Part shown: positions 1-64,000 of the stretch, one piece after another
How the letters are laid out: each line of letters begins with the position of its first letter
Position numbering within the stretch: position 1 is the first letter of the stretch
Source: Thalassospira sp. MCCC 1A03138
GTDB taxonomy: Bacteria; Pseudomonadota; Alphaproteobacteria; Rhodospirillales; Thalassospiraceae
Assembly: GCF_002115785.1 (NCBI RefSeq)
Contig: NZ_JFJY01000010.1
Coordinates: 62,001-126,000, forward strand
DNA length: 64,000 bases
Direction: 5' to 3'
The notes under the pieces: model-generated
Databases searched by the model: none
What the model saw: only the letters and a program-made list of their open reading frames with translations
Told to the model about the DNA's origin: nothing
Translations under genes and position numbers: made by a program

Positions 1-90
1 GTTGATGGCGCGGTGAAGATTCTGGCCGAGATCATGGAAACGCGGGCCTGGGACAAGCCGGAATTCCACAAAAGGAATGCCGTGACATGA
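1..90 (+). CDS. kynU: Kynureninase, C-terminal end only (5' partial)
   Basis: Only the last 29 codons are in the window; the gene enters from the left edge in frame 1 and stops with TGA at 88-90. The visible end contains [11 protein letters not shown] followed by a short charged tail, which resembles the C-terminus of bacterial kynureninases (PLP enzyme that cleaves kynurenine to anthranilate and alanine). The assignment rests mainly on context: the stop overlaps the ATG of tryptophan 2,3-dioxygenase by four bases (ATGA), and kynU-kynA pairs are common in proteobacteria. From the tail alone the family cannot be proven. Confidence 0.6.
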
Positions 91-956
91 GCGATAAAGC
101 CAAAAATAACGGCTGCCCGATGAACCAGCCCTATGACCCCAGCACCGAGGGTGCGCGCACCGATTTTTCCGATCAGATGTCGTATGGCGATTATCTGGCG
201 CTTGATGCGGTATTAACAGCCCAGCACCCATTGACCGATGCGCAGGATGAATTGCTGTTCATCATTCAGCATCAGACATCCGAATTGTGGATGAAGCTTG
301 CGATCCGGGAAATTACCGCCGCACGTGATGCCATCCGCGAAGGTCGCCTGCAACCGGCATTCAAGATGCTGGCGCGGGTATCGCGCATATTCGAGCAATT
401 GAACAATGCGTGGGACGTTTTGCGGACCATGACGCCCAGCGACTATACGACGTTTCGCGATGCGCTGGGCCCGTCGTCGGGTTTCCAGTCATATCAGTAT
501 CGCCAGATCGAATTCATGCTGGGCAATCGGAACCATGCGATGTTGCGCCCGCATGCGCACCGTGACGACATTACCGAGATGCTGAAGGCCGAACTGGCAA
601 CGCCCAGCCTTTATGACGAGGCGCTGGCGCTTTTGGCGCGCGAGGGGATTGCGGTGCCAGACGAGGTTTTATCACGTGATGTCAGCGCGCCATACGCGGC
701 ACATGACGATGTGATTGCGGCGTGGCATGCGGTTTACAGCGCGCCTGAAAAGCATTGGCCGCTTTATGAGCTGGCCGAGAAGCTGGTGGATTTTGAGGAT
801 TATTTCCGGCGTTGGCGGTTCAACCATGTGACCACGGTGGAGCGCGTCATTGGCTTCAAACGCGGGACCGGGGGGACCGGCGGGGTGAGTTACCTTAAAA
901 AAATGCTGGAAGTTGAACTGTTTCCGGAACTCTGGCGGGTGCGAACCACGCTTTGA
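87..956 (+). CDS. kynA: Tryptophan 2,3-dioxygenase
   Basis: This haem enzyme opens the indole ring of L-tryptophan with O2 to give N-formylkynurenine, the first step of the kynurenine pathway in the cytoplasm. The 289-residue length is normal for bacterial enzymes. The distal haem-pocket motif [12 protein letters not shown] lies at about 60-70 (His62). The proximal haem ligand is His247 in [13 protein letters not shown], followed by the signature Gly-rich loop [13 protein letters not shown]. The start ATG overlaps the preceding stop by four bases, so translation is coupled to the kynureninase gene. It is followed by an aromatic or amino-acid type ABC importer, which suggests a tryptophan/kynurenine catabolic operon. 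No truncation or missing key residue is seen. Confidence 0.97.
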
Positions 957-1013
957 GGATGGACGGGCCTGATGGAACACTGCAAAATCAGGGGCAGGCA
1001 TCAGGTCGATAAG

Positions 1014-1042
1014 TCCGTGACAAAAAACAACAAAGTCACGGA
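1014..1042. promoter_or_regulatory. Perfect 8-bp inverted repeat upstream of the importer genes
   Basis: TCCGTGAC (1014-1021) and GTCACGGA (1035-1042) flank a 13-base A-rich spacer in the 132-bp gap between kynA and the binding-protein gene. The spacing suits either an operator for a dimeric repressor or an RNA hairpin. No T-run follows on the + strand, so it is not a classical terminator. A strong ribosome site GGAGG (1079-1083) precedes the next ATG at 1089. Confidence 0.4.
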
Positions 1043-1088
1043 ATGCCGATGTTGCTGAGTAGATAAAAACATAAACACGGAGGCTTTA

Positions 1089-2228
1089 ATGAAGGGCACT
1101 AAGACGACAATCGCAGCTTTGGCTGCGCTTTTGATGGCGGGGGCGGCACAGGCCGAGCCGGTCAAGGTTGGCATGATCACGACCCTTTCGGGTGGCGGTG
1201 CGGGGCTTGGCATCGACGCGCGCGATGGTTTCATGCTGGCGGTCAAGCAGGCCAATAACCCGGACCTGACGGTTGTGATCGAAGACGATCAGCAGAAACC
1301 CGATATCGCGGTTCAGCTTGCCGATAAAATGATCCAGAGCGAGAAGGTCGATGTCCTGACCGGTATTATCTGGTCGAACCTGGCGATGGCGGTGGTGCCG
1401 TCGGCGGTGGCACAGGACAAGTTTTATCTTTCGGTCAATGCCGCACCGTCGCAATTGGCGGGCAAGGGCTGCAACAAGAATTACTTCAGCGTTTCGTACC
1501 AGAACGACAATTTGCATGAAGCCGCAGGCGGTTATGCGACCAGTGCCGGTTACGAGAAAACCTTTGTGATGGCGCCGAACTATCCGGCAGGCAAGGATTC
1601 CATCGCCGGTTTCAAGCGTTTCTATCTGGGGGATGTATCGGGCGAGGTTTACACCAAGCTTGGCCAGACCGACTATGCCGCCGAAATCGCACAGATTCGT
1701 GCATCGGGTGCGGATAGCGTGTTCTTCTTCCTGCCGGGCGGCATGGGCATTGCGTTCATGAAACAGTATGCCCAGTCGGGTGTGGATATTCCGCTGATCG
1801 GTCCGGCATTCTCGCTGGATCAGGGCATTCTGGGCGCGATTGGCGATGCGGCGATTGGCATCAAAAATACCGCCAACTGGTCCAAGGACATCGACAACGA
1901 CACCAACAAGGCGTTTGTCGAAACCTTCCAGGCGGAATATGGCCGCCTGCCGTCGATCTATGCGTCATATGGCTTTGACACCGCCAATCTGTTGCTGTCG
2001 GCAATGGGCAAGGCAGACGTCAAGGATGCCGACGCATTCCGTGATGCGCTGCGTGCGGCGGACTTCAATTCCGTCCGTGGCAAATTCATCTTTGGCCCGA
2101 ACCAGCATCCGATCCAGGACATTTATGTCCGTGAAGTGGTGAAGGAAGGCGACGTTCTGACCAACAAGATCATTGGCACAGCCCTTATCGATCATGCCGA
2201 TGCCTATGCATCGGAATGTGCGATGTAA
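1089..2228 (+). CDS. Periplasmic substrate-binding protein of a Liv-type ABC importer
   Basis: A 379-residue binding protein of the leucine/isoleucine/valine-binding (Peripla_BP_6) family. A signal peptide is clear: Lys-rich start, hydrophobic Ala-rich core and cleavage after AQA near residue 22. The mature protein begins PVKVGMITTLSG, the usual first strand of this fold. Family members bind branched-chain amino acids but also benzoate, coumarate and other aromatics. The neighbours (kynureninase and tryptophan dioxygenase upstream, thioesterase and RidA-like protein downstream) make an aromatic ligand such as anthranilate, kynurenine or tryptophan plausible; this is inference. Start is fixed by GGAGG six bases upstream. 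The permease and ATPase genes follow in the same direction. Confidence 0.9.
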   Translation: MKGTKTTIAALAALLMAGAAQAEPVKVGMITTLSGGGAGLGIDARDGFMLAVKQANNPDLTVVIEDDQQKPDIAVQLADKMIQSEKVDVLTGIIWSNLAMAVVPSAVAQDKFYLSVNAAPSQLAGKGCNKNYFSVSYQNDNLHEAAGGYATSAGYEKTFVMAPNYPAGKDSIAGFKRFYLGDVSGEVYTKLGQTDYAAEIAQIRASGADSVFFFLPGGMGIAFMKQYAQSGVDIPLIGPAFSLDQGILGAIGDAAIGIKNTANWSKDIDNDTNKAFVETFQAEYGRLPSIYASYGFDTANLLLSAMGKADVKDADAFRDALRAADFNSVRGKFIFGPNQHPIQDIYVREVVKEGDVLTNKIIGTALIDHADAYASECAM

Positions 2229-2260
2229 CGACGAAGTCTGTTTCATAGACTGGCAAGTTC

Positions 2261-2300
2261 GGCGGGCATTCGTGCCCGGTTTCCGGGGCTGATGCCCGCC
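2261..2300 (+). promoter_or_regulatory. Intercistronic stem-loop between binding protein and permease
   Basis: Two overlapping structures are possible. GGCGGGCAT (2261-2269) pairs with ATGCCCGCC (2292-2300). Alternatively CGGGCA-TTCG-TGCCCG (2263-2278) forms a compact hairpin with a TTCG tetraloop. No T-run follows. Stem-loops here commonly stabilise the upstream message so that binding protein is made in excess over permease; that role is inferred from position. Confidence 0.5.
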
Positions 2301-2323
2301 ATCTTGCGACGGAGTTTTCCTTT

Positions 2324-3241
2324 ATGTTTTCTTTATTTCTGGAGCAGCTTCTGAACGGCCTTCAGTCGGGGGTCATGCTGTTTCTGATGGCATCGGGTCT
2401 GACGCTTGTTTTTGGTGTCATGGGGCTGATCAATCTGGCGCACGGGTCGCTTTATATGGTGGGCGCGTTTGCGTGCGCGGCCGTGGCAGCATGGACCGGT
2501 TCATTCTGGCTGGGGCTTGTCGCGAGTTTGATGGCGGCCGCCCTTGCGGGGGCGCTGGTCGAGATGCTGGTGATCCGCAGGCTTTATAAACGTGATCACC
2601 TTGATCAGGTGCTGGCGACATTTGCGCTTATTCTTATTTTTTCCGAAGGCACCCGGTGGATTTTCGGGTCTTTCCCGCTGTTTTTAAATGTCCCCGAAGC
2701 CCTTTCTGGCACGGTGACGATGCCCGGTGGATCGGAATATCCGATTTTCCGGCTGGCGATTATTGTTGCCGGTCTGATCGTGGCGGCGGGTCTTTTTGCC
2801 CTGATTGGCAAGACGCGACTTGGCACGCGCATTCGCGCCGGTGAAGCCGACCGCGAAATGATTGCGGCACTGGGGATCAATATCGACCGGCTTTACACGG
2901 TTGTTTTCGCCCTTGGCGCGGCCTTGGCCGGGTTGGCGGGTGCGTTTGTCGGCACGACGCAATCGGTACAGGTCGGCATGGGCGAACCGGTTCTGATTTT
3001 GGCATTCGTTGTTATCGTGATTGGCGGGATCGGGTCGATCAAGGGGGCGTTGATCGGATCGCTTCTGGTTGGTTTTACCGACACGATGGGGCGGTTTTTA
3101 TTGCCCATCGGGTTCGAGGCATTTTTCGATCCGGCAAGTGCGACGGCGATTGGGTCGGCCCTTGCATCGATGCTGATTTATATCGTTATGGCGCTGGTGC
3201 TTTTCCTGCGGCCAAGCGGTTTGTTCGGGACGGAAGCCTGA
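2324..3241 (+). CDS. Branched-chain type ABC permease, LivH-like
   Basis: Integral inner-membrane permease of 305 residues, the first of the two channel subunits of the Liv-type importer. It starts with the typical LivH N-terminus LEQLLNGLQSGVMLFLMASGLTLVFGVMGLINLAHGSLYM, here seen as short hydrophobic blocks at about 5-45. The EAA-like cytoplasmic loop is around 165-190 (GTRIRAGEADREMIAALGIN). About eight membrane segments are visible. An upstream GGAG ribosome site supports the ATG. The stop is followed one base later by the next permease start, so the two subunits are probably translationally coupled. Substrate is set by the binding protein upstream. Confidence 0.93.
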   Translation: MFSLFLEQLLNGLQSGVMLFLMASGLTLVFGVMGLINLAHGSLYMVGAFACAAVAAWTGSFWLGLVASLMAAALAGALVEMLVIRRLYKRDHLDQVLATFALILIFSEGTRWIFGSFPLFLNVPEALSGTVTMPGGSEYPIFRLAIIVAGLIVAAGLFALIGKTRLGTRIRAGEADREMIAALGINIDRLYTVVFALGAALAGLAGAFVGTTQSVQVGMGEPVLILAFVVIVIGGIGSIKGALIGSLLVGFTDTMGRFLLPIGFEAFFDPASATAIGSALASMLIYIVMALVLFLRPSGLFGTEA

Positions 3242-3242
3242 T

Positions 3243-4229
3243 ATGAGCATGAACCGCGAAACCATCCTTAATATCGTTCTGGCGGCGTTGCTGATTGCGG
3301 TGCCGGTGATCGCACAGATCATGGGCGAGCCGTTTATCATTACCCTTGCGACCAAGGTTGCGATCCTTGGCATGGCGGGGGTCGGGCTTAACATCGCACT
3401 TGGCTATGGCGGGCTTGTATCATTTGGCCATGCGGCGTTTTTCGGGATCGGGGGCTATGCCGCCGGTATCCTTGCCAGCCATGCGCTGAATTACGAGCCG
3501 ATCATGACGGCACCGTTTGAAATCAACGGTACGACACAGATGATTGTCATCTGGATCGTGGCCTTGATCGCATCGGCTTTGGTGGCGCTTCTGATCGGGG
3601 CGATCACGCTTCGGACTAGCGGGGTCTATTTCATCATGATCACGCTGGCCTTTGCGCAGATGATCTATTATTTCGCGATTTCCTGGCCGGCCTATGGCGG
3701 GGAAGACGGGCTTTCGATTTATGTGCGCAACAGTTTCCCGGGCCTGAACACGCTTGATCCGATCAGCTTCTTTGCGCTGTGTGCCGCGATGCTGGGTGTT
3801 GCGATTGCGTTTTCAGCCGTTCTGATCCGGTCGCGGTTTGGTTTGGCCCTGCATGGGGCGCGGCAAAACAGCCAGCGCATGATGGCGATTGGCATTGCGC
3901 CGTTCCGTGTGCGGCTGGTGGCGTTTGTGATTTCGGCGATGATTACCGCATGGGCCGGTGCGCTTTATGCCGATCTGAACCGGTTTGTCAGCCCGTCGAT
4001 GCTGTCATGGCATATGTCGGGTGAAATCATGGTGTTTGTCATTCTTGGCGGGGTCGGGCGGCTGTTTGGTCCGGTTGCGGGAGCGGCACTTTACATCATT
4101 CTGGAACATCTTCTGGGCGGCATGTTTGAATATTGGCAATTGCCGCTGGGTATTCTGTTGCTGGTGGTGGTGCTGTTTGCACGCGGTGGCCTGATCGGCC
4201 TTCTGGCGGGGGAGCGCAAACATGCCTGA
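3243..4229 (+). CDS. Branched-chain type ABC permease, LivM-like
   Basis: Second permease subunit, 328 residues, with about nine hydrophobic segments. The LivM hallmark GVGLNIALGYGGLVSFGHAAFFGIG is present in pieces around 47-75. The cytoplasmic coupling loop (HGARQNSQRMMAIGI) lies near 203-217. An alternative ATG three codons in (MNRETI) cannot be excluded. The 3' end overlaps the first ATPase gene by eight bases. It should form the transmembrane heterodimer with the preceding LivH-like subunit and import the ligand of the binding protein encoded at 1089-2228. Confidence 0.93.
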   Translation: MSMNRETILNIVLAALLIAVPVIAQIMGEPFIITLATKVAILGMAGVGLNIALGYGGLVSFGHAAFFGIGGYAAGILASHALNYEPIMTAPFEINGTTQMIVIWIVALIASALVALLIGAITLRTSGVYFIMITLAFAQMIYYFAISWPAYGGEDGLSIYVRNSFPGLNTLDPISFFALCAAMLGVAIAFSAVLIRSRFGLALHGARQNSQRMMAIGIAPFRVRLVAFVISAMITAWAGALYADLNRFVSPSMLSWHMSGEIMVFVILGGVGRLFGPVAGAALYIILEHLLGGMFEYWQLPLGILLLVVVLFARGGLIGLLAGERKHA

Positions 4230-4971
4230 AGCCATTCTTTCACTATCCAATGTCACCAAGCAGTTTGGCGCGTTGCTGGCGAGTGACAATGTGTCGCTGG
4301 ACCTTATGCCCGGTGAAATCCATGCCCTGATCGGGCCGAACGGGGCGGGGAAATCCACCCTGATCAAGCAGATCGCGGGCGAGATCAAATCCGATAGTGG
4401 TGACATCCGCTTTGCCGGGCGTGATATCGGTGATCTGGATGCGGTGGAGCGATCCCGCATGGGGTTGGCGCGGACATTTCAGGTGTCGTCGCTTATGCCG
4501 GAATTCTCTGTGCTTCAGAACGTCGTTTTGGCGCAGCAATCGGTCAGCGGGAAAATCTTCCGGTTTTTCAAGCCGGTTCTAAGCGATGCGTCGCTTCTGG
4601 AACCGGCGATGGCGCAACTGGAGCGGGTTGGCCTTGCCGACCGGGCCCAGATGCGGGCCGCTGACATATCGCACGGCGAACGTCGGCAGCTTGAAATGGC
4701 GGTTGCGTTGGCGCTTAAGCCGCGTGCCTTCTTGCTGGATGAGCCGATGGCGGGCATGGGGCCGGAAGGATCGAAACGCCTGACCGGGTTCCTTGACGGA
4801 TTGCGGGCAGAAGCGCCGATCCTTCTGGTCGAACATGATATGGACGCGGTTTTTGCGCTCGCCGACCGGATTTCGGTTCTGGTTTATGGGCGGGTGATTG
4901 CGACCGGCACGGTTGACGATATTCGTGGCAATGAAGACGTCAAGCGGGCGTACTTGGGGGAGGAAGCCTGA
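4222..4971 (+). CDS. ABC importer ATPase, LivG-like
   Basis: ATP-binding subunit of 249 residues that powers the Liv-type importer from the cytoplasmic face. The Walker A is GPNGAGKST (about 37-45), the signature is the LivG-type variant ISHGERRQLEMA, and the Walker B is AFLLDEPMAG. The switch His sits in LLVEHDMDAVF. The C-terminus carries the LivG extension with GRVIATGTVDDIRGNEDVKRAYLGEEA. The start overlaps the upstream permease by eight bases. The gene is followed two bases later by its LivF partner. All catalytic motifs are intact. Confidence 0.94.
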   Translation: MPEAILSLSNVTKQFGALLASDNVSLDLMPGEIHALIGPNGAGKSTLIKQIAGEIKSDSGDIRFAGRDIGDLDAVERSRMGLARTFQVSSLMPEFSVLQNVVLAQQSVSGKIFRFFKPVLSDASLLEPAMAQLERVGLADRAQMRAADISHGERRQLEMAVALALKPRAFLLDEPMAGMGPEGSKRLTGFLDGLRAEAPILLVEHDMDAVFALADRISVLVYGRVIATGTVDDIRGNEDVKRAYLGEEA

Positions 4972-4973
4972 TC

Positions 4974-5663
4974 ATGAGCGCACTTCTGGAAGTATCAGGC
5001 ATCACCGCATTTTATGGTGCGTCGCAGGCATTGTTTGGCGTCGATCTGATCGTGAATGAGGGCGAGGCGGTTGCGCTTATGGGGCGCAACGGCATGGGCA
5101 AGACCACGACGATCAAGACCATCTGCCGGATGATGAGCCACCGGGATGGCGAGGTCCGCTTTGCTGATACCGACCTTGCAAAACTGCCATCGCATAAGGC
5201 AGCCCGGCTTGGCATCGGGCTTGTCCCCGAAGGGCGGCGGTGCTTTGCGCGGTTAAGCGTGATGGAAAACCTGATGGCGGCGGCACGCGCCGGGGAATGG
5301 GATTTTGACCGGGTGGCGGACCTGTTCCCGCGGCTTGCCGAGCGGCGCGATCAGAAGGCGATGACGCTTTCGGGTGGGGAGCAGCAGATGCTGGCCATCG
5401 GTCGCGCATTGATGACCAACCCAAGGCTTCTGATCCTTGATGAAGCGACCGAGGGGCTGGCACCGGTGGTGCGGCAGGAGATTTGGGCTGCGATCAACCG
5501 GTTGAAACAATCGGGCCTTTCGATCCTTGTCGTCGACAAGTCGCTTAAAGAATTATCGGGCGTTGCGGACCGTTATGTGGTGGTCGAAAAGGGCGTTACC
5601 GCATGGACGGGGGCGGTCGGTGATTTGACCGACGACCTTGCCGACCGGTATCTGGGGGTGTGA
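4974..5663 (+). CDS. ABC importer ATPase, LivF-like
   Basis: Second ATPase subunit, 229 residues. Walker A is GRNGMGKTTT, the signature is LSGGEQQMLAIGRAL, and Walker B is LLILDEATEGLAP, all typical of LivF. The usual His-containing switch is replaced by VVDKSLKEL: the position normally read VEQN/VEH is VDK here. Loss of the switch His in one of two paired ATPases is known to leave a hybrid ATPase site, so the complex can still work; this reading rests on hand alignment. The next gene starts one base after the stop. Confidence 0.92.
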   Translation: MSALLEVSGITAFYGASQALFGVDLIVNEGEAVALMGRNGMGKTTTIKTICRMMSHRDGEVRFADTDLAKLPSHKAARLGIGLVPEGRRCFARLSVMENLMAAARAGEWDFDRVADLFPRLAERRDQKAMTLSGGEQQMLAIGRALMTNPRLLILDEATEGLAPVVRQEIWAAINRLKQSGLSILVVDKSLKELSGVADRYVVVEKGVTAWTGAVGDLTDDLADRYLGV

Positions 5664-5664
5664 G

Positions 5665-6096
5665 ATGACGACATTCACCTACGCCCAGAAAGTTCTGTTT
5701 CAGCATTGCGACCCGGCGGGGATCGTTTTTTATCCGCGCTATTTCGAAATGATCAATGCGACAGTCGAAGAATGGTTTGAAGCCCGGATCGGGTTCAGCT
5801 TTGCGCAGATGCATGGTGTGGACGAGGTGGCGGTGCCGACCGCAGGGCTTCAGATCAGTTTTACCGCGCCAAGCCGCCTTGGCGAGATGCTGGAATTCCG
5901 GTTGGTGCCCAAACGGTTGGGGCGATCAAGCCTTGATCTTGAAATCACGGCTGTCTGTGGCGACGAGCAACGCCTTTCGATGACAGCGACGCTGGTGTTT
6001 ACCAGAAAGGGTGCCGGGAAATCGGTGCCGTGGCCCGATGATTTGCGTGCCAAAATCGACAACGAAATCAATGAAATGGTAGAAAAAGATGCATAA
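5665..6096 (+). CDS. Hot-dog acyl-CoA thioesterase (4-hydroxybenzoyl-CoA thioesterase family)
   Basis: A 143-residue single hot-dog-fold protein. The N-terminal active-site segment QHCDPAGIVFYPRYFEM puts the catalytic Asp at residue 16, as in the 4-hydroxybenzoyl-CoA thioesterase family that hydrolyses aromatic acyl-CoAs. The ATG at 5665 follows directly after the LivF stop with GTGTGAG upstream; an upstream in-frame start inside livF is less likely. The end overlaps the RidA-like gene by eight bases. In this operon it may release CoA from a stalled aromatic intermediate such as 2-aminobenzoyl-CoA or a product of it; the substrate is inferred from neighbours only. Confidence 0.85.
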   Translation: MTTFTYAQKVLFQHCDPAGIVFYPRYFEMINATVEEWFEARIGFSFAQMHGVDEVAVPTAGLQISFTAPSRLGEMLEFRLVPKRLGRSSLDLEITAVCGDEQRLSMTATLVFTRKGAGKSVPWPDDLRAKIDNEINEMVEKDA

Positions 6097-6499
6097 AATC
6101 ATTCAGCCAGACGGATGGAAACCGCCCAAGGGTTACGCAAATGGTGTCTTGGCCGACGGGGTGCCGCTTTATATCGGCGGGCAGATCGGCTGGAACGCTG
6201 ATCAGGTCTTTGTCGCCAAGGATTTCGTCGGTCAGATGGAACAGGCGCTGCGCAATATTGTCGATGTGCTGGAGGCCGCCGGTGGCGGGCCGGAGCATCT
6301 GACACGGCTGACATGGTATGTGGTCGACAAGAAGGAATATCTTGCGAAACAGCGCGAGGTCGGCGAGGCCTATCGCCGCGTGCTTGGCAAGAATTTCCCG
6401 GCGATGACGATGGTTGTGGTAAGCGCCCTTGTCGAAGACGAAGCCCTGATCGAGATCGAGGCAACCGCATCGATCCCGGCAGATAGAAACGCGGCCTGA
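6089..6499 (+). CDS. RidA-family protein without the canonical catalytic arginine
   Basis: A 136-residue RidA/YjgF-fold protein, the last gene of the catabolic operon. The family trimer binds small carboxylates between subunits. True RidA hydrolyses enamines/imines using an Arg near residue 105 (motif VAR followed by a short loop and IEIEA). Here the corresponding stretch reads VVVSALVEDEALIEIEA, so by eye alignment that Arg is Ala. The protein therefore belongs to a non-archetypal Rid subgroup; some of these are deaminases of aromatic pathways such as 2-aminomuconate deaminase. The operon context (kynurenine pathway, aromatic-type importer, thioesterase) fits an enamine or amino-diene intermediate of anthranilate breakdown, but the exact reaction is not shown. 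Confidence 0.85.
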   Translation: MHKIIQPDGWKPPKGYANGVLADGVPLYIGGQIGWNADQVFVAKDFVGQMEQALRNIVDVLEAAGGGPEHLTRLTWYVVDKKEYLAKQREVGEAYRRVLGKNFPAMTMVVVSALVEDEALIEIEATASIPADRNAA

Positions 6500-6504
6500 A
6501 ACGC

Positions 6505-6531
6505 AAAACCCCGGCAGATGCCGGGGTTTTT
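6505..6531 (+). terminator. Rho-independent terminator between convergent operons
   Basis: CCCCGGC (6509-6515), AGAT loop, GCCGGGG (6520-6526) followed by TTTTT, and preceded by AAAA. The flanking A and T runs let it act in both directions. It sits between the RidA-like gene (+) and the last gene of the aryl polyene operon (-). Confidence 0.93.
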
Positions 6532-6546
6532 GTTAGGTCGGTAAAT

Positions 6547-7791
6547 TCAGATTTGCCGGAAGATCAGGGATGTGTTGATGCCGCCAAAGGCGAAATTGTT
6601 GCTCATCATATGTTCGGCCGAAAGGCTTCTGGCGTCGCCAAAGATGTAATCAAGTTCGGCGCATTCCGGGTCGACCTGTTCAAGGTTGGCGGTGGCGACA
6701 AATTTGCCTTCGCGCATCATTTCAAGGCCAAGCCATGCTTCGATGGCACCACAAGCGCCAAGGCTGTGGCCGAAATGGCCCTTGAGCGTGTGCATCGGAA
6801 TGGCGCGGTCAAACACCGCACGGGTCGCCTTGCTTTCGGCGAGGTCGCCATGATCGGTCGCCGTGCCGTGGCCATTGACGATATCGATATCCGATGATGA
6901 CAGCCCGGCAGTTTCAAGCGATTTGCGAAGGGCGACTTCCATTTTGTCCGCCGCGGGCTGCGTGATATGTGCGCCGTCGGAATTGCTGGCGAAGCCGACG
7001 ATTTCGCCATAGATGGTCGCCCCGCGGGCCTTGGCATGTTCGTATTCTTCCAGAATAAGTGTTCCGGCTCCTTCGCCGATCACCAGACCATCGCGCCTTG
7101 CATCGTAGGGGCGCGGCGAGAGTTCCGGGGCGTCGTTGGACGTACTTGTGGCAAACAGGGTATCGAACACGGCGACCATGGTGGGGCAGAGTTCCTCCGC
7201 CCCGCCCGCGATCATCAGATCCTGCATGCCGAATTTGATCGCCTCATACGCATATCCGATGCCCATGCTGCCCGATGTGCAGGCGGTCGAGGTCGGGATG
7301 ATGCGCCCGGAAATGCCATAGAGCACGCCGATATTGACGGCTGCCGTGTGGCTCATCATCTGGATGTAGCTGGTGGCGGTGATGGCGTTGCTGTCGCCAT
7401 GTTCCATCAGGCGGGTGAAGCCGAGAACGGGCGGGGTACTGCCGAAGGACGAGCCATAGGCAATGCCAAGACGCCCGCCCTGCAGGATGGCGGTATCATC
7501 ACGAAGGCCCGCCATTTCAAGTGCCTTGTCAGTGGCATCGACCGACATCTGGGCGACACGGCCCATGCTGCGAAGCTGTTTGCGGCTGAATTTTCCCTTG
7601 AGCGTGAAGTCCTGCACCGGGGCGGCAAGGCGGGTACGCAGATCATATTTGCCATCCCAGTCATCCATGCGCCGGATGCCGGTTTCGCCCGCTGCCATGC
7701 GCGATGAAATGGTTTCCCAGTTATCGCCGAGCGCCGTGATGCCCGCCATGCCGGTGACGACAACGCGGCGGTTGGAGGATGTGTTGCTCAT
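6547..7791 (-). CDS. apeR: FabF-type beta-ketoacyl-ACP synthase of the aryl polyene operon (ApeR-like)
   Basis: A 414-residue ketosynthase that should condense malonyl-ACP with a growing acyl chain. The Cys-His-His triad is visible: Cys171 in STACTSGS, His308 in NGHGTATD, and His342 in HFGHSLGACGA. The start at 7791 is chosen because it gives the family N-terminus (RRVVVTGMAGITALG) and overlaps the upstream reductase stop as ATGA; a longer reading frame upstream adds no conserved sequence. It is the last gene of the operon, ahead of the 6505-6531 terminator. Gene order after the dehydratase and reductase matches apeO-P-Q-R of Escherichia coli and Xenorhabdus clusters, hence the symbol; a starter- or extension-specific role cannot be read from sequence. 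Confidence 0.9.
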   Translation of the reverse strand: MSNTSSNRRVVVTGMAGITALGDNWETISSRMAAGETGIRRMDDWDGKYDLRTRLAAPVQDFTLKGKFSRKQLRSMGRVAQMSVDATDKALEMAGLRDDTAILQGGRLGIAYGSSFGSTPPVLGFTRLMEHGDSNAITATSYIQMMSHTAAVNIGVLYGISGRIIPTSTACTSGSMGIGYAYEAIKFGMQDLMIAGGAEELCPTMVAVFDTLFATSTSNDAPELSPRPYDARRDGLVIGEGAGTLILEEYEHAKARGATIYGEIVGFASNSDGAHITQPAADKMEVALRKSLETAGLSSSDIDIVNGHGTATDHGDLAESKATRAVFDRAIPMHTLKGHFGHSLGACGAIEAWLGLEMMREGKFVATANLEQVDPECAELDYIFGDARSLSAEHMMSNNFAFGGINTSLIFRQI

Positions 7792-8513
7792 AACATGCCC
7801 CCATTCACGCTGATGACCTGACGGGTGATGTAAGACGCATCGGGGCTGCACAGAAATGCGATGGTGCCCGCGACCTCGTCCGTTGTGCCGTAGCGGCGCA
7901 TCGGGATCATGGCCTTGACCTCGTCCGCGGGCAGGTCGCCGGTCATCCGGGTTTCGATCACGCCGGGTGCAACGGCATTAACGGTGATTTTGCGTTTGGC
8001 GAGTTCAAGGGCAAGCGATTTGACCGCCCCGATGATCCCGGCCTTTGACGCCGCATAATTCACCTGTCCGCGATTGCCGGCAATCCCGGCGATGGAGGTG
8101 AGCGCAACAATCCGCCCGCCCTTGCGCCGTTGAATGATCGGCATGATCAGCGGTTTGATCACATTGTAAAAGCCATCGAGATTGGTGTGCAGAACCCGGT
8201 CCCAATCATCATCTTCGAGCGCCGGGAAAGGTCCATCGCGGGTCAGCCCGGCATTGAGGATCACACCATAGGGTGCGCCATGATCGGCAATGTCGGCCTC
8301 GATTGCAGTACGCGTCGCATCGCGGTCGGCGATATCGAACCGGATCAGGCGGGCATTGCGGCCAAGGGCGATGATATCATCACGGACGGCTTCGGCCCCG
8401 GTTTGATCGGAATGATAATGGACGACGATATCAAAACCGTCGCTTGCAAGACGGCGCGCGGTAGCGGCACCGATCCCCTTGCTTGCACCTGTTACCAGAA
8501 TGGTTTCTGTCAT
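7788..8513 (-). CDS. apeQ: 3-ketoacyl-ACP reductase (FabG-like, ApeQ-like)
   Basis: A 241-residue short-chain dehydrogenase. The NADPH loop TGASKGIG is at 8-15, NAG at 87-89, and the catalytic residues Asn111, Ser140, Tyr153 and Lys157 are all present (LTSIAGIAGNRGQVNYAASK). FabG-type enzymes reduce the 3-keto group after each condensation; in aryl polyene synthesis the hydroxyl is then removed to leave a conjugated double bond. It overlaps its neighbours on both sides by four bases (ATGA), between the dehydratase and the final ketosynthase, consistent with one co-translated elongation cassette. Confidence 0.93.
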   Translation of the reverse strand: MTETILVTGASKGIGAATARRLASDGFDIVVHYHSDQTGAEAVRDDIIALGRNARLIRFDIADRDATRTAIEADIADHGAPYGVILNAGLTRDGPFPALEDDDWDRVLHTNLDGFYNVIKPLIMPIIQRRKGGRIVALTSIAGIAGNRGQVNYAASKAGIIGAVKSLALELAKRKITVNAVAPGVIETRMTGDLPADEVKAMIPMRRYGTTDEVAGTIAFLCSPDASYITRQVISVNGGML

Positions 8514-9001
8514 GGCTTTGTCGTTTCTTGGTTGCTGGTTGGGGTTTCGGATGCGGCATCATTTGGCTGATAGACATTGATGCGGGCACTCACAAGGGTT
8601 GCGTCACCTTTGCGAACTTCGCCGTCAAACACACCCATTTCGCCGTCTTCGAAAATGTTTTTCACATGGATGACAAGCACATCGCCATCGGCAAAGCCGT
8701 CGCACACCATGGTCATTTTGCGCGTGCCGAGCAGATAACCGATTTTGGGTGCTGTGCCGGGGGCGGCAGACTGGGCGCGCCAGCCGCTATAGGCGGCGAC
8801 CGACTGGGCGATATATTCAATCCCGACATAGGCGGGGACGCCGTGCGTGGGGGTGAAGAACAGGCTGTTTTTGGTGATGCGGACTTCTGCCGTCAGGCTT
8901 TCGGCATCGGCGGCGAGAACGCGGTCGATCAGGAGCATTGGGGCCGCGTGCGGTACCAGTGTTTCGACGGGCGGGAAGGCGGGTTTTACTGACGCATTCA
9001 T
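8510..9001 (-). CDS. apeP: Hot-dog beta-hydroxyacyl-ACP dehydratase (ApeP-like)
   Basis: A 163-residue FabZ/ApeP-type dehydratase. The segment VPHAAPMLLIDRVL holds the conserved catalytic-type His18 in the position seen in FabA/FabZ. It should dehydrate 3-hydroxyacyl-ACP without reducing the new double bond, which is what makes a polyene. A second dehydratase, fused to the acyl-activating enzyme at 18745-20433, is present in the same operon; in characterised clusters the two types act together. The start at 9001 overlaps the upstream ketosynthase stop as ATGA; a longer in-frame extension inside that gene has no homology-like sequence. Confidence 0.88.
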   Translation of the reverse strand: MNASVKPAFPPVETLVPHAAPMLLIDRVLAADAESLTAEVRITKNSLFFTPTHGVPAYVGIEYIAQSVAAYSGWRAQSAAPGTAPKIGYLLGTRKMTMVCDGFADGDVLVIHVKNIFEDGEMGVFDGEVRKGDATLVSARINVYQPNDAASETPTSNQETTKP

Positions 9002-10227
9002 GCGCGGTTCCCCCGGTTCCATCCCCGGCCAAGAATGACCGAGACGTTGCTGCCGCCAAAGGCGAACGAGTTGCTCATCATCGCCAGGCAATCTGCGGGC
9101 GGCAATTTCGTGCCCGGTCTGGTCACCAGATTGATGTTGGGAATTTCGGGATCAGTCGCACCATCCCAGATATGACGCGGCAGGGGTGCGCCATCGGCGG
9201 CATCGCAAAGCGAGAGCCAGAGCATGGCGGCTTCGATGGCGCCCGCTGCACCCAGCGTATGACCGGTCATGGGTTTGGTGGAGCTTGCCGGGACGTTGGC
9301 GCCGAGAACATCGCAGACCGCACGGGCTTCCATCCCGTCATTAAGCGGGGTCGCGGTGCCATGCAGATTGATATAAGCGATGTCGGATGGTTTGAGTTTG
9401 GCATTGGAAAGCGCGTTTTGCATGGCCATGGCGGCCCCCCGGCCATCGGGATGCGGGGCATTGGGGTGATGGGCGTCGGAGCTTTCACCGACACCGAGCA
9501 ATTCGATGGCACCCGTATCGGGATTGGCATTCCGGCACAGGATGAAGATCGCGGCCCCTTCGCCGATATTGATGCCATCGCGATTGATGCTCATGGGATT
9601 ACAGATGCCGTTTGAAACCGATTGCAGGGCATCAAAGCCGCGCACGGTCAGACGGCAGAGGCTATCGACGCCGCCAACCAGAACCGCATCGCACAGCCCG
9701 GTATTGATCAGGCGCGCCCCGGCGGCGAAGGCCTTGGCGCTTGATGAACAGGCGGTTGAAATCGCATAAGACGGCCCGCCAAGATCAAAGGCATCGCGCA
9801 GGAAATCGGCGGGCGATCCGATTTCCTGATGGCTATACAGGAACGTTTCGGGGAAGGCACCGCCATCAAGGGCGGCTTCGTAGTCACTTGTGCCTTCTTC
9901 GATGCCCGATGTGCTGGTGCCGATGATGACGCCAATGCGGGCGCGACCAATATCGGCAATCAGATCGGTGATGTCGGTTTCGATCTGTCGGGTTGCGGCC
10001 CAAAGCAGGCGGTTGTTGCGGGTATCGTGACGGGCAAGGGGATCGGGTAGCGGTTCGGGATCATGCGTGACGGTGCCAAGGATCGTGGTGCGGTCGGGCA
10101 GGAAGCCGTCGCGTGCGATCATATCCGCCGGGCGATCCCCAAACAGGGTCGTGCGGCTTTCATCGATCCCGCTGCCAAGGGCCGATACGATGCCAAGGGC
10201 GGAAAGATAGAGCGAACCCGGCGTCAT
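8998..10227 (-). CDS. apeO: FabF-type beta-ketoacyl-ACP synthase (ApeO-like)
   Basis: A 409-residue ketosynthase with intact triad: Cys160 in STACSSSAK, His289 in NLHGTATPLND and His323 in GHTLGAAGAIEA. It is the first of two complete ketosynthases in the operon. In the studied Xenorhabdus aryl polyene system a ketosynthase pairs with an inactive chain-length factor (here the candidate is encoded at 22319-23062) for chain extension; assignment of this copy to that role follows gene order, not sequence proof. Start and stop both overlap neighbours by four bases. Confidence 0.9.
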   Translation of the reverse strand: MTPGSLYLSALGIVSALGSGIDESRTTLFGDRPADMIARDGFLPDRTTILGTVTHDPEPLPDPLARHDTRNNRLLWAATRQIETDITDLIADIGRARIGVIIGTSTSGIEEGTSDYEAALDGGAFPETFLYSHQEIGSPADFLRDAFDLGGPSYAISTACSSSAKAFAAGARLINTGLCDAVLVGGVDSLCRLTVRGFDALQSVSNGICNPMSINRDGINIGEGAAIFILCRNANPDTGAIELLGVGESSDAHHPNAPHPDGRGAAMAMQNALSNAKLKPSDIAYINLHGTATPLNDGMEARAVCDVLGANVPASSTKPMTGHTLGAAGAIEAAMLWLSLCDAADGAPLPRHIWDGATDPEIPNINLVTRPGTKLPPADCLAMMSNSFAFGGSNVSVILGRGWNRGNRA

Positions 10228-10889
10228 GATGACGATCCGGTCCGTTGTGAATGGATCGTGATGGCATAGCCAAACCGTTCATTGCGCAAGTTTGCCACAC
10301 CCTGCCAGACATCGCGGATCGGGCGTTCGATCCGGGCGTAGGCGCGGCCACTGTCATCCATGCGAAGCATGCGTTCACCCATGGTTTCACGGATCGACAT
10401 ATTGCCCGGCAGGGCATCGCGCACGACATCGAGCGGCCAATAGACGATGATGATATCGGCAAGCATGCGCCTGGCATCAAGCGTTTTGGGCAGCCAGTCG
10501 GCGGTTTGAACCAACAGCGCCTCGGTCGACCAGTCGATATCAATCGCGCGACGGCCCAGATCATCGATCATGACGATGCGGACATGGTCGCGTTCAAGGG
10601 ACAGGCGGGCCTGAAATGTGCCGGTTTCGCTTTCGGTGCTGCTGGTGTTTTTCCAGCTTGCCGTGACCTGCTGGGTGACGTCGATGGCGTCATCATCGGT
10701 CCATGGCTGTTCGGGCAGGGTAAATTCGTAACCCTCGTCAAGCATCACGGTTTGCGCCGGTGTTGATGTGAAGACGTCCGGCATGGAAAAGTCGGGCATT
10801 GTCAGATCGGGCATGTTCATTGTTTCACAGGCGCTCAGGCCCGTGGCAAGCATGCCAGCGACAAGGGTTTTTACGACGACGGAGCGCAT
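10224..10889 (-). CDS. DUF3261-like lipoprotein of aryl polyene operon
   Basis: A 221-residue predicted lipoprotein. A short signal peptide ends in the lipobox LSAC with the lipidated Cys at 21. It is followed by a low-complexity stretch in which MPD recurs (MPDLTMPDFSMPD) and then a beta-rich domain. Proteins of this kind (DUF3261) are regular members of aryl polyene and related pigment operons, next to a LolA-like protein and an MMPL exporter; a part in moving the lipid-like pigment to the outer membrane is likely but unproven. It overlaps the upstream oxidoreductase by 19 bases and the downstream ketosynthase by four. Confidence 0.75.
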   Translation of the reverse strand: MRSVVVKTLVAGMLATGLSACETMNMPDLTMPDFSMPDVFTSTPAQTVMLDEGYEFTLPEQPWTDDDAIDVTQQVTASWKNTSSTESETGTFQARLSLERDHVRIVMIDDLGRRAIDIDWSTEALLVQTADWLPKTLDARRMLADIIIVYWPLDVVRDALPGNMSIRETMGERMLRMDDSGRAYARIERPIRDVWQGVANLRNERFGYAITIHSQRTGSSS

Positions 10890-12109
10890 AGATCGTGCAA
10901 CATCTCAAGATAGCGTTCGGTTTTGGCGACCAGCGGGTTTTCCATATTCCATGCATAACCTGCAAGGATCGAAACGACCATACGTTTCAGTTGTGAATCG
11001 TCATCGGGCTGATTGAAAATGATGGTCTGTAATCGTCCATCATACCAGGCATCGACGTAAGCCCGGAACGTATCGACCCCCTTTGACAGCGGTTCGGCGA
11101 AATCCATGTTCCAGTCAACCGCCTTGCCATTATGACGCGCGATCAAGGCCTTGGCGGCCAGTTCGGCGGAATGCATGGCAATGGTGACCCCCGATGAAAA
11201 GACCGGATCAAGGAAGCCCGCCGAATTGCCAAGCAGCACATAACCATCGCCAAAAAGTTTTTCCGATTGCGCGCTATATCCGGCGATGGAATTGAGATCG
11301 CGGATTGGTTCGGCGTTGGTCAGAAGGCTTCCGAGACGTGTGTCATTGATCAGTTGATTGAAAATGTCCTGATCAGCCATGCCGGCAAAGGCCGGATCAT
11401 TATCGGGATAGATCGCACCGACGGACGCGGTGCCATCGGAAAACGGGATCAGCCAGTACCAGATTTCATGACGGGTCGGATGCACCGTGATCAGGATTTT
11501 TTCACGGTCATAGCCGGGATCGGTGATGTGATCGCGCATATGGGTGAAGAGGGCACGGCGTTCAATCGACTTGCCGGGGCGGGCAAGGCCGAGCATCCGG
11601 GGAAGGACCCGGCCATAGCCGCTGGCATCGACCACGAACCCGGCGCGGAGTTCGCCCGGATTGCCGTTTTCATCGGTGAAGCCAAGGCAGCAATCGCCAT
11701 CGGCAAGTTGTGCGGATGTGACGCGATGGCCAAAGCGGATATCGACCCCGGCGCGGGCGGTCTCACCTGCCAGAATCTGGTCAAAGTGGGCACGCTTAAC
11801 CTGAAACGTGGTACCCCAGCAATCGGATGGTTCGAAATTCTGGCGGAAATCAATCGACATATATTGGGGCCCGCATTCGAAGACGGCACCGTTTTTAAAC
11901 TGGAACCCGGCATCGGTCACGGCATCCAGAAGACCCGCGCGTTCAAGCACATTCATGCAATTGGGCAGCAGGCTTTCGCCGATGACGAAGCGCGGGAATG
12001 TTTCGGCTTCGAGCACGGTAACAGCCATGCCGGCATCATGCAGGAATTTGGCAATGACCGATCCGGCAGGTCCGGCACCGATGACGGCGATATCGCAATC
12101 GGGTCTCAC
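10871..12109 (-). CDS. FAD-dependent oxidoreductase, tryptophan halogenase-like superfamily
   Basis: A 412-residue flavoprotein. The N-terminal dinucleotide loop is DIAVIGAGPAGSVIAKFL and a second motif GYVLLGNSAGFLDPVFSSG lies near 290-310, as in the geranylgeranyl reductase / flavin halogenase superfamily. The halogenase-specific WxWxIP motif reads WYWLIPFSDG, close to but not identical with the canonical form, so halogenation is possible but a hydroxylase or desaturase function is equally open. It starts with GTG, supported by AGGA just upstream, and overlaps the exporter stop by one base. Similar genes occur in xanthomonadin and other aryl polyene clusters, where they modify the aryl head or polyene. 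Confidence 0.82.
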   Translation of the reverse strand: MRPDCDIAVIGAGPAGSVIAKFLHDAGMAVTVLEAETFPRFVIGESLLPNCMNVLERAGLLDAVTDAGFQFKNGAVFECGPQYMSIDFRQNFEPSDCWGTTFQVKRAHFDQILAGETARAGVDIRFGHRVTSAQLADGDCCLGFTDENGNPGELRAGFVVDASGYGRVLPRMLGLARPGKSIERRALFTHMRDHITDPGYDREKILITVHPTRHEIWYWLIPFSDGTASVGAIYPDNDPAFAGMADQDIFNQLINDTRLGSLLTNAEPIRDLNSIAGYSAQSEKLFGDGYVLLGNSAGFLDPVFSSGVTIAMHSAELAAKALIARHNGKAVDWNMDFAEPLSKGVDTFRAYVDAWYDGRLQTIIFNQPDDDSQLKRMVVSILAGYAWNMENPLVAKTERYLEMLHDLCAPSS

Positions 12110-14436
12110 TATTCCTGTCCCCGCTGGTTTTGGGTTTGCGTGCTATTATTGGTTTGTGTTGGTGCGGTCATCCAGAAGGCTAGGAACCAAGCCCCAAGTA
12201 GGCCGATGGCAATCACCGATCCGATATCGCGCACGAGCGGCACGGATGATGTGGCAAGCAGGCCAAAGGCAAGCACACTGCTGATCAGCGACAGCAATAC
12301 CGCAAGGCGTGTGTCGTCGTCATGGGTTTCGTTGCGGCTTTCGGCCAGAAACAGCACGTAATCCGCGCCAATGGCAAAGACCAGAAACAGCGCCATGGTG
12401 GCAAAGAAGCTTTGGGCGATGCCAAAGGCATAACCACCCAGCACCGCAAACAGGATCGCCCCGGCGGGGGCGGCAAAAACGCAGATGCCGGTTTGAAGCC
12501 CGTAACGCAAAACGGCAAGGATCGCGGCAACACAAAGCGCACCGCCCAAGGCAATCCATGCCCACAGGCGATAGGCGGCAAACTGGTTGCTGATCGCGGT
12601 GGGCGGGTTGATCAGGGTGACGTTTTCGATATCGCCAAGGGCGGTGCGGATGGCGTCAATATCGGTGGCGTTGCGAAGGCGGATGATGTCCGAACCGCCG
12701 GAATGCAGGCGGGCGATTTCGGGCAATGTGTTTGCCGCGTTGTCATCGGGGATGAGGTAACCGGCGTTTTTATCCGGCGCGATGATCCTGACCGGCAATT
12801 GATCGGACAGGGCCGGGCCAAAGCGATCATAAAGACCGGTTGTGACAAGGTCCCGGTTTTCGGTTTGCCGGGTGATCGACGGGATCAGATCGGACAGACC
12901 TATCATGCCGCCAAGCCGGTTATCGGCGATTAGCGGTGTCAGGGCACCCCGCACCGCTTCGCCGGTTTCAAGGCGGGTTTGGGGATCGGTGCCGTCAATG
13001 CGGATGAATACGGGGCTGCCGCCAAGGCCAAGGATATCGGCAATGTTTCCGGCGTCTGATATCAGCGCGTCATTACCGTGGCCGAACTGGCGGATATCGT
13101 TATTGCCGGGGATCAGGAAGGCCGCAAGGACAAGGGAGATGATGATCGCGGCACTTGCGATCAGCCGCACGCGGATCGGGGCAAATGTTTTGCCAAGGGC
13201 GGCTTGCAGGCCATCGTGCAGTTTGCGGATCGGTGAGGATGCCTGGACATCACGGGCCGGGATCAGGGGCAGCAGGAACAGCACCGAACAATAGGCGGCC
13301 ACCAGACCGGCAACCGAATAAACCGCGATCTGGGATAGCAATTGGGTGGGGCTGAGTGACAGCGCGCCAAAGCCGATCACGGATGTCAGAAGGCCAAGGC
13401 TTAGCCCCGGTCTGATTTTACGCAGCCGATCCGTGGGCGACCCGGCGGCAGAGCGCAGCACAAGGTAATGCAGGGCATAATCGACCGAAATGCCGATCAT
13501 GGTCGCACCAAACACCAGCGCAATCGCATGGATCGCCGGGAAGATCGCCACCACGGCGGCGAGCCCCGCCAAAAGGCCGCTGCCGACGACGAGAAGCGCC
13601 CCCAGAAGCGGGATGGGGGAGTAGAATACCAGCCCGATCATCACAAGGATGCCGATGGTCGCGATGATCGCGATGCGTTGCACATCGGATTGCGCGCGGG
13701 TGGCTTCCGCCACGGCAAAGAAAATCTGGCCGGTTTTGGCGGTATTCAGGCCGGGGGTGACATCGGTGATGGATTGCAGGGCCGCGTTGGCCCCGGTGAC
13801 CCATGCCCGATCCGTACCGGCACTTCGCAGGTCGGGTGACAGGCTTGCCATCACCGGCAGGTAAAATTGCCCGTCGCGCGCGATCACGTCATTGCCGGTG
13901 CCAAGCTTGGCGCCAAGGTCGGACAGGAAGGCGGGCAGCAGGGCAAACGGGTCCTGTTTTAGCGACTGGCTGCTGAGTGTTGTGGCCGGGGAATAGAGGT
14001 TCTGGATGGCGCGGCGATAAAGGGTTTCGGCGTTGCCATTTGCCAGCTTTTCGCGATCAGACGGGGATAGCAGGCTGTTGGCATGCGGGCCATAAAGCGC
14101 CATCAGATCGGCAAAGCGATCATTGTTGTGACCGGGGAGCGTGATGGTTTGCGTGCCATCAAGGGCCGCGATCCGGCCCGCGAAATCAGTGGCGGCGGTT
14201 TCAAGTGTGTCGCGATTGGCGTGCGAGAGCATGAAGATCGCCTGCTGACCATCATTTGCCAGCAGATGGCGGACGGTGGCGATGTCGCTTTGCGGGGCGT
14301 CCGGCATGGCGTTTTCCTGCCCGATCAGGGACAGAATATCGGCATCGATCCCGGTATGGCCGCCGCGTAATTGCCACGCGGTAAAAACCGCCATCGCGAT
14401 CAGGCACAGGGCCCAGAGGGTTGCGCGCAATGCCAT
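12109..14436 (-). CDS. apeM: MMPL/RND-family membrane exporter
   Basis: A 775-residue inner-membrane protein with two repeated halves, each with a large periplasmic loop and a bundle of about six membrane helices (the first helix at 5-22; bundles around 255-395 and 625-765). The sequence GATMIGISVDYALHYLVLRSA and the related FAIGADYVLFLAES mark the two conserved TM4-type segments with their Asp residues. MMPL proteins move lipids or lipid-linked products across the inner membrane. In this operon the likely cargo is the aryl polyene or its lipid ester, handed to the LolA-like protein encoded directly upstream (one-base TAATG overlap). Confidence 0.88.
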   Translation of the reverse strand: MALRATLWALCLIAMAVFTAWQLRGGHTGIDADILSLIGQENAMPDAPQSDIATVRHLLANDGQQAIFMLSHANRDTLETAATDFAGRIAALDGTQTITLPGHNNDRFADLMALYGPHANSLLSPSDREKLANGNAETLYRRAIQNLYSPATTLSSQSLKQDPFALLPAFLSDLGAKLGTGNDVIARDGQFYLPVMASLSPDLRSAGTDRAWVTGANAALQSITDVTPGLNTAKTGQIFFAVAEATRAQSDVQRIAIIATIGILVMIGLVFYSPIPLLGALLVVGSGLLAGLAAVVAIFPAIHAIALVFGATMIGISVDYALHYLVLRSAAGSPTDRLRKIRPGLSLGLLTSVIGFGALSLSPTQLLSQIAVYSVAGLVAAYCSVLFLLPLIPARDVQASSPIRKLHDGLQAALGKTFAPIRVRLIASAAIIISLVLAAFLIPGNNDIRQFGHGNDALISDAGNIADILGLGGSPVFIRIDGTDPQTRLETGEAVRGALTPLIADNRLGGMIGLSDLIPSITRQTENRDLVTTGLYDRFGPALSDQLPVRIIAPDKNAGYLIPDDNAANTLPEIARLHSGGSDIIRLRNATDIDAIRTALGDIENVTLINPPTAISNQFAAYRLWAWIALGGALCVAAILAVLRYGLQTGICVFAAPAGAILFAVLGGYAFGIAQSFFATMALFLVFAIGADYVLFLAESRNETHDDDTRLAVLLSLISSVLAFGLLATSSVPLVRDIGSVIAIGLLGAWFLAFWMTAPTQTNNSTQTQNQRGQE

Positions 14437-15071
14437 TACTGAACCGGGCCGGTCAGAAGGTCGGCAAATTCGGGCGGCAGCGGCAGGCCTTGCAATGACT
14501 GATCGGAAAGGGTGATGGCATCATGATCGCCGGTCGGTTTTTCGAGGCGGACATTTTCAACAAAATCGGTGCCGGTGGCGGTGATTTTGCTGATCTGGTT
14601 TTCGATGGTGCTGCCGTCCTTGGGTGTCAGGATGACCTGCCATGTGCCGTTTTCGATTGTGTCCCTGGTGATGTCAAAACGCTGTTCCAGCGGTTGCCAG
14701 TTACCGGCAAGGACGGCCGAAATCAGTTCGACAAACTGGCGGAACTGATCACCGCGTGCCAACTCGTCGCGGTTGCCCTGATCATCGATCCGGGTGATGC
14801 CGTGATCATCAAGGATCGTGGTGCCGGGAAACGGGGCAAGGGTGCGCCAGACCAGTCCGTTTGCAGGGGACAGGACGAAATCACCGTTCGAGGAAAGCGG
14901 TTTGTCAAAGCCGTCAAGATGGCGGTCCATGGTGAAGGAGCCGCCGAGATATTGTTCGGTGCCGATGGTGGCCGGGGCCGGAATATCATCCGCCCGTGCG
15001 GTGCCGGTCATGCTGGCAGCCAGCAGGGTGGCGGTTGCGACGGATGCGATCAGGCGGCGTATCGGGGTCAA
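14436..15071 (-). CDS. apeL: LolA-like periplasmic carrier protein
   Basis: A 211-residue secreted protein. The signal peptide is clear (two Arg, hydrophobic Ala/Thr core, cleavage after ARA near 27). The mature part has the LolA-like pattern of alternating amphipathic strands with GSFTMDRHLDGFDKPLSSNGDFVLSPANGLVW near the N-terminus: LolA proteins read an outer-membrane lipoprotein in a half-barrel. In aryl polyene operons this family member is thought to escort the lipidic product through the periplasm. Overlaps with the thioesterase upstream (ATGA) and exporter downstream (TAATG) indicate coupled translation. Confidence 0.82.
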   Translation of the reverse strand: MTPIRRLIASVATATLLAASMTGTARADDIPAPATIGTEQYLGGSFTMDRHLDGFDKPLSSNGDFVLSPANGLVWRTLAPFPGTTILDDHGITRIDDQGNRDELARGDQFRQFVELISAVLAGNWQPLEQRFDITRDTIENGTWQVILTPKDGSTIENQISKITATGTDFVENVRLEKPTGDHDAITLSDQSLQGLPLPPEFADLLTGPVQ

Positions 15072-15475
15072 ACAAGGGCCTCCATCTTTTCGATGAAGAA
15101 ATCGGGGCTGCGGTAAAGCATTTCGCCGCTGGATTTTTCGACCGCGACCTGAATGGTGAAGCCCTTGGTCAGCTTTTCACCGGTTTTGCTGTCGCTGACC
15201 AGATAGTCGATTTTAAGCCGGTTTTCATATTCGCGAAGTGTGGCTGTGATCGTGATGTTCTGCCCGAAGGTGCAGGGGCGGACATATTTGACCCGCATAT
15301 CCACCACCGGCCAGACATAGCCCGACGCATCCATTTGCGGGTAATTATAGTCGATCCGATCCAGAAGCGCGCATCGGGCATTTTCGAAGAACTGCACGTA
15401 ATTGCCGTGCCAGACGACATTCATCGGATCAAGGTGATAGAACTGCACAGTTTCGGTGACCGACGCACTGATCAT
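15068..15475 (-). CDS. apeK: Hot-dog thioesterase (ApeK-like)
   Basis: A 135-residue single hot-dog-domain thioesterase of the YbgC/4-hydroxybenzoyl-CoA family. The active-site segment is FYHLDPMNVVWHGNYVQFFENAR with Asp16 as the likely catalytic residue and the helix-capping ENAR typical of the family. It could hydrolyse the aromatic starter thioester or off-load stalled chains from an acyl carrier protein. It differs clearly from the second thioesterase of this family at 5665-6096 (different flanks and operon). It overlaps the ammonia-lyase stop as ATGA. Confidence 0.85.
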   Translation of the reverse strand: MISASVTETVQFYHLDPMNVVWHGNYVQFFENARCALLDRIDYNYPQMDASGYVWPVVDMRVKYVRPCTFGQNITITATLREYENRLKIDYLVSDSKTGEKLTKGFTIQVAVEKSSGEMLYRSPDFFIEKMEALV

Positions 15476-17034
15476 GATGCCAGATCCCCGCCATAAAGCG
15501 CCCAGTGGCGCGATTGAATGCGGTCGATCAGAAGGCGAAGGGTTGTTTCAAGCGGCTGGTCTTCGGCGATAAACGGGATGTCGTTGCCAAGGGCGTCAAG
15601 GAAGGCGGTGATGTCACTGCCAAGCTGATCGGGTTTGATGTCGCCGTTTTTAAGGCGAAGCGTGATCGCCTGTTTGACGGCAATCAGATTGGCGGCGGCG
15701 ACCTGTTCGGTCAGTTGCAGGATGCGCAGGCAATCACGCGCGGCAATCGTTCCCATGCTGACCTTGTCCTGGTTATGGCATTCGGTCGAACGGGAAAAGA
15801 CGCTGGCGGGCATGGTGTTCTTCAATGCTTCTGCCGTCCAGGCGGAAACGCCGATCTGCACGGCCTTCAGCCCATGATTGATCGAAGCGCGATCGGCATC
15901 CGATCCCGACAGGTTCGATGGCAGACCATGATTGAATTTGGTATCGACCAGAAGCGCCATTTGCCGGTCCATCAGATCAGCCAGATTGGCAATCAGGGTT
16001 TTCATGCCATCGGCGACAAAGGCAACATGCCCGCCATAGAAATGACCACCATGCAGGATGGTTTCGCCTTCGACATCAATCAGCGGGTTGTCATTGGCAC
16101 TATTAAGTTCGGTTTCGAGCGTCGCGCGGAAGGTCGGCATCATGTCGGCCAGAACGCCGATGACATGCGGCGCACAGCGCAGCGAATAGCGATCCTGCAA
16201 CCGAGCCGGGGCATAATTGGTGCCCAGATCAGCAAGGTCGGTTTCGATAAAGGCGGCAATGCGGGCCTGCCCCGGATGGGGTTTTGCAGCAAACAGGCGT
16301 TTGTCAAAATGGGCGGGATTGCCCAGCAACCCGATAGAGGCAAGTGCTGTAATGCGTGCGGTCAGGCGGCACAGATAATCGGCACGCACGAATGCCTGAC
16401 ACATCATGGCGGTCATGACCGACGTGCCATTCATGATCGCCAGGGCTTCCTTTGGACGCAGCGTTAACGGCGTTAACCCGGACGCAGCAAGCGCATCAAG
16501 GGCGGTCATTTTCTGGCCGCGATAAAGCACATCGCGTTCGCCAATCAGGGCGGCAGCCACATAGGAAAGCGGGGTCAGATCGCCGCTGGCACCGACCGAT
16601 CCTTCTTCGGGGATCAGCGGCGTGATGTCATGTTCGAGAAGGCCGGCAAGCTGGCGCAAAAGATCAAGGCTGACACCGGAATAGCCGGTGCAAAGGGATG
16701 CAAGGCGGACGGCAAGGACAGCGCGCGCCTGATCGGGCGTGAGGATGTCGCCAAGGCCGCAGCCGTGAAACCGGCTGAGATGCAGCGGCAGTTCGGCGAC
16801 CAGTTCGGGCGGCACACGGCGCGAGACGGAATCACCATAGCCGGTGGTGACCCCATAGATATGGCCGTGATCGCGCAATTCCCGATCAAGGAAATCGGCC
16901 CCGGCCTGAATGCGGGTGGTGAATTCCGGGTCGGATGACAGGACGGGCAGGGCGCGTTGTTCGGCAAGGGCAACGATATCTTCGATGCGCAGGTTTTCCT
17001 CGCCAAACAGGACAGTGGTGCGGCTGTTATTCAT
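15472..17034 (-). CDS. MIO-type aromatic amino acid ammonia-lyase (histidine/tyrosine/phenylalanine family)
   Basis: A 520-residue member of the HAL/PAL/TAL family. The MIO prosthetic group forms from Ala149-Ser150-Gly151 in GSVGASGDLTPLSY; Tyr60 in IYGVTTGYGD is also conserved. The substrate-selectivity pair reads Phe89-His90 (LSRFHGCGLG), where classical histidine lyases have Ser-His and Rhodobacter tyrosine lyase has His-Leu. Given its place next to an acyl-activating enzyme in an aryl polyene operon, it probably makes cinnamate or 4-coumarate as the aryl starter rather than urocanate. The start at 17034 is chosen for the AAGGA site just upstream; it overlaps the preceding gene by eight bases. 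Confidence 0.9.
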   Translation of the reverse strand: MNNSRTTVLFGEENLRIEDIVALAEQRALPVLSSDPEFTTRIQAGADFLDRELRDHGHIYGVTTGYGDSVSRRVPPELVAELPLHLSRFHGCGLGDILTPDQARAVLAVRLASLCTGYSGVSLDLLRQLAGLLEHDITPLIPEEGSVGASGDLTPLSYVAAALIGERDVLYRGQKMTALDALAASGLTPLTLRPKEALAIMNGTSVMTAMMCQAFVRADYLCRLTARITALASIGLLGNPAHFDKRLFAAKPHPGQARIAAFIETDLADLGTNYAPARLQDRYSLRCAPHVIGVLADMMPTFRATLETELNSANDNPLIDVEGETILHGGHFYGGHVAFVADGMKTLIANLADLMDRQMALLVDTKFNHGLPSNLSGSDADRASINHGLKAVQIGVSAWTAEALKNTMPASVFSRSTECHNQDKVSMGTIAARDCLRILQLTEQVAAANLIAVKQAITLRLKNGDIKPDQLGSDITAFLDALGNDIPFIAEDQPLETTLRLLIDRIQSRHWALYGGDLAS

Positions 17035-18748
17035 TGTTGTCCTTTTTATTCGCCCAGAAGTCATAGAAATTGAACCATTGCAGCGGCCGCGTCACAACAA
17101 GCTTTTCAAGCCAGTTTGCATATTGTTCGGCATATTCGGTGATTTTACCGACCCGGTTGGCACGCGGCAGGGTTATTTTATCGGCCAGTTTTTCCCACGC
17201 GATTTCAAACCGGTTTCCGTTACGCCATGCCGCAGCCATATAGACCGGGCATTGCAGCAGATGGGCCAGAACAAACGGCCCCTGCGGGAACGGGGCCGGA
17301 TCGCCCAGAAACGGTACACTTACCGATTTATCACGTGCACCGATGGCAACGCGATCCGCCGCAATCACGATCCATTCGCCGCGTTCGACCTTTTCACGCA
17401 GCAGCATTGCGGTATCGGGGCCGATTTCGGTGACCTCGATCAGGTCAACCTGGCTTTCGGGGGCGAATTTTTGCAACACCCGGCCAAAGCGGGCGGCATT
17501 TTTCTGATGCAACAGCACATTTACGCGAAAATCGCGGTCGCGGCTGGCAATCGCCCGGACCAGTTCGATATTGCCGAAATGGGATACGAACAGAATGATC
17601 GCCTGATCACGCGGGATATAGGAAAACAGGCTGTCGGCGTGATCGGGCAGGTCCAGATCATCGATCTTCATTTCGCCCGACCAAGCGGCGATTTTATCCA
17701 GCGCGCTTTCGCCGAAATTCATGAAATGACGGAAACTGTCACGCAGGCCCGGTCTGGGTTGGCCGGTGACGGCGGCAATCCGGGTCAGGAAATCCTGCGA
17801 AGCCCGCCTTGCAATCCGCCCGGTGGCAAAGAAATAGGCGATGATCGGAAACATCACCACCATGCAGAGCCGACGGCCACCATAACGATAAACCATGCCA
17901 AGGAACCGGATGCCCCAATACATGCCGCGTTCATCAATTTCCGACCAGTGCCGGGCGGATTTGGCCCCGGTTTCAGGATGTTTTTCGGGATCAATACCGG
18001 TGCGGTGTTTCTGCCCGAAATGACCACCACGCGCAATGAAGCCCGGCAGGCGCAGCAGCATGCCAAAGAACAGCCGGGTGTGCATCCAACTGATCAGGAC
18101 ATTGTCCTTCCACATGCGGAAGTTCGATGTGTTGTTTTCAGGATATGTTACTTCGGTCGGGACGTGATGGATCGGGACACCGCGCCAGTATAGGCGCACC
18201 ATCAGTTCGGTATCGAAATCCATCTTGTGGCCGCAGCCTTCTTCGCGCCAGACGGCAAGGCTTTCGGAGACCGGATACACGCGAAAGCCGCACATGCTGT
18301 CGCGGATGTGGGTGGATAATGTTTCGATCCAGACCCAGACATGGGAAATCCAGCGGCCGATACGGCGTTTTTCGGGGATGCTGTCATCATAGACCGGAAG
18401 GCCGGTGATGAGGGCAGCCGGGTCTTCGCGGGCGATGCGGATCATTTCTTCGATCCGGTCAAGATTGTGCTGCCCGTCGGCATCGACCTGAATAGCGTGG
18501 GTGAAACCGGCGCGTTCAGCCATGGCAAGGCCCGCCATCACCGCTACACCCTTGCCGCCATTTTCATCAAGATGCTGACAGGTAACCCCGTTTTCGGGAT
18601 CGTGAAGGGCGGCGACAACGTCGTGTGTCTGCGTGTTTGATCCATCATCAATGATGATCACCGGCAGATCATATTCGCGGATGCGCGCCACAACATCAGC
18701 CAGGACGTCATGGTGGTTATGGGTCGGGATGACGGCACAGATTTTCAT
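17027..18748 (-). CDS. apeJ: Glycosyltransferase family 2 - LpxL-type acyltransferase fusion (ApeJ-like)
   Basis: A 573-residue bifunctional protein. Residues 1-240 are a GT2 fold with CAVIPTHNHHDVL, DDGS (34-37) and the metal-binding QVDADGQH. After a membrane-near stretch around 270-300, residues 300-565 form an LpxL/lauroyl-transferase-like domain with FVSHFGNIE, the HX4(D/E) motif, near residue 388. In aryl polyene operons this fusion is thought to glycosylate and esterify the pigment to a membrane anchor. The ATG at 18748 overlaps the upstream stop as ATGA. Fusion of the two activities in one chain is seen in several such clusters and is not a sequencing artefact, as the frame is open throughout. 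Confidence 0.88.
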   Translation of the reverse strand: MKICAVIPTHNHHDVLADVVARIREYDLPVIIIDDGSNTQTHDVVAALHDPENGVTCQHLDENGGKGVAVMAGLAMAERAGFTHAIQVDADGQHNLDRIEEMIRIAREDPAALITGLPVYDDSIPEKRRIGRWISHVWVWIETLSTHIRDSMCGFRVYPVSESLAVWREEGCGHKMDFDTELMVRLYWRGVPIHHVPTEVTYPENNTSNFRMWKDNVLISWMHTRLFFGMLLRLPGFIARGGHFGQKHRTGIDPEKHPETGAKSARHWSEIDERGMYWGIRFLGMVYRYGGRRLCMVVMFPIIAYFFATGRIARRASQDFLTRIAAVTGQPRPGLRDSFRHFMNFGESALDKIAAWSGEMKIDDLDLPDHADSLFSYIPRDQAIILFVSHFGNIELVRAIASRDRDFRVNVLLHQKNAARFGRVLQKFAPESQVDLIEVTEIGPDTAMLLREKVERGEWIVIAADRVAIGARDKSVSVPFLGDPAPFPQGPFVLAHLLQCPVYMAAAWRNGNRFEIAWEKLADKITLPRANRVGKITEYAEQYANWLEKLVVTRPLQWFNFYDFWANKKDNNE

Positions 18749-20433
18749 GAGGCAGCCTCGCGCCATTTCAAAATACCGGAGCTATGATCACCTTCGGCGT
18801 CGGAATGATAGCGGAATTTGATTTTCGCGTTGTCGCGGTCGCAATCAAGTTCCAGCATCACGGTCGATCCCGGTGTGATCGGCTTTCGGTATTTAAGTTG
18901 TGTTACTTCACCGATGGTAACCGGTACATCAAACACGGCTGCGGCCTGATCCACGGCCCAGTGCAGTTGCACGACCCCGGGCAGAAGCGGCATGCCGGGA
19001 AAATGGCCGCGGAAATAAAGCATATCCGCTGGCAGGCGCAGCGACAGATTGACCCGATCCTCATCACGATCCTGTATAACGATTTCAGGCATCACGGGTT
19101 CCATATCGGCAAAAAGTGCACGCAGCAAATGAAGCGGGCGCTTGCCTTGACTGTCGGATGGCAGCTGATCGACAAAGCGCCAGCGTTGCGGCAGGGCAGC
19201 GTCGTCTTCGAATTTGGCGATTTCACGCCGCAATTGGCGTCCCATGCGAAACCGCCCGATATCGGCCAGCATATTCTGGCCTTCCGGCGACAGCACCGCG
19301 ACCACGCCAAGGCGGCGGTCATTTTCATCAGGGATAAGTGCAATGGCGTCTTCGACCAGATGGCTTTGGCGCAGATGGCGTTCAACCGCACCCAGCGAAA
19401 TGCGTTTGCCTTCGACCTTGACCACCCGGTCGGCACGGCCATGCAGGGAGAAGGTGCCGGTTGCGTCATTGATCTTTGCGATGTCTTCGGTTTGATACCA
19501 ATCATCGCCCGCAATATGGGCGGCACGCACGCGAAGGCACCCGGCCTCATTCAGCGCGACTTCAACACCCGGCAGAGGATGCCACGGGCAGTCATCGCCG
19601 GTCTGCTGACGGTGGGCGATGCCACCGGTTTCGGTGCTGCCGTAAATTTCGGTCGGGCAGGTGCCGAGCATGGCGGTGGTTTCGGATGCGGCGGCAAGGT
19701 CAAGCGGACCGCCTGATGAAAAGATCAGTGAGGGGCGCGGTACATCTGCCAGATCGGGATGCAGGTTTTTAAGATGCGCGGGACTTGTGATCAGGACATC
19801 GCCATCATTGATATCGCCCTGCATCATTTCCCAATAGGGTGCGGGATCGGCGGTAAAGACACGGCCCTTGATCACCGGCCAGACGATGCGGAAAATCAGG
19901 CCATAGATATGCTGATGCGATACCAGCCCGACAATGCGCGCGCCGTTTGGAATGTGTGGCTGCCAAAGCGGTTCCTGTATGGTGATTTCGGCTTCGATCA
20001 GGGCCAGTGTTTTAGGGATCGGCTTGGCATCCCCGGTCGAACCAGATGTAAAGAATACCGCGCGGCAATCGGTTGCGGCGGGCAATGTCATGTGGCTGCC
20101 GGTATTGGTCGGGGTAGCCGCAGCAAGTCTTTCGAGGATGGCGGCGTCATCCAGATACAGATCGAACTGGCTGCTGATGCCATCAAGATAGGCGGGGCGG
20201 TCGGTTGCGGGGAAAATCACGGTCGCACCCGCACGCCATGCCGCGGTGATCGCGATCAGGAACAGACGGGCCGACTGGCAATGGATGGCGATGCGCGAAG
20301 ATGGGTGCAAGGTTGGGGACAGCCGGTCGATATCTGTCAGGATATCACCCGCACAGAAGACCCGGCCGCCTTCGACGCAAAGGGCGGTGGCGGCGTTTTT
20401 CGGATCATGCAGGTTTGCGATAAAGCCGGTCAT
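18745..20433 (-). CDS. Acyl/aryl-activating AMP ligase fused to ApeI-type dehydratase
   Basis: A 562-residue two-domain enzyme. Residues 1-435 are an adenylate-forming domain with FFTSGSTGDAKPIP (128-140) and EIYGSTETGG; it would activate the aryl acid from the ammonia-lyase and load it on an acyl carrier protein. Residues about 445-562 are a hot-dog domain with GHFPGMPLLPGVVQLHW (476-492), the signature of ApeI-type 3-hydroxyacyl-ACP dehydratases. In Escherichia coli these are separate proteins, ApeH and ApeI; here they are one chain. The start overlaps the upstream membrane gene stop as ATGA and the stop overlaps the glycosyltransferase start. Confidence 0.9.
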   Translation of the reverse strand: MTGFIANLHDPKNAATALCVEGGRVFCAGDILTDIDRLSPTLHPSSRIAIHCQSARLFLIAITAAWRAGATVIFPATDRPAYLDGISSQFDLYLDDAAILERLAAATPTNTGSHMTLPAATDCRAVFFTSGSTGDAKPIPKTLALIEAEITIQEPLWQPHIPNGARIVGLVSHQHIYGLIFRIVWPVIKGRVFTADPAPYWEMMQGDINDGDVLITSPAHLKNLHPDLADVPRPSLIFSSGGPLDLAAASETTAMLGTCPTEIYGSTETGGIAHRQQTGDDCPWHPLPGVEVALNEAGCLRVRAAHIAGDDWYQTEDIAKINDATGTFSLHGRADRVVKVEGKRISLGAVERHLRQSHLVEDAIALIPDENDRRLGVVAVLSPEGQNMLADIGRFRMGRQLRREIAKFEDDAALPQRWRFVDQLPSDSQGKRPLHLLRALFADMEPVMPEIVIQDRDEDRVNLSLRLPADMLYFRGHFPGMPLLPGVVQLHWAVDQAAAVFDVPVTIGEVTQLKYRKPITPGSTVMLELDCDRDNAKIKFRYHSDAEGDHSSGILKWREAAS

Positions 20434-21029
20434 GGGGTTTCGATATTGTTTCCGGTTTTGCGATCATGGCGGGCGCGCAAGAAACGGCGGACCGGCCATT
20501 CGCCAATGAACAGGATGCCGATCAGGCCATAGGACAGAAGCCCATTATAAAGCGTCCAGATTTCCATGCTCGCATAAAGTGCCGTCCATGTGGCAATCAT
20601 CGCGTTGAGCGCGAAGAAGCCGATCCAGACTTTGGTCAGTTTGCGCGTATAGGCAACCGAATAGGCATCAAGATCGGGCATTTTAAGCTGTGCCAGGCGT
20701 TCGACCATCGGGCGTTCGGTAAACAGTGTAACGGTAAAAACCGTGCCCATGGTCAGGCTGACGATCACCGGATAAAAGCGGATAGCGACCAGTTCGCTTG
20801 CGATGCCGCCTGCGGCGACAATGACGGCGACCAGAACCGCAAGACCGGCAGGCCCATAACGTTTTTGCAGCGCAAATGAAGCGGCACGCAACAGAACGAG
20901 GATCAGAAGCCCGATCAGGATGATCTGCGGGGAAAAGACCGTCAGTCCGAAATAGACCAGAACCGGATAGATGATACCCAGTATGGCAAGCAGGATGGTC
21001 GCGATCCGTTTAGGAACTGACCAGGTCAT
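20430..21029 (-). CDS. apeG: COG4648-type polytopic membrane protein (ApeG-like)
   Basis: About 199 residues with roughly five to six hydrophobic helices (IATILLAILGIIYPVLVYFGL, VLVAVIVAAGGI, VIVSLTMGTVFTVTLF, IGFFALNAMIATW, YGLIGILFIGEW). Conserved pattern ERPMVERLA follows the third segment. The family is a standard, uncharacterised part of aryl polyene operons. The start is uncertain: ATG 21029 lies inside the end of the upstream carrier-protein gene, and a longer start at 21050 is possible; neither has a strong ribosome site. I cannot assign a reaction. Confidence 0.72.
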   Translation of the reverse strand: MTWSVPKRIATILLAILGIIYPVLVYFGLTVFSPQIILIGLLILVLLRAASFALQKRYGPAGLAVLVAVIVAAGGIASELVAIRFYPVIVSLTMGTVFTVTLFTERPMVERLAQLKMPDLDAYSVAYTRKLTKVWIGFFALNAMIATWTALYASMEIWTLYNGLLSYGLIGILFIGEWPVRRFLRARHDRKTGNNIETP

Positions 21030-21258
21030 GGATCTTCTCGACGACGTCATCGACGGTGCGGACAGACCGGAATTCCATGGCCGGGATTTTCTTGCCGGTG
21101 ATTTCCTGGAATTTGACGATCAGGTCGACGGCATCGATGCTGTCGAGGTCAAGGTCTTCGAACAGGCGGGCGTCCGGGGTGATATCCTCGGACGGGACTT
21201 CGAAAAGTTCGACAAGGTAATCGTGAAGCTGCTGATAAACGTCCTGGCGACTTTGCAT
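21010..21258 (-). CDS. apeF: Acyl carrier protein (second copy, ApeF-like)
   Basis: An 82-residue acyl carrier protein. The phosphopantetheine site is Ser40 in EDLDLDSIDAVDLIV. Acidic helices on both sides match type II carrier proteins. It lies three bases after its paralogue and differs in sequence, so the two are not a recent duplication; in characterised clusters the two carrier proteins divide the work of starter loading and chain extension. Modification would need one of the phosphopantetheinyl transferases encoded at 23572-24150 or 38649-39410, or a housekeeping one. Confidence 0.92.
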   Translation of the reverse strand: MQSRQDVYQQLHDYLVELFEVPSEDITPDARLFEDLDLDSIDAVDLIVKFQEITGKKIPAMEFRSVRTVDDVVEKIHDLVSS

Positions 21259-21260
21259 GA

Positions 21261-21524
21261 TTACCCCTCCTTGCCCGATGCCTGAATGAATTTCGCCAGA
21301 TTGCGCACGGATGCAAAATGGGTTTTCACATCTTCGTTCTTCGCATCAATCCGGACATCGTATTTTTTCTGGATCGCAACGCCAAGTTCAAGGGCATCGA
21401 TGGAATCAAGGCCTAGCCCATCGACAAACAGGGCTTCTTCGCTGTCGATATCCTCGACACTTATGTCTTCGAGATTAAGCGTCTCGATAATGAAGGCTTT
21501 AAGTTCTGTTTCCAGCGAAGTCAT
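21261..21524 (-). CDS. apeE: Acyl carrier protein (first copy, ApeE-like)
   Basis: An 87-residue carrier protein with Ser41 in DGLGLDSIDALELGVAI as the phosphopantetheine attachment site. The upstream acyltransferase gene overlaps its start by 26 bases. It belongs to the type II, free-standing carrier proteins used by the ketosynthases, reductase and dehydratases of this operon. Which of the two carriers takes the growing chain cannot be told from sequence. Confidence 0.92.
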   Translation of the reverse strand: MTSLETELKAFIIETLNLEDISVEDIDSEEALFVDGLGLDSIDALELGVAIQKKYDVRIDAKNEDVKTHFASVRNLAKFIQASGKEG

Positions 21525-22326
21525 GCGTCAGTCTGTCCAGATAATAATCCTTGATGATCCGGGTCAGCAAACGGGCCTGTCTGGCACGGCTTAATGTCGG
21601 ATCAGCAATGTCCCCAAATGATAGCGGTGCATCGACCACCAGCCGAAAGCGGATTTTCGACGGCGGAATGCGATACCACGGTACCCCCTTTTTCAAGGTA
21701 TCGTGATTACAGTGCACAACCACAGGAATCAAGTCGACTTGTGTTTCTATCGCGATATTCGCTACCCCGCGTTGCAATTGACCCAGTTTGCGGCGGCTGG
21801 GTGTACGGGTTCCTTCGGGGAAAATCAGGATGCAGGCACCGTTTGCGAGATGATCGCGCGCCTGCGATATCAGGTTTTCCGGGTCATCATTATTGCGAAT
21901 GAAACCAGCCGCACGTACCACACCGGCCATGAACGGATTGCGAAACAGTTCGTGTTTGACGACACACTGGCAGCTATCCATCTGGGCCAGGATCATCACG
22001 ACATCGAGCAATGTCGGGTGATTGGCAATGATCAGAACACCACGCGCGGATCGCAGGCGTTCGATATTTTCGGTTTCGGCGACGGCCACACCGGTGACAT
22101 CAAGCATCCATGTGAAAAGGCGAAAGCCGCGGCAGATGACAAACTGGGCATAGCGGCGCCGTTTGGCGCGGTTGCGCAGGATGACCATCATGGCGGGGAA
22201 GATGGTGATGGCCATCAATAGCCCGCCCAGACCAAAGGATGAAAAGGCAAAGCCGGTCGCCAGCAGCCGCCAGTACCAGTTAAAGCCCTTTGACGGCTTT
22301 GTCGGCCGACCCCGTGTTTCAGCCAT
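21499..22326 (-). CDS. apeD: 1-acyl-glycerol-3-phosphate-type acyltransferase (ApeD-like)
   Basis: About 275 residues. A hydrophobic segment at 18-50 anchors it to the inner membrane. The acyltransferase motif is NHPTLLD (His103, Asp108) and the later FPEGTRT block binds the phosphate of the acceptor. Family members acylate lysophospholipids; in the aryl polyene context a lipid-anchoring role has been proposed. ATG 22326 is preferred; a GTG at 22347 would add seven residues. It overlaps both neighbours slightly. It is distinct from the LpxL-type acyltransferase domain at 17027-18748, so the operon has two acyltransferases of different superfamilies. Confidence 0.83.
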   Translation of the reverse strand: MAETRGRPTKPSKGFNWYWRLLATGFAFSSFGLGGLLMAITIFPAMMVILRNRAKRRRYAQFVICRGFRLFTWMLDVTGVAVAETENIERLRSARGVLIIANHPTLLDVVMILAQMDSCQCVVKHELFRNPFMAGVVRAAGFIRNNDDPENLISQARDHLANGACILIFPEGTRTPSRRKLGQLQRGVANIAIETQVDLIPVVVHCNHDTLKKGVPWYRIPPSKIRFRLVVDAPLSFGDIADPTLSRARQARLLTRIIKDYYLDRLTHDFAGNRT

Positions 22327-23062
22327 GCGGTTGCATTGCCCAGCCACCAGACTGACCCGGCAGGTTCAGACCGGCTTTTGACGATGCCCCCAGACAGGCG
22401 GCAATCGCGCGTGCCTGCCGGTGGGGCTGAACGGCGGGATCATGATCGGGGATCGGATCGAACCAGAACATTTTGCCATCTGATTCCGATGGCTGATCAA
22501 AGCGGATGGCAAGGGCGGTGCCGGAAATATCGTCGGGGTCCTGATCCTGATAGATGTCGGGCAGTGGCAGGTCGACATAGCACAGGATGACCGGGCCATC
22601 TTCGCTGGTGAGCTGGCATAATGTTTCGGTGAGCGCCGCGATCAGGCTGTCATTGCCGGCTGAGATTGCGGTGTGGCTTTGGGTGATCGACCAGTTGATC
22701 GAGGCAACCCCGACCAGCGCGTTATGCACCGACATGCTGAAATCGGCGGGTGAAAGGGTTTCGTTTGTTGCGACCTGATTAAGGAGTTTCAGCGTGCGGT
22801 CAATATTGCCGTGGCGTGATGCAAAAACGATATGCGGGTTATCGCCGTCACGGATCGTATGGCCGAGCACCTCGGCGGCGGCGCGACCATAAAGGTCAAG
22901 ACGCCGCCGCCAGGCGGGTTTCAGGCTGCGCGCCAGATTGGCGCTGGTCATATCGTCTATCGGGATTTCGGTATGCCCGGCTGTTCCGGATTTCAGGACC
23001 GCGCGATCATCGCGGTCTTCCCAGAAAGCCCAGTGCGAAATTCTGGCGTGCAGCAAACTCAT
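22319..23062 (-). CDS. apeC: Ketosynthase-like protein lacking the active-site cysteine (chain-length-factor type, ApeC-like)
   Basis: A 247-residue protein of the short beta-ketoacyl-synthase N-terminal-like family. It keeps the first-half thiolase pattern (VFASRHGNIDRTLKLLNQ, SMSVHNALVGVASI), but the nucleophile position reads HTAISAGNDSL, with no Cys. This is what is expected for a chain-length-factor partner of a true ketosynthase. The start ATG 23062 has AGGTTTGGAT upstream, nearly the same leader as the preceding lipoprotein gene; a TTG two codons earlier is less likely. It is the second gene of the operon. Confidence 0.75.
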   Translation of the reverse strand: MSLLHARISHWAFWEDRDDRAVLKSGTAGHTEIPIDDMTSANLARSLKPAWRRRLDLYGRAAAEVLGHTIRDGDNPHIVFASRHGNIDRTLKLLNQVATNETLSPADFSMSVHNALVGVASINWSITQSHTAISAGNDSLIAALTETLCQLTSEDGPVILCYVDLPLPDIYQDQDPDDISGTALAIRFDQPSESDGKMFWFDPIPDHDPAVQPHRQARAIAACLGASSKAGLNLPGQSGGWAMQPHG

Positions 23063-23070
23063 ATCCAAAC

Positions 23071-23472
23071 CTAGTTGGCAAGTACGGCCTTTGCCGATAC
23101 CTCGCGCAAGATATCCTGTCTCAGATTGTTGACCCAGCGATTGTAATTATTATGAATCGAAGTGCCATCATAGTTCAGATTGGTGCTGTCGACATAGGAA
23201 ATGGAAAATTCGGACTGGTCAAAATCGATTTCAACCTTGGCCAGATGATCGCGCGGGGAATAGGTGGCGATCAGTTCACCTTCAGCCTTGCGTTGAACGA
23301 TCCATTCACGTTCGCCGGCGGCCTTGATGATGCTTTCTTCTATCTGTGCCATGCTGAGTTTTGACGCATCAGCCGGGAAGGGCTGACTGCTGACATTCTG
23401 AACCGGGGCGGTGCGGCACGCGGCAACAACAAGTGCCAGCAAACCGACGACTGCAAATTTCAAACTGCGCAT
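23071..23472 (-). CDS. Small lipoprotein, first gene of the aryl polyene operon
   Basis: A 133-residue predicted lipoprotein. The signal peptide MRSLKFAVVGLLALVVAAC ends in a lipobox with Cys19. The mature part contains a repeated-strand pattern (EREWIVQRKAEGELIATYSPRDHLAKVEIDFDQSEFSISYVDS read in short pieces), reminiscent of small beta-sheet envelope proteins, but I recognise no named family with confidence. It is the promoter-proximal gene on the - strand, separated by 99 bases from the divergent phosphopantetheinyl transferase gene. ATG 23472 with AGGTTGGAT upstream is preferred over an in-frame TTG at 23478. Confidence 0.75.
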   Translation of the reverse strand: MRSLKFAVVGLLALVVAACRTAPVQNVSSQPFPADASKLSMAQIEESIIKAAGEREWIVQRKAEGELIATYSPRDHLAKVEIDFDQSEFSISYVDSTNLNYDGTSIHNNYNRWVNNLRQDILREVSAKAVLAN

Positions 23473-23502
23473 ATCCAACCTGCCTTTTATTGATATTATC
23501 CG

Positions 23503-23526
23503 ATTGATCCGGTTGATCGGATCAAT
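23503..23526. promoter_or_regulatory. 9-6-9 inverted repeat in divergent promoter region (putative operator)
   Basis: ATTGATCCG (23503-23511), six-base spacer GTTGAT, CGGATCAAT (23518-23526): a perfect 9-bp dyad in the 99-bp gap between the divergent aryl polyene operon and the phosphopantetheinyl transferase gene. The centre-to-centre spacing is about 15 bp, in the range bound by dimeric helix-turn-helix regulators. No regulator gene is in the window, so the binding protein would act from elsewhere. Confidence 0.5.
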
Positions 23527-23571
23527 TATCGCGTTTTTTATTGCCCGAGCCGGGCAGACCTCCCTGATTTA

Positions 23572-24150
23572 ATGAACCCGTCGCCAACAAAACAACCAAA
23601 ACTTGCCAGATACATGAAAAAAAACGCAATCATCGATGTCAAGACCGCGTTTGGGGGCAACGTTTTATGGTGCTGGCAGCGGATCGATGATCTGAAGGAG
23701 GATCGCGCGGAAAAACGCCGCCAAAGTTCGGCCCGCGCGTGGCAGATGCTGGGCGATCTTGGACATTATATCTGGCCGGATATCGACGGGGATGGGACAT
23801 ATGAAACCGTGCGGCAAAGTTCCGGCCGGCCCGGCCTGATCATTGATGGTGTGATCCATTGTGCCAGCATCAGCCACAGCCGCGACCTTGTGGCGGTGGC
23901 GATTGCCAAAGACCCGGATGCCATGATCGGCATCGATATCGAATATCGTGACCCGAGCCGTGATATCGAGGCCCTGTCGTGCTGGCTGTTTGACGGGGAT
24001 GCGATGGGCCGGGATTTTTATCAGGGCTGGTGCGATTACGAGGCGGCATTCAAGGCAACGGGCGAAACCGACCCATTGGCACAGGCACGCGCCACATTGA
24101 TCGCGATTGACACCATTGATGGATTTTCCGGGGCGCTGGCGCGGGTTTGA
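23572..24150 (+). CDS. Short Sfp-type 4'-phosphopantetheinyl transferase
   Basis: A 192-residue member of the Sfp superfamily, shorter than the usual 220-250. The motifs are in order: ASISHSRDLVAVAIA (98-111), the metal-binding pair Asp122 and Glu124 in MIGIDIEY, and WCDYEAAFKA (153-162), a variant of WxxKEAxxK that keeps Glu157 and Lys161. The enzyme transfers phosphopantetheine from CoA to carrier-protein serines. It is transcribed divergently from the aryl polyene operon, whose two carrier proteins are the nearest substrates. It could also serve the NRPS-PKS carrier domains. The start may instead be ATG at 23614. Confidence 0.83.
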   Translation: MNPSPTKQPKLARYMKKNAIIDVKTAFGGNVLWCWQRIDDLKEDRAEKRRQSSARAWQMLGDLGHYIWPDIDGDGTYETVRQSSGRPGLIIDGVIHCASISHSRDLVAVAIAKDPDAMIGIDIEYRDPSRDIEALSCWLFDGDAMGRDFYQGWCDYEAAFKATGETDPLAQARATLIAIDTIDGFSGALARV

Positions 24151-24231
24151 TGAGGCCGGATTTTAGCGGCTTGAATTTGCGCGATAATATTGCGACAGGT
24201 AAAGCTGTCGGCAATTGGGGCGGAAAGAAAC

Positions 24232-24969
24232 ATGACGCAAAATGTCTGGGTCGGTCAGAATATCACGGCGGGTGCCCGGTTGCGGCTGTTCTGTTTTCCG
24301 TTTGCCGGGGGTGGTGCGTTGGCCTATCGGCCGTGGCTGACGCAATTCCCCGATGATATCGATGTGGTGCCGGTCAATCTGCCGGGGCGCGAACAGCGGT
24401 TTGGCGATCCGGTGATTGATGATCTTTCGGCGATGGTTGAGGCCGTCGCCGCGGGATTAAAGCCTTTTATGGATCGGCCGTTTGCGTTTTTCGGTTATTC
24501 GATGGGGGCGCTGATTTCCTATCATCTGGCCTGTCATCTGCAACAGGCGGGGATGACCGTGCCGGTTCATCTGTTTGTTGCCGCAAGGCGGGGGCCGAAT
24601 GTGGCCGGGCATCGGGCGCCGTTGCATCATCTGTCATCGGATGAGTTCTGGCAGGGGATTGCCAATTATGGCGGGACGCCCACCGAAATTCTGGAAAATG
24701 CGGAATATCGCGCCCTGTTTGAGCCCAGCCTTAGGGCGGATTTCAGATTGTCGGAAACCGCGGTTTCGACCGGATTGTCCAAACTGTCCTGCCCGATTAC
24801 CGCCTTTGGCGGGGCGGATGATCCGAACCCGGTACCGGATGAACTGGATGACTGGGCGGCGGCAACCACGGGCGACTTTGCCAAGCATGTTTTGCCTGGC
24901 GGGCATTTTTTCCTGCGTGATGCCGGGGATGATATCGTGCGCGTGGTCAAGGATGCGCTGATTGCGTGA
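24232..24969 (+). CDS. Type II thioesterase for NRPS/PKS editing
   Basis: A 245-residue alpha/beta hydrolase of the GrsT/RifR family. The N-terminal LFCFPFAGGGALAYRPW, the nucleophile elbow GYSMGALISYH (Ser90), an Asp in GGADDPNPVP and the final His in LPGGHFFLRDAG make a complete triad. Such stand-alone thioesterases clear mis-primed acyl groups from NRPS and PKS carrier domains. ATG 24232 is chosen because GGAAAG precedes it and the family N-terminus starts right after; an upstream in-frame ATG at 24190 is weaker. It lies between the phosphopantetheinyl transferase and two peptide exporters, ahead of the assembly line at 39423-64000, to which it most likely belongs. Confidence 0.92.
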   Translation: MTQNVWVGQNITAGARLRLFCFPFAGGGALAYRPWLTQFPDDIDVVPVNLPGREQRFGDPVIDDLSAMVEAVAAGLKPFMDRPFAFFGYSMGALISYHLACHLQQAGMTVPVHLFVAARRGPNVAGHRAPLHHLSSDEFWQGIANYGGTPTEILENAEYRALFEPSLRADFRLSETAVSTGLSKLSCPITAFGGADDPNPVPDELDDWAAATTGDFAKHVLPGGHFFLRDAGDDIVRVVKDALIA

Positions 24970-24979
24970 TGGATCAGGC

Positions 24980-26647
24980 TTAGGTGGTTTGACGTCCGTC
25001 GACAAATTCGCCGTCACGGACATGATAGATCGTATCGGCGGTATCAAACCAGCGATCATCATGGGTCACACAGATGATGATCTTGCCCTGTTTGCGCAAG
25101 GAGGGCAGGATTTTTTCATAGAAGACCGAGCGGAAATGCGGGTCCTGATCGGCGGCCCATTCATCAAGGACAAGAACCGGCTTTTCTTCGAGCAGGGCCG
25201 CAATCAGGGCAAGGCGTTTGCGTTGCCCCTGTGACAGCGAGGTCGTTGAAAAGGCGTTGTCATCGAGTTCAACCTTGTCGTCGATTTCCATCTGTTTGAG
25301 CAGTGTTTGAACCCGCTTCGGATCGATATCATCAATGCCGTAGAGTTCGCGAAACAGGTGATAGTCCGACAGCACGGTCGCGAAATGATCGCGATAAAGC
25401 TGCAGGGCGTCGGTCGGCACCGGGCAGTCATTGACCATGATTGATCCGCCTGCCGCCGGGCGAAGGCCGGTCAGGACCGCGATGATCGTCGATTTTCCCG
25501 CCCCATTGCCGCCGGTGATAAAGGTGATTTCACCCTTTTTGAAGGTGGCGTTGATCGGGCCGACGGCAAAACCCGGGCTGTCCGACGTGCCGGGATAGGA
25601 GAAACGAACGTCACGCAGGCTGATTTCGGCGATATTGCCAAGGGCATCCTGGAATTTTTTTAGGGTTTCGGGCGATGACGTGCCGTTCGTGGCCTCCTGC
25701 GCGTGTTGGGCGTCAAGGGCGTCTTCGAGCTGATCATCGATATCCTTGATCTTGCGTAGTGCCACATCGGAATCAGTAAAGCTGGGCACGGCGGCAACCA
25801 CCGCCCCGATCGGGCCGATCATGAACAGGGCCGCGGTCGTGGTTTGCACGGCAACGTCATGATAGTCCGATGTGAAAATCGGAACGATGAACACCATGGC
25901 CGCCATCATCCCGTAGAAAGCCAGCTGGATCAGGGCGAATTCGCGCGACCACTGGGCCTTGACCACGGATTTGGTATCGCGTGCCCGGATGGATCGCTCA
26001 TTGAGCGCACCCAGAAGTGCGGCACGACGCCGACTGTTCATTTTGACTTCCTTGAAGCCATGCAGAAGATCGGACAACCCGCCAAAGAGCAGGTTTTCAT
26101 CATCAATCGCATCACGGGTCGCATCATTGATTTTACGGATGCGTTGCAGGTGGATGGTCGAAACCACGATGGCCAGAACCGAAATCATCACAAAGGCAAA
26201 GGTCGACAGCCACGCAAGATAGGCCGCGACACAGATGATCAGGACCACCTGCTGTACGCCGTTCAGCATCAGGGGCAGGGCGGCGGATACGGTTTGCATT
26301 TCCTGGGTCAGCGCGGTTTGAACCGCACCCTGTCCGACCCTGGATAGGGTATCGGGGGCGGCTTTTCGCACGCGATCAAACATGCCAAGGCGAAGCTGAT
26401 GGAGGATGTGTTCCACCTCGGCGGCGATCATGTCGCTGGATTTCTTCTGGGCCCAGATATAGCCGATCAGCGACAGGCCCATCATGCCGAGATAGCGCAT
26501 GCTGGCAACGCCGTCTTCGGCCTGTTCGGCGGCGAGGTTGACGATGATCAGTACCATGGTGGTGGCAATCGATGCCAGTGACAGCAGGCCCACGGCATGG
26601 CGCAGATCGATGCGGGTTCTGGATCGCAGAAGATCAATAAGCAGCAT
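24980..26647 (-). CDS. Cyclic-peptide-type ABC exporter (SyrD/PvdE family), copy 1
   Basis: A 555-residue half-transporter: about six membrane helices in residues 15-290, then an ATPase. Walker A is GGNGAGKST (near 380), the signature LSQGQRKRLALIAALLE, and the Walker B region VLVLDEWAADQDPHFRSVFYEKILP, whose DEWAADQDP form is characteristic of the SyrD/PvdE/YojI group that exports nonribosomal or cyclic peptides. The ATPase His is in CVTHDDRWF. A second, related transporter is encoded three bases upstream, so a heterodimer or two exporters are both possible. It converges with the thioesterase gene across an 10-base gap. Confidence 0.93.
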   Translation of the reverse strand: MLLIDLLRSRTRIDLRHAVGLLSLASIATTMVLIIVNLAAEQAEDGVASMRYLGMMGLSLIGYIWAQKKSSDMIAAEVEHILHQLRLGMFDRVRKAAPDTLSRVGQGAVQTALTQEMQTVSAALPLMLNGVQQVVLIICVAAYLAWLSTFAFVMISVLAIVVSTIHLQRIRKINDATRDAIDDENLLFGGLSDLLHGFKEVKMNSRRRAALLGALNERSIRARDTKSVVKAQWSREFALIQLAFYGMMAAMVFIVPIFTSDYHDVAVQTTTAALFMIGPIGAVVAAVPSFTDSDVALRKIKDIDDQLEDALDAQHAQEATNGTSSPETLKKFQDALGNIAEISLRDVRFSYPGTSDSPGFAVGPINATFKKGEITFITGGNGAGKSTIIAVLTGLRPAAGGSIMVNDCPVPTDALQLYRDHFATVLSDYHLFRELYGIDDIDPKRVQTLLKQMEIDDKVELDDNAFSTTSLSQGQRKRLALIAALLEEKPVLVLDEWAADQDPHFRSVFYEKILPSLRKQGKIIICVTHDDRWFDTADTIYHVRDGEFVDGRQTT

Positions 26648-26649
26648 GA

Positions 26650-28299
26650 TCAGATCCTTCCACGCGGGTCGTTGCGGTCAATTTCGTGCAGGGTGCCTGC
26701 TTCGAGATGCAGGCGGCGGTCGGCAGCATCGAAATAATGGTCGTCATGGGTGACGGCGATGATGGTTGTGCCGCGTGCCTTTATCTGTGGCAGGATTTCG
26801 TAATAGAATTTTTTACGGAAATACGGGTCCTGATCGGCGGCCCATTCATCGAGAACAAGGATCGGGCGATGTTCGAGCAGGGCGGTGATCAGGCCCAGCC
26901 GTTTGCGTTGCCCGGCCGACAGGGCGGTGGAAACGAATTTGCCATCGCGAATGCCCGTCACATGGGACAGTTCAAACAGGTTCAGCCAGTGGGAGGCTTC
27001 GTCGGGATCAATTTCGGCCGATCCGTGCAATTCCGAAAACAGGTGGAAATCGGAAAACACGGTGGCGATCTTGTCACGGAAGGACGCGATGGTTTGCGCG
27101 CCAAGCTGGATATCATCAAACCGGATGGCCCCGGATACCGGCCGATAAAGGGCGGTCAGAAGCTTGATCAGGGTCGATTTTCCCGCCCCGTTGCCGCCGG
27201 TAATAAAGATCAGTTCGCCCTTTTTGACCGAGAGGCTGATCGGGCCAAGCATGAAGCCGTGGCGCGGGTCGCGGTTGGGATAGGTAAAGCAGACATCCTC
27301 GAACGCGATATTTGAAAATGTATCGGGCAGTCTGGTGCCGTTTTCTTCAACCGGTTCGGCAATCGCGCGCAAATCCTGTGACAGGGTGACCATGCGCGCA
27401 GCAGCCTGTTCCGCCGAACCCAGCACCGCCATTGCCTGCACCACGGTGCTGATCGGGCCGATCATGAACAGGACGGCCGTGCTGACCTTTGATATCGTTG
27501 ATCCGAAATTGTCGGCATAGACCGGCACGATAAAGACGATCACGGCCAGCAGGACATAAAAGGCCGTCATACCCATGATCATCTGCCGAAACATCAGGCT
27601 GTGGGTTTCAGCGGTGATCTGTTCCTTTTGCAGTGAGTTTGCCGAAAAGGCATTGAAAAGGGTGCTGCTGCGCGACGACCACATGCGAACTTCGCGGATG
27701 CCGGAAAACAGATCGGCAATCTTGCCAAACAGGGCATTTTCGGCGTGATGGAGTTTGCCAAACCACATGCCGAGTTCTTTGCCCATGCGCAGGTAAATGA
27801 CGATCCCGGCCCCGATCACCAGCACGATCAGGAAAAAGGCCAGCGTGGAGAGCCAGAAAACATAGCACATTACCGCAACGACCAGCAGAAGGGATCGGAA
27901 CGACATGCCGATCATGTGCGAGTTTTGCGAAATGACCTGTGTGCTTTGGGTAATGCTGTCAAACAGGCGGGCTTGACCAAAGGTTTCAAGCTGTGCAAAG
28001 TCGGCATGCGCAATCTGATCAAGCAGTTTGCGGCGCACCTTGTCGATGCCCTGTTCGATCTGGGTCGAGATATTGGCGAGCAGGAAAACTTCGGCCAGGA
28101 AATAGACGACGGCAAGGGCGATGAAGCCGCCTGCCAGAAGCCAGTCAACCCGGTCCACGCCGTTATCGGCGATGCCTTCGGCGGCGGTATTGACGAGCCC
28201 CAGCAGAACCGCACTGCCCGCACCCGATAGCGCACCGGCAAAGGCAAGCCGGGCCATCAGTCTGTTATCTCCCCAAGACAACAGTTCAAGCAATTTCAT
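26650..28299 (-). CDS. Cyclic-peptide-type ABC exporter (SyrD/PvdE family), copy 2
   Basis: About 549 residues, starting MKLLELLSWG at ATG 28299; a longer reading frame from 28383 lacks family sequence. Six membrane segments lie in 15-290. Walker A is GGNGAGKST near 370, the signature LSAGQRKRLGLITALLE, and Walker B VLVLDEWAADQDPYFRKKFYYEILP; the switch His is in AVTHDDHYF. Overall layout matches copy 1 but the two differ at most membrane positions, so the duplication is old. Both copies keep all ATPase residues. Together with the type II thioesterase and the NRPS-PKS they form a likely export route for a peptide product. Confidence 0.92.
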   Translation of the reverse strand: MKLLELLSWGDNRLMARLAFAGALSGAGSAVLLGLVNTAAEGIADNGVDRVDWLLAGGFIALAVVYFLAEVFLLANISTQIEQGIDKVRRKLLDQIAHADFAQLETFGQARLFDSITQSTQVISQNSHMIGMSFRSLLLVVAVMCYVFWLSTLAFFLIVLVIGAGIVIYLRMGKELGMWFGKLHHAENALFGKIADLFSGIREVRMWSSRSSTLFNAFSANSLQKEQITAETHSLMFRQMIMGMTAFYVLLAVIVFIVPVYADNFGSTISKVSTAVLFMIGPISTVVQAMAVLGSAEQAAARMVTLSQDLRAIAEPVEENGTRLPDTFSNIAFEDVCFTYPNRDPRHGFMLGPISLSVKKGELIFITGGNGAGKSTLIKLLTALYRPVSGAIRFDDIQLGAQTIASFRDKIATVFSDFHLFSELHGSAEIDPDEASHWLNLFELSHVTGIRDGKFVSTALSAGQRKRLGLITALLEHRPILVLDEWAADQDPYFRKKFYYEILPQIKARGTTIIAVTHDDHYFDAADRRLHLEAGTLHEIDRNDPRGRI

Positions 28300-28325
28300 C
28301 TGTTTGCAGTCCCCATAGAACCCGA

Positions 28326-28343
28326 CGCGGGTGTTTGCCCGCG
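28326..28343 (-). other. GC-rich hairpin between lyase gene and exporter gene
   Basis: CGCGGG (28326-28331) and CCCGCG (28338-28343) flank a six-base loop in the 114-bp gap between the diaminopropionate lyase-like gene and the exporter. No T-run follows in the direction of transcription, so it is more likely an RNA stability or attenuation element than a terminator. Confidence 0.3.
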
Positions 28344-28413
28344 ACTGTACCGGTGCCCGGCAGGGCTGTCCAGTCGGTGGCATAACGGAAAGCCTTTTTC
28401 GCGTCGAAAGAAT

Positions 28414-29496
28414 TCAGATCGTTGCGCGGTAGGGCAGCGGAATGGGGCCTTCGCTGTTGATCACAAGCACGTTGCTTTGGGCATTCAGACCAAAACGGGC
28501 GCGAAGATCGTTGTTTTTTGCCACATGCCAAAGCCCGGCAATTCCGGCAATTCCGGTATCCCATGTTTCAAGCGGGGCGTCGCCATTGATCCCGGCGGAA
28601 AGCGCGTTCTGAACCAGAAGGGCAACATCATCATCAATCGCGATGCTTTGGGTGGAGACTTCGCGCAGGATTTCAAATGCCGGAAGACTCGGTTTGCCAC
28701 ATGAAAGCCCGATCATGCGGGTCAGGAGTTTGCCCGGAACCGATGTCAGTTCGCCGGTTGCGAGGCTTGCCTGAATGCAGGCTGCGTTTGTTGCCTCTAC
28801 CGTGCAGACATTCGGTTTCTGGCCGCTTTCATGCCAGAGCCCGATGGCGCAACCCGCCGCCATTCCGCCGACCCCGCATTGCAGGAAAACATGATCGGGG
28901 GTGATGTTTTCAGCCTGAAGCTGCCGGGCGCATTCGATCCCCAGAACCGCGTAACCCGCCATGATGTCGCGGGTAACGTCGAGTTCGTGGCCATAGTCGG
29001 TATCGGTGATCAGAAGCACGTCGGTCGATTGTGAGGCATTTTCGGCGGCAAGGACCGCATCGTCATAGGTGCCATCAATCCGGACGATTTCAGCGCCGTT
29101 ATCGATGATGCGCGTGATGCGGGCCTGATCGACTTCGGACCCGACATAAATCCGCGCATGACAGCCGAATTTCCGGGCCGCCCATGCAACGGCAAGGCCG
29201 TGATTGCCATCGGTTGCGGCGACGGCGGTATAGCCTGCGCATTGGGGGCTTCCGGGGATGAGACCGCGTTTCAAAAGCTGCTGTTTCAGGCCATAGGGGG
29301 CCCCAAGTGCCTTGACCCCGCCGAGACCGAACCGTTTGCTTTCATCCTTGATCCAGACGGTGCCAAGACCCAGTTCGCGGGCCAGGCCAGTGGCGCGGAT
29401 CAGCGGGCTTTGGCAGTATTCCGGCCAGGAGGATATCAGGTCGAAAGCCTGATAAATATCGTTGCGCCCGGGATCAAGGGCGATGATGGACGTCAT
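28414..29496 (-). CDS. PLP-dependent lyase, diaminopropionate ammonia-lyase-like
   Basis: A 360-residue fold-type II PLP enzyme. The PLP lysine is in RFGLGGVKALGAPYGL (Lys62). ATDGNHGLAVAWAARKFG and the phosphate-binding QCGVGGMAAG follow at the positions seen in 2,3-diaminopropionate ammonia-lyase (YgeX/DpaL), which cuts diaminopropionate to pyruvate and ammonia. A strong GGAG site precedes ATG 29496. It is transcribed toward the two exporter genes and might be in one unit with them. It could recycle or remove diaminopropionate or a related beta-substituted amino acid linked to the peptide pathway, or be a plain catabolic enzyme; the context does not settle this. Confidence 0.8.
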   Translation of the reverse strand: MTSIIALDPGRNDIYQAFDLISSWPEYCQSPLIRATGLARELGLGTVWIKDESKRFGLGGVKALGAPYGLKQQLLKRGLIPGSPQCAGYTAVAATDGNHGLAVAWAARKFGCHARIYVGSEVDQARITRIIDNGAEIVRIDGTYDDAVLAAENASQSTDVLLITDTDYGHELDVTRDIMAGYAVLGIECARQLQAENITPDHVFLQCGVGGMAAGCAIGLWHESGQKPNVCTVEATNAACIQASLATGELTSVPGKLLTRMIGLSCGKPSLPAFEILREVSTQSIAIDDDVALLVQNALSAGINGDAPLETWDTGIAGIAGLWHVAKNNDLRARFGLNAQSNVLVINSEGPIPLPYRATI

Positions 29497-29755
29497 CGTC
29501 TTCTCCGAAATCTGGCCGTGGTCCGGTTTTATATTATATGTCCCTGTGGTTTATGAGGGGCGTATGATGTTGCGTCAAACACAATCTGAATATCGACGTT
29601 TGGGCAGGATTGCCGTGAAGATGATTGTGTTAAATCGCTGAGAATAAGGGTATTAATTCATCTTCGCTCTCGACGGGCTTCCCGATGATCCTTTAGGATG
29701 CGGGTAATGGTTCATCACTAACGATGAGTGAACGGTTTTGCGTTTTGAGCTCGGC

Positions 29756-31021
29756 ATGAGAATGATTGCGACCGGTATGCTGGCGATGCTGTTGTCAGCG
29801 GGGGCGACGGGTGCGTATGCGCAGGAAAACGGCACCGCTGCCGAGGACGCAAGTGCCGACATGTCGCCGGTTGACGTGCTGCCGAGTATCGACGTCGACA
29901 CATATGACGATGCCATCATCGACCCGGCAAAATCCAATCCCGATCTGATCAACGGCCTGATTTACAAGCCCGATGCCATTCCGTTGTCGCAATACCGCCG
30001 CCGGGCAAGTGACCCGGCCAGTCTGGCAGCGTTAAGCAATATCGATGTGATTGCCGGTGATGGCCAGACGGAGCGATCCTATTACGCGGCGATTTACAGC
30101 GGCAGTACGAGTGGCGTGTATTTCAAGGTTGCCGCCCAGATTTGCGACATGATGAGCCGGACCTTTGAACGCCATCGGGTGCATTGCGTACCATTGCGAT
30201 CCCAGGGGGTCGGCAGCAATATCCGCCTGATGAAGGAAGGGCGGGTGCAGCTTGCCATCGTGCAGTCGAACAATAACTGGGAAGCGCAGAAGGGTATTGC
30301 GCCGATCCCCGGTGCGCGGTCGGTGATGTCGTTGCATGATGAAATGGGATTGCTGGTGGTGCGCAATGATTCCGATATTGAATCGATCGCTGATCTGCGC
30401 GGCAAACGCATCAATATCGGACCGGAAGGATCGGCATCGCGGGAATTGTGGCTTGAACTTCTGTCGCGATACAAATTGACGCTGGACGATCTTGATACCG
30501 TTTACGGCGTTGCGCAGGATTATAACGAGCTTGGCATCTGCGAGAATTATATCGATGCGTTCGGTCTTTGGATCGGGCATCCGGCGTCGCTGATCGAAGA
30601 TACGCTTGGCTGCGGGGCGCGGGTTGTTGGCATGGGGGGGCCTTTGACCGATGAAATGGTCAAGGCAAACCAGTATTTCTTTAATCAGGTTTTGCCAGCA
30701 AAGACATATAGCGCGCAGGAAGAAGCGATTTCATCCTATGGCTTCAAGGCGTCGCTGATTGCGTATGAACCGGCTGATCCGTATGTGGTGTACTGGATCA
30801 CGCGGATCGTGCATGAAAATATCGACCGGATGAAGGAAATGTATCCGACATTCCGGAGTGTCGTTGCTGACGACATGTTCAAAAAGGGCAATTTCCTGCC
30901 GTTCCATAAGGGGGCAGCGTGTTATTGGGAAACCGATGCGCATGCCTGCGACTGGCAGCCCTATTATCAGCAGGCCGACCCGAAAGGGCAGCGCAAATGG
31001 AATTATACCTATCAGCAATAA
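29756..31021 (+). CDS. TAXI-family solute-binding protein of TRAP-type transport
   Basis: About 421 residues with an N-terminal signal peptide (hydrophobic core to about 22, cleavage after AYA). The body has the TAXI pattern: IYSGSTSGVYFKVAAQICDMM at the start of the first lobe, GSNIRLMKEGRVQLAIVQSN, LRGKRINIGPEGSASRELW and GLWIGHPASLIEDTLGCGARVVG. TAXI proteins bind small acids such as glutamate for TRAP permeases. No TRAP membrane subunit is in the window, so it is an orphan here. ATG 29756 is used; a TTG at 29738 is possible. The 260-bp upstream gap is a divergent promoter region with the lyase gene. Confidence 0.85.
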   Translation: MRMIATGMLAMLLSAGATGAYAQENGTAAEDASADMSPVDVLPSIDVDTYDDAIIDPAKSNPDLINGLIYKPDAIPLSQYRRRASDPASLAALSNIDVIAGDGQTERSYYAAIYSGSTSGVYFKVAAQICDMMSRTFERHRVHCVPLRSQGVGSNIRLMKEGRVQLAIVQSNNNWEAQKGIAPIPGARSVMSLHDEMGLLVVRNDSDIESIADLRGKRINIGPEGSASRELWLELLSRYKLTLDDLDTVYGVAQDYNELGICENYIDAFGLWIGHPASLIEDTLGCGARVVGMGGPLTDEMVKANQYFFNQVLPAKTYSAQEEAISSYGFKASLIAYEPADPYVVYWITRIVHENIDRMKEMYPTFRSVVADDMFKKGNFLPFHKGAACYWETDAHACDWQPYYQQADPKGQRKWNYTYQQ

Positions 31022-31030
31022 GCCGCGACA

Positions 31031-31702
31031 TTAAGCGGACGTAAGCGACGCCCAGCCGATGCGCGGGGCAGTTCCGCGGCCCGATGACTGGCAAAACTGG
31101 CCGATAAATCCGTCATCAAGCAATTTCCGGCAGGTCGCAAGATCGTCGCTGGCGCACCAGATGGCGGTATCAGGGGCGCGGTCGGATTTTGCATCCTGAT
31201 CGGGGCCGATATCCCGTCGCAGCAAGAACCGGTTTCCGCCAAATTTTGCGATCAAGGCATGAATGGCAAGGCCAGTTGATACGGTGCTGATCAGGCTTGG
31301 AAAATTGGTCGGGGCGACGGTGCTGAGCGCGATGGTGCGCCCGCATTTCCGGGCGATTTCGATGCGGTGTTCCACCATCCGGCGTTGCCACCCCTGTCCG
31401 CGCCATTTTGGATCAACGGCGACCCCGTCGATATGGGCGACCTGGCCCAGCAGATCGGGGGGCAGGTGATGGTCGGTGCCGAAATTGGGATCACCATCAC
31501 GCGGCAATCCCAGCACGCAATAGGCCATCAGACGATCATCGTCAAAGACGCCAAAGATTTGCCCGCAGGCATCAAGATGATCGGCAAAGAACTGATCGGT
31601 TTCGGTGGCGGCATTGCCCGGCGGCAGATCGGCGATCACCCTGTGATGCAGGGCGATGATGGCCGGAAGGTGGGATGGATCAAGCCGGGTCAGGGTGCTC
31701 AT
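31031..31702 (-). CDS. GNAT-family N-acetyltransferase
   Basis: A 223-residue acetyltransferase. The acetyl-CoA binding motif A is VAVDPKWRGQGWQRRMVEHRIEIARKCG, with the R/Q-x-x-G-x-G/A pattern RGQGWQ. The acceptor cannot be told. It is the last gene of a four-gene unit and its ATG overlaps the binding-protein stop by four bases. It converges with the TAXI gene across nine bases. Confidence 0.82.
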   Translation of the reverse strand: MSTLTRLDPSHLPAIIALHHRVIADLPPGNAATETDQFFADHLDACGQIFGVFDDDRLMAYCVLGLPRDGDPNFGTDHHLPPDLLGQVAHIDGVAVDPKWRGQGWQRRMVEHRIEIARKCGRTIALSTVAPTNFPSLISTVSTGLAIHALIAKFGGNRFLLRRDIGPDQDAKSDRAPDTAIWCASDDLATCRKLLDDGFIGQFCQSSGRGTAPRIGWASLTSA

Positions 31703-32715
31703 TCGATGACTTCCGCGTAATCAAGCAGCGACAGCGGCGGATAGAGTTTAAGCTTCCGCGCCGATGACAGCCGGATCAGATAGGAAAACCGGTCAAGTGT
31801 TTCGACCGGTATATCGGCCGGCGATATGCCATCGATCAGGATCTGTTCGACCTTGCTGGCGGCAAGGCGGCCGACAAGTTCATAACGGCTGACAAGGCCC
31901 AGCATGGCGTGGCCGTCGCGGACTTCAAGTTCGGTCGCGCTAAAGGCGGCAAGCCCGTTGGCAAAACCGGCATCGGTCAGGGTATCGCGATAATTGCCGA
32001 TGAAATTGTCCGGTCCGATATACAGGATGTCGGCCCCCTTTCTGGCGAGTTCGGCAACGGCAGGGGGAATGTCATCCTGTGAGGGTTCGCCATCGCTGCC
32101 GAGCGGAGCGGCCAGGACTTCGAAGCCCATTTCGCGGCCCAGTTCGGTCAGATCGGCGACGTTGGAAACGGAATTGTCTTCGCGGCTGTTATAGACCACA
32201 CCGAGTTTGTCCATCGGGCGATAGGCACGGATGGCATTGATCTGGGCGGCAAGCGGGGCGATGTGGGTTGCCCCGGTGACATTGGGGCGGCTTTGGCCTG
32301 CAGGGGCAGCAATGCCGGTTTTCCATGGAGATGAAACCATCACATAAACCACCGGAAGGTCGGTAATGTTTTGCGCCGGATCGACGGCATCATATTTGCC
32401 GACCACGGCCGACGTGATCCCGGTGCCCCATGTGTAAACCAGATCGGGTGGGTCTTTGCGGATCTGATCAATGATGGCGGGCACGCGCGACAGATCACGC
32501 GCAACGTCATGAATGGTCAGATCGACGGGGATGTTGTTTTCGTCGAAATAGGCGCGAAATCCCTGTTCGACATTGGTTTCACCCCGCCAAAGGATCATGG
32601 CGATTTTAAGCGGGCCCGGTTGTGATTGTGCATATGCCGCCGGAGCAAAGATTGAGACGGCGATGGCCACAAGAATGCCCAACAGACGAAAAGCGGGGAG
32701 AAGGGAAAAGGTCAT
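31699..32715 (-). CDS. ABC-type binding protein of TrpX/ABC_sub_bind family
   Basis: A 338-residue secreted protein of the PF04392 type. The signal peptide ends with AYAQ near 30; the mature start PLKIAMILWRGETNVEQGF and the hinge VYTWGTGITSAVV are typical. Such proteins bind tryptophan/tyrosine-like or other small ligands and usually travel with their own permease genes, which are missing here. Instead it sits between a sensor-like MFS transporter and a GNAT enzyme with ATGA overlaps on both sides. It may present ligand to the membrane receptor or transporter of the same operon; this is inference. Confidence 0.8.
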   Translation of the reverse strand: MTFSLLPAFRLLGILVAIAVSIFAPAAYAQSQPGPLKIAMILWRGETNVEQGFRAYFDENNIPVDLTIHDVARDLSRVPAIIDQIRKDPPDLVYTWGTGITSAVVGKYDAVDPAQNITDLPVVYVMVSSPWKTGIAAPAGQSRPNVTGATHIAPLAAQINAIRAYRPMDKLGVVYNSREDNSVSNVADLTELGREMGFEVLAAPLGSDGEPSQDDIPPAVAELARKGADILYIGPDNFIGNYRDTLTDAGFANGLAAFSATELEVRDGHAMLGLVSRYELVGRLAASKVEQILIDGISPADIPVETLDRFSYLIRLSSARKLKLYPPLSLLDYAEVIE

Positions 32716-34718
32716 TTCGTTCCTCCCTCGTTTTTCTGTTCTGCTGGCACATGGCCGATCAGAAGTTCAAAGCACAGAACCGAAACAGCAGCAAAGGCCC
32801 CGAAGATCAGAACCGCGTGCGTTGTTCCGACCAGAAGGGTCAGACCGGCGGCAAGCAACGGACCTGCAGCCCCGCCCAGCCGTTCGGCAAGACGCAGGAC
32901 GGCAAGAACCGGGCCGGTGCCGTGATCCTTGGTGAAATCCTTGCTGAGTTTAAGGCTGGCGGAAAGCTGTGCGGGGATTGAGGTCGCCTGCGCCAGACCG
33001 AGCAGGGCGACGGCAACCGCAAACAGGGCATATTCCGGAAGCCAGCCCGCCAGCAATAACCCGGCAGCGGTCAACCCGCCGCCAATGCCGACCGCGCGGG
33101 TTTCGTTCTGGTTCTTGTCGGTCCATTTTGCCGCTGCCCAGCCGGTCAGGATCGCGACCAGCCCATAAAGCATGATCACCCGCCCGGTTTCAGCCGTGGT
33201 TGCACCCGATTGCAGCAGGATCATCGGGGTCAGGTAATATAAAAAGCCGCTGAGGATCAGTTTGGCGGGAATGGCGGCGAACAGGATCAGGACCTGCAAA
33301 CGGCGATTGCCGAGCATGGCGCGAAGGGCGGCACGTGTCGGGATCGGTGGCGGGGTTTTGCCGCGCACCATGTTATCCATCAGGAAGAAGGCCAGAAGGA
33401 CTGCGAGGAACGCAATGGTCGCACCGGCGATAAAGGTCATGTCCGGGCCGAAATGGCCCGCAGCAATCCCGCCAATTGCCGGGCCGCAGATATCAGCCAG
33501 CATGATGCCGCTGACCATCATGGCAGTCCCCTGTGTGCGGTTGCTGTCATTGGTGGCATCAAGGACATAGGACTGACAGGCGACAAAGGTGGTGGCGTAA
33601 CCGATGCCCGACAATGCCCGCCACAGGACAAGATCCCAGATGCCAACAGCAAAGGCGGTGCCAATCAGGCCAAGCGTCGCCAGAAACGCGCCGCACAGAT
33701 ACATGCGTAGTGACCCGACCTGTTCCTGAAACAGGCTGCAGATCGGCATGGCAAGGGCAACCATCAGAAGATGAACCGCCATGACCACGCCAGCACCAAG
33801 CTGCCCATCAATGCTGTGGGATGTGACCTGGCTGAAGAAGGCGGGCATGATTGGCCGGGCCAGTTCTTCGGCAAGGACGAACATGAAGGCCAGCATGCGA
33901 ACACCGATCAGCTTTACCTCGCGTTCGCGCTGGGGATGGGTTCCGACCTTTTTGGCGGTGGTGTTGATCAGGGAATTGATCCGTTCCATGAACTGGCCGA
34001 TTTCGTCATGGGTGCTTTGGCCATGCAGCAGGGTAAATTTGCGGTCGCGCACATTGCCCAGAACCTTGCGCGCGACCCTTACTGGCAGGGCGACATTGAC
34101 GGTTAACACCAGCAACATCAGCTCGAACGACAGGGCGAGGGTTATGATGAAAATGATCGCAATGTCATAAAGATTATCCGTCACCGGGCGCATCAGGGCG
34201 GCACGGGCATGACCAAGGACAACTTCGATATCGTCATGCCCTTCGGCGCGGGGCAGGTTGAGGCGTGTCACGATATAGGCGGTATCGTTGCCCGACGGGG
34301 CCGTTAGAGCGGTGGCGATTTCATCCGATGGCAGGCCGCCCGCATGCAGGATGTCGCCCCCCATGTCGGTGATGGCGGCAAAAACCAGATCGGGGTCGCC
34401 ATCGCGAAGCTGATAGACGACGGCTTCGAAGCCGACAATCTCGCGGAGCGGAATGCCGAGCCGCAGGGCATTTTCGATTTTTTCGCCAAGAACCCGGGCT
34501 TCGATTTCGGCCTTTTCGCGGATTTCGGTTTGCAGATCAGCACGCGCCAGTTCGGCGGCCCGCCAAGAAATCCCGACCAAGGCAATGCAAAGCGAGATCG
34601 TGCTGAACAGCAGCAGAATCCAGATCGTGCCCTTGGGGAAAAGGCGGCTTCGGATATTGCCGCCATGAGCAGGTGCGGGGGTATCGGTTTTGGTGTCGGG
34701 ATTGGCAGAGAGGGTCAT
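32712..34718 (-). CDS. MFS transporter with N-terminal periplasmic sensor and HAMP-like region
   Basis: A 668-residue membrane protein with unusual architecture. Residues 30-52 form one helix, 53-185 a periplasmic domain of the size and layout of a sensor domain, and 187-209 a second helix. Residues 210-260 resemble a HAMP linker (VALPVRVARKVLGN, then DEIGQFMERINSL). From about 270 to 660 there are roughly twelve helices with MFS features, including LWRALSGIGYATTFVACQSYVL. This is the topology of a chemoreceptor or kinase input fused to a transporter. It is coupled by ATGA overlaps to the kinase-less receptor upstream and the TrpX-like protein downstream. Transport direction and ligand are unknown. 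Confidence 0.8.
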   Translation of the reverse strand: MTLSANPDTKTDTPAPAHGGNIRSRLFPKGTIWILLLFSTISLCIALVGISWRAAELARADLQTEIREKAEIEARVLGEKIENALRLGIPLREIVGFEAVVYQLRDGDPDLVFAAITDMGGDILHAGGLPSDEIATALTAPSGNDTAYIVTRLNLPRAEGHDDIEVVLGHARAALMRPVTDNLYDIAIIFIITLALSFELMLLVLTVNVALPVRVARKVLGNVRDRKFTLLHGQSTHDEIGQFMERINSLINTTAKKVGTHPQREREVKLIGVRMLAFMFVLAEELARPIMPAFFSQVTSHSIDGQLGAGVVMAVHLLMVALAMPICSLFQEQVGSLRMYLCGAFLATLGLIGTAFAVGIWDLVLWRALSGIGYATTFVACQSYVLDATNDSNRTQGTAMMVSGIMLADICGPAIGGIAAGHFGPDMTFIAGATIAFLAVLLAFFLMDNMVRGKTPPPIPTRAALRAMLGNRRLQVLILFAAIPAKLILSGFLYYLTPMILLQSGATTAETGRVIMLYGLVAILTGWAAAKWTDKNQNETRAVGIGGGLTAAGLLLAGWLPEYALFAVAVALLGLAQATSIPAQLSASLKLSKDFTKDHGTGPVLAVLRLAERLGGAAGPLLAAGLTLLVGTTHAVLIFGAFAAVSVLCFELLIGHVPAEQKNEGGTK

Positions 34719-35509
34719 TTCAGGGGCTCCGCCGGGGTTTTTGATGTGCGTTCGGTGCCGTCATTTTGAGTGTCGTGGGGCAACTGATCGCGGATTTCGC
34801 GGTACAGGGAAATCAGTTCGATTTCGCTTTGGGTCAGGACATCGCCATCATGGGGGCGGATATTGGGGGCCTTGCCCGCAACCGCGCGCGCCAGATCTTC
34901 GTGCAGTTCTTCGAAAACGCGATGGCGGCGGCGCATCAGAATGAACAGAACGCCAAAAATGGGGATAATCATGCCCATGCCCAAGGCCGCCGATTTCCAC
35001 ATTTCGGAGAAGGCATTGGCAAGTTTGGCTTCGGAGGTTTCGGCGCTTGCCGTAATGACGACCTGCCCGGCGCATTGGCCGAGGCTGTCGCGCAGGACCT
35101 GTCCGGCGGTGGCGATGCCCGGTGTGAAATCGATCCACTGATCGTGGGCCTGTTGGGGGATTGCTGCGCCAGAGAGCGCTTGATCATCGGGGGAGCTGTC
35201 TGGCGATCGGTCGGCGTTGCTGATGATGGTGCCGTCACAATCAAGAACGGCAACATTGCGGATATCATTGGACATATCCAGACGCCGGTTCAGGATTGGT
35301 TGCAGGTTTTCCATGTTTTCCAGCCGCAAGCCCAGATCGATACCAGCAAGGATATCCTGACTGGTTTCATTGAGAATCACGGTCATCCGCTGGGCCAGAA
35401 GGGTGTGCAGGGTCTGGTCGAATCGCAGATAGTTCAGGACCGTGGTCATGCTAAGTGCGCTTGCAAGCACAAGGAAAAGAGCCAGCCCGATCTTGGTAGA
35501 CAGCTTCAA
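34715..35509 (-). CDS. Membrane receptor-like protein with periplasmic domain, no output kinase
   Basis: A 264-residue protein: helix 7-27, periplasmic region about 28-175 (contains a beta-rich core with VAVLDCDGTIISNADRS), helix near 176-198, then a 65-residue cytoplasmic tail (ELHEDLARAVAGKAPNI...SEIELISLYREIRDQLPH) that looks like a short HAMP/coiled-coil with no histidine kinase, cyclase or methyl-accepting domain. It opens the four-gene operon. A divergent 195-bp gap separates it from the DUF697-like gene. It may regulate the sensor-fused MFS transporter directly in the membrane. I recognise no named family beyond the two-helix receptor topology. Confidence 0.7.
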   Translation of the reverse strand: MKLSTKIGLALFLVLASALSMTTVLNYLRFDQTLHTLLAQRMTVILNETSQDILAGIDLGLRLENMENLQPILNRRLDMSNDIRNVAVLDCDGTIISNADRSPDSSPDDQALSGAAIPQQAHDQWIDFTPGIATAGQVLRDSLGQCAGQVVITASAETSEAKLANAFSEMWKSAALGMGMIIPIFGVLFILMRRRHRVFEELHEDLARAVAGKAPNIRPHDGDVLTQSEIELISLYREIRDQLPHDTQNDGTERTSKTPAEPLK

Positions 35510-35704
35510 AACGTGTCTCCGGCGACATATATTTTCAAAACACAGTCCTGTTAAGCCGGTTATATCCTCAGAAACCCGCTTTCACAAACCATATGGTTGA
35601 TTGCATCGGGGGTTGGGTCAAGGCTGTATAAAACCTTGATTCGGTTTGCAGTGCCGATAGTTAGCGATTATGATTTGCCGCGGGACAATAAACCGGGGGA
35701 CGTG

Positions 35705-36211
35705 ATGGGGGCTGAAACGCTTGAAGTGCTGAAACGGCGCAAACAGCACCGGCTTGCAAGTGGTGTTGTGCAACGCAATACCCTTTGGGCGGCCACGACC
35801 GGTTTTGTTCCGATCCCTGTTGTCGATTCTGCGGCCACGGTTGCCGTGCAGCTTAAAATGCTGGCGGAACTGAGCGATGTTTACGGTGTTGCGTTCAACA
35901 AAAGCAGCGGCAAATCCGTGATCGCAGCCTTAACGGCGTGCATTACCAGCAGCGTTTTGGGGCGGGCTCTTTTGGGGACGGGGATATTTGCCAATCTTGC
36001 CAAGGTGATGCCGGTTGTCGGATCGGCACTGAGCATCGTGACCATGCCGGGTTTCAATGCCGCATTTACCTATGCGCTTGGTCGGGTTTTTCAGCAGCAT
36101 TACGCCGCAGGCGGGACGATGGCGGATTTTGACGCCAAAAAGGCGGAGGCCGAGTTCCGCCAGAAATTCAAGGATGGCCTGAAATTCGATCAGGACGGGA
36201 AAACGGCGTGA
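35705..36211 (+). CDS. DUF697-like membrane-associated protein (first copy)
   Basis: About 168 residues from ATG 35705, supported by GGGGGA just upstream; in-frame codons further upstream look non-coding. The conserved block ATTGFVPIPVVDSAATVAVQLKMLAELSDVYGVAF (in short pieces at 30-65) is the DUF697 hallmark, followed by two hydrophobic hairpins and a Gly-rich helix. These proteins are membrane-embedded and of unknown function. A paralogue is encoded at 37990-38550 with the same block, and an SPFH protein lies between them. Confidence 0.75.
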   Translation: MGAETLEVLKRRKQHRLASGVVQRNTLWAATTGFVPIPVVDSAATVAVQLKMLAELSDVYGVAFNKSSGKSVIAALTACITSSVLGRALLGTGIFANLAKVMPVVGSALSIVTMPGFNAAFTYALGRVFQQHYAAGGTMADFDAKKAEAEFRQKFKDGLKFDQDGKTA

Positions 36212-36255
36212 AGAAGGCGTAATCGCGCAATAACAGGAATTCGGGTGGCGAAACG

Positions 36256-36453
36256 ATGCATTTGATTTTGATTGTAATTTATCTATTGGCCTGCATTGTT
36301 TGCGGCATGCTGGGACGCCGGACATCATTCGGGTTTCTGGGGCATTTCCTGCTGGCGATTGTGATTACCCCGATTGGCGATTTTCTGGTTCAGATCGTTG
36401 CGCGCCCGTCGCGGGAGCTTCGTGAAAAGCTTAAAGACCTTGATTATGATTAA
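36256..36453 (+). CDS. Small two-helix membrane protein
   Basis: A 65-residue protein with two hydrophobic segments (LILIVIYLLACIVCGML at 3-19 and GFLGHFLLAIVITPIGDFLVQIV at 26-48) and a charged tail ending LREKLKDLDYD. It resembles the many small inner-membrane proteins that sit beside SPFH genes, but I recognise no family. It lies 45 bases after the first DUF697-like gene and 59 bases before the SPFH gene on the same strand, so it is probably co-transcribed. Coding status is supported by position and hydrophobicity only. Confidence 0.62.
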   Translation: MHLILIVIYLLACIVCGMLGRRTSFGFLGHFLLAIVITPIGDFLVQIVARPSRELREKLKDLDYD

Positions 36454-36511
36454 GATGATGACTGACGGGCGATCAGCATACGTCACGATACACCCGACGA
36501 CGAGATGATGA

Positions 36512-37888
36512 ATGGTTGATAGCGCGACAGTCGCACCCGGTGCACCAGACGAAAACGGAACCGCCCGCAAAAGAGGGCGATGGTCGATCTTTTGGCGGCG
36601 CTTTTTCATTAGTGCTGGCGTACGCCTGCGGCGGTTGCGCACGGCTTTTCTGATCGGTCTTCTGTTCCTGCTGGTCGCTATTTTCGCGTTGGCGCCACAG
36701 ATTTTCATTACCGTGCCCGCCGGGCATGTTGCGGTAATGTGGTACCGGTTCTTTGGCGGTACGGTCATTGATAAAAGCTACGGCGAAGGTATTCACATGA
36801 TCTTCCCGTGGGATGAAATGTATATCTATGACGCCCGCCTGCAGAATCAGGCGCGCGTTTATGACACGATTTCATCGAACGGCCTGTCGATGGAAGTCGA
36901 CATCGCGGTGCGTTATCGCATCAACCGCGAAGCGGTCGGGATGCTGCACAAGCTGGTCGGGCCGAATTATGCCGAAGTCCTTGTATATCCGGAAATCGGA
37001 TCGCATGCGCGTGAACTGATTTCGCGGTACACCCCTGAACAGCTTTATACCGAAACCCGTGCCTTCATTCAGGCGGAAATCCTTGAACGCATGGTCAACG
37101 AACTTGGATCGTCGCTGGTCAATCAAAGCTTCCAGGGGCGGCTGGTGACGGTTGAAGACGTTCTGATCCGGTCCGTGACACTGCCGGAACGCGTGGCGGA
37201 TGCGATTGAACGCAAGGCCGAACAGTATCAGGCGATGCTGGAATATGATTTCCGTCTGGCGCGCGAGGAAAAGGAAAAGCAGCGCAAGAAGATCGAGGCG
37301 GAAGGTATTCGGGAATTCCAGGATATCGTCGCCAAAACGATCACCGAGGAATATCTGCGCCTGCGCGGTATCGAAGCGACCATGACCCTTGCAACATCGA
37401 AAAACAGCAAGACGATCATCATTGGCGGCAAGGATGGCCTGCCCGTGATCCTCAATACCGCGGATGCACCGACGGCCAGCACCCCGGATTCCGGTTCGGG
37501 GGCGGAGCTTGTGAACGATACGGCCGAAAGCCTGCCGAATGCCGGGGCGCTTAATGCACGGTCGCAGGAAATCGCGCCGCAAAATGCGATTTCGCCGGGC
37601 GTTCGCGCCCCGACCGATCCGTCGGACAAACGTGCGCGCCCCGGTGCGGCAAATTCGGCCACACCGCCGGTAACACCCCCGATGAAGCCGACAGCCCCGA
37701 CAGCGGGGGCGTCAGAGGATGTTTCAACGGCGGGTAAAACGGCCGGAGATGTTCTGAAATCGATTGCCCCGGTGTTTGATCCGACCAGTGGTGACGGGGG
37801 TGGTGTTGTCAAACAGAGCGATATGGAACCTGCCGCGACACATGAGAGTGCGGGGCAGCCTGAAATTTCAAAAACCGGTAGCAAATAA
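36512..37888 (+). CDS. SPFH/Band 7 domain membrane protein
   Basis: A 458-residue protein. Residues 43-63 form one membrane helix, 65-250 an SPFH/prohibitin domain (VPAGHVAVMWYRFFGG, EGIHMIFPWDEMYIYDARLQ, VDIAVRYRINREAVGML), 235-285 a charged coiled coil (REEKEKQRKKIEAEGIREF), and 310-458 a Pro/Ala/Ser-rich tail likely disordered. SPFH proteins assemble into large membrane cages that organise microdomains or protect proteases. The flanking DUF697-like paralogues and the small membrane protein suggest a dedicated membrane module. The start codon has a weak ribosome site. Confidence 0.88.
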   Translation: MVDSATVAPGAPDENGTARKRGRWSIFWRRFFISAGVRLRRLRTAFLIGLLFLLVAIFALAPQIFITVPAGHVAVMWYRFFGGTVIDKSYGEGIHMIFPWDEMYIYDARLQNQARVYDTISSNGLSMEVDIAVRYRINREAVGMLHKLVGPNYAEVLVYPEIGSHARELISRYTPEQLYTETRAFIQAEILERMVNELGSSLVNQSFQGRLVTVEDVLIRSVTLPERVADAIERKAEQYQAMLEYDFRLAREEKEKQRKKIEAEGIREFQDIVAKTITEEYLRLRGIEATMTLATSKNSKTIIIGGKDGLPVILNTADAPTASTPDSGSGAELVNDTAESLPNAGALNARSQEIAPQNAISPGVRAPTDPSDKRARPGAANSATPPVTPPMKPTAPTAGASEDVSTAGKTAGDVLKSIAPVFDPTSGDGGGVVKQSDMEPAATHESAGQPEISKTGSK

Positions 37889-37989
37889 AGGGTGTTGCAC
37901 GTTGCTACTTTGGGTTAGTTCAGGTAAAGTTGAAGAATAAATTTTGCGTGCAGATCATCAACCTGAAGGTAGACATTCAAGAGGCGATA

Positions 37990-38550
37990 ATGAGCGAAGC
38001 AGAAACCATCGAAGAGACTGAAGAAGTGGCTGTCGCGAAGGCGGATGAAATTCGTGCCCAGTCCCGTGACTGCATCCATCGCCATAGCGTTTATGCTGCG
38101 GTTGGTGGTCTTGTTCCGATCCCGTTCCTTGAAATGGCCACCAGCAGCACCATCCAGCTGCGGATGCTTGCAAAACTTTGCGACATTTACGGTGTTCCGT
38201 TCTCCGAGAACGCGATCAAGAATTCGATTTCGACCCTGGTTGCAACGGTTCTGCCGATGACCGGTGTCGGTTATGCAACGGCGGCACTGGTGCGCAAGGT
38301 TCCGGTTGTCGGCACGATCTTTGGCGTTGTCGCCATGCCGACCTTTGCCGGTGCCTGCACCTATGCGCTGGGTCGTGTTTTCGCCTGGCACTTTGCCAAG
38401 GGCGGCACGGTTGCCGATTTCGACGCCGATGAAATGAAAGGTCGTTTCAAGGACGAATTCGAAGACGGCAAACGCAAGGCGTCCGAATTTGTCAAAGGCG
38501 GCAAAACCACTGCCAAACCGGCAGCAGGTGCGACGACCGCCAAGGCCTGA
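37990..38550 (+). CDS. DUF697-like membrane-associated protein (second copy)
   Basis: A 186-residue paralogue of the protein at 35705-36211. The core YAAVGGLVPIPFLEMATSSTIQLRMLAKLCDIYGVPF (36-71, in pieces) is followed by two hydrophobic segments (TLVATVLPMTGVGYATAAL; PVVGTIFGVVAMPTFAGACTYALG) and a FAWHFAKGGTVADFDADEMKGRF motif shared with the first copy (RVFQQHYAAGGTMADFDAKKAEAEF). N-terminal acidic and C-terminal Lys/Ala-rich tails are longer than in copy one. ATG 37990 is preferred over a start 20 codons upstream. A strong terminator follows. Confidence 0.8.
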   Translation: MSEAETIEETEEVAVAKADEIRAQSRDCIHRHSVYAAVGGLVPIPFLEMATSSTIQLRMLAKLCDIYGVPFSENAIKNSISTLVATVLPMTGVGYATAALVRKVPVVGTIFGVVAMPTFAGACTYALGRVFAWHFAKGGTVADFDADEMKGRFKDEFEDGKRKASEFVKGGKTTAKPAAGATTAKA

Positions 38551-38581
38551 TTGATCATCAGGTTTTCAGATTGTATTTCGG

Positions 38582-38615
38582 GAATGCCCAAAGCATGCTT
38601 TGGGCATTCTTTTTT
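38582..38615 (+). terminator. Rho-independent terminator after the DUF697/SPFH island
   Basis: GAATGCCCAAAGCA (38582-38595) pairs with TGCTTTGGGCATTC (38596-38609) followed by six T. A nearly perfect 14-bp stem; the loop opens to about four bases in practice. It ends the + strand unit that begins at 35705. Confidence 0.95.
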
Positions 38616-38648
38616 GTCTGTTTGCAATGACGCATAAAAGGCTACCGC

Positions 38649-39410
38649 ATGCCCCCGATCAGAACCCATCGCCTTGTGTTCGAGCGCCCGAAGGGCACCG
38701 GCACGTTTGCGCCGTCCGATATCCTGCGGGCGACGCTGGCGGTTTTTGATCTTGGCGATATGGACGATGCCGGGTGTAACAAACTGGCAGAAAGCCAGTT
38801 GCACGCAGTCGAAAAAGCCCGGCTGGCGGGACTCAAGCATGATCGCCGCCGGAAAAGTTTTATCAGCGGGCGGTTGGCAGCGAAGGCCGCGTTGGCGGCC
38901 CATTTGCCGGGGGTTGATCCGCAATCGATTGAAATCGGATCAGGGGTTTTTGATCAGCCAATGATTGCTGGCGGCGGGGAAGATGTGCAGGGCATGTCGG
39001 TTTCGCTGTCGCATTCGGACCGGTTTGCGGTGGCGCTTGTGTTTCATCGTGCCCATCCGCTGGGCATTGATGTTGATCTGCCGGTGATGAAGGATGTGCC
39101 CGCAATTCTGGACGGGATCGCGCCCGATATACGGACGATGATCCGCGCCCATGATTTGGATGATCATGGGGCGGCCTGCCTGCTTTGGGTAGCACGCGAA
39201 AGCCTTGCCAAGACCATTACCACGGGGATGATGACGCCGCTTGAACTTTACGCGCCGTCATCGATCGAGCGCAACCGGGGCTGCTTTGAGGTGCGGTATG
39301 CCAATTTCGGGCAGTATCGCACCATCATCTGGCCCGGTGTGCAGGGGTGGCTTGGCCTGACATTGCCGGATCAAACGCGGTTCGATCCGGCAAGCCTGCC
39401 CTGGGACTGA
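38649..39410 (+). CDS. Sfp-type 4'-phosphopantetheinyl transferase with GIDVD metal site
   Basis: A 253-residue transferase of normal Sfp length. FISGRLAAKAALAAHL (71-86), the histidine motif SLSHSDRFAVALVF (119-132) and WVARESLAKTI (180-190, Glu184 and Lys188) are in place. The magnesium site reads Asp141-Val-Asp143 (PLGIDVDLP) where most Sfp enzymes have GIDVE, a conservative but less common form. AAAGG precedes the ATG. The gene converges with the NRPS-PKS genes only 12 bases away and is the best candidate for priming their seven or more carrier domains. A shorter transferase is encoded at 23572-24150. Confidence 0.88.
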   Translation: MPPIRTHRLVFERPKGTGTFAPSDILRATLAVFDLGDMDDAGCNKLAESQLHAVEKARLAGLKHDRRRKSFISGRLAAKAALAAHLPGVDPQSIEIGSGVFDQPMIAGGGEDVQGMSVSLSHSDRFAVALVFHRAHPLGIDVDLPVMKDVPAILDGIAPDIRTMIRAHDLDDHGAACLLWVARESLAKTITTGMMTPLELYAPSSIERNRGCFEVRYANFGQYRTIIWPGVQGWLGLTLPDQTRFDPASLPWD

Positions 39411-39422
39411 GTTTTCAGTCCA

Positions 39423-42400
39423 TCATTTCGATTTTTCAATATGAAGGCGGATGCGTTCGGCGACTTCGATCACATGGGGATCGAACATCATCGATCCGTG
39501 GGTGCCGCTGACCCATTCAAGGGTCAGATTGTCGCCCGCGACCTTTTGCCAGCCGCTATATTGATCGCCTTCGATGCTGGGTGCGGCGCGGGTTCCGGTT
39601 GTCGGACGCAGCAGCAGGACATCAATCCCGTCAATTTTTGGCGGGACATAATGGACGGCGGCGAGCGCATTATTCTGGAACACGGCGAGCAGGCGGCGCA
39701 TGGTGCCGCGATCTGCCTCGTCGGGCAGAAGGTCGCAATTCTTGCCGCGTTCGAGCAACAGGTCGATGCGTTCTTCGGGGGTGAGCGGACGCAATTCGTC
39801 AACCGTGACAAGGCCGAGCTCGGCAAAGATATCGGCAAGATATTCGGCCTCGCCCTTGCGCAATATGGCGCGGACCGCATCGGGCACGGCAATCGCATCA
39901 AGCAGGATGATATTGCGCACATCAATGCCGCCCTGCTGCATGCGAAACGCTGCTTCGAAGGCCAGCAATCCGCCGAAGCTCCAGCCGATGACATGAATCG
40001 GGCCGTCGGGAACGGTCTGGCGGATGGCGGGCATGTAGGTTGCGACCATTTCCTCGACCGTGGGCTGCAAATTTTGGCCTTCTTCGAGACCTTGGGCTTC
40101 GACCATGTAAAGTGGCTGATCAGGGCCGAATTCACGGGCAAGGTTTTGATAGCACAGCACATTGCCGCCGACCGGATGGAAGCAGATCATCGGTGGTTTG
40201 GTGCCCGATGCATTGACGGTGACAATCGGGCTTTTGACATGCTTGGCGTTTTCGCGTTCGGAGATGCGGGCGGCGAGTTTTTCGACCGAGGCGCAGGTAA
40301 ACAGATCACCCAGCGGGATTTTGACGTTGGTGAGTTTGTTGATTTTTGACAGGAACTGAACCGCAAGGACGCTGTGGCCGCCGAGTTCAAAGAAATCGGC
40401 GGTGGCGTCATCGATGGTGCAATCAAGGACTTCGCCCATCAGGCGGGCGACGGTTTTTTCATGGTCACTGCCAAGCGGCTTGGCAGTGACGCCCGTTACC
40501 TGATCGGTGTTTTCGGGGACTGGAAGGCGCGAAAGGTCGATCTTGCCATTTACGGTCAGCGGCAGGTCATCCATCGTGATCAGGTGGCTGGGCACCATAT
40601 AGTTCGGCAAGGCCTGTTCAAGTTTTGCCCTGCATGCAGATATGTCGAAACAGGCATGGGCATCGTCATCGGTGACGACGTAAGCGACCAGAACAACATT
40701 GCCGTTCTGATGGCGGTCATGGGCGACCACGGCCGCGCGGCGGATATGGGGATGTGTCAGCAGGGCATGTTCGACTTCGCCCAGTTCGATGCGGTTGCCG
40801 CGAACCTTGATCTGACCGTCTTCGCGGCCAAGGAAAATGATTTCGCCATCACTGCGCCGCCGCCCCATATCACCAGTGCGATAGACACGGTTGCCGTTGG
40901 GGTCGGTCACAAATTTCTGCGCGGTCAGGATCGGATCGTTCAGGTAACCGCGCGCGACACCGGCTCCGCCAATGCGGATTTCACCCGGAACACCATCGGG
41001 CAACGGGCGGCCCATATCATCGCAGATTTCAATATGAACGCCCTGAATGGCCTTGCCGATGGGGGGCGGCAGAATCTGTTTATGGTTGTGCGCGGTCATC
41101 ACATATTGCGCCGATGAAACGCAGCATTCTGTCGGGCCATAGGCATTGACCAGTTTGCGGTCAGTCTGGCCGGGCAGGGCAAAGAAACGTTCGACCAGTC
41201 GGGTGGAAACAGCTTCGCCGCCCAGAACCACCATCCTTGCCGGGCAGGAAAACCCATTTTCTTCCCAGTAATCAAGCAGCAGGGAAAACAGGCTTGGCGT
41301 TGCGTCAAGCTGATCAATCGCGTTGGCGACCATCAGGTCATGCAGGGCTTCGGGGTCGCTTCGTGTGGCCGATCCGGTGATGTTCAGGCAATGCCCGTTC
41401 AGGATGGCCGCGAAAATCTGAACGATGGAGCCATCAAAGGCAAAGGGCGCGATACAGGTCAGGTTCAGGACGCGGTCCGGATCATCGGCACCGATCGGTT
41501 TTAACTGTGTATCGAGAACGGATTGTGCCAGGTTTACAACCGAGCCATGTTCGATCATGACGCCCTTGGGCGTGCCGGTGGTGCCGCTGGTGAACAGGAC
41601 ATAGGCAAGATCGTTTGCCGATGTGACGGTTGCGGGGTGTTGATCGTTTGCGGCATTGAGCGCAGCCAGATCGTGGCGGCGCTTCGTCGGTGCGACCGGG
41701 TGTTTTGCCGCATCCGATGTCAGGACGAAATCGAATGTGTAGGGGGCCGGATCGAACCCGTCGGCATCGATGGCGGATCGGTTGGCGGCAAAGCCGCCCT
41801 GTTCGCGTGCCCAGTCTTCAAGAAAGCATTGCGGGACAAACAGGTCTTCGAGGAAATCAAGCCGGGTATTGTAGCCTTTGCCCACCGTCTCGCGGGCAAA
41901 CCGGGCCAGATCGGCAAGGTAATCATCGCGGCGATCCGCATCCCATACATTGCCAAGATAAATCGCCCCGCCCGGTGCCAGCAGGGTTTTTGCCTTTGTC
42001 AGGACCGTGCGCAGATAACCGTAACCGGGGAAGTTTTCGATGACGCTGTTCATGACGATCAGGTCGAACGAACCCGGTTCGTAAACATCGATATCATGCG
42101 CGCCAAGCTGCCGACCGATGACATGCGTCATGCCAAGATTGATCGCCAGGGCCTCGGTCCGTTCGACGTTACGGCGCGACAGATCGGTCGCGACATAGGT
42201 GCCGACCACCGGGGCGACGTGTTTCATGGTGAAGCCGGATGCGCAGCCGATTTCAAGCACCCGGGCATTGTTCGATACCAGACCGGCGACCTTGTTGCGG
42301 GCATTTGCGCCAAAGGCATCCATCGCACTTTGCGCAATCGGTTGGCCGGTAAAGGCACTTTTCCAGCCGCCAGCCAGAATGTTATCGGCATCGTCACCCG

Positions 42401-42947
42401 CCAGATGATCCCACAGTTCGACCGACATCAGGGAGCCGTGATTTTCCGTCAGGGTATCGATATCGTCACGGTCAAGACACAGAATGTTGGTGACGGTTTT
42501 GCAGCGCCACTGCAACTGGTGCAGATCGCCGATATGAGCGCCTTCGGATATGATCAGCGGTAGCGCTGCATTGCGGACCAGTGTGGTGCGGCGGATCAGC
42601 GGCACATTCGGATCAAGCGGCACAAAGGCGAAGCCTGCCTTCAGGACGCCAAGGGTTGCTGCGATGTAATGGCGGTTGCGCCCGGTCATCACACCGACAA
42701 GCGAGCCGGTCGGCAGGGCGAGACCGGCAATGAAATGCGCTATACGATTGCTTTGACGATCAAGGTCAACATAACTGATTTCGCCGGTTTCATCGCGGGT
42801 TGCGATGCGATGCGGGTAAGACGCCGCAATTGACGCAAACCGGTCGATGATGCTGCCGGTTGTTGCCGATGGCGGAACATCGGGTGTGCCATCCATACCG
42901 GGCGTTGGCGTATCGAGGGTTTCAAAATCGAAATCGGCGATTTTCAT
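39423..42947 (-). CDS. Terminal NRPS protein: A[methyltransferase]-PCP-TE, no condensation domain
   Basis: A 1174-residue protein that ends the assembly line. It begins with an adenylation domain (about 30-815) split by a SAM-dependent methyltransferase at about 175-415, whose motif I is VLEIGCASGFT (230-240), placed between A2 (LKAGFAFVPLD) and A3 (FTSGTTGTPKGV, 452-463). In studied examples this placement gives side-chain O- or S-methylation. The pocket residues read roughly D-G-V-D-V-G-A-V-S by hand; I cannot name the amino acid. A PCP (LGGHS, Ser859) and a thioesterase (GWSFGG, Ser990) follow. There is no C domain: the preceding protein ends with one, so the module is split. The start overlaps the upstream stop by one base (TAATG). 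Confidence 0.93.
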   Translation of the reverse strand: MKIADFDFETLDTPTPGMDGTPDVPPSATTGSIIDRFASIAASYPHRIATRDETGEISYVDLDRQSNRIAHFIAGLALPTGSLVGVMTGRNRHYIAATLGVLKAGFAFVPLDPNVPLIRRTTLVRNAALPLIISEGAHIGDLHQLQWRCKTVTNILCLDRDDIDTLTENHGSLMSVELWDHLAGDDADNILAGGWKSAFTGQPIAQSAMDAFGANARNKVAGLVSNNARVLEIGCASGFTMKHVAPVVGTYVATDLSRRNVERTEALAINLGMTHVIGRQLGAHDIDVYEPGSFDLIVMNSVIENFPGYGYLRTVLTKAKTLLAPGGAIYLGNVWDADRRDDYLADLARFARETVGKGYNTRLDFLEDLFVPQCFLEDWAREQGGFAANRSAIDADGFDPAPYTFDFVLTSDAAKHPVAPTKRRHDLAALNAANDQHPATVTSANDLAYVLFTSGTTGTPKGVMIEHGSVVNLAQSVLDTQLKPIGADDPDRVLNLTCIAPFAFDGSIVQIFAAILNGHCLNITGSATRSDPEALHDLMVANAIDQLDATPSLFSLLLDYWEENGFSCPARMVVLGGEAVSTRLVERFFALPGQTDRKLVNAYGPTECCVSSAQYVMTAHNHKQILPPPIGKAIQGVHIEICDDMGRPLPDGVPGEIRIGGAGVARGYLNDPILTAQKFVTDPNGNRVYRTGDMGRRRSDGEIIFLGREDGQIKVRGNRIELGEVEHALLTHPHIRRAAVVAHDRHQNGNVVLVAYVVTDDDAHACFDISACRAKLEQALPNYMVPSHLITMDDLPLTVNGKIDLSRLPVPENTDQVTGVTAKPLGSDHEKTVARLMGEVLDCTIDDATADFFELGGHSVLAVQFLSKINKLTNVKIPLGDLFTCASVEKLAARISERENAKHVKSPIVTVNASGTKPPMICFHPVGGNVLCYQNLAREFGPDQPLYMVEAQGLEEGQNLQPTVEEMVATYMPAIRQTVPDGPIHVIGWSFGGLLAFEAAFRMQQGGIDVRNIILLDAIAVPDAVRAILRKGEAEYLADIFAELGLVTVDELRPLTPEERIDLLLERGKNCDLLPDEADRGTMRRLLAVFQNNALAAVHYVPPKIDGIDVLLLRPTTGTRAAPSIEGDQYSGWQKVAGDNLTLEWVSGTHGSMMFDPHVIEVAERIRLHIEKSK

Positions 42948-45900
42948 TATGCGTCCTTTTGGGCGTTTTGTGCGGCGGCTGCGGCGAATTTGCCAAGGAA
43001 TGCCAACCAGCGCCGCATGGTTTCCGCATCAAACAGATCGGTGTCATATTCAAGCGTAAAGCGTGCCTGACCGGCTTCTTCGGTCAGGAACAGAATGATG
43101 TCATGTTTGGCCGTCGTGTTATCGACAAAGGCATCCATGTTGGATGGCAGTATGCCGTCGGCATCGGGGGCAAGCATCGGCAGGCCGGATTGAGCCCAGC
43201 CGTTTTGCGCCAATCCGCTTACGGCTTCGAAGCGCTGATATTCGAACACCACATTGACCAGTGGCTGACGGTTGGATTTGCGTTTTGGCGCGACGGCCCG
43301 GACCAGTTCATCAAACGGGAAATCCTGCCGGTCCAGCGCATTGGCAATATTGACATGGGTGGCACGGATCAGATCGACAAGATCGGTATCATCGTCAAGC
43401 TGCATACGGATTGGCAGGACATTGACAAAGAAGCCGATCAGGCCTTCGGTTTCGATGCGTTCGCGCCCGGCAACGCCCATGCCGATCACCATGTCGCGTT
43501 GGCGTGTCAGGCGATAGAGCATGGCGGAAAACAGCGACAGGCCCACCGATGACAGGGTTGTTTTGTTCAGGCTGGCAAGCCGATGCAGGCCGGATAAAAC
43601 ATCATCAGGCAGGGCAAGATGCACATGTGCCCCGCGGAAGGATTGTTTTTCCGGCACAGGGCGATCCGTTGGCAGATTGATCTGTTCCGGCGCGTTGGCA
43701 AGCTGTTGACGCCAGTAATCGGCGGCATCCGCCCAATCCTGCCCGGATTGCCAATGGGCGAAATCCTTGTACGTGATCGGAAGTTTCGGCAGGGCATTGT
43801 TCCGTTCATGAAGAACGGCATCATAAAGCGCGCCAAGTTCGTTGATCAGGATGCGCGAAGACCAGCCATCGCCGACAATATGATGGGTCATCAGGATCAT
43901 CAGGCATTCATTTGCCGCCACCTGGATCACACGCCCGCGGATTAGCGGCGGCTGATCAAGGATGATCGGTGTTGCGGCCTCAAGCCGGGTCAGGCGCAGG
44001 GCTTCGCGGGCCGGATCGCCATGACCGGAAAGATCATCAAACGCGACGGCAGGCGGCGTGGTGGCGTGGATTTTCTGCGTGATCGTGCCGTCCTGTTCGG
44101 CAAAGCCCGTGCGCAATGTTTCATGACGGTCCACCAGACGGGTCAGGGCGGATTGCAGGATATCGGCCCGCAAATCACCGGTACAGCGGAAGACATAAAG
44201 CATGCCATAGGCACCGCTGTTGCCGTCCATCGTTGAGAGCAGATAAAGCCGTTTTTGCGCGTGGCTGGCCGGGTAATATTCCATTTCCGGTGCGGGCGGG
44301 ATTTGGCCATTGCCGGTGGCGGCGATATCGAGGGTGGCATTTTCGATATGGCGGGCAAGCCCCGCGACCGTCGGATCGGCAAAGAAGTCGGCCATGCTGA
44401 TGCGTTTGCCGGTTCGGTCCGTAATGCGGTTCACGATCCGGATCGCCATCAGGCTGTGACCGCCAAGCTGGGTGAAGCTTGCGTGCCGGTTACGGATGGG
44501 GCTTGCGAACACCTCGGTAAAGATATCGCAAACCAGTTCCTCTGCCGGGGTGGCGGGCGGGATGTCGATGCCGCCGTCAAGCGCCATCGCATTTGATGTG
44601 CGCACCGTTTCGAGTAGCGCCTTTCTATCCACCTTGCCATTGGCGGTGATCGGGATGGTATCGACGATATGCCATTTTGCCGGGATCATGTAGCCGGGCA
44701 GATGTGTGCCAAGCCACATCATCAGGGCAGGGATATCGATATCCTGATCCTGTGTCGCCTGAATACAGCCGATGATGGTACCGCCGTCAGGCGCGTTGGC
44801 ATCAAACAGGGCAACGGCATTTTTGATGCCGGGCGCGGATTGAAGCTGCTGTTCGATTTCATCCAGTTCGATACGGAAGCCACGCAATTTGATCTGATTA
44901 TCATGGCGGCCGCCAAATTCGATCCGACCATCGCGGGTCCAGCGGGCAAGGTCGCCGGTGCGATAAAGCCGTTGGCCGGGCTGATCGGGATCAGGGATGA
45001 ACCGTTCGCGGGTCAGGTCGGGACGTTGCCAGTATTCGCGGGCCAGCCGCGCCCCGCCAATCATCAGTTCGCCCCAGACCCCGACGGGCGCGCGTTGACC
45101 GTTCTGATCAAGGATCAGGGTTTTGGTATGGGCGATGGGTTTGCCGATGATGGTGGCGTCGGTATCGCCTGCTAGATCATTTTCGGTGATAGGGCCGACA
45201 ACGGCGAAGGTGGTGCTTTCGGTCGGGCCATAGACATTCAGAACCTTGACGTGTGGGCAGGCCGCGATGAAGGTGCGGACATGCTGTTTGCTGATCGCGT
45301 CCCCACCGATCATCAATATTTCAAGACAGGCAAGGGTTTGGGGATCATGATCGACCTGACGGTTGAACAGGCCGACACTCATGAACATTTTCGTAACGCC
45401 AAATTGCGACAGGGCATCGCCGAGTTTGGCCGGATCAAGGAGATCATTACGGTCAATGACGGCGATTTTGGCGCCGCGCAGCAGGGGCGCCCAGATTTCA
45501 AAGGTCGAGGCATCAAATGCCAGCGGGCCCGCCTGTGCCACCACATCAGAGGCAACGATTTTGGCGTAATCCGCCCCCGACGCCAGCCGACGCACGGCCC
45601 CCTGTTCGATCAGAACCCCCTTGGGCGTTCCGGTCGAGCCGGAGGTATACATGATATAGGCAGGCAAACTGTCCGGGTTGATCAGTTCGGGCAGGGTGAA
45701 GTCCGCCGGTGCCGGGGCAATGCCCGCGATATTGATCCGTTGCGCGGATGGACCGCCGGTTTCGGACAGGGCATCAAGCGCGTCATATCCGATGTCGTCA
45801 ACCAGAACCAGTTTGGCGCGGCTGTCTGACAGGATGAATTGATTGCGTGCTGCCGGATAGGCCGGATCAAGCGGGACATATCCCGCGCCGATGGCGGTAA

Positions 45901-48900
45901 TCCCAAGAATTGCCGCAATGGCCGGACGACCGCGTTCAATATGCACCGCAACCAGATCGCCCGGTTTGACCCCGGCGGTTTGCAGGCAATGGGCAATGGC
46001 GCGCGCCTTGGCATGCAGTTCCCCAAAGCTCCATGTGCCGTTGTTATCGCGGATGGCAGGGGCATCGGGGGTGACAGAGGCCTGATTGGCGAATATCGCA
46101 AAGATTCCGGCATTCGTGTCCGCATCAAGGCTGGTTTCCGGTTGCGGACCCTGTTCCCAGATTTCGATATTTGTTTTCTGATCATCGGGCAGAAGATCAA
46201 GATCGGCAATCGGTATGGTTCTTGCGGTAGTTTCCGTCGTAACCAGTTTTTGCAGGGTTTTTGTGAAGATGTGACCGAGTTCGATCATGCGCGCCTGATC
46301 GAACATATCGGCATAATAGTCAAACGAGATGGACATTCGTTCGGGCAGATCACGGACAAAGATCGCCAGATCGTTTTTGCATTGCTGCCGACCAAGGCCG
46401 ATGGGGAGCATGGCTTTGGCCTGATCATCCGGTCCGTAATCGCCCTGCGCATAGTTCATGTAAGACAGGGAGATTTCGGACAGCAGGGTGCGTTCGGGGG
46501 TGGCAGGTGGCGAGAGATCATCAAGCAGCAGATCAAGGAAATAGGCCCGGTGGCGCAGCGCATCGATATGATGGTTTTGCACCTTGTGCAGTAGGGATGC
46601 GAAGGTTTCATCATTGGCAATCTGCATGCGGAGCGGCAAAAGCGATACCATCATGCCCGGCACATTGCGGAAACCCGTCCCGTCGCGCTGGTTGACCGGG
46701 ACGCTGATCACCAGATCGTCGGTTGCGGTGATCCTGCCAAGCACGGCAAACCATGTTGCCATCATCAGTGAGAACATGGTGACGCGTTGATCGGATGCGA
46801 ATTTGCGGGCCGATTTCAGCAAGGCCGGATCAATATCAAATGCGACGATTTCGCCCCTGAAGCTGTGGAAGGCCGGGCGTCTGCGATCAGACGGCAGATT
46901 CAGTTTCGGAAGCGGTCCCTGATAGAGGGAAAGCCAGTAACCACGTGCAGTTTCAAGCCGCTTGAGGCTTTCGGGTTGCTGGCTCCAATACGCGTAATCG
47001 CGAAGCTGATAGGGGAGTGGGGGCAAGACCTGCCCACGATAAAGGGCCAGCAAATCCCCCAGCAGCATTTCAATGGTAAAGCCATCGCAAACCGTGTGAT
47101 GGATATCAAAGAACAGTGCCTTTTGACCGTTGGCAGCGCAGATCAGACGCCAGCGCGCGGGGATTTCCGTTGCCAGATCGAACGGCATGACAAGGTCCGC
47201 ACCGACATCTTCAAGCGATACGGAAGCATCAAGTTCGATCAGCGTCAGATCGGGCAGGGCATCATGAAGTGGCAGAATTTTCATGACCGAGTCATCGCCA
47301 TTGGCGATCAAGCGGGTACGCAGGATTTCATGACGTTCCGTCAAGCGGGTGATGGCATCGTGCAGGCGATCAAGATCGATACTTTCATCAAGCATGAAGG
47401 CATGCGGCAGGTTGAAGGCCGTACCCATATTGCCGCTATGTTCGGCATGCAGAACGGAAACCTGTTCGGGGGCCAGCGGATAGAATTCCATTTCAGGCGC
47501 GCGGCGCGGATCGGTTTCGATCCCGGTTTCTGTTGCTGCCTTTACGGGTTTTGATGCCGATGGCAGAGATGTTTCTTCGGCTGGGGGATTTGCCAATGAC
47601 TGGGGAAGTTCCGCCGTTTCAACGGATGGCGATATTTTTGCGGCCAGGGCGGTGATCGTTGGGGTTTCAAACAGATCTGCAAGACCGATATTGCAGGCAA
47701 GTTCGGCATTCATGCGATCAACGATCTGCATGCCGGTGATGGAATCGCCGCCCAGGGCATAGAAATCCTCGTCCGGGTCTATGGTATCATAACCAAGAAT
47801 TTCGGCCCAGATTTTTGCAATTTTTTCCGCAGGAGTGGCCTTTTCGTCCAATATCGCGTCACGATGATCGGATATTTCAGGTGTGCTGACATCACCCGCC
47901 GGTGACGGGGCGAATTGGGCCGTCAGATCGGATACCGTCGGTGCGGCAAACAGGTCCGAAATCGCCAGCGACAGTTTCAGTTCGGCATTCATGCGATCAA
48001 CGATCTGCATGCCGGTGATGGAATCGCCGCCTAGGGCAAAGAAATCATCGTCCGTGGTGACGGCATCATAGCCGAGTGTTTCGGCCCATATGGCCGCGAT
48101 CTTTTGCGAGATATCCGTTGCCGTGACGGATACAGATGCCGGTGTGGTCACGGGTTTTGCCGGTTGTTCGGCTGTTTCACCGGCAAGGGCCGGATCAAGC
48201 ACGACAAGCTGTGCGGCCGTGCTGCACATGGCATCGCGCCAGAAGATCGGAGCCTGTTGCGGGGTGATGGCGGCCCCGTCCTGAAGCGGTACATTGTGGC
48301 GCGCCGCCATGCCCTGATCGGCAAGGGCACACCAGTCGATGGTCAGTGCCGGGCGGCCCTGTGACCTGCGGTAACGGGCAAATCCGTCAAGGAAGGCGTT
48401 GGCCGCACTATAGGCCGCCTGACCGGGCACACCGACGATGGCCGTCAGGCTGCCGAACATGACAAAGGCCTGCACGGGGTCGTTAAGGGTCAGGGCGTCA
48501 AGATGACGGGCCCCCTTGATTTTGGCCGCCATGATGGCGTCGAACGCGTCCATGTCTCGCACGGCAAGGAACCCACCATCGGCAAGCCCGGCGGCGTGCG
48601 CGATGGCGGTGATCGGGCCAAGACTATTTCGGATCGTGGCAAGGGTATCGGACAGGGCGTTTTTATCGGCAACGTCGCAGGTGTGGATTGATACTTTAAT
48701 ACCGTTGGCGCGCAGGTCGGCCAGTTTAGACTGCGCAAAGTCATCAAGGCCGGTTTCGCCGCGACGCGCCAGAAGGGCAAGCGCGATTTTGCCGCCCAAA
48801 GCCATTTCATCGGCAAGGGCCAAGGCAAAGCCGCCGGTGCCGCCGGTCACGACACAGACGCCGTGATCGGGCCAGTTGGGTTGTGGCAGGTTATCGTGCC

Positions 48901-51900
48901 CTGAAATCGGGCGCAGTTTGCGGCGATAACGGACCTGATTGCGATAAACCGAAACCGGATCGCGGCCCGGTTCGGCTGCCAGTTCACCACCGATATGCGT
49001 GATGAAATCAGCCGGTGCGATATCAGTAAAGGAAAGGGCAAGACGCGGTTCTTCGGCGGCCACCGCGATGGCAACACCGGCAGCGGCACTTCGATCCGGG
49101 GAGGCCGGAATGGTATCGCTGTCGATCTGATAGGCACCGCTTCCGGCAACGACAAGCCGCATCCGTCCGCGCATCGAGCGCAGGATATCGCGCAGGCATC
49201 GGGCGGTGCGAAGGGCGATATCTTCGCCCGGCTGCAACGCCAGAATGACGTTTTGTGCCTTTGCCAGCATATCCTTGCCGAGCATATCGGGATGGACGCG
49301 CTGGCAGGCAGGCGGGATCGGCCAGAAATCGCCATCGGCAATCATGATGGTGTTTTCGGGAACCGGTTGCATTTCAACCGTGCCCGGCAACCAGTCAATT
49401 TCGAGCAGTTCCGGCATGGCGGATGCGGCTTTGCCGTTACCATCCCCCGAGAAACGAGTGCCGCGTATGGTCAGAAGCAGTTTGTGGCTGTCGGCATCAA
49501 AGAAGGTGAAGTCGGCCTGGCCCGGATGACGACGTTCGGCACAGACAATGATATCGCCGCTAAATGGCGCGTGCAGCGTGATTTCGTCAATGCCGACGGG
49601 GAGAGAGCCATTATCCTCGGCCGTCAGAATCATGCTGCATGCAATATCGGCCATGGCCGGATGAATGATCCAGTCGCGCAGGTCGGCATGATATTGCGGT
49701 TTCAGTTTCAGATGCATCATCGCCATGGTTTCGTCCGCGCTGTATTGCATGGACACCCGGCAATCCCAACGGTCGCTGATCGTGATCGGCCCGATCTGAG
49801 CGGCATAGGGGGCGATATTGGCCGTAAGGGTACATTTTGCGCGCGCATGGTCGAGCGACGGCGAATTGTCAGTCCGGTTATTTTCCGGCGTGTCATTGGC
49901 CCAGCGCGCAGTGGCAAAGACCGACCATTTGCCGTTTTTCAGACGGCCACCCAGTTCGACATGACCGTCATTTCCCAGCAACAGCGTTGCCGTACCATCG
50001 GGCAGGGCATTGGGAAGAAGGGCCTTTTGCCATTTAAGGTCGGAAATATGAACGGTTTGGTCGCCTGTCCCGTTTCGGGCCGCTGTTGCGATCATGGCGG
50101 GAACCGCCATGCCGACCAGTGTCGGTTGTCCGTTCAGGTGATGTTCATTTGTCGGCCAGAAGGACGGGGAGGCGACCGGAATGGCAAAGCAGCGGCCCCT
50201 TTCGGTTTCGACCGGGCCGGTCATGATGGTGGTATCAGGGGCCCGGGTGTCGCCAAAGACCGGTTTGCAAACGATTTTCGCAAAAGGTGCATGGGGAAGG
50301 GACACGCGGCGCGCGCGCATGTCGTCGGGCCAGATCAGATTGGCCCCTTCGAGCCACTGGCGCGCATTGGCCGTAGCATCGGCGGGATCGTGCGAAACCG
50401 CAGAAACGGGTAATGCACCAGCGGCGGGTTTGGGGGCTGCGCAATTTTCCATGTCACCGGCGATCAATCGCGCAAGGGCGTTCAGAAGGCTGTCGCGATC
50501 CGAAACCGCAACGGCGAAGCGATGCCTTAGCTGGTCGCGCCCGGTTGCCAGCGTGTGGCAGATGTCGTGGACAGCAAGGCCGGTGTCACTGGCAATGGCG
50601 CGATGCAGCTTGGTGGCATAGTCGGTTAATGCGGCTTCGTTGGCCGCAGATAGGGCAAGGATGAAGGTTCCGTTTTGCGAGGTTTCATCCTTTGCATTTG
50701 CCGCGTGTTTTGGGGCGGCTTCAAGGATCACATGGGCGTTGATGCCGCTTAACCCGAACGAACTGACACCGGCGCGTTTTGGCGCGCCGCGATCTGCCAA
50801 GGGTTCAAGGCGGTTGGTCGGGCGCACCGGGGCACGGGCGAAATCAATCCGGCTGTTGGGGATTTCAAAGAAGGGTTGTGGCGGGGCCTGATCAAAGCGG
50901 AGTGCCATGATGGCGCGGGCAAGGCCAAGCGCCCCCGCCGCCCCGTCAAGATGGCCGTAATTCCCCTTGGCCGAGCCGATCAGGGCAAAGCCATGTTCAT
51001 CCGTGCTTCCGGCAAAGGCACGGGTCAGGCCATCGATTTCAATCGGATCGCCAAGCGATGTGCCGGTGCCGTGGGCTTCGATATAGGATATGGAACCCAG
51101 TTCGATGTCCGCCGTTTGCGCGGCCTGCCGGATGACATCGGCCTGCATGGCCGGGTTGGGGGCGGCCGCCCCGCTTGAGGCGCCATCCTGATTGACGGCA
51201 CTGCCGCGGATGATGGCATGGAGGGGGTCACCATCGGCGATGGCGTTGCCAAGCGGTTTGAGGACAAAGACGACGCTGCCTTCGCCCATGCCGGTACCAT
51301 CGGCGCTGTCGTCAAAGGCGCGGGTGCGGGCGGTGGAAGAATCAATCGTAAAGCCGCCGTCCGCATCGGGCGGGCAGGGGATCAGTTTTGCGCCACCGGC
51401 AAGGGCGATGGAGCATGTGCCGCTGCGCAAATTCTGGCAGGCCTGATGGACGGCGACCAAGGATGACGAGCAGGCGGTATCGATGATATTTGCCGGACCG
51501 TGCCAGTCCTTTAGGAAGGACAGGCGTGTGACCATGTTCGAGGGCACGTTAAGGGCAAAGACCTGTTCGGCCTTGTCACGCGCAACATGTTCCATGGCAA
51601 CGCGCCATGCCGGGTTTGTCCCGCCACCGGCAAAAATACCGACTTTTTTGCCACGCAGGGCCTGCCCGCCGTAACCGGCATTTTCCATCGCCATCAGGGC
51701 GGTTTCGATAAACAGGCGCTGTTCCGGGTCAATCAGGGCGGCATCCGCGGGTGCCATGCGGAAACGGCCCGGATCGAAATCAAAGATGCGATCAAGATAG
51801 GCGGCTTCGCGGAAGTGGGCCGGAACCGGACGGCCGATGGCGGCCATCATGTCGCGGGTTTCATGATCGCGTTCGGGCGGAAGCGGACGCACGCGATCCG

Positions 51901-54900
51901 TGCCGCGGGCGACGTCCGACCAGAATGTATTGATATCATCCGCCCCGGCAAGCTGAAGACCGATGCCGATTACCGCAATCGGTTCGTCGGTGGCAAGCTG
52001 GGCACCTTGTGCCGCTGCAAGATCATCGGTTGCGATATCAAGTCCGGCCAAAAGTTCGGCCTGACGTGCGATGGTGGCACTGGCGAACAGATCGGCGATG
52101 CTGACCTCTCCGGGCCAGCGGGCATTGATTTTTTCATGCAGGCGCAGCAGCAAAAGCGAATTGCCGCCGACATCAAAGAAACCGTCTTCTCGATCCGCCA
52201 TCACACCGGGCAGGATTTCCTGCCACAGCCGTTGCAGAACGCGTTCCAGATTTGCCAGGTCATGGTTGTCGGCATCCGACTTTGCCGCGATAGCCGGTTT
52301 TGATTTCCGGTTGGCGACTTTTGGCGACCCTGCCATCGGTGTCCCCGAAAGGGCCTTTCGGTCGACCTTGCCGCTGCTGGTGAGAGGCAGGTGATCAAGG
52401 GCAAAGAAACGTGCCGGGATCATATATTCGGGCAGGCGGGTGCGCAGATGATCGCGCAGGACACCAATGGTCAGTTCACCGTCACCCAGTACAAAGGCAT
52501 GCAATTCATCAAGGTCGCCAACCCGCACTGCCTTGACCAGGGCGCGTTCAACCAGATCATGGCTTTCAATCGTGGTTTCGACTTCGCCGCATTCGATGCG
52601 GAAGCCGCGAATTTTGACCTGATGATCGATCCGGCCAAGATATTCAACCGACCCGTCGGCAAGGAAGCGGCCCAGATCACCGGTGCGATACAGTTTATGG
52701 CCCGGATTGCGGGGATCATCGGGGAACTTTTCGGCACTCAGTTCCGGGCGGTTCCGATAGCCGCGTGCAATTTGCGGCCCGCCAAGCACGATTTCACCGG
52801 TGACGCCAATCGGCATGTCGCCCAGTTTGTCATCAAGGATGCGAATGGTGGTGTTGGCAATCGGTTTGCCGATGGGAACGATATCGGGATTATGAAGCGG
52901 CGAGCAGGCATGCCAGGTGACATCCACCGTCGCCTCGGTCGGGCCGTAAAGGTTATGCAGTTCGGTCCCGAAGCGATCAAACAGCAGATCGTTGAAGCGT
53001 TTTACCAGTGCGGGATCAAGTGCCTCGCCACTTGCGAAAACGCGTTTGAGGCTGCCAAGGTTTTCGATATCAACCAGCCCGTGTTCGACCGAGAACAGGA
53101 AACTTGCCAGCATCGAAGGCACGAAATGCATGGTGGTGACGCCATGATCGCGAATGGTCTGGGCCAGTTGTTGCGGATCGCGTTCAACACCCGGATCGGG
53201 CAGGACAACGCGCGCCCCGGTCCATGACCACCAGAACAGTTCCCAGACCGACACATCGAATGTGATCGGGGTTTTCTGCAAAATGACGTCATCAGGGCCA
53301 ATCGGGAAGGCGTCCTGCATCCAGAGGATACGGTTCAGAACACCGCGATGGGCGATTTCGACACCTTTCGGGCGACCGGTCGAGCCGGATGTGAACAGCA
53401 CATAGGCAAGGTCATCGGGTGCGTTGATCGCATCAGGGATATCGGCATCTTCGGTGCCATCGATGATCAGGACATTGTCGACGTCAAACAGATGGGCGAG
53501 ATCGCCGGTAGTGATGACACGCGGATATCCAAGATCATCAAGCATATCCTTGCGGCGCTGTTCGGGGTGATCCGGGTCAAGGGGGCTATATGCCGCCCCA
53601 CATAGAAGGATCCCGTGAATGGCGGCCAGCATATCGACCGACCGCCGCACGGCAACGCCGATCACATCGCCCGGACCAATTGATGCCGCGCGCAGTTTTG
53701 CGGCAATCCCGGCGGCACGACGGGTGAATTGTTCGTAGCTTAGGGTTTCAGATGTTCCGATAACCGCAGGTGCGGTTGGCGTGGCGCGGACCTGATCAAG
53801 GAACGGTTCGGAAATGCTGCGTTCAATCGCAAGGTCAAGATCGGTGGCATTGAATTGATCAATCCGGGCGCGTTCGTCCGCCGGCAGGATCGGCAATTCG
53901 GCGATTTTGATTGTCGATGGTTTGGGCAGGGCGGCGCCGGCAAGGATTTCAAGCCGGTTGAAAATTGCCTGAATGGTGGATTTGTCAAACAGGTCGGTAT
54001 CAAATTCGATCTGGCACAGAAGGGCGTCGTTCCGTTTGCTGAAATAGAACGCAAGATCGAATTTCGAGAACGGGAATTCGGTTTTCAGAAGCGAGAGTTC
54101 TGCATCGCCAAGCTTGCCAAGGTCGGGGATGCTATCCTGCCATGCGACCAAAACATCAAACAGCGGATTGCGGGCAGGATCGCGCGGGGCATTGACGGCG
54201 GCAACCACATTTTCGAACGGGGCGGCCTGATCGGACAGGGCATCAATGATGGTTTTGCCGGTTTGGGTCAGATGGTCGTCAAACCCGGCATCCGGATCGA
54301 CATTCTGACGCAGAACGACGGTGTTCACAAAGAAGCCAACCACGTCATCAAGGGCAGTCTGCTCGCGGCCCGCCACCAGCATGCCAAGCGGGATATCTGT
54401 CTGCCCGCATTGCCGGTACATCAGGATTTGGACCAAGGCGGTCAGAATGGAAAATGCGGTTGTACCGTGTCGGTCCGCCGCATCATTGATCAGACGCGCG
54501 GTGTCTTCGCCAAAGGCCGTTTCATGGAAATCACCGGCGAAACGACGGATTTTTGGCCGGCGCCGGTCCGTTGGCAGGGCCAGCGGTTCGGGCAGGGGCA
54601 ACAGCCGTTTTTTCCAGCGGGCCAGCAAATCCTTGCCATCGGCTGAGTATAAATAGCTGTGTTGCCAGCTTGCAAAATCCTCGTAATAGCGGTCAAGCAA
54701 TGGCAACGAAGGGGGGGCTGTTCCGGTTTCTTCGGCATAAAGGGCGGCAAGATCGCGCAGCAATGTCGGCATCGACCAGCCATCGCAAATCGCATGATGC
54801 AGGGAAACCAGCATCCAGTGACGGTTGGGGGCGAGCGTGATCAGATCGGCCCTTGCCAATGGTTTGTTTTCAAGGTCGAAGGGACGGACGGTTTCGCGCG

Positions 54901-57900
54901 CGATGAACAGGCGGGCGGGGCCTTCGTCCATTTGGTGGCGGCCAAGCATCCATGAACCGGCGGGTGCCAGATACTGGCTGACGCCATCGGGATGATGGGG
55001 ATCGGATTTGAAACGCAGACGCAGTGCATGTTGCCGTTCTTCCAATTTGTGCAGGGCGGCCTGCAGGGCATCGGCATCAATCGGGCCATCGATTTCAAAC
55101 GCGGCGGGGACGGAATAAACCGCCATGTCGGGCTGCATGCGTTGGAGGACCCAAAGACGGGCCTGTCCGCTTGAAAGCGGGAATTTCGGACCGTCTGCCT
55201 TGGGGATCAGAAATTGCCTGCCATCCTGTTTATGGTCGGCAAGCAGGGTTGCGATCCCGCCGACTGTGCGGGCGACAAAGATATCCTGAAGTTTCGGGCG
55301 GATGCCGGTGGATTTTTCGAGAAACCCGGCAAGGCGCATGGCGACAAGGCTGTGTCCGCCCAATGCAAAGAAATCCGACGATGCGGTGATGTCGCGGTTG
55401 CCAAACAGGGATTTGAAATGGTTGGCGACGATCTGTTCGAGTTCGCTGCTGCTGTTGGCGTTGCCGGTTTGGGGGGCAAGTGGTGCCGTATCTTTCAGAG
55501 CACCAAGAAGCTGTTTGCGATCTACTTTGCCATTCACATTGACCGGCAGATGATCCAGCACGACAAACCGTTCGGGGATCATGTAATCGGGCAGATTACG
55601 GCCAAGGATTTGCATCCAGGTACTGCTGCTATCCTGATCGGCGGCGATGGCGGCACCAAGGAAGGCATCGGCACCACTGCCGACCGGCATCACGCAGGCA
55701 TTGCGAATGCCGTCAATCTGGCTCAGTCGTTTTTCAATGGCGGCAGTTTCAATCCGGTGCCCGCGAATTTTGACCTGCCCGTCACGACGGCCACCAAATT
55801 CAATCACGCCATCCGCCCGCCAGCGCGCGCGGTCGCCGGTTTTGTAAAGGCGGGTTTCGGGCAAATGATCGAACGTGACGAATGCCTTGGCGGTGCGTTC
55901 GGGCGCGCCGGAATATCCAAGAGCCAGCCCGTCGCCCGCGGCATAAAGTTCACCCCAGACCCCGGTCGGAACGGGTTGCCCGCCGGCATCAAGAATATAG
56001 GTGCGCGTATTGCCAATCGGCCGGCCAATCGGGATGGTTGCCGATTTTACGTCCTGCGGCGTGATCGGGTGGATACAGGTGAAGGTGGTATTTTCCGTCG
56101 GGCCATAGCCGTTGATCAGGGCAAGATCCGGGCAGGCGGTCATGACTTTTTGCAGGTGGGTGGGGCTTAGTGCCTCGCCCCCGGAAAGCAGTCTTTTGAG
56201 CGGGGCAAAGCAACCCGGGGCATCATCGGCGATACGGTTAAACAGGCTTGCGGTCAGCCACATGGTGGTGACACCGCCATCTTCAAGGGCATTGCGAAGG
56301 GCTGCCGGATCAAACAGGGTTTCGTTATCGATCAGAACCAGTTTGCCGCCATTCAGAAGCGGTGCCCAGATTTCAAGAGTTGCGGCATCAAAACCAAGCG
56401 ATGCGGCCTGTGCCATGACATCGGTGTCATCAAATGCAAGCGCCCGATTGTTCACAGCCAGACGGGCGACAGCCCGGTTGGGGATCAGCACCCCTTTGGG
56501 CGCACCGGTCGAGCCCGATGTGAACATGACATAGGCCAGATCATCGCCCGCACGTTTGGCAAAGGATGCATTTGATGTTGCGTTGGCGTCGGGAAGATGT
56601 GCGATGCGAACGCGACCAGAAATGCCCGACAGGCGATCAAATTCGGTGTTGTCGCACAAAAGAACGTTGGCCCCGCATTCTTCCATCAGGGTCGCAATGG
56701 CATCGGCAGGCAGCGACTTATCAATCGGCAGATAGGCCGCACCGTGCCAGGCAATGCCAAGAAGGGTGATAATCGCATCAAGCGAACGATCTGCAGCAAG
56801 GGCTACAACTGAGCCGGGTGCAACATCAAGGGCATCAAGCCCTGTGGAAATGGCAGCGACCCGTTGCCCCAAAGCACTATAGGTGATTTTCTGATCGCGA
56901 TCCTGCAGGGCGATCTTGCCCGCATTGGCCGGGTTTGTGATCTGCCGGGCGAGCAATTCGCCAAGGTCGCAGTCACGCGGGTAATCCGATGCGGTATCGT
57001 TGAGCGAGATGGATAGTTGATCGCGTTCGTCTTCTGGAAGAATATCCACAAGACCAAGCGGCATTTCCGGGTTTTGGGCAAGCGCACGCGCAAAGGTCAG
57101 GAAACGTTTTGCAAAACGTTCGATCCATGCTTCGCCATAGATGTTGCTTTGATACTCGACGGCCAAAGATGTTTCCGCGCCGTTTTTCGTCATGCCGACC
57201 ATCAGGGGGAATTTGCCCGCCCCGAAGTCGAGATCTTCGATCACGAAGGGGCTGTCGCTGGATTCCATCACATGGACGGCATCGAATGGCAGGCCGGTCG
57301 GGCCCTGTGCCGCCTGTGTCAGATCATGCATCAGGCGCGACAGGGGGTAATCCTGCACGTCAAGCATGGAAAGAACTTCGTGCCCGACCTGTCTGGTCAG
57401 GGCATCAAGATTATCTGCCATATCCGGTTTGATCGCGACGGGCAGGACATTCACAAAGCAGCCCATCGACTGCATGGTTTCCTTGTCCCTGCGACCGGCA
57501 AAGGGCAGCCCGATTATGGCTGTGCCGTTTTCCTTGTGCCGGGCGATCACGGCGATGGTGAGCGACGCCCAGAGTGTGGTCTGGGTCGTTTTGCGGGTAT
57601 GGCTGGCAAGCTTTGCGAAAGCGTCGGCGTCAGCGCCTGTCAGTTTGATCAGAAGGCGTTTGCCGCCGCCATTCCGTTCTGCTGCCGGGTCGTCAGGCAG
57701 CCCGGCAGATAACAGTTTATCGGTTCGTGCCGACCAGAATTTCCGCGCGATTTCGCCGCGTTCCCGATCCAGATTGCGATGTGCATTGCGCACAAGTTTT
57801 TCGATATCAGGTACGTTTCCGGGCGTGTTTCCGGCAAGGATGGCAAGAAGCTCTTTTTGCAGCAACATGATCGATTGGCCATCAAAGCACAGATGATCGA

Positions 57901-58501
57901 TCGCCATGGCCAGTTGCGGGGCTTTTCCGTCGTCATGTTCGATATAGCCAAACCGGGCCAGAGGACCCGTCGCGAGATCAAAAAGATCATGGCGGATTTC
58001 TCGGGTGGTGTCGATTTTGCGCACAGTGACCGGCATATCGGCATGCACGCGCTGGATCAGCTGCCCGTCCTGTTCGACAAAGGTGGACCGGAGGGCATCA
58101 TGGCGTTTGACAATGGAGGCAATCGCATCGCGGACCGCATTGAAACCGGTTCCTTTGGGAAGGGTGATGCCTGTAACGATATGGTAATTGGCACTTGCCG
58201 GTTGGTCACGTCTTGCAATCCATTGGCCTTCGATGGCGGGATGGGCCGGGAAGGATTTGAGGATCGGACCTGCTTTGGTGTCATGACTTTCGGCATCGGA
58301 AGGTTCACGCAGCAAGCTTAGGATTTCGGCCTTCAGGTCACGGGTTTCGGATTTCAGGGCATCATCAAATGCACCGGTCGGTGCATCAAAACAAAGATCG
58401 TGCCCGTTGGCATGCAGACTTAGCACAATGTCGCGCTGACGGAGTTTGTCGAGCAGGTTGCGCGCGGTTTGTGTGCGGCGTGACAGCTGATCGGTATTCA
58501 T
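42947..58501 (-). CDS. Giant hybrid NRPS-PKS: docking-C-A-PCP-C-A-PCP-KS-DH-KR-ACP-ACP-C-A-PCP-C
   Basis: About 5184 residues, from ATG 58501 with GGGAG upstream (a GTG one codon earlier is possible). A TubC-type docking domain lies at 8-68 (LLDKLRQRDIVLSLHANG...LKAEILSLLRE). Condensation 1 has DHLCFDG (~203), the first His replaced by Asp. A1 reads about D-A-L-W-L-G-G-T-F, near valine codes; PCP1 is at ~1045. Condensation 2 (SLHHAICDG ~1235) precedes A2, D-V-W-H-F-S-L-V-D, a serine code; PCP2 is GGNS (~2115). The PKS module has KS (DTACSSS ~2343, EAHGTGT, GNYGHLDGAAG), no AT, DH (HHLNG ~2790), KR (TGGTGG ~3220, AYSAANAF ~3367) and ACPs at ~3488 and ~3585. Condensation 3 (IHHTVCDG ~3803), A3 (D-A-F-F-M-G-V-T-F, Ile/Val-like), PCP3 (~4683) and a terminal condensation domain (HHIVGDG ~4873) follow. 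Codes are hand alignments. Confidence 0.94.
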   Translation of the reverse strand: MNTDQLSRRTQTARNLLDKLRQRDIVLSLHANGHDLCFDAPTGAFDDALKSETRDLKAEILSLLREPSDAESHDTKAGPILKSFPAHPAIEGQWIARRDQPASANYHIVTGITLPKGTGFNAVRDAIASIVKRHDALRSTFVEQDGQLIQRVHADMPVTVRKIDTTREIRHDLFDLATGPLARFGYIEHDDGKAPQLAMAIDHLCFDGQSIMLLQKELLAILAGNTPGNVPDIEKLVRNAHRNLDRERGEIARKFWSARTDKLLSAGLPDDPAAERNGGGKRLLIKLTGADADAFAKLASHTRKTTQTTLWASLTIAVIARHKENGTAIIGLPFAGRRDKETMQSMGCFVNVLPVAIKPDMADNLDALTRQVGHEVLSMLDVQDYPLSRLMHDLTQAAQGPTGLPFDAVHVMESSDSPFVIEDLDFGAGKFPLMVGMTKNGAETSLAVEYQSNIYGEAWIERFAKRFLTFARALAQNPEMPLGLVDILPEDERDQLSISLNDTASDYPRDCDLGELLARQITNPANAGKIALQDRDQKITYSALGQRVAAISTGLDALDVAPGSVVALAADRSLDAIITLLGIAWHGAAYLPIDKSLPADAIATLMEECGANVLLCDNTEFDRLSGISGRVRIAHLPDANATSNASFAKRAGDDLAYVMFTSGSTGAPKGVLIPNRAVARLAVNNRALAFDDTDVMAQAASLGFDAATLEIWAPLLNGGKLVLIDNETLFDPAALRNALEDGGVTTMWLTASLFNRIADDAPGCFAPLKRLLSGGEALSPTHLQKVMTACPDLALINGYGPTENTTFTCIHPITPQDVKSATIPIGRPIGNTRTYILDAGGQPVPTGVWGELYAAGDGLALGYSGAPERTAKAFVTFDHLPETRLYKTGDRARWRADGVIEFGGRRDGQVKIRGHRIETAAIEKRLSQIDGIRNACVMPVGSGADAFLGAAIAADQDSSSTWMQILGRNLPDYMIPERFVVLDHLPVNVNGKVDRKQLLGALKDTAPLAPQTGNANSSSELEQIVANHFKSLFGNRDITASSDFFALGGHSLVAMRLAGFLEKSTGIRPKLQDIFVARTVGGIATLLADHKQDGRQFLIPKADGPKFPLSSGQARLWVLQRMQPDMAVYSVPAAFEIDGPIDADALQAALHKLEERQHALRLRFKSDPHHPDGVSQYLAPAGSWMLGRHQMDEGPARLFIARETVRPFDLENKPLARADLITLAPNRHWMLVSLHHAICDGWSMPTLLRDLAALYAEETGTAPPSLPLLDRYYEDFASWQHSYLYSADGKDLLARWKKRLLPLPEPLALPTDRRRPKIRRFAGDFHETAFGEDTARLINDAADRHGTTAFSILTALVQILMYRQCGQTDIPLGMLVAGREQTALDDVVGFFVNTVVLRQNVDPDAGFDDHLTQTGKTIIDALSDQAAPFENVVAAVNAPRDPARNPLFDVLVAWQDSIPDLGKLGDAELSLLKTEFPFSKFDLAFYFSKRNDALLCQIEFDTDLFDKSTIQAIFNRLEILAGAALPKPSTIKIAELPILPADERARIDQFNATDLDLAIERSISEPFLDQVRATPTAPAVIGTSETLSYEQFTRRAAGIAAKLRAASIGPGDVIGVAVRRSVDMLAAIHGILLCGAAYSPLDPDHPEQRRKDMLDDLGYPRVITTGDLAHLFDVDNVLIIDGTEDADIPDAINAPDDLAYVLFTSGSTGRPKGVEIAHRGVLNRILWMQDAFPIGPDDVILQKTPITFDVSVWELFWWSWTGARVVLPDPGVERDPQQLAQTIRDHGVTTMHFVPSMLASFLFSVEHGLVDIENLGSLKRVFASGEALDPALVKRFNDLLFDRFGTELHNLYGPTEATVDVTWHACSPLHNPDIVPIGKPIANTTIRILDDKLGDMPIGVTGEIVLGGPQIARGYRNRPELSAEKFPDDPRNPGHKLYRTGDLGRFLADGSVEYLGRIDHQVKIRGFRIECGEVETTIESHDLVERALVKAVRVGDLDELHAFVLGDGELTIGVLRDHLRTRLPEYMIPARFFALDHLPLTSSGKVDRKALSGTPMAGSPKVANRKSKPAIAAKSDADNHDLANLERVLQRLWQEILPGVMADREDGFFDVGGNSLLLLRLHEKINARWPGEVSIADLFASATIARQAELLAGLDIATDDLAAAQGAQLATDEPIAVIGIGLQLAGADDINTFWSDVARGTDRVRPLPPERDHETRDMMAAIGRPVPAHFREAAYLDRIFDFDPGRFRMAPADAALIDPEQRLFIETALMAMENAGYGGQALRGKKVGIFAGGGTNPAWRVAMEHVARDKAEQVFALNVPSNMVTRLSFLKDWHGPANIIDTACSSSLVAVHQACQNLRSGTCSIALAGGAKLIPCPPDADGGFTIDSSTARTRAFDDSADGTGMGEGSVVFVLKPLGNAIADGDPLHAIIRGSAVNQDGASSGAAAPNPAMQADVIRQAAQTADIELGSISYIEAHGTGTSLGDPIEIDGLTRAFAGSTDEHGFALIGSAKGNYGHLDGAAGALGLARAIMALRFDQAPPQPFFEIPNSRIDFARAPVRPTNRLEPLADRGAPKRAGVSSFGLSGINAHVILEAAPKHAANAKDETSQNGTFILALSAANEAALTDYATKLHRAIASDTGLAVHDICHTLATGRDQLRHRFAVAVSDRDSLLNALARLIAGDMENCAAPKPAAGALPVSAVSHDPADATANARQWLEGANLIWPDDMRARRVSLPHAPFAKIVCKPVFGDTRAPDTTIMTGPVETERGRCFAIPVASPSFWPTNEHHLNGQPTLVGMAVPAMIATAARNGTGDQTVHISDLKWQKALLPNALPDGTATLLLGNDGHVELGGRLKNGKWSVFATARWANDTPENNRTDNSPSLDHARAKCTLTANIAPYAAQIGPITISDRWDCRVSMQYSADETMAMMHLKLKPQYHADLRDWIIHPAMADIACSMILTAEDNGSLPVGIDEITLHAPFSGDIIVCAERRHPGQADFTFFDADSHKLLLTIRGTRFSGDGNGKAASAMPELLEIDWLPGTVEMQPVPENTIMIADGDFWPIPPACQRVHPDMLGKDMLAKAQNVILALQPGEDIALRTARCLRDILRSMRGRMRLVVAGSGAYQIDSDTIPASPDRSAAAGVAIAVAAEEPRLALSFTDIAPADFITHIGGELAAEPGRDPVSVYRNQVRYRRKLRPISGHDNLPQPNWPDHGVCVVTGGTGGFALALADEMALGGKIALALLARRGETGLDDFAQSKLADLRANGIKVSIHTCDVADKNALSDTLATIRNSLGPITAIAHAAGLADGGFLAVRDMDAFDAIMAAKIKGARHLDALTLNDPVQAFVMFGSLTAIVGVPGQAAYSAANAFLDGFARYRRSQGRPALTIDWCALADQGMAARHNVPLQDGAAITPQQAPIFWRDAMCSTAAQLVVLDPALAGETAEQPAKPVTTPASVSVTATDISQKIAAIWAETLGYDAVTTDDDFFALGGDSITGMQIVDRMNAELKLSLAISDLFAAPTVSDLTAQFAPSPAGDVSTPEISDHRDAILDEKATPAEKIAKIWAEILGYDTIDPDEDFYALGGDSITGMQIVDRMNAELACNIGLADLFETPTITALAAKISPSVETAELPQSLANPPAEETSLPSASKPVKAATETGIETDPRRAPEMEFYPLAPEQVSVLHAEHSGNMGTAFNLPHAFMLDESIDLDRLHDAITRLTERHEILRTRLIANGDDSVMKILPLHDALPDLTLIELDASVSLEDVGADLVMPFDLATEIPARWRLICAANGQKALFFDIHHTVCDGFTIEMLLGDLLALYRGQVLPPLPYQLRDYAYWSQQPESLKRLETARGYWLSLYQGPLPKLNLPSDRRRPAFHSFRGEIVAFDIDPALLKSARKFASDQRVTMFSLMMATWFAVLGRITATDDLVISVPVNQRDGTGFRNVPGMMVSLLPLRMQIANDETFASLLHKVQNHHIDALRHRAYFLDLLLDDLSPPATPERTLLSEISLSYMNYAQGDYGPDDQAKAMLPIGLGRQQCKNDLAIFVRDLPERMSISFDYYADMFDQARMIELGHIFTKTLQKLVTTETTARTIPIADLDLLPDDQKTNIEIWEQGPQPETSLDADTNAGIFAIFANQASVTPDAPAIRDNNGTWSFGELHAKARAIAHCLQTAGVKPGDLVAVHIERGRPAIAAILGITAIGAGYVPLDPAYPAARNQFILSDSRAKLVLVDDIGYDALDALSETGGPSAQRINIAGIAPAPADFTLPELINPDSLPAYIMYTSGSTGTPKGVLIEQGAVRRLASGADYAKIVASDVVAQAGPLAFDASTFEIWAPLLRGAKIAVIDRNDLLDPAKLGDALSQFGVTKMFMSVGLFNRQVDHDPQTLACLEILMIGGDAISKQHVRTFIAACPHVKVLNVYGPTESTTFAVVGPITENDLAGDTDATIIGKPIAHTKTLILDQNGQRAPVGVWGELMIGGARLAREYWQRPDLTRERFIPDPDQPGQRLYRTGDLARWTRDGRIEFGGRHDNQIKLRGFRIELDEIEQQLQSAPGIKNAVALFDANAPDGGTIIGCIQATQDQDIDIPALMMWLGTHLPGYMIPAKWHIVDTIPITANGKVDRKALLETVRTSNAMALDGGIDIPPATPAEELVCDIFTEVFASPIRNRHASFTQLGGHSLMAIRIVNRITDRTGKRISMADFFADPTVAGLARHIENATLDIAATGNGQIPPAPEMEYYPASHAQKRLYLLSTMDGNSGAYGMLYVFRCTGDLRADILQSALTRLVDRHETLRTGFAEQDGTITQKIHATTPPAVAFDDLSGHGDPAREALRLTRLEAATPIILDQPPLIRGRVIQVAANECLMILMTHHIVGDGWSSRILINELGALYDAVLHERNNALPKLPITYKDFAHWQSGQDWADAADYWRQQLANAPEQINLPTDRPVPEKQSFRGAHVHLALPDDVLSGLHRLASLNKTTLSSVGLSLFSAMLYRLTRQRDMVIGMGVAGRERIETEGLIGFFVNVLPIRMQLDDDTDLVDLIRATHVNIANALDRQDFPFDELVRAVAPKRKSNRQPLVNVVFEYQRFEAVSGLAQNGWAQSGLPMLAPDADGILPSNMDAFVDNTTAKHDIILFLTEEAGQARFTLEYDTDLFDAETMRRWLAFLGKFAAAAAQNAQKDA
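47700..48031 (-). repeat. Tandem duplicated acyl carrier protein domains
   Basis: Two adjacent carrier domains are encoded 279 bases (93 codons) apart. A 53-base block at 47700-47752 is identical to 47979-48031, with only scattered differences just beyond. At protein level both contain ALGGDSITGMQIVDRMNAEL. The identity at third codon positions suggests recent duplication or gene conversion rather than selection on protein alone. Confidence 0.92.
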
Positions 58502-61500
58502 CACAGAACTCCCTGTTCACGTGACGGGCGGGGGGCTGTTGTGGCCGGTTTTGCTATTGCCGTTGCTGTTGGCGCGGATCGGGCATTGGTCGGCGGGCTG
58601 TTTGTCTCAAAGGATGCAAGCAGGTTGGCAACACCTGAAACAGTGCGGCCTTCGAACATTACGGCGGCGGGAATTTCGGCAGTCAGGACTTCGGAAAGCC
58701 GTGTTGCGATCCGCACGGCGAATAAGGAGTCCCCGCCAAGTTCAAAGAAATCATCATCGGGGCCGATTGCCGGATCGCCAAACATATCGCGCCAGACGGC
58801 AAGAATGGCGGATTGCGCGTGTGTTTCAGTTTGGGCATCGGACGTATTTTGTGCCGGGTTTTGTGCCGGGGGCAATGTGGCCTCCACCGGGGCAGCGGCA
58901 ACGGCGATAGATTTGGGATCGGCGTTCACGGTGGTTGCCCTCTCCGGCCAGAAGCGGCGTCGGTCAAAGGCGTAGGTCGGCAACGGAATGCGATGGGCAT
59001 CACGGGTTTGGTTCACCCGATCCCAATCGGGCGATGTTCCCATGACCCACAGCCGGGAAATCGCAACGGCCAGTGCGTTTGACCCGGTGATCGCGGCATC
59101 CGTTTTTCGGGCGGCATCGGGGCCGGGGGCAGGTTGCAGGGCAATGCTGTTGCCGGTCGCTGTGCCATTAACAATGGCAAGGCGGCTTGCCGTGTTGCCA
59201 AAGCCGCATTCGACCATGATCGTTTCGGGGATTTCGGCCAGAAGTCCCTTGATGTTATCGGCAAAGCGCACCGCATTGCGCAGATGTTGAACCCAGTAAT
59301 CGGGATTGGTGGCGTCTTCGGGTGTTAGCCAGTTGCCAGTCAGGTTGGACTGGATCGGAAGGGTTGGCGCGTTCAACCGGATTTTGGCGACGACATGGCG
59401 GAATTCATCCAGAACCGGTTCCATCATCCGTGAATGGAAAGCATGTGAAACCACGAGCCGACGACCGGATTTACCCTGTGATTTGATGTGTTCTTCAAGC
59501 GCATCAATGCATTCGGTGCTGCCCGCCACCACGCATTGACGCGGGCCGTTGATTGCAGCCATCGACAGATCGGGGCCAAAGGCCGACAACAGATCACCGA
59601 CTTCGGCCTCGGTCATGGACAGGGCAAACATTGATCCCGGTTCGGTCTGTCCCATCAGGCGACCGCGCATCACCACCAGGCGAAGCGCATCTTCAAAGGA
59701 CATGACCCCGCCAATGCAGGCCGCGACATATTCGCCAATGCTGTGCCCGGCCAGTGCTGCGGGCAAAATGCCGTTTTCGATCAGCCAGTTTGCCAGCGCA
59801 TATTCATAAATGAACAGGGCGGGCTGGGCGATTTCGGTACGTGCCATGCGGCTTGATGTTGCCGCGCTTTCATCGGGAACGGTCAGCAATGCAAAAAGAT
59901 CATCGGGGCCGCCCGTCTGTGCCACATGCTGGCAGGCATCACGAATCATCTTTGCCGATGTTTGATCCACTTCATAAAGGCCTTTGGCCATGCCCGGTCG
60001 TTGCGATCCCTGACCGGGGAACAGGAAGACGATGGAAGGGATATTGCGTTGGGCAACGGCCTGATGGCGGGCGGTCGATTTCGGATTGGTCAGGGCTGAA
60101 ATCGCAGCCTTGATGTTCGTGGCAACGATGGCGGTCCTGAAACGATAGGCGTGACGCCGTGACAGGCTGTTTGCGATATCGGATATCGCAATGTCTGATC
60201 CATTGCGGTCAAGCCAGCTTGCGGTGTTTTCCAGAAGTTTTTGCAAGGCGGGTTCGCTTGCCGCCGAGAAGGGCAGGATTTGGGGAATATCGTTTTGTGT
60301 CTGGCGTGATGCTGGTTCATCGAAACGGGGTGCTTCTTCGATAATCACATGAGCATTGGTGCCGCCAACCCCGAAGCTGCTGATACCCGCGCGCAGCGGT
60401 TCATCTTCATTATTCAATAATGGTTGAGCAGTGTTGTTTATTTGAAATGGTCCCTGATCTAGACCAAAGTTTTCATTCGGTTGATTGAAATGGCAGGTCG
60501 GCGGAAATGCTCGGTGGCGGATTGCCAATACGGCCTTGATCAGACCTGCAATTCCGGCAGCACTGTCCAGATGGCCTATATTGCCCTTGACCGAGCCAAG
60601 CCAGATCGGATGCGTTGGCGTTGCATCGGCTTTCGCATAAACCTTGTTCAGTGCGGCGATCTCTATCGGGTCGCCAAGCGCGGTTGCGGTGCCATGGCCT
60701 TCGACAAAGCGGATGGTCGATGGATTGATCTGGGCATCGGCAAGGGCCGTCTGGATGGCCTTTGCCTGACCATCGACACTGGGGGCGGTAAAGGCGGCCT
60801 TTGCCGAGCCGTCATTGTTGATGCCGATGCCCTTGATGACCGCATGGATGGTGTCCTTGTCGGCAATGGCATCATCAAGACGTTTCAGAAGAATAATGGC
60901 CGCACCACTGCCGCCGACAACGCCATCTGCCTTGCTGTCAAACGGGCGGCAAACGCCGCTTCGTGATCCGATCCCGCCCTGCGTGAAATAATATCCGCCA
61001 GCCGGGCTAAGCCCAAGGGCTGCCCCACCGGCAAGAGCGACGCGGCATTGACCGGATCGCAAGGCATTGACGGCCAGGGCAAGATTGACAAGTCCGGTCG
61101 AACAGGCGGTCGAGGATGCGATGGCAGGGCCGGTCAGGTTCAGCTTGTAGGCAAGCCGTGTGGCTGCGAAATCCTTGTCATTTCCGATTGTCATGCCATA
61201 CCGGATCGCATCGGGGCGGGCACGCAGGCGATCACGCAGGCTATCGACCAGATAGGTCGGGAAACCAACGCCGACATAGGCTCCGACCGGGCCATCACGC
61301 TCCGGATCGCAAGATCCATCTTCCAGAGCGCTAAGGGCGACTTCAAGCAGCAGGCGTTGTTGCGGATCGGTTTCGATGGTTTCGCCCGTGGTCATGGCAA
61401 ACGGTGCAGGATCGAACATATCGAGATCGTCAAGAATCCCATGGCGGGCGATGAAATCGGCGTCTTCGAGCGCCGACGGATCGCCTCCCATTGCGCGTAG

Positions 61501-64000
61501 CCGGGAAATATCGACGTCCTTTATCTGATCGATACCGTTTTCAAGCATCGACCAGAATGCGTCGCGGTCATTCGCGCCGGGCAGGCGCATCGCCATGCCA
61601 ATAATCGCAATGTCGTGATTTTCAGACACATTGCGTTGGGGCTTTACCGGCTCGGCTTGTGGGGTTTCGGGGGCATGTTGATCATCCGCACAAAGGTGAC
61701 GTGCGAAGGAATTGATGGTCGGGTGCTGGAATATTTCCACCGATGCAATGTTGCGCCCGGCGAGTTTTGACAGGGCAAACTGGGCGCGCGGTACCAGCAA
61801 TGAATGGGCGCCAGCTTCAAACAGGTTGGTGTCAAATTCAATTTCGTCTGTTTCGATCAGCTCCATCCATATCCTGGCAATTTTACCGGCCAGTTGATGG
61901 ATGCGCGCCTGATCGGGTTTGCTGGATGCAGGGGGCGATGCTTTGGACGCAACAGGCTGTTTGCCATCCGGGTTTCGGGCGAATTCGGCAAGTGCCTTGC
62001 GGTCGATTTTGCCCGACGGCAAGAGGGGTAGCGTTTCCACCCATTCAATGCGGGTCGGAACGGCCGCATCGGACAGGTGGCGCGCCAGTTCTGCGCGCAC
62101 GGTTGCTGCGTCGGGGCGTTTCGACGGGTTTGCGTTGGATAGAAGATAACCGATCAGTTCGCCACCATGATTGGTTTTGACATGCAATACCGCAGCCCGT
62201 CCGACGCCGGACACGCGCGAAAGCTGGTATTCGATTTCCCCGATTTCGATGCGTTGCCCGCGAATTTTGACCTGTTCGTCCGTGCGCCCGTGAAAATAAA
62301 GCAACCCGTCTTCGCCCCAGGAAACCAGATCACCAGTGCGATAAAAGGTTTCATCGGTCTCGCCCGTCGGATCCGTGACGAATTTTTTCTCCGTCACGTC
62401 CGGCATATTGATATAGCCGCGGTTAAGGCCTGCGCCACCAAGGTAAATCTCGCCCGGGACGCCAAGCGGTACCCGTTTTCCGTCTTCGTCAAGTATCCGG
62501 ACAAAGCCACCCTTGTCGATGCGGCCGAGCGGGATGCTTTTGGTTTGGGGGGGGCTTGGTATCAGATACACGGCGGCATGAATTGTCGCCTCGGTCGGGC
62601 CATAGCAGTTCCAGATATCGACGGTTTCGAACGCGGAATAAATCCTGCGGACGAGTGTTGGCTGCATGATTTCGCCGCCCGTGATCAGACGGCGCAATTT
62701 GAAAGCGCCATCTGCCGGAACGGCATCGATCACGCTTTCATAAAATGACGGGACCGACATGATGTGGGTGACATGATGTCGTGCCACACCGTTCCAGAAT
62801 TTATGCCCGTCACTGAGTATCGCGTGGGTCATCAGCCACATGCGATGGCCACGGATCAGCCCGACGCAGAATTGCAGCATCCAGGGATCAAATCCGAGCG
62901 ACGGGAAAAGACCCATTATTTCAGGGTTGCCGTTTTCATGTGATCCGATACCGAATTGCGCAATGGCGACGTCGATTTTATCGGCAAGGGATTGGTGATG
63001 AACGGGAACCGGTTTTGGCTGCCCGGTCGAACCCGATGTATGGAAGACAAAGGCAATATCGTCGCCACAAATATCAGCATGGATATTTTCAAAGGTGATG
63101 CTGCCGTCAATGCCGGTTACGGCATTGATATCGTTTACCGTGATGGAGGTGTCGCCGATTTTGTGCCATGTATCGGTGCTGTCAGTCAGAACCAGACGGC
63201 AATCAAGATGGCGGGTCATCGACGCATTGCGCGCGATAGGTTGCAACGGATCAAGCTGCACACAGGTTGCCCCGCATTTCAGGATACCGATCACAGCGGC
63301 CGTTTGCTGCGCACTGGGGGAAATGTTCATCCCGACAAAATCGCCCGGTGCAATGCCGCATTGTTTCAGGTGGTGGGCGACGGCATTGGCCATATGGCCC
63401 AGCGTTGCAAACGTGACTTCGTGGTCATCTTCGGTGATCAGGGCGACATCGCCGGGGCGTGATGCAATGGCATGATCGATGCGTTCGGGAATGAGCCGTA
63501 CCGGAGCCGACCTTGTGAATGTCGGGCCGGTTTCAAGCGTGCGGATAATGGCAAGCTCGTTCATCGGCGGTGCGGCGATGGCCGCGATATCCTGTTCCGG
63601 GTCGTCCAGTGCGCGGGACAGGAAATAACGGAAACGTTCGGCGATGCGCGTAACGGATTTAACGTCGTGGCAAGCGGTGTCATATTGCCAGATGATTTCG
63701 GCTTCCTGCCGGTCTGGGCTTATGGCCTGCATCATATAGATCAGGCCAAGATCGGTGACTGGCCCGTTATAGATATTGACCCGGCGTGTATCCAGCCCGG
63801 CAAAGGATAAGGGTTCTGCGCCGTCCAGACTGTTGAAAAAGGCACCGCCGCCCGAAAGACCCCGGGCACCCAGACGTGCTGCACGCATGCGCGGCGCGCC
63901 AAGGCGCATATGACGGACATCGCGACGTGCCCGGGCAAAGATATCGCTGGCCAGTTCCGAAAAACGTGTGTGTTTACCCAAATCGGCATCGAAGGGTACG
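58501..64000 (-). CDS. Hybrid NRPS-PKS, 5' partial: [C]-A-PCP-KS-AT-ACP
   Basis: The frame is open to the right edge, so the start lies beyond 64000; about 1832 residues are visible. The first ~120 are the end of a condensation domain. The adenylation domain has TSGSTGQPKPVPV (~325, Pro where most have Gly) and pocket residues read as D-P-L-M-I-G-C-I-H, which match no code I know. The carrier site is EAGAHSLL, not LGGHS. The ketosynthase has STACSTG (~965), EGHGTAT and GNIGHLDSAAG. The acyltransferase has GHSIGEYVAA (~1422) and HAFH (~1520), typical of malonyl-CoA loading. No DH or KR is present, so the beta-keto group would be kept. An ACP (LGGDSLF ~1755) ends the protein. The stop overlaps the next start as TGATG. 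Confidence 0.93.
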   Translation of the reverse strand, partial: VPFDADLGKHTRFSELASDIFARARRDVRHMRLGAPRMRAARLGARGLSGGGAFFNSLDGAEPLSFAGLDTRRVNIYNGPVTDLGLIYMMQAISPDRQEAEIIWQYDTACHDVKSVTRIAERFRYFLSRALDDPEQDIAAIAAPPMNELAIIRTLETGPTFTRSAPVRLIPERIDHAIASRPGDVALITEDDHEVTFATLGHMANAVAHHLKQCGIAPGDFVGMNISPSAQQTAAVIGILKCGATCVQLDPLQPIARNASMTRHLDCRLVLTDSTDTWHKIGDTSITVNDINAVTGIDGSITFENIHADICGDDIAFVFHTSGSTGQPKPVPVHHQSLADKIDVAIAQFGIGSHENGNPEIMGLFPSLGFDPWMLQFCVGLIRGHRMWLMTHAILSDGHKFWNGVARHHVTHIMSVPSFYESVIDAVPADGAFKLRRLITGGEIMQPTLVRRIYSAFETVDIWNCYGPTEATIHAAVYLIPSPPQTKSIPLGRIDKGGFVRILDEDGKRVPLGVPGEIYLGGAGLNRGYINMPDVTEKKFVTDPTGETDETFYRTGDLVSWGEDGLLYFHGRTDEQVKIRGQRIEIGEIEYQLSRVSGVGRAAVLHVKTNHGGELIGYLLSNANPSKRPDAATVRAELARHLSDAAVPTRIEWVETLPLLPSGKIDRKALAEFARNPDGKQPVASKASPPASSKPDQARIHQLAGKIARIWMELIETDEIEFDTNLFEAGAHSLLVPRAQFALSKLAGRNIASVEIFQHPTINSFARHLCADDQHAPETPQAEPVKPQRNVSENHDIAIIGMAMRLPGANDRDAFWSMLENGIDQIKDVDISRLRAMGGDPSALEDADFIARHGILDDLDMFDPAPFAMTTGETIETDPQQRLLLEVALSALEDGSCDPERDGPVGAYVGVGFPTYLVDSLRDRLRARPDAIRYGMTIGNDKDFAATRLAYKLNLTGPAIASSTACSTGLVNLALAVNALRSGQCRVALAGGAALGLSPAGGYYFTQGGIGSRSGVCRPFDSKADGVVGGSGAAIILLKRLDDAIADKDTIHAVIKGIGINNDGSAKAAFTAPSVDGQAKAIQTALADAQINPSTIRFVEGHGTATALGDPIEIAALNKVYAKADATPTHPIWLGSVKGNIGHLDSAAGIAGLIKAVLAIRHRAFPPTCHFNQPNENFGLDQGPFQINNTAQPLLNNEDEPLRAGISSFGVGGTNAHVIIEEAPRFDEPASRQTQNDIPQILPFSAASEPALQKLLENTASWLDRNGSDIAISDIANSLSRRHAYRFRTAIVATNIKAAISALTNPKSTARHQAVAQRNIPSIVFLFPGQGSQRPGMAKGLYEVDQTSAKMIRDACQHVAQTGGPDDLFALLTVPDESAATSSRMARTEIAQPALFIYEYALANWLIENGILPAALAGHSIGEYVAACIGGVMSFEDALRLVVMRGRLMGQTEPGSMFALSMTEAEVGDLLSAFGPDLSMAAINGPRQCVVAGSTECIDALEEHIKSQGKSGRRLVVSHAFHSRMMEPVLDEFRHVVAKIRLNAPTLPIQSNLTGNWLTPEDATNPDYWVQHLRNAVRFADNIKGLLAEIPETIMVECGFGNTASRLAIVNGTATGNSIALQPAPGPDAARKTDAAITGSNALAVAISRLWVMGTSPDWDRVNQTRDAHRIPLPTYAFDRRRFWPERATTVNADPKSIAVAAAPVEATLPPAQNPAQNTSDAQTETHAQSAILAVWRDMFGDPAIGPDDDFFELGGDSLFAVRIATRLSEVLTAEIPAAVMFEGRTVSGVANLLASFETNSPPTNARSAPTATAIAKPATTAPRPSREQGVL

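What the first reader, a model, noticed from the sequence alone, without database searches (positions are those of the whole stretch)
39423..64000. Hybrid NRPS-PKS assembly line with a domain order I do not recognise
Three collinear, overlapping genes encode a visible order [C]-A-PCP-KS-AT-ACP // docking-C-A-PCP-C-A-PCP-KS-DH-KR-ACP-ACP-C-A-PCP-C // A[MT]-PCP-TE. By collinearity the visible part would add: unknown amino acid, malonate kept as beta-keto, Val-like, Ser, a second malonate reduced and possibly dehydrated, Ile/Val-like, and a side-chain methylated residue, then release by the TE. No epimerisation domain is seen. The order and Ser code are read directly; the product is inference. 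I cannot match it to a known compound.
Basis: partly seen in the sequence, partly recalled or inferred. Interest (0 to 1): 0.78.

Follow-up and report, generated by a model that had tools for sequence, protein, structure and literature searches.

The report
Thalassospiramide assembly-line genes in Thalassospira
These three genes look like the already described Thalassospira assembly line for thalassospiramides, lipopeptides that block calpain proteases, so the domain order that looked unfamiliar is a known one.

Summary
The window lies in a Thalassospira genome (third protein 97% identical to T. lucentensis MCCC 1A02072). With the 5' end taken from the contig, the locus reads C-A-T-KS-AT-ACP // dock-C-A-T-C-A-T-KS-DH-KR-ACP-ACP-C-A-T-C // A[MT]-T-TE: seven modules, open frames, main motifs present. 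This fits the published thalassospiramide (ttc) line: seven modules; valine, homologated serine, valine and N-methyltyrosine, with a 12-membered lactone; TtcC with a methyltransferase at the rare a2/a3 site. All five condensation-domain matches of the genome lie here. [quoted passage not shown] Verdict: an orthologue of a known cluster. The leftover point of interest is a series of relatives that lost A and KS domains but kept the acyltransferase. Not tested: alignment to the CNJ-328 TtcABC sequences.

The parts
58501..64000 (-). ttcA-like gene (5' end outside window, to about 64923): C-A-PCP-KS-AT-ACP, 2140 aa
63571..64000 (-). first C domain (aa 22-451; 5' part outside window), HHLVCDG
62008..63477 (-). 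A domain, module 1; code read by eye DPLMIGCIHK, no standard match
60142..61614 (-). KS, module 2; TACST, EGHGTAT, KGNIGH
59218..60030 (-). AT, module 2; GHSIG and HAFH (malonyl type by recalled rule)
58618..58809 (-). ACP, module 2
42947..58504 (-). ttcB-like gene, 5185 aa: dock-C-A-PCP-C-A-PCP-KS-DH-KR-ACP-ACP-C-A-PCP-C
58304..58459 (-). TubC_N docking domain
55505..56884 (-). A domain, module 3, Val-like code DALWLGGTFK
52367..53797 (-). A domain, module 4, Ser code DVWHFSLVDK
50522..51985 (-). KS, module 5 (no AT in module); DTACSS, EAHGTGT, KGNYGH
49454..50152 (-). DH, module 5 (weak Pfam matches below cut-off; HxxxG and HPA..D motifs seen by eye)
48320..48862 (-). KR, module 5
47639..48103 (-). 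tandem ACPs, module 5
44633..46093 (-). A domain, module 6, Ile/Val-like code DAFFMGVTFK
42962..44278 (-). C-terminal C domain, presumed to condense onto the A[MT] module
39423..42947 (-). ttcC-like gene, 1174 aa: A[MT]-PCP-TE
41889..42275 (-). methyltransferase inserted between A-domain motifs a2 and a3 (aa 225-353; a3 at aa 447)
39456..40193 (-). thioesterase, GWSFG (proposed macrolactonisation)
38649..39410 (+). convergent phosphopantetheinyl transferase-like gene (matches below the curated cut-offs); found beside ttcC in 9 of 10 named Thalassospira loci

Best explanation
This is the thalassospiramide biosynthetic cluster (ttcABC) of a Thalassospira strain. Proposed path: the first C domain acylates a module-1 amino acid (Phe/Tyr class) with a fatty acid; module 2 (KS-AT-ACP) adds malonate; module 3 adds Val; module 4 adds Ser; module 5 (KS-DH-KR-ACP-ACP) homologates the Ser to the unsaturated 4-amino-5-hydroxypent-2-enoate; module 6 adds Val; TtcC adds N-methyl-Tyr; the TE closes the 12-membered lactone on the Ser-derived hydroxyl. 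Shown here: gene and domain order, open frames, motifs, A-domain codes, genus, sole locus with condensation domains. From the literature: product, N-methylation, seven modules, non-collinear use (skipping, pass-back, inter-module activation and tailoring). Inferred: that the module-5 KR also reduces the module-2 ketone, that the TtcA AT (or FabD) loads module 5, and that the lactone oxygen is the Ser-derived one (it gives the right ring size).
For: Genus: the 10 named loci returned for the third protein are all Thalassospira, best 97% identity (a scan that finds close relatives only). Seven modules here; seven reported for CNJ-328 ttc (PMC5577590). The A[MT] at a2/a3 is tabulated for TtcC and TtmB as N-methylating (PMC11355689). 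Residue order Val - Ser+ketide - Val - last residue fits the reported valine / AHPEA / valine / N-methyltyrosine (PMC3705361; ring and warhead in PMC4350077). Five of five condensation-domain matches of the genome lie in this locus; the review says that each Thalassospira strain has a single NRPS cluster. The same three-gene order is seen in five further Thalassospira genomes, four intact and one (G024) with its ttcC cut short in the TE. Relatives of the third protein occur in 3 further genera of the class, in line with the reported spread to Tistrella, Oceanibaculum and Fodinicurvata (the genomes here are unnamed).
Against: The review's Scheme 2 legend lists no AT or DH and its text speaks of trans AT, whereas this TtcA has a cis AT and TtcB a weak DH. 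The review says every sequenced bacterium of the 2016 survey had the cluster, but 16 of 29 genus genomes here gave no match to the third protein at E <= 1e-150. PMC12081711 says the thalassospiramide NRPS-PKS pair has a KR in the PKS module; here that is true of module 5 only. PMC11355689 numbers the TtcC domain A6, which is neither the fifth A nor the seventh module counted here. The module-1 and TtcC codes match no standard Phe or Tyr code. Production by this strain is unknown.
Confidence: 0.95

Rival explanations
1. Same line, but altered A-domain pockets give mainly unreported congeners in this strain (a sub-case of the best explanation, not exclusive of it).
For: The module-1 pocket varies among the six three-gene lines: position 239 is L here and in G010 and G024, H in G028 and G005, A in G025, while the nine visible positions of the Ser code are the same in the 12 Thalassospira loci that cover it (by eye).
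Against: Variation at the N-terminal position is already a published trait of the family, so it would not make a new kind.
Confidence: 0.3
2. A syrbactin-like or barnesin-like line (vinylogous amino acid, protease or proteasome inhibitor) that makes something other than thalassospiramide.
For: Shared logic: an NRPS module followed by KS-DH-KR giving a vinylogous amino acid (PMC13096860).
Against: A Ser code where barnesin has vinylogous Arg, seven modules, and A[MT] at a2/a3 as in TtcC; genus and shared neighbourhood.
Confidence: 0.03
3. A decayed or silent locus.
For: The review says several bacteria with the cluster gave no detectable product. In one relative (G024) ttcC is cut short in the TE.
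Against: All three frames open; KS, AT, KR, TE and carrier motifs present; third protein 94-97% identical to four relatives.
Confidence: 0.1

Closest known systems
Thalassospiramide ttc cluster (Thalassospira sp. CNJ-328)
   Same: genus, seven modules, MT at a2/a3 in TtcC, Val / Ser-ketide / Val / final residue order
   Different: no measured difference; sequences not compared. The review legend lists no AT or DH
Thalassospiramide ttm (TtmB, same a2/a3 MT)
   Same: A domain interrupted by an N-methylating MT at a2/a3
   Different: that ttm is the two-gene form seen in six Thalassospira relatives is inferred from the name TtmB, not tested
Syrbactins (syringolin, glidobactin) and barnesin
   Same: vinylogous amino acid acting as a Michael acceptor; KS-DH-KR in the barnesin line
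   Different: barnesin has vinylogous Arg; fewer modules and no A[MT] (recalled)
Didemnin (Tistrella)
   Same: alphaproteobacterial NRPS-PKS with a statine-like unit
   Different: an E domain is listed in the legend of its scheme; residues differ (recalled)

Membership tests
Thalassospiramide cluster | seven NRPS/PKS modules | tested here: met
   against PMC5577590
Thalassospiramide cluster | A domain with methyltransferase between a2 and a3 in the TtcC protein | tested here: met
   position met (PMC11355689 Table 2); N versus side-chain activity not tested
Thalassospiramide cluster | Ser module followed by a module able to make the vinylogous Ser (AHPEA) | tested here: met
   Ser code then KS-DH-KR; the DH match is weak, below Pfam cut-offs
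Thalassospiramide cluster | Val modules before the Ser module and before the terminal residue | tested here: met
   codes DALWLGGTFK (8 of 10 to Val) and DAFFMGVTFK (Ile/Val-like) read by eye against Table 1 and recalled codes
Thalassospiramide cluster | module 1 loads Phe/Tyr; terminal module loads Tyr | tested here: inconclusive
   codes DPLMIGCIHK and DGVDVGAVSK match no standard code
Thalassospiramide cluster | only NRPS cluster in the Thalassospira genome | tested here: met
   5 of 5 condensation-domain matches lie in this locus
Thalassospiramide cluster | use of a trans AT from primary metabolism instead of a cis AT | tested here: not met
   the TtcA-like protein carries an AT; module 5 lacks one. 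'Appear to utilize trans AT' is the review's wording, a remark and not a definition of the family
Thalassospiramide cluster | sequence identity to CNJ-328 TtcABC | not testable with these tools
   no such record was at hand and the primary papers are not held
Thalassospiramide cluster | production of thalassospiramides | not testable with these tools
   needs culture and LC-MS

The most novel reading that the evidence does not exclude
The acyltransferase inside TtcA also loads the AT-less module 5 in trans. Six of six two-gene Thalassospira relatives show neither the module-1 A nor the module-2 KS, yet keep the AT right behind the first carrier domain(s) (Pfam check on three of the six), as if the AT were kept for another module. 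Four of these six also lack the module-6 A domain (Pfam check on two of the four), so their Val would have to come from another module's A domain. This would make the family a natural series of assembly lines shrinking by domain sharing. The passages that I saw do not discuss the AT point; the primary papers were not held, so it may be in print.
Probability: 0.4. Interest if true: 0.4.

Novelty: already known. Interest (0 to 1): 0.18.

Why it matters
It settles an apparently orphan cluster: the product family, its covalent calpain-inhibiting warhead and its non-collinear mechanism are in print. The useful remainder is comparative: 13 of 29 sampled genomes of the genus, own included, carry the line, in at least two architectures that differ by lost A and KS domains, a natural data set for asking which domains of a megasynthase can be shared between modules.

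Tried and rejected
Rejected: a new compound class (fits thalassospiramide); side-chain methylation (the a2/a3 site suggests it by analogy with TioN and MarQ, but TtcC is tabulated as N-methylating); a pseudogene (frames and motifs intact). Structure prediction and fold search were not used, as the domains were identified by sequence. The module-1 and TtcC specificity codes could not be matched to a standard code. The primary thalassospiramide papers (JACS 2013, JBC 2016, Nat Chem Biol 2020) were not held, so their content is taken from a review, a conference abstract and citing papers. No MIBiG copy was among the tools.

What I saw of each paper: passages of PMC5577590, PMC3705361, PMC12081711, PMC9964501, PMC4350077, PMC13096860, PMC8949500, PMC10204066, PMC12943608 and PMC7024214 (in the last, one conference abstract); passages plus section 7 of PMC11355689; all others only as search listings.

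Full report
Observation. The three minus-strand genes are real and open. The window is G000:C2:62001-126000; the contig continues, and the 5' end of the first gene lies at about window position 64923 (on L002; L004), giving a 2140-aa protein if the TTG start is right. Pfam gives C-A-PCP-KS-AT-ACP for it, TubC_N-C-A-PCP-C-A-PCP-KS-DH-KR-ACP-ACP-C-A-PCP-C for the second and A[MT]-PCP-TE for the third. The genes overlap by 4 bases and by 1 base. About 136 residues lie between the AT and ACP matches of the first gene, so module 2 has no KR. The DH of module 5 is weak (E 4.4e-5 and 5.1e-4, both below the Pfam cut-offs), with HxxxG and HPA..D motifs visible by eye; the proline of the usual HxxxGxxxxP is replaced.

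Motifs (by eye, rules recalled). Cys, His, His are present in both KS domains; the AT has GHSIG and HAFH; the KR has the Ser/Tyr/Asn signature; carrier serines and the TE GWSFG are present. The first C domain of the second gene reads DHLCFDG, keeping the catalytic second histidine.

Specificity codes, counted by eye on GrsA numbering (reference codes): module 1 DPLMIGCIHK (no standard match); module 3 DALWLGGTFK (8 of 10 to the Val code DAFWIGGTFK); module 4 DVWHFSLVDK (Ser; EntF code recalled); module 6 DAFFMGVTFK (Ile/Val-like, recalled codes); terminal module DGVDVGAVSK (no standard match).

Organism and relatives. A scan of named genomes with the third protein returned 10 loci, all Thalassospira, 65-97% identity in the best segment (25 stretches matched a pattern, 10 encode a relative). 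Among 60 genomes nearest in kinship, 13 of 29 in the genus (own included) and 0 of 31 outside it matched at E <= 1e-150. So 16 of 29 genus genomes gave no match at that cut-off, although the review says that every sequenced bacterium of the 2016 survey had the cluster; the samples differ and I did not look further. In 385 genomes of the class, 6 matched: the own genome and 5 from three other genera. The review names Tistrella, Oceanibaculum and Fodinicurvata as further carriers; the genomes here are unnamed, so the identity of those genera is not claimed.

Why thalassospiramide. PMC5577590 (passages) describes ttc of CNJ-328 as a seven-module NRPS/PKS line and a single NRPS cluster per Thalassospira strain; here there are seven modules, and 5 of 5 condensation-domain matches of the genome lie in this locus. 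PMC3705361 (passages) gives valine, 4-amino-5-hydroxypent-2-enoate (a homologated serine), and a further valine plus N-methyltyrosine with a 12-membered lactone; the codes and the KS-DH-KR placement here give that order. PMC11355689 Table 2 lists TtcC and TtmB as A domains interrupted by a methyltransferase at a2/a3 with N-methylation; the other a2/a3 rows in the part shown, TioN and MarQ, are S-methylating. The same site is interrupted here. PMC4350077 (passages) reports that the unsaturated ring carbonyl binds calpain Cys115.

Mechanism. The collinear reading gives fatty acid - X - malonate - Val - (Ser+C2) - Val - N-MeTyr. [quoted passage not shown] The missing KR of module 2 together with 3-hydroxy units in the products fits inter-module tailoring; that the module-5 KR does it is my inference. 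Module 5 lacks an AT. The genome has two acyltransferase-family matches, the TtcA AT and one elsewhere (C29, frame of 328 aa, presumably FabD).

Variation in the family. Of the 13 genus loci, 6 are three-gene lines like this one (own, G028, G005, G010, G025, and G024 with ttcC cut short in the TE), 1 is a contig fragment (G016), and 6 are two-gene lines in which neither the first A domain nor the first KS was found while the AT remains (Pfam on three of the six). Four of these six (G015, G001, G014, G006) also lack the module-6 A domain (Pfam on two), and in G014 the large frame ends inside the last C domain. Some short carrier domains were missed by the single-sequence comparison. In two non-genus genomes (G092, G220) the first A, the first KS and the AT were not detected and the module-6 A is a remnant of about 100 residues, which recalls the truncated A domain reported for the Tistrella pathway. 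Best-segment identity of the five other three-gene lines to this one is 67-97% (first gene), 76-94% (second; for G025 over 2906 aa only) and 79-97% (third) (G016 left out of these ranges, since it lacks the first gene; its values for the other two are 87% and 96%).

Neighbourhood. A phosphopantetheinyl transferase-like gene lies convergent to ttcC (matches below the curated cut-offs) and beside it in 9 of 10 named loci and 12 of 13 loci; the exception in both is the same rearranged locus (L008, L022).

Points against. I could not align to the CNJ-328 sequences. The review's scheme legend names no AT or DH, and the A6 label in PMC11355689 does not match my count. These look like differences of annotation, but that was not tested.

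Verdict. Already described for the genus; interest is low for the finding itself and modest for the domain-loss series.

Noticed in passing
window 38649-39410 (+): Phosphopantetheinyl transferase-like gene (matches below curated cut-offs), convergent with ttcC, found beside it in 9 of 10 named Thalassospira loci.
   Followed up: partly
L044-L045, L046-L047, L048-L049, L050-L051 (G015, G001, G014, G006): Two-gene thalassospiramide-type lines without the first A and KS and also without the module-6 A domain; Val would have to be loaded by another module's A domain (Pfam on G015 and G014).
   Followed up: partly
L048-L049 (G014): The large frame ends inside the last C domain, about 700 bases before the ttcC-like frame, unlike in its relative G006.
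   Followed up: no
L008, L022 (Thalassospira profundimaris S25-3-2): ttcC-like frame matches only to about residue 995 of 1174, inside the TE, and none of the neighbour genes searched was found beside it; looks rearranged.
   Followed up: no
L002:4374-9297: Upstream of the cluster: SbmA/BacA-like ABC transporter, FhuF-type siderophore-iron reductase and a TonB-dependent receptor, though all condensation-domain matches of the genome lie in this one cluster.
   Followed up: no
window 35597-36211 and 37930-38550 (+): Two related small proteins (DUF697 Pfam match in the first; about 42% identity in a cross-match) on either side of an SPFH/Band-7 protein; found in 8 and 9 of 10 named Thalassospira loci.
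   Followed up: no
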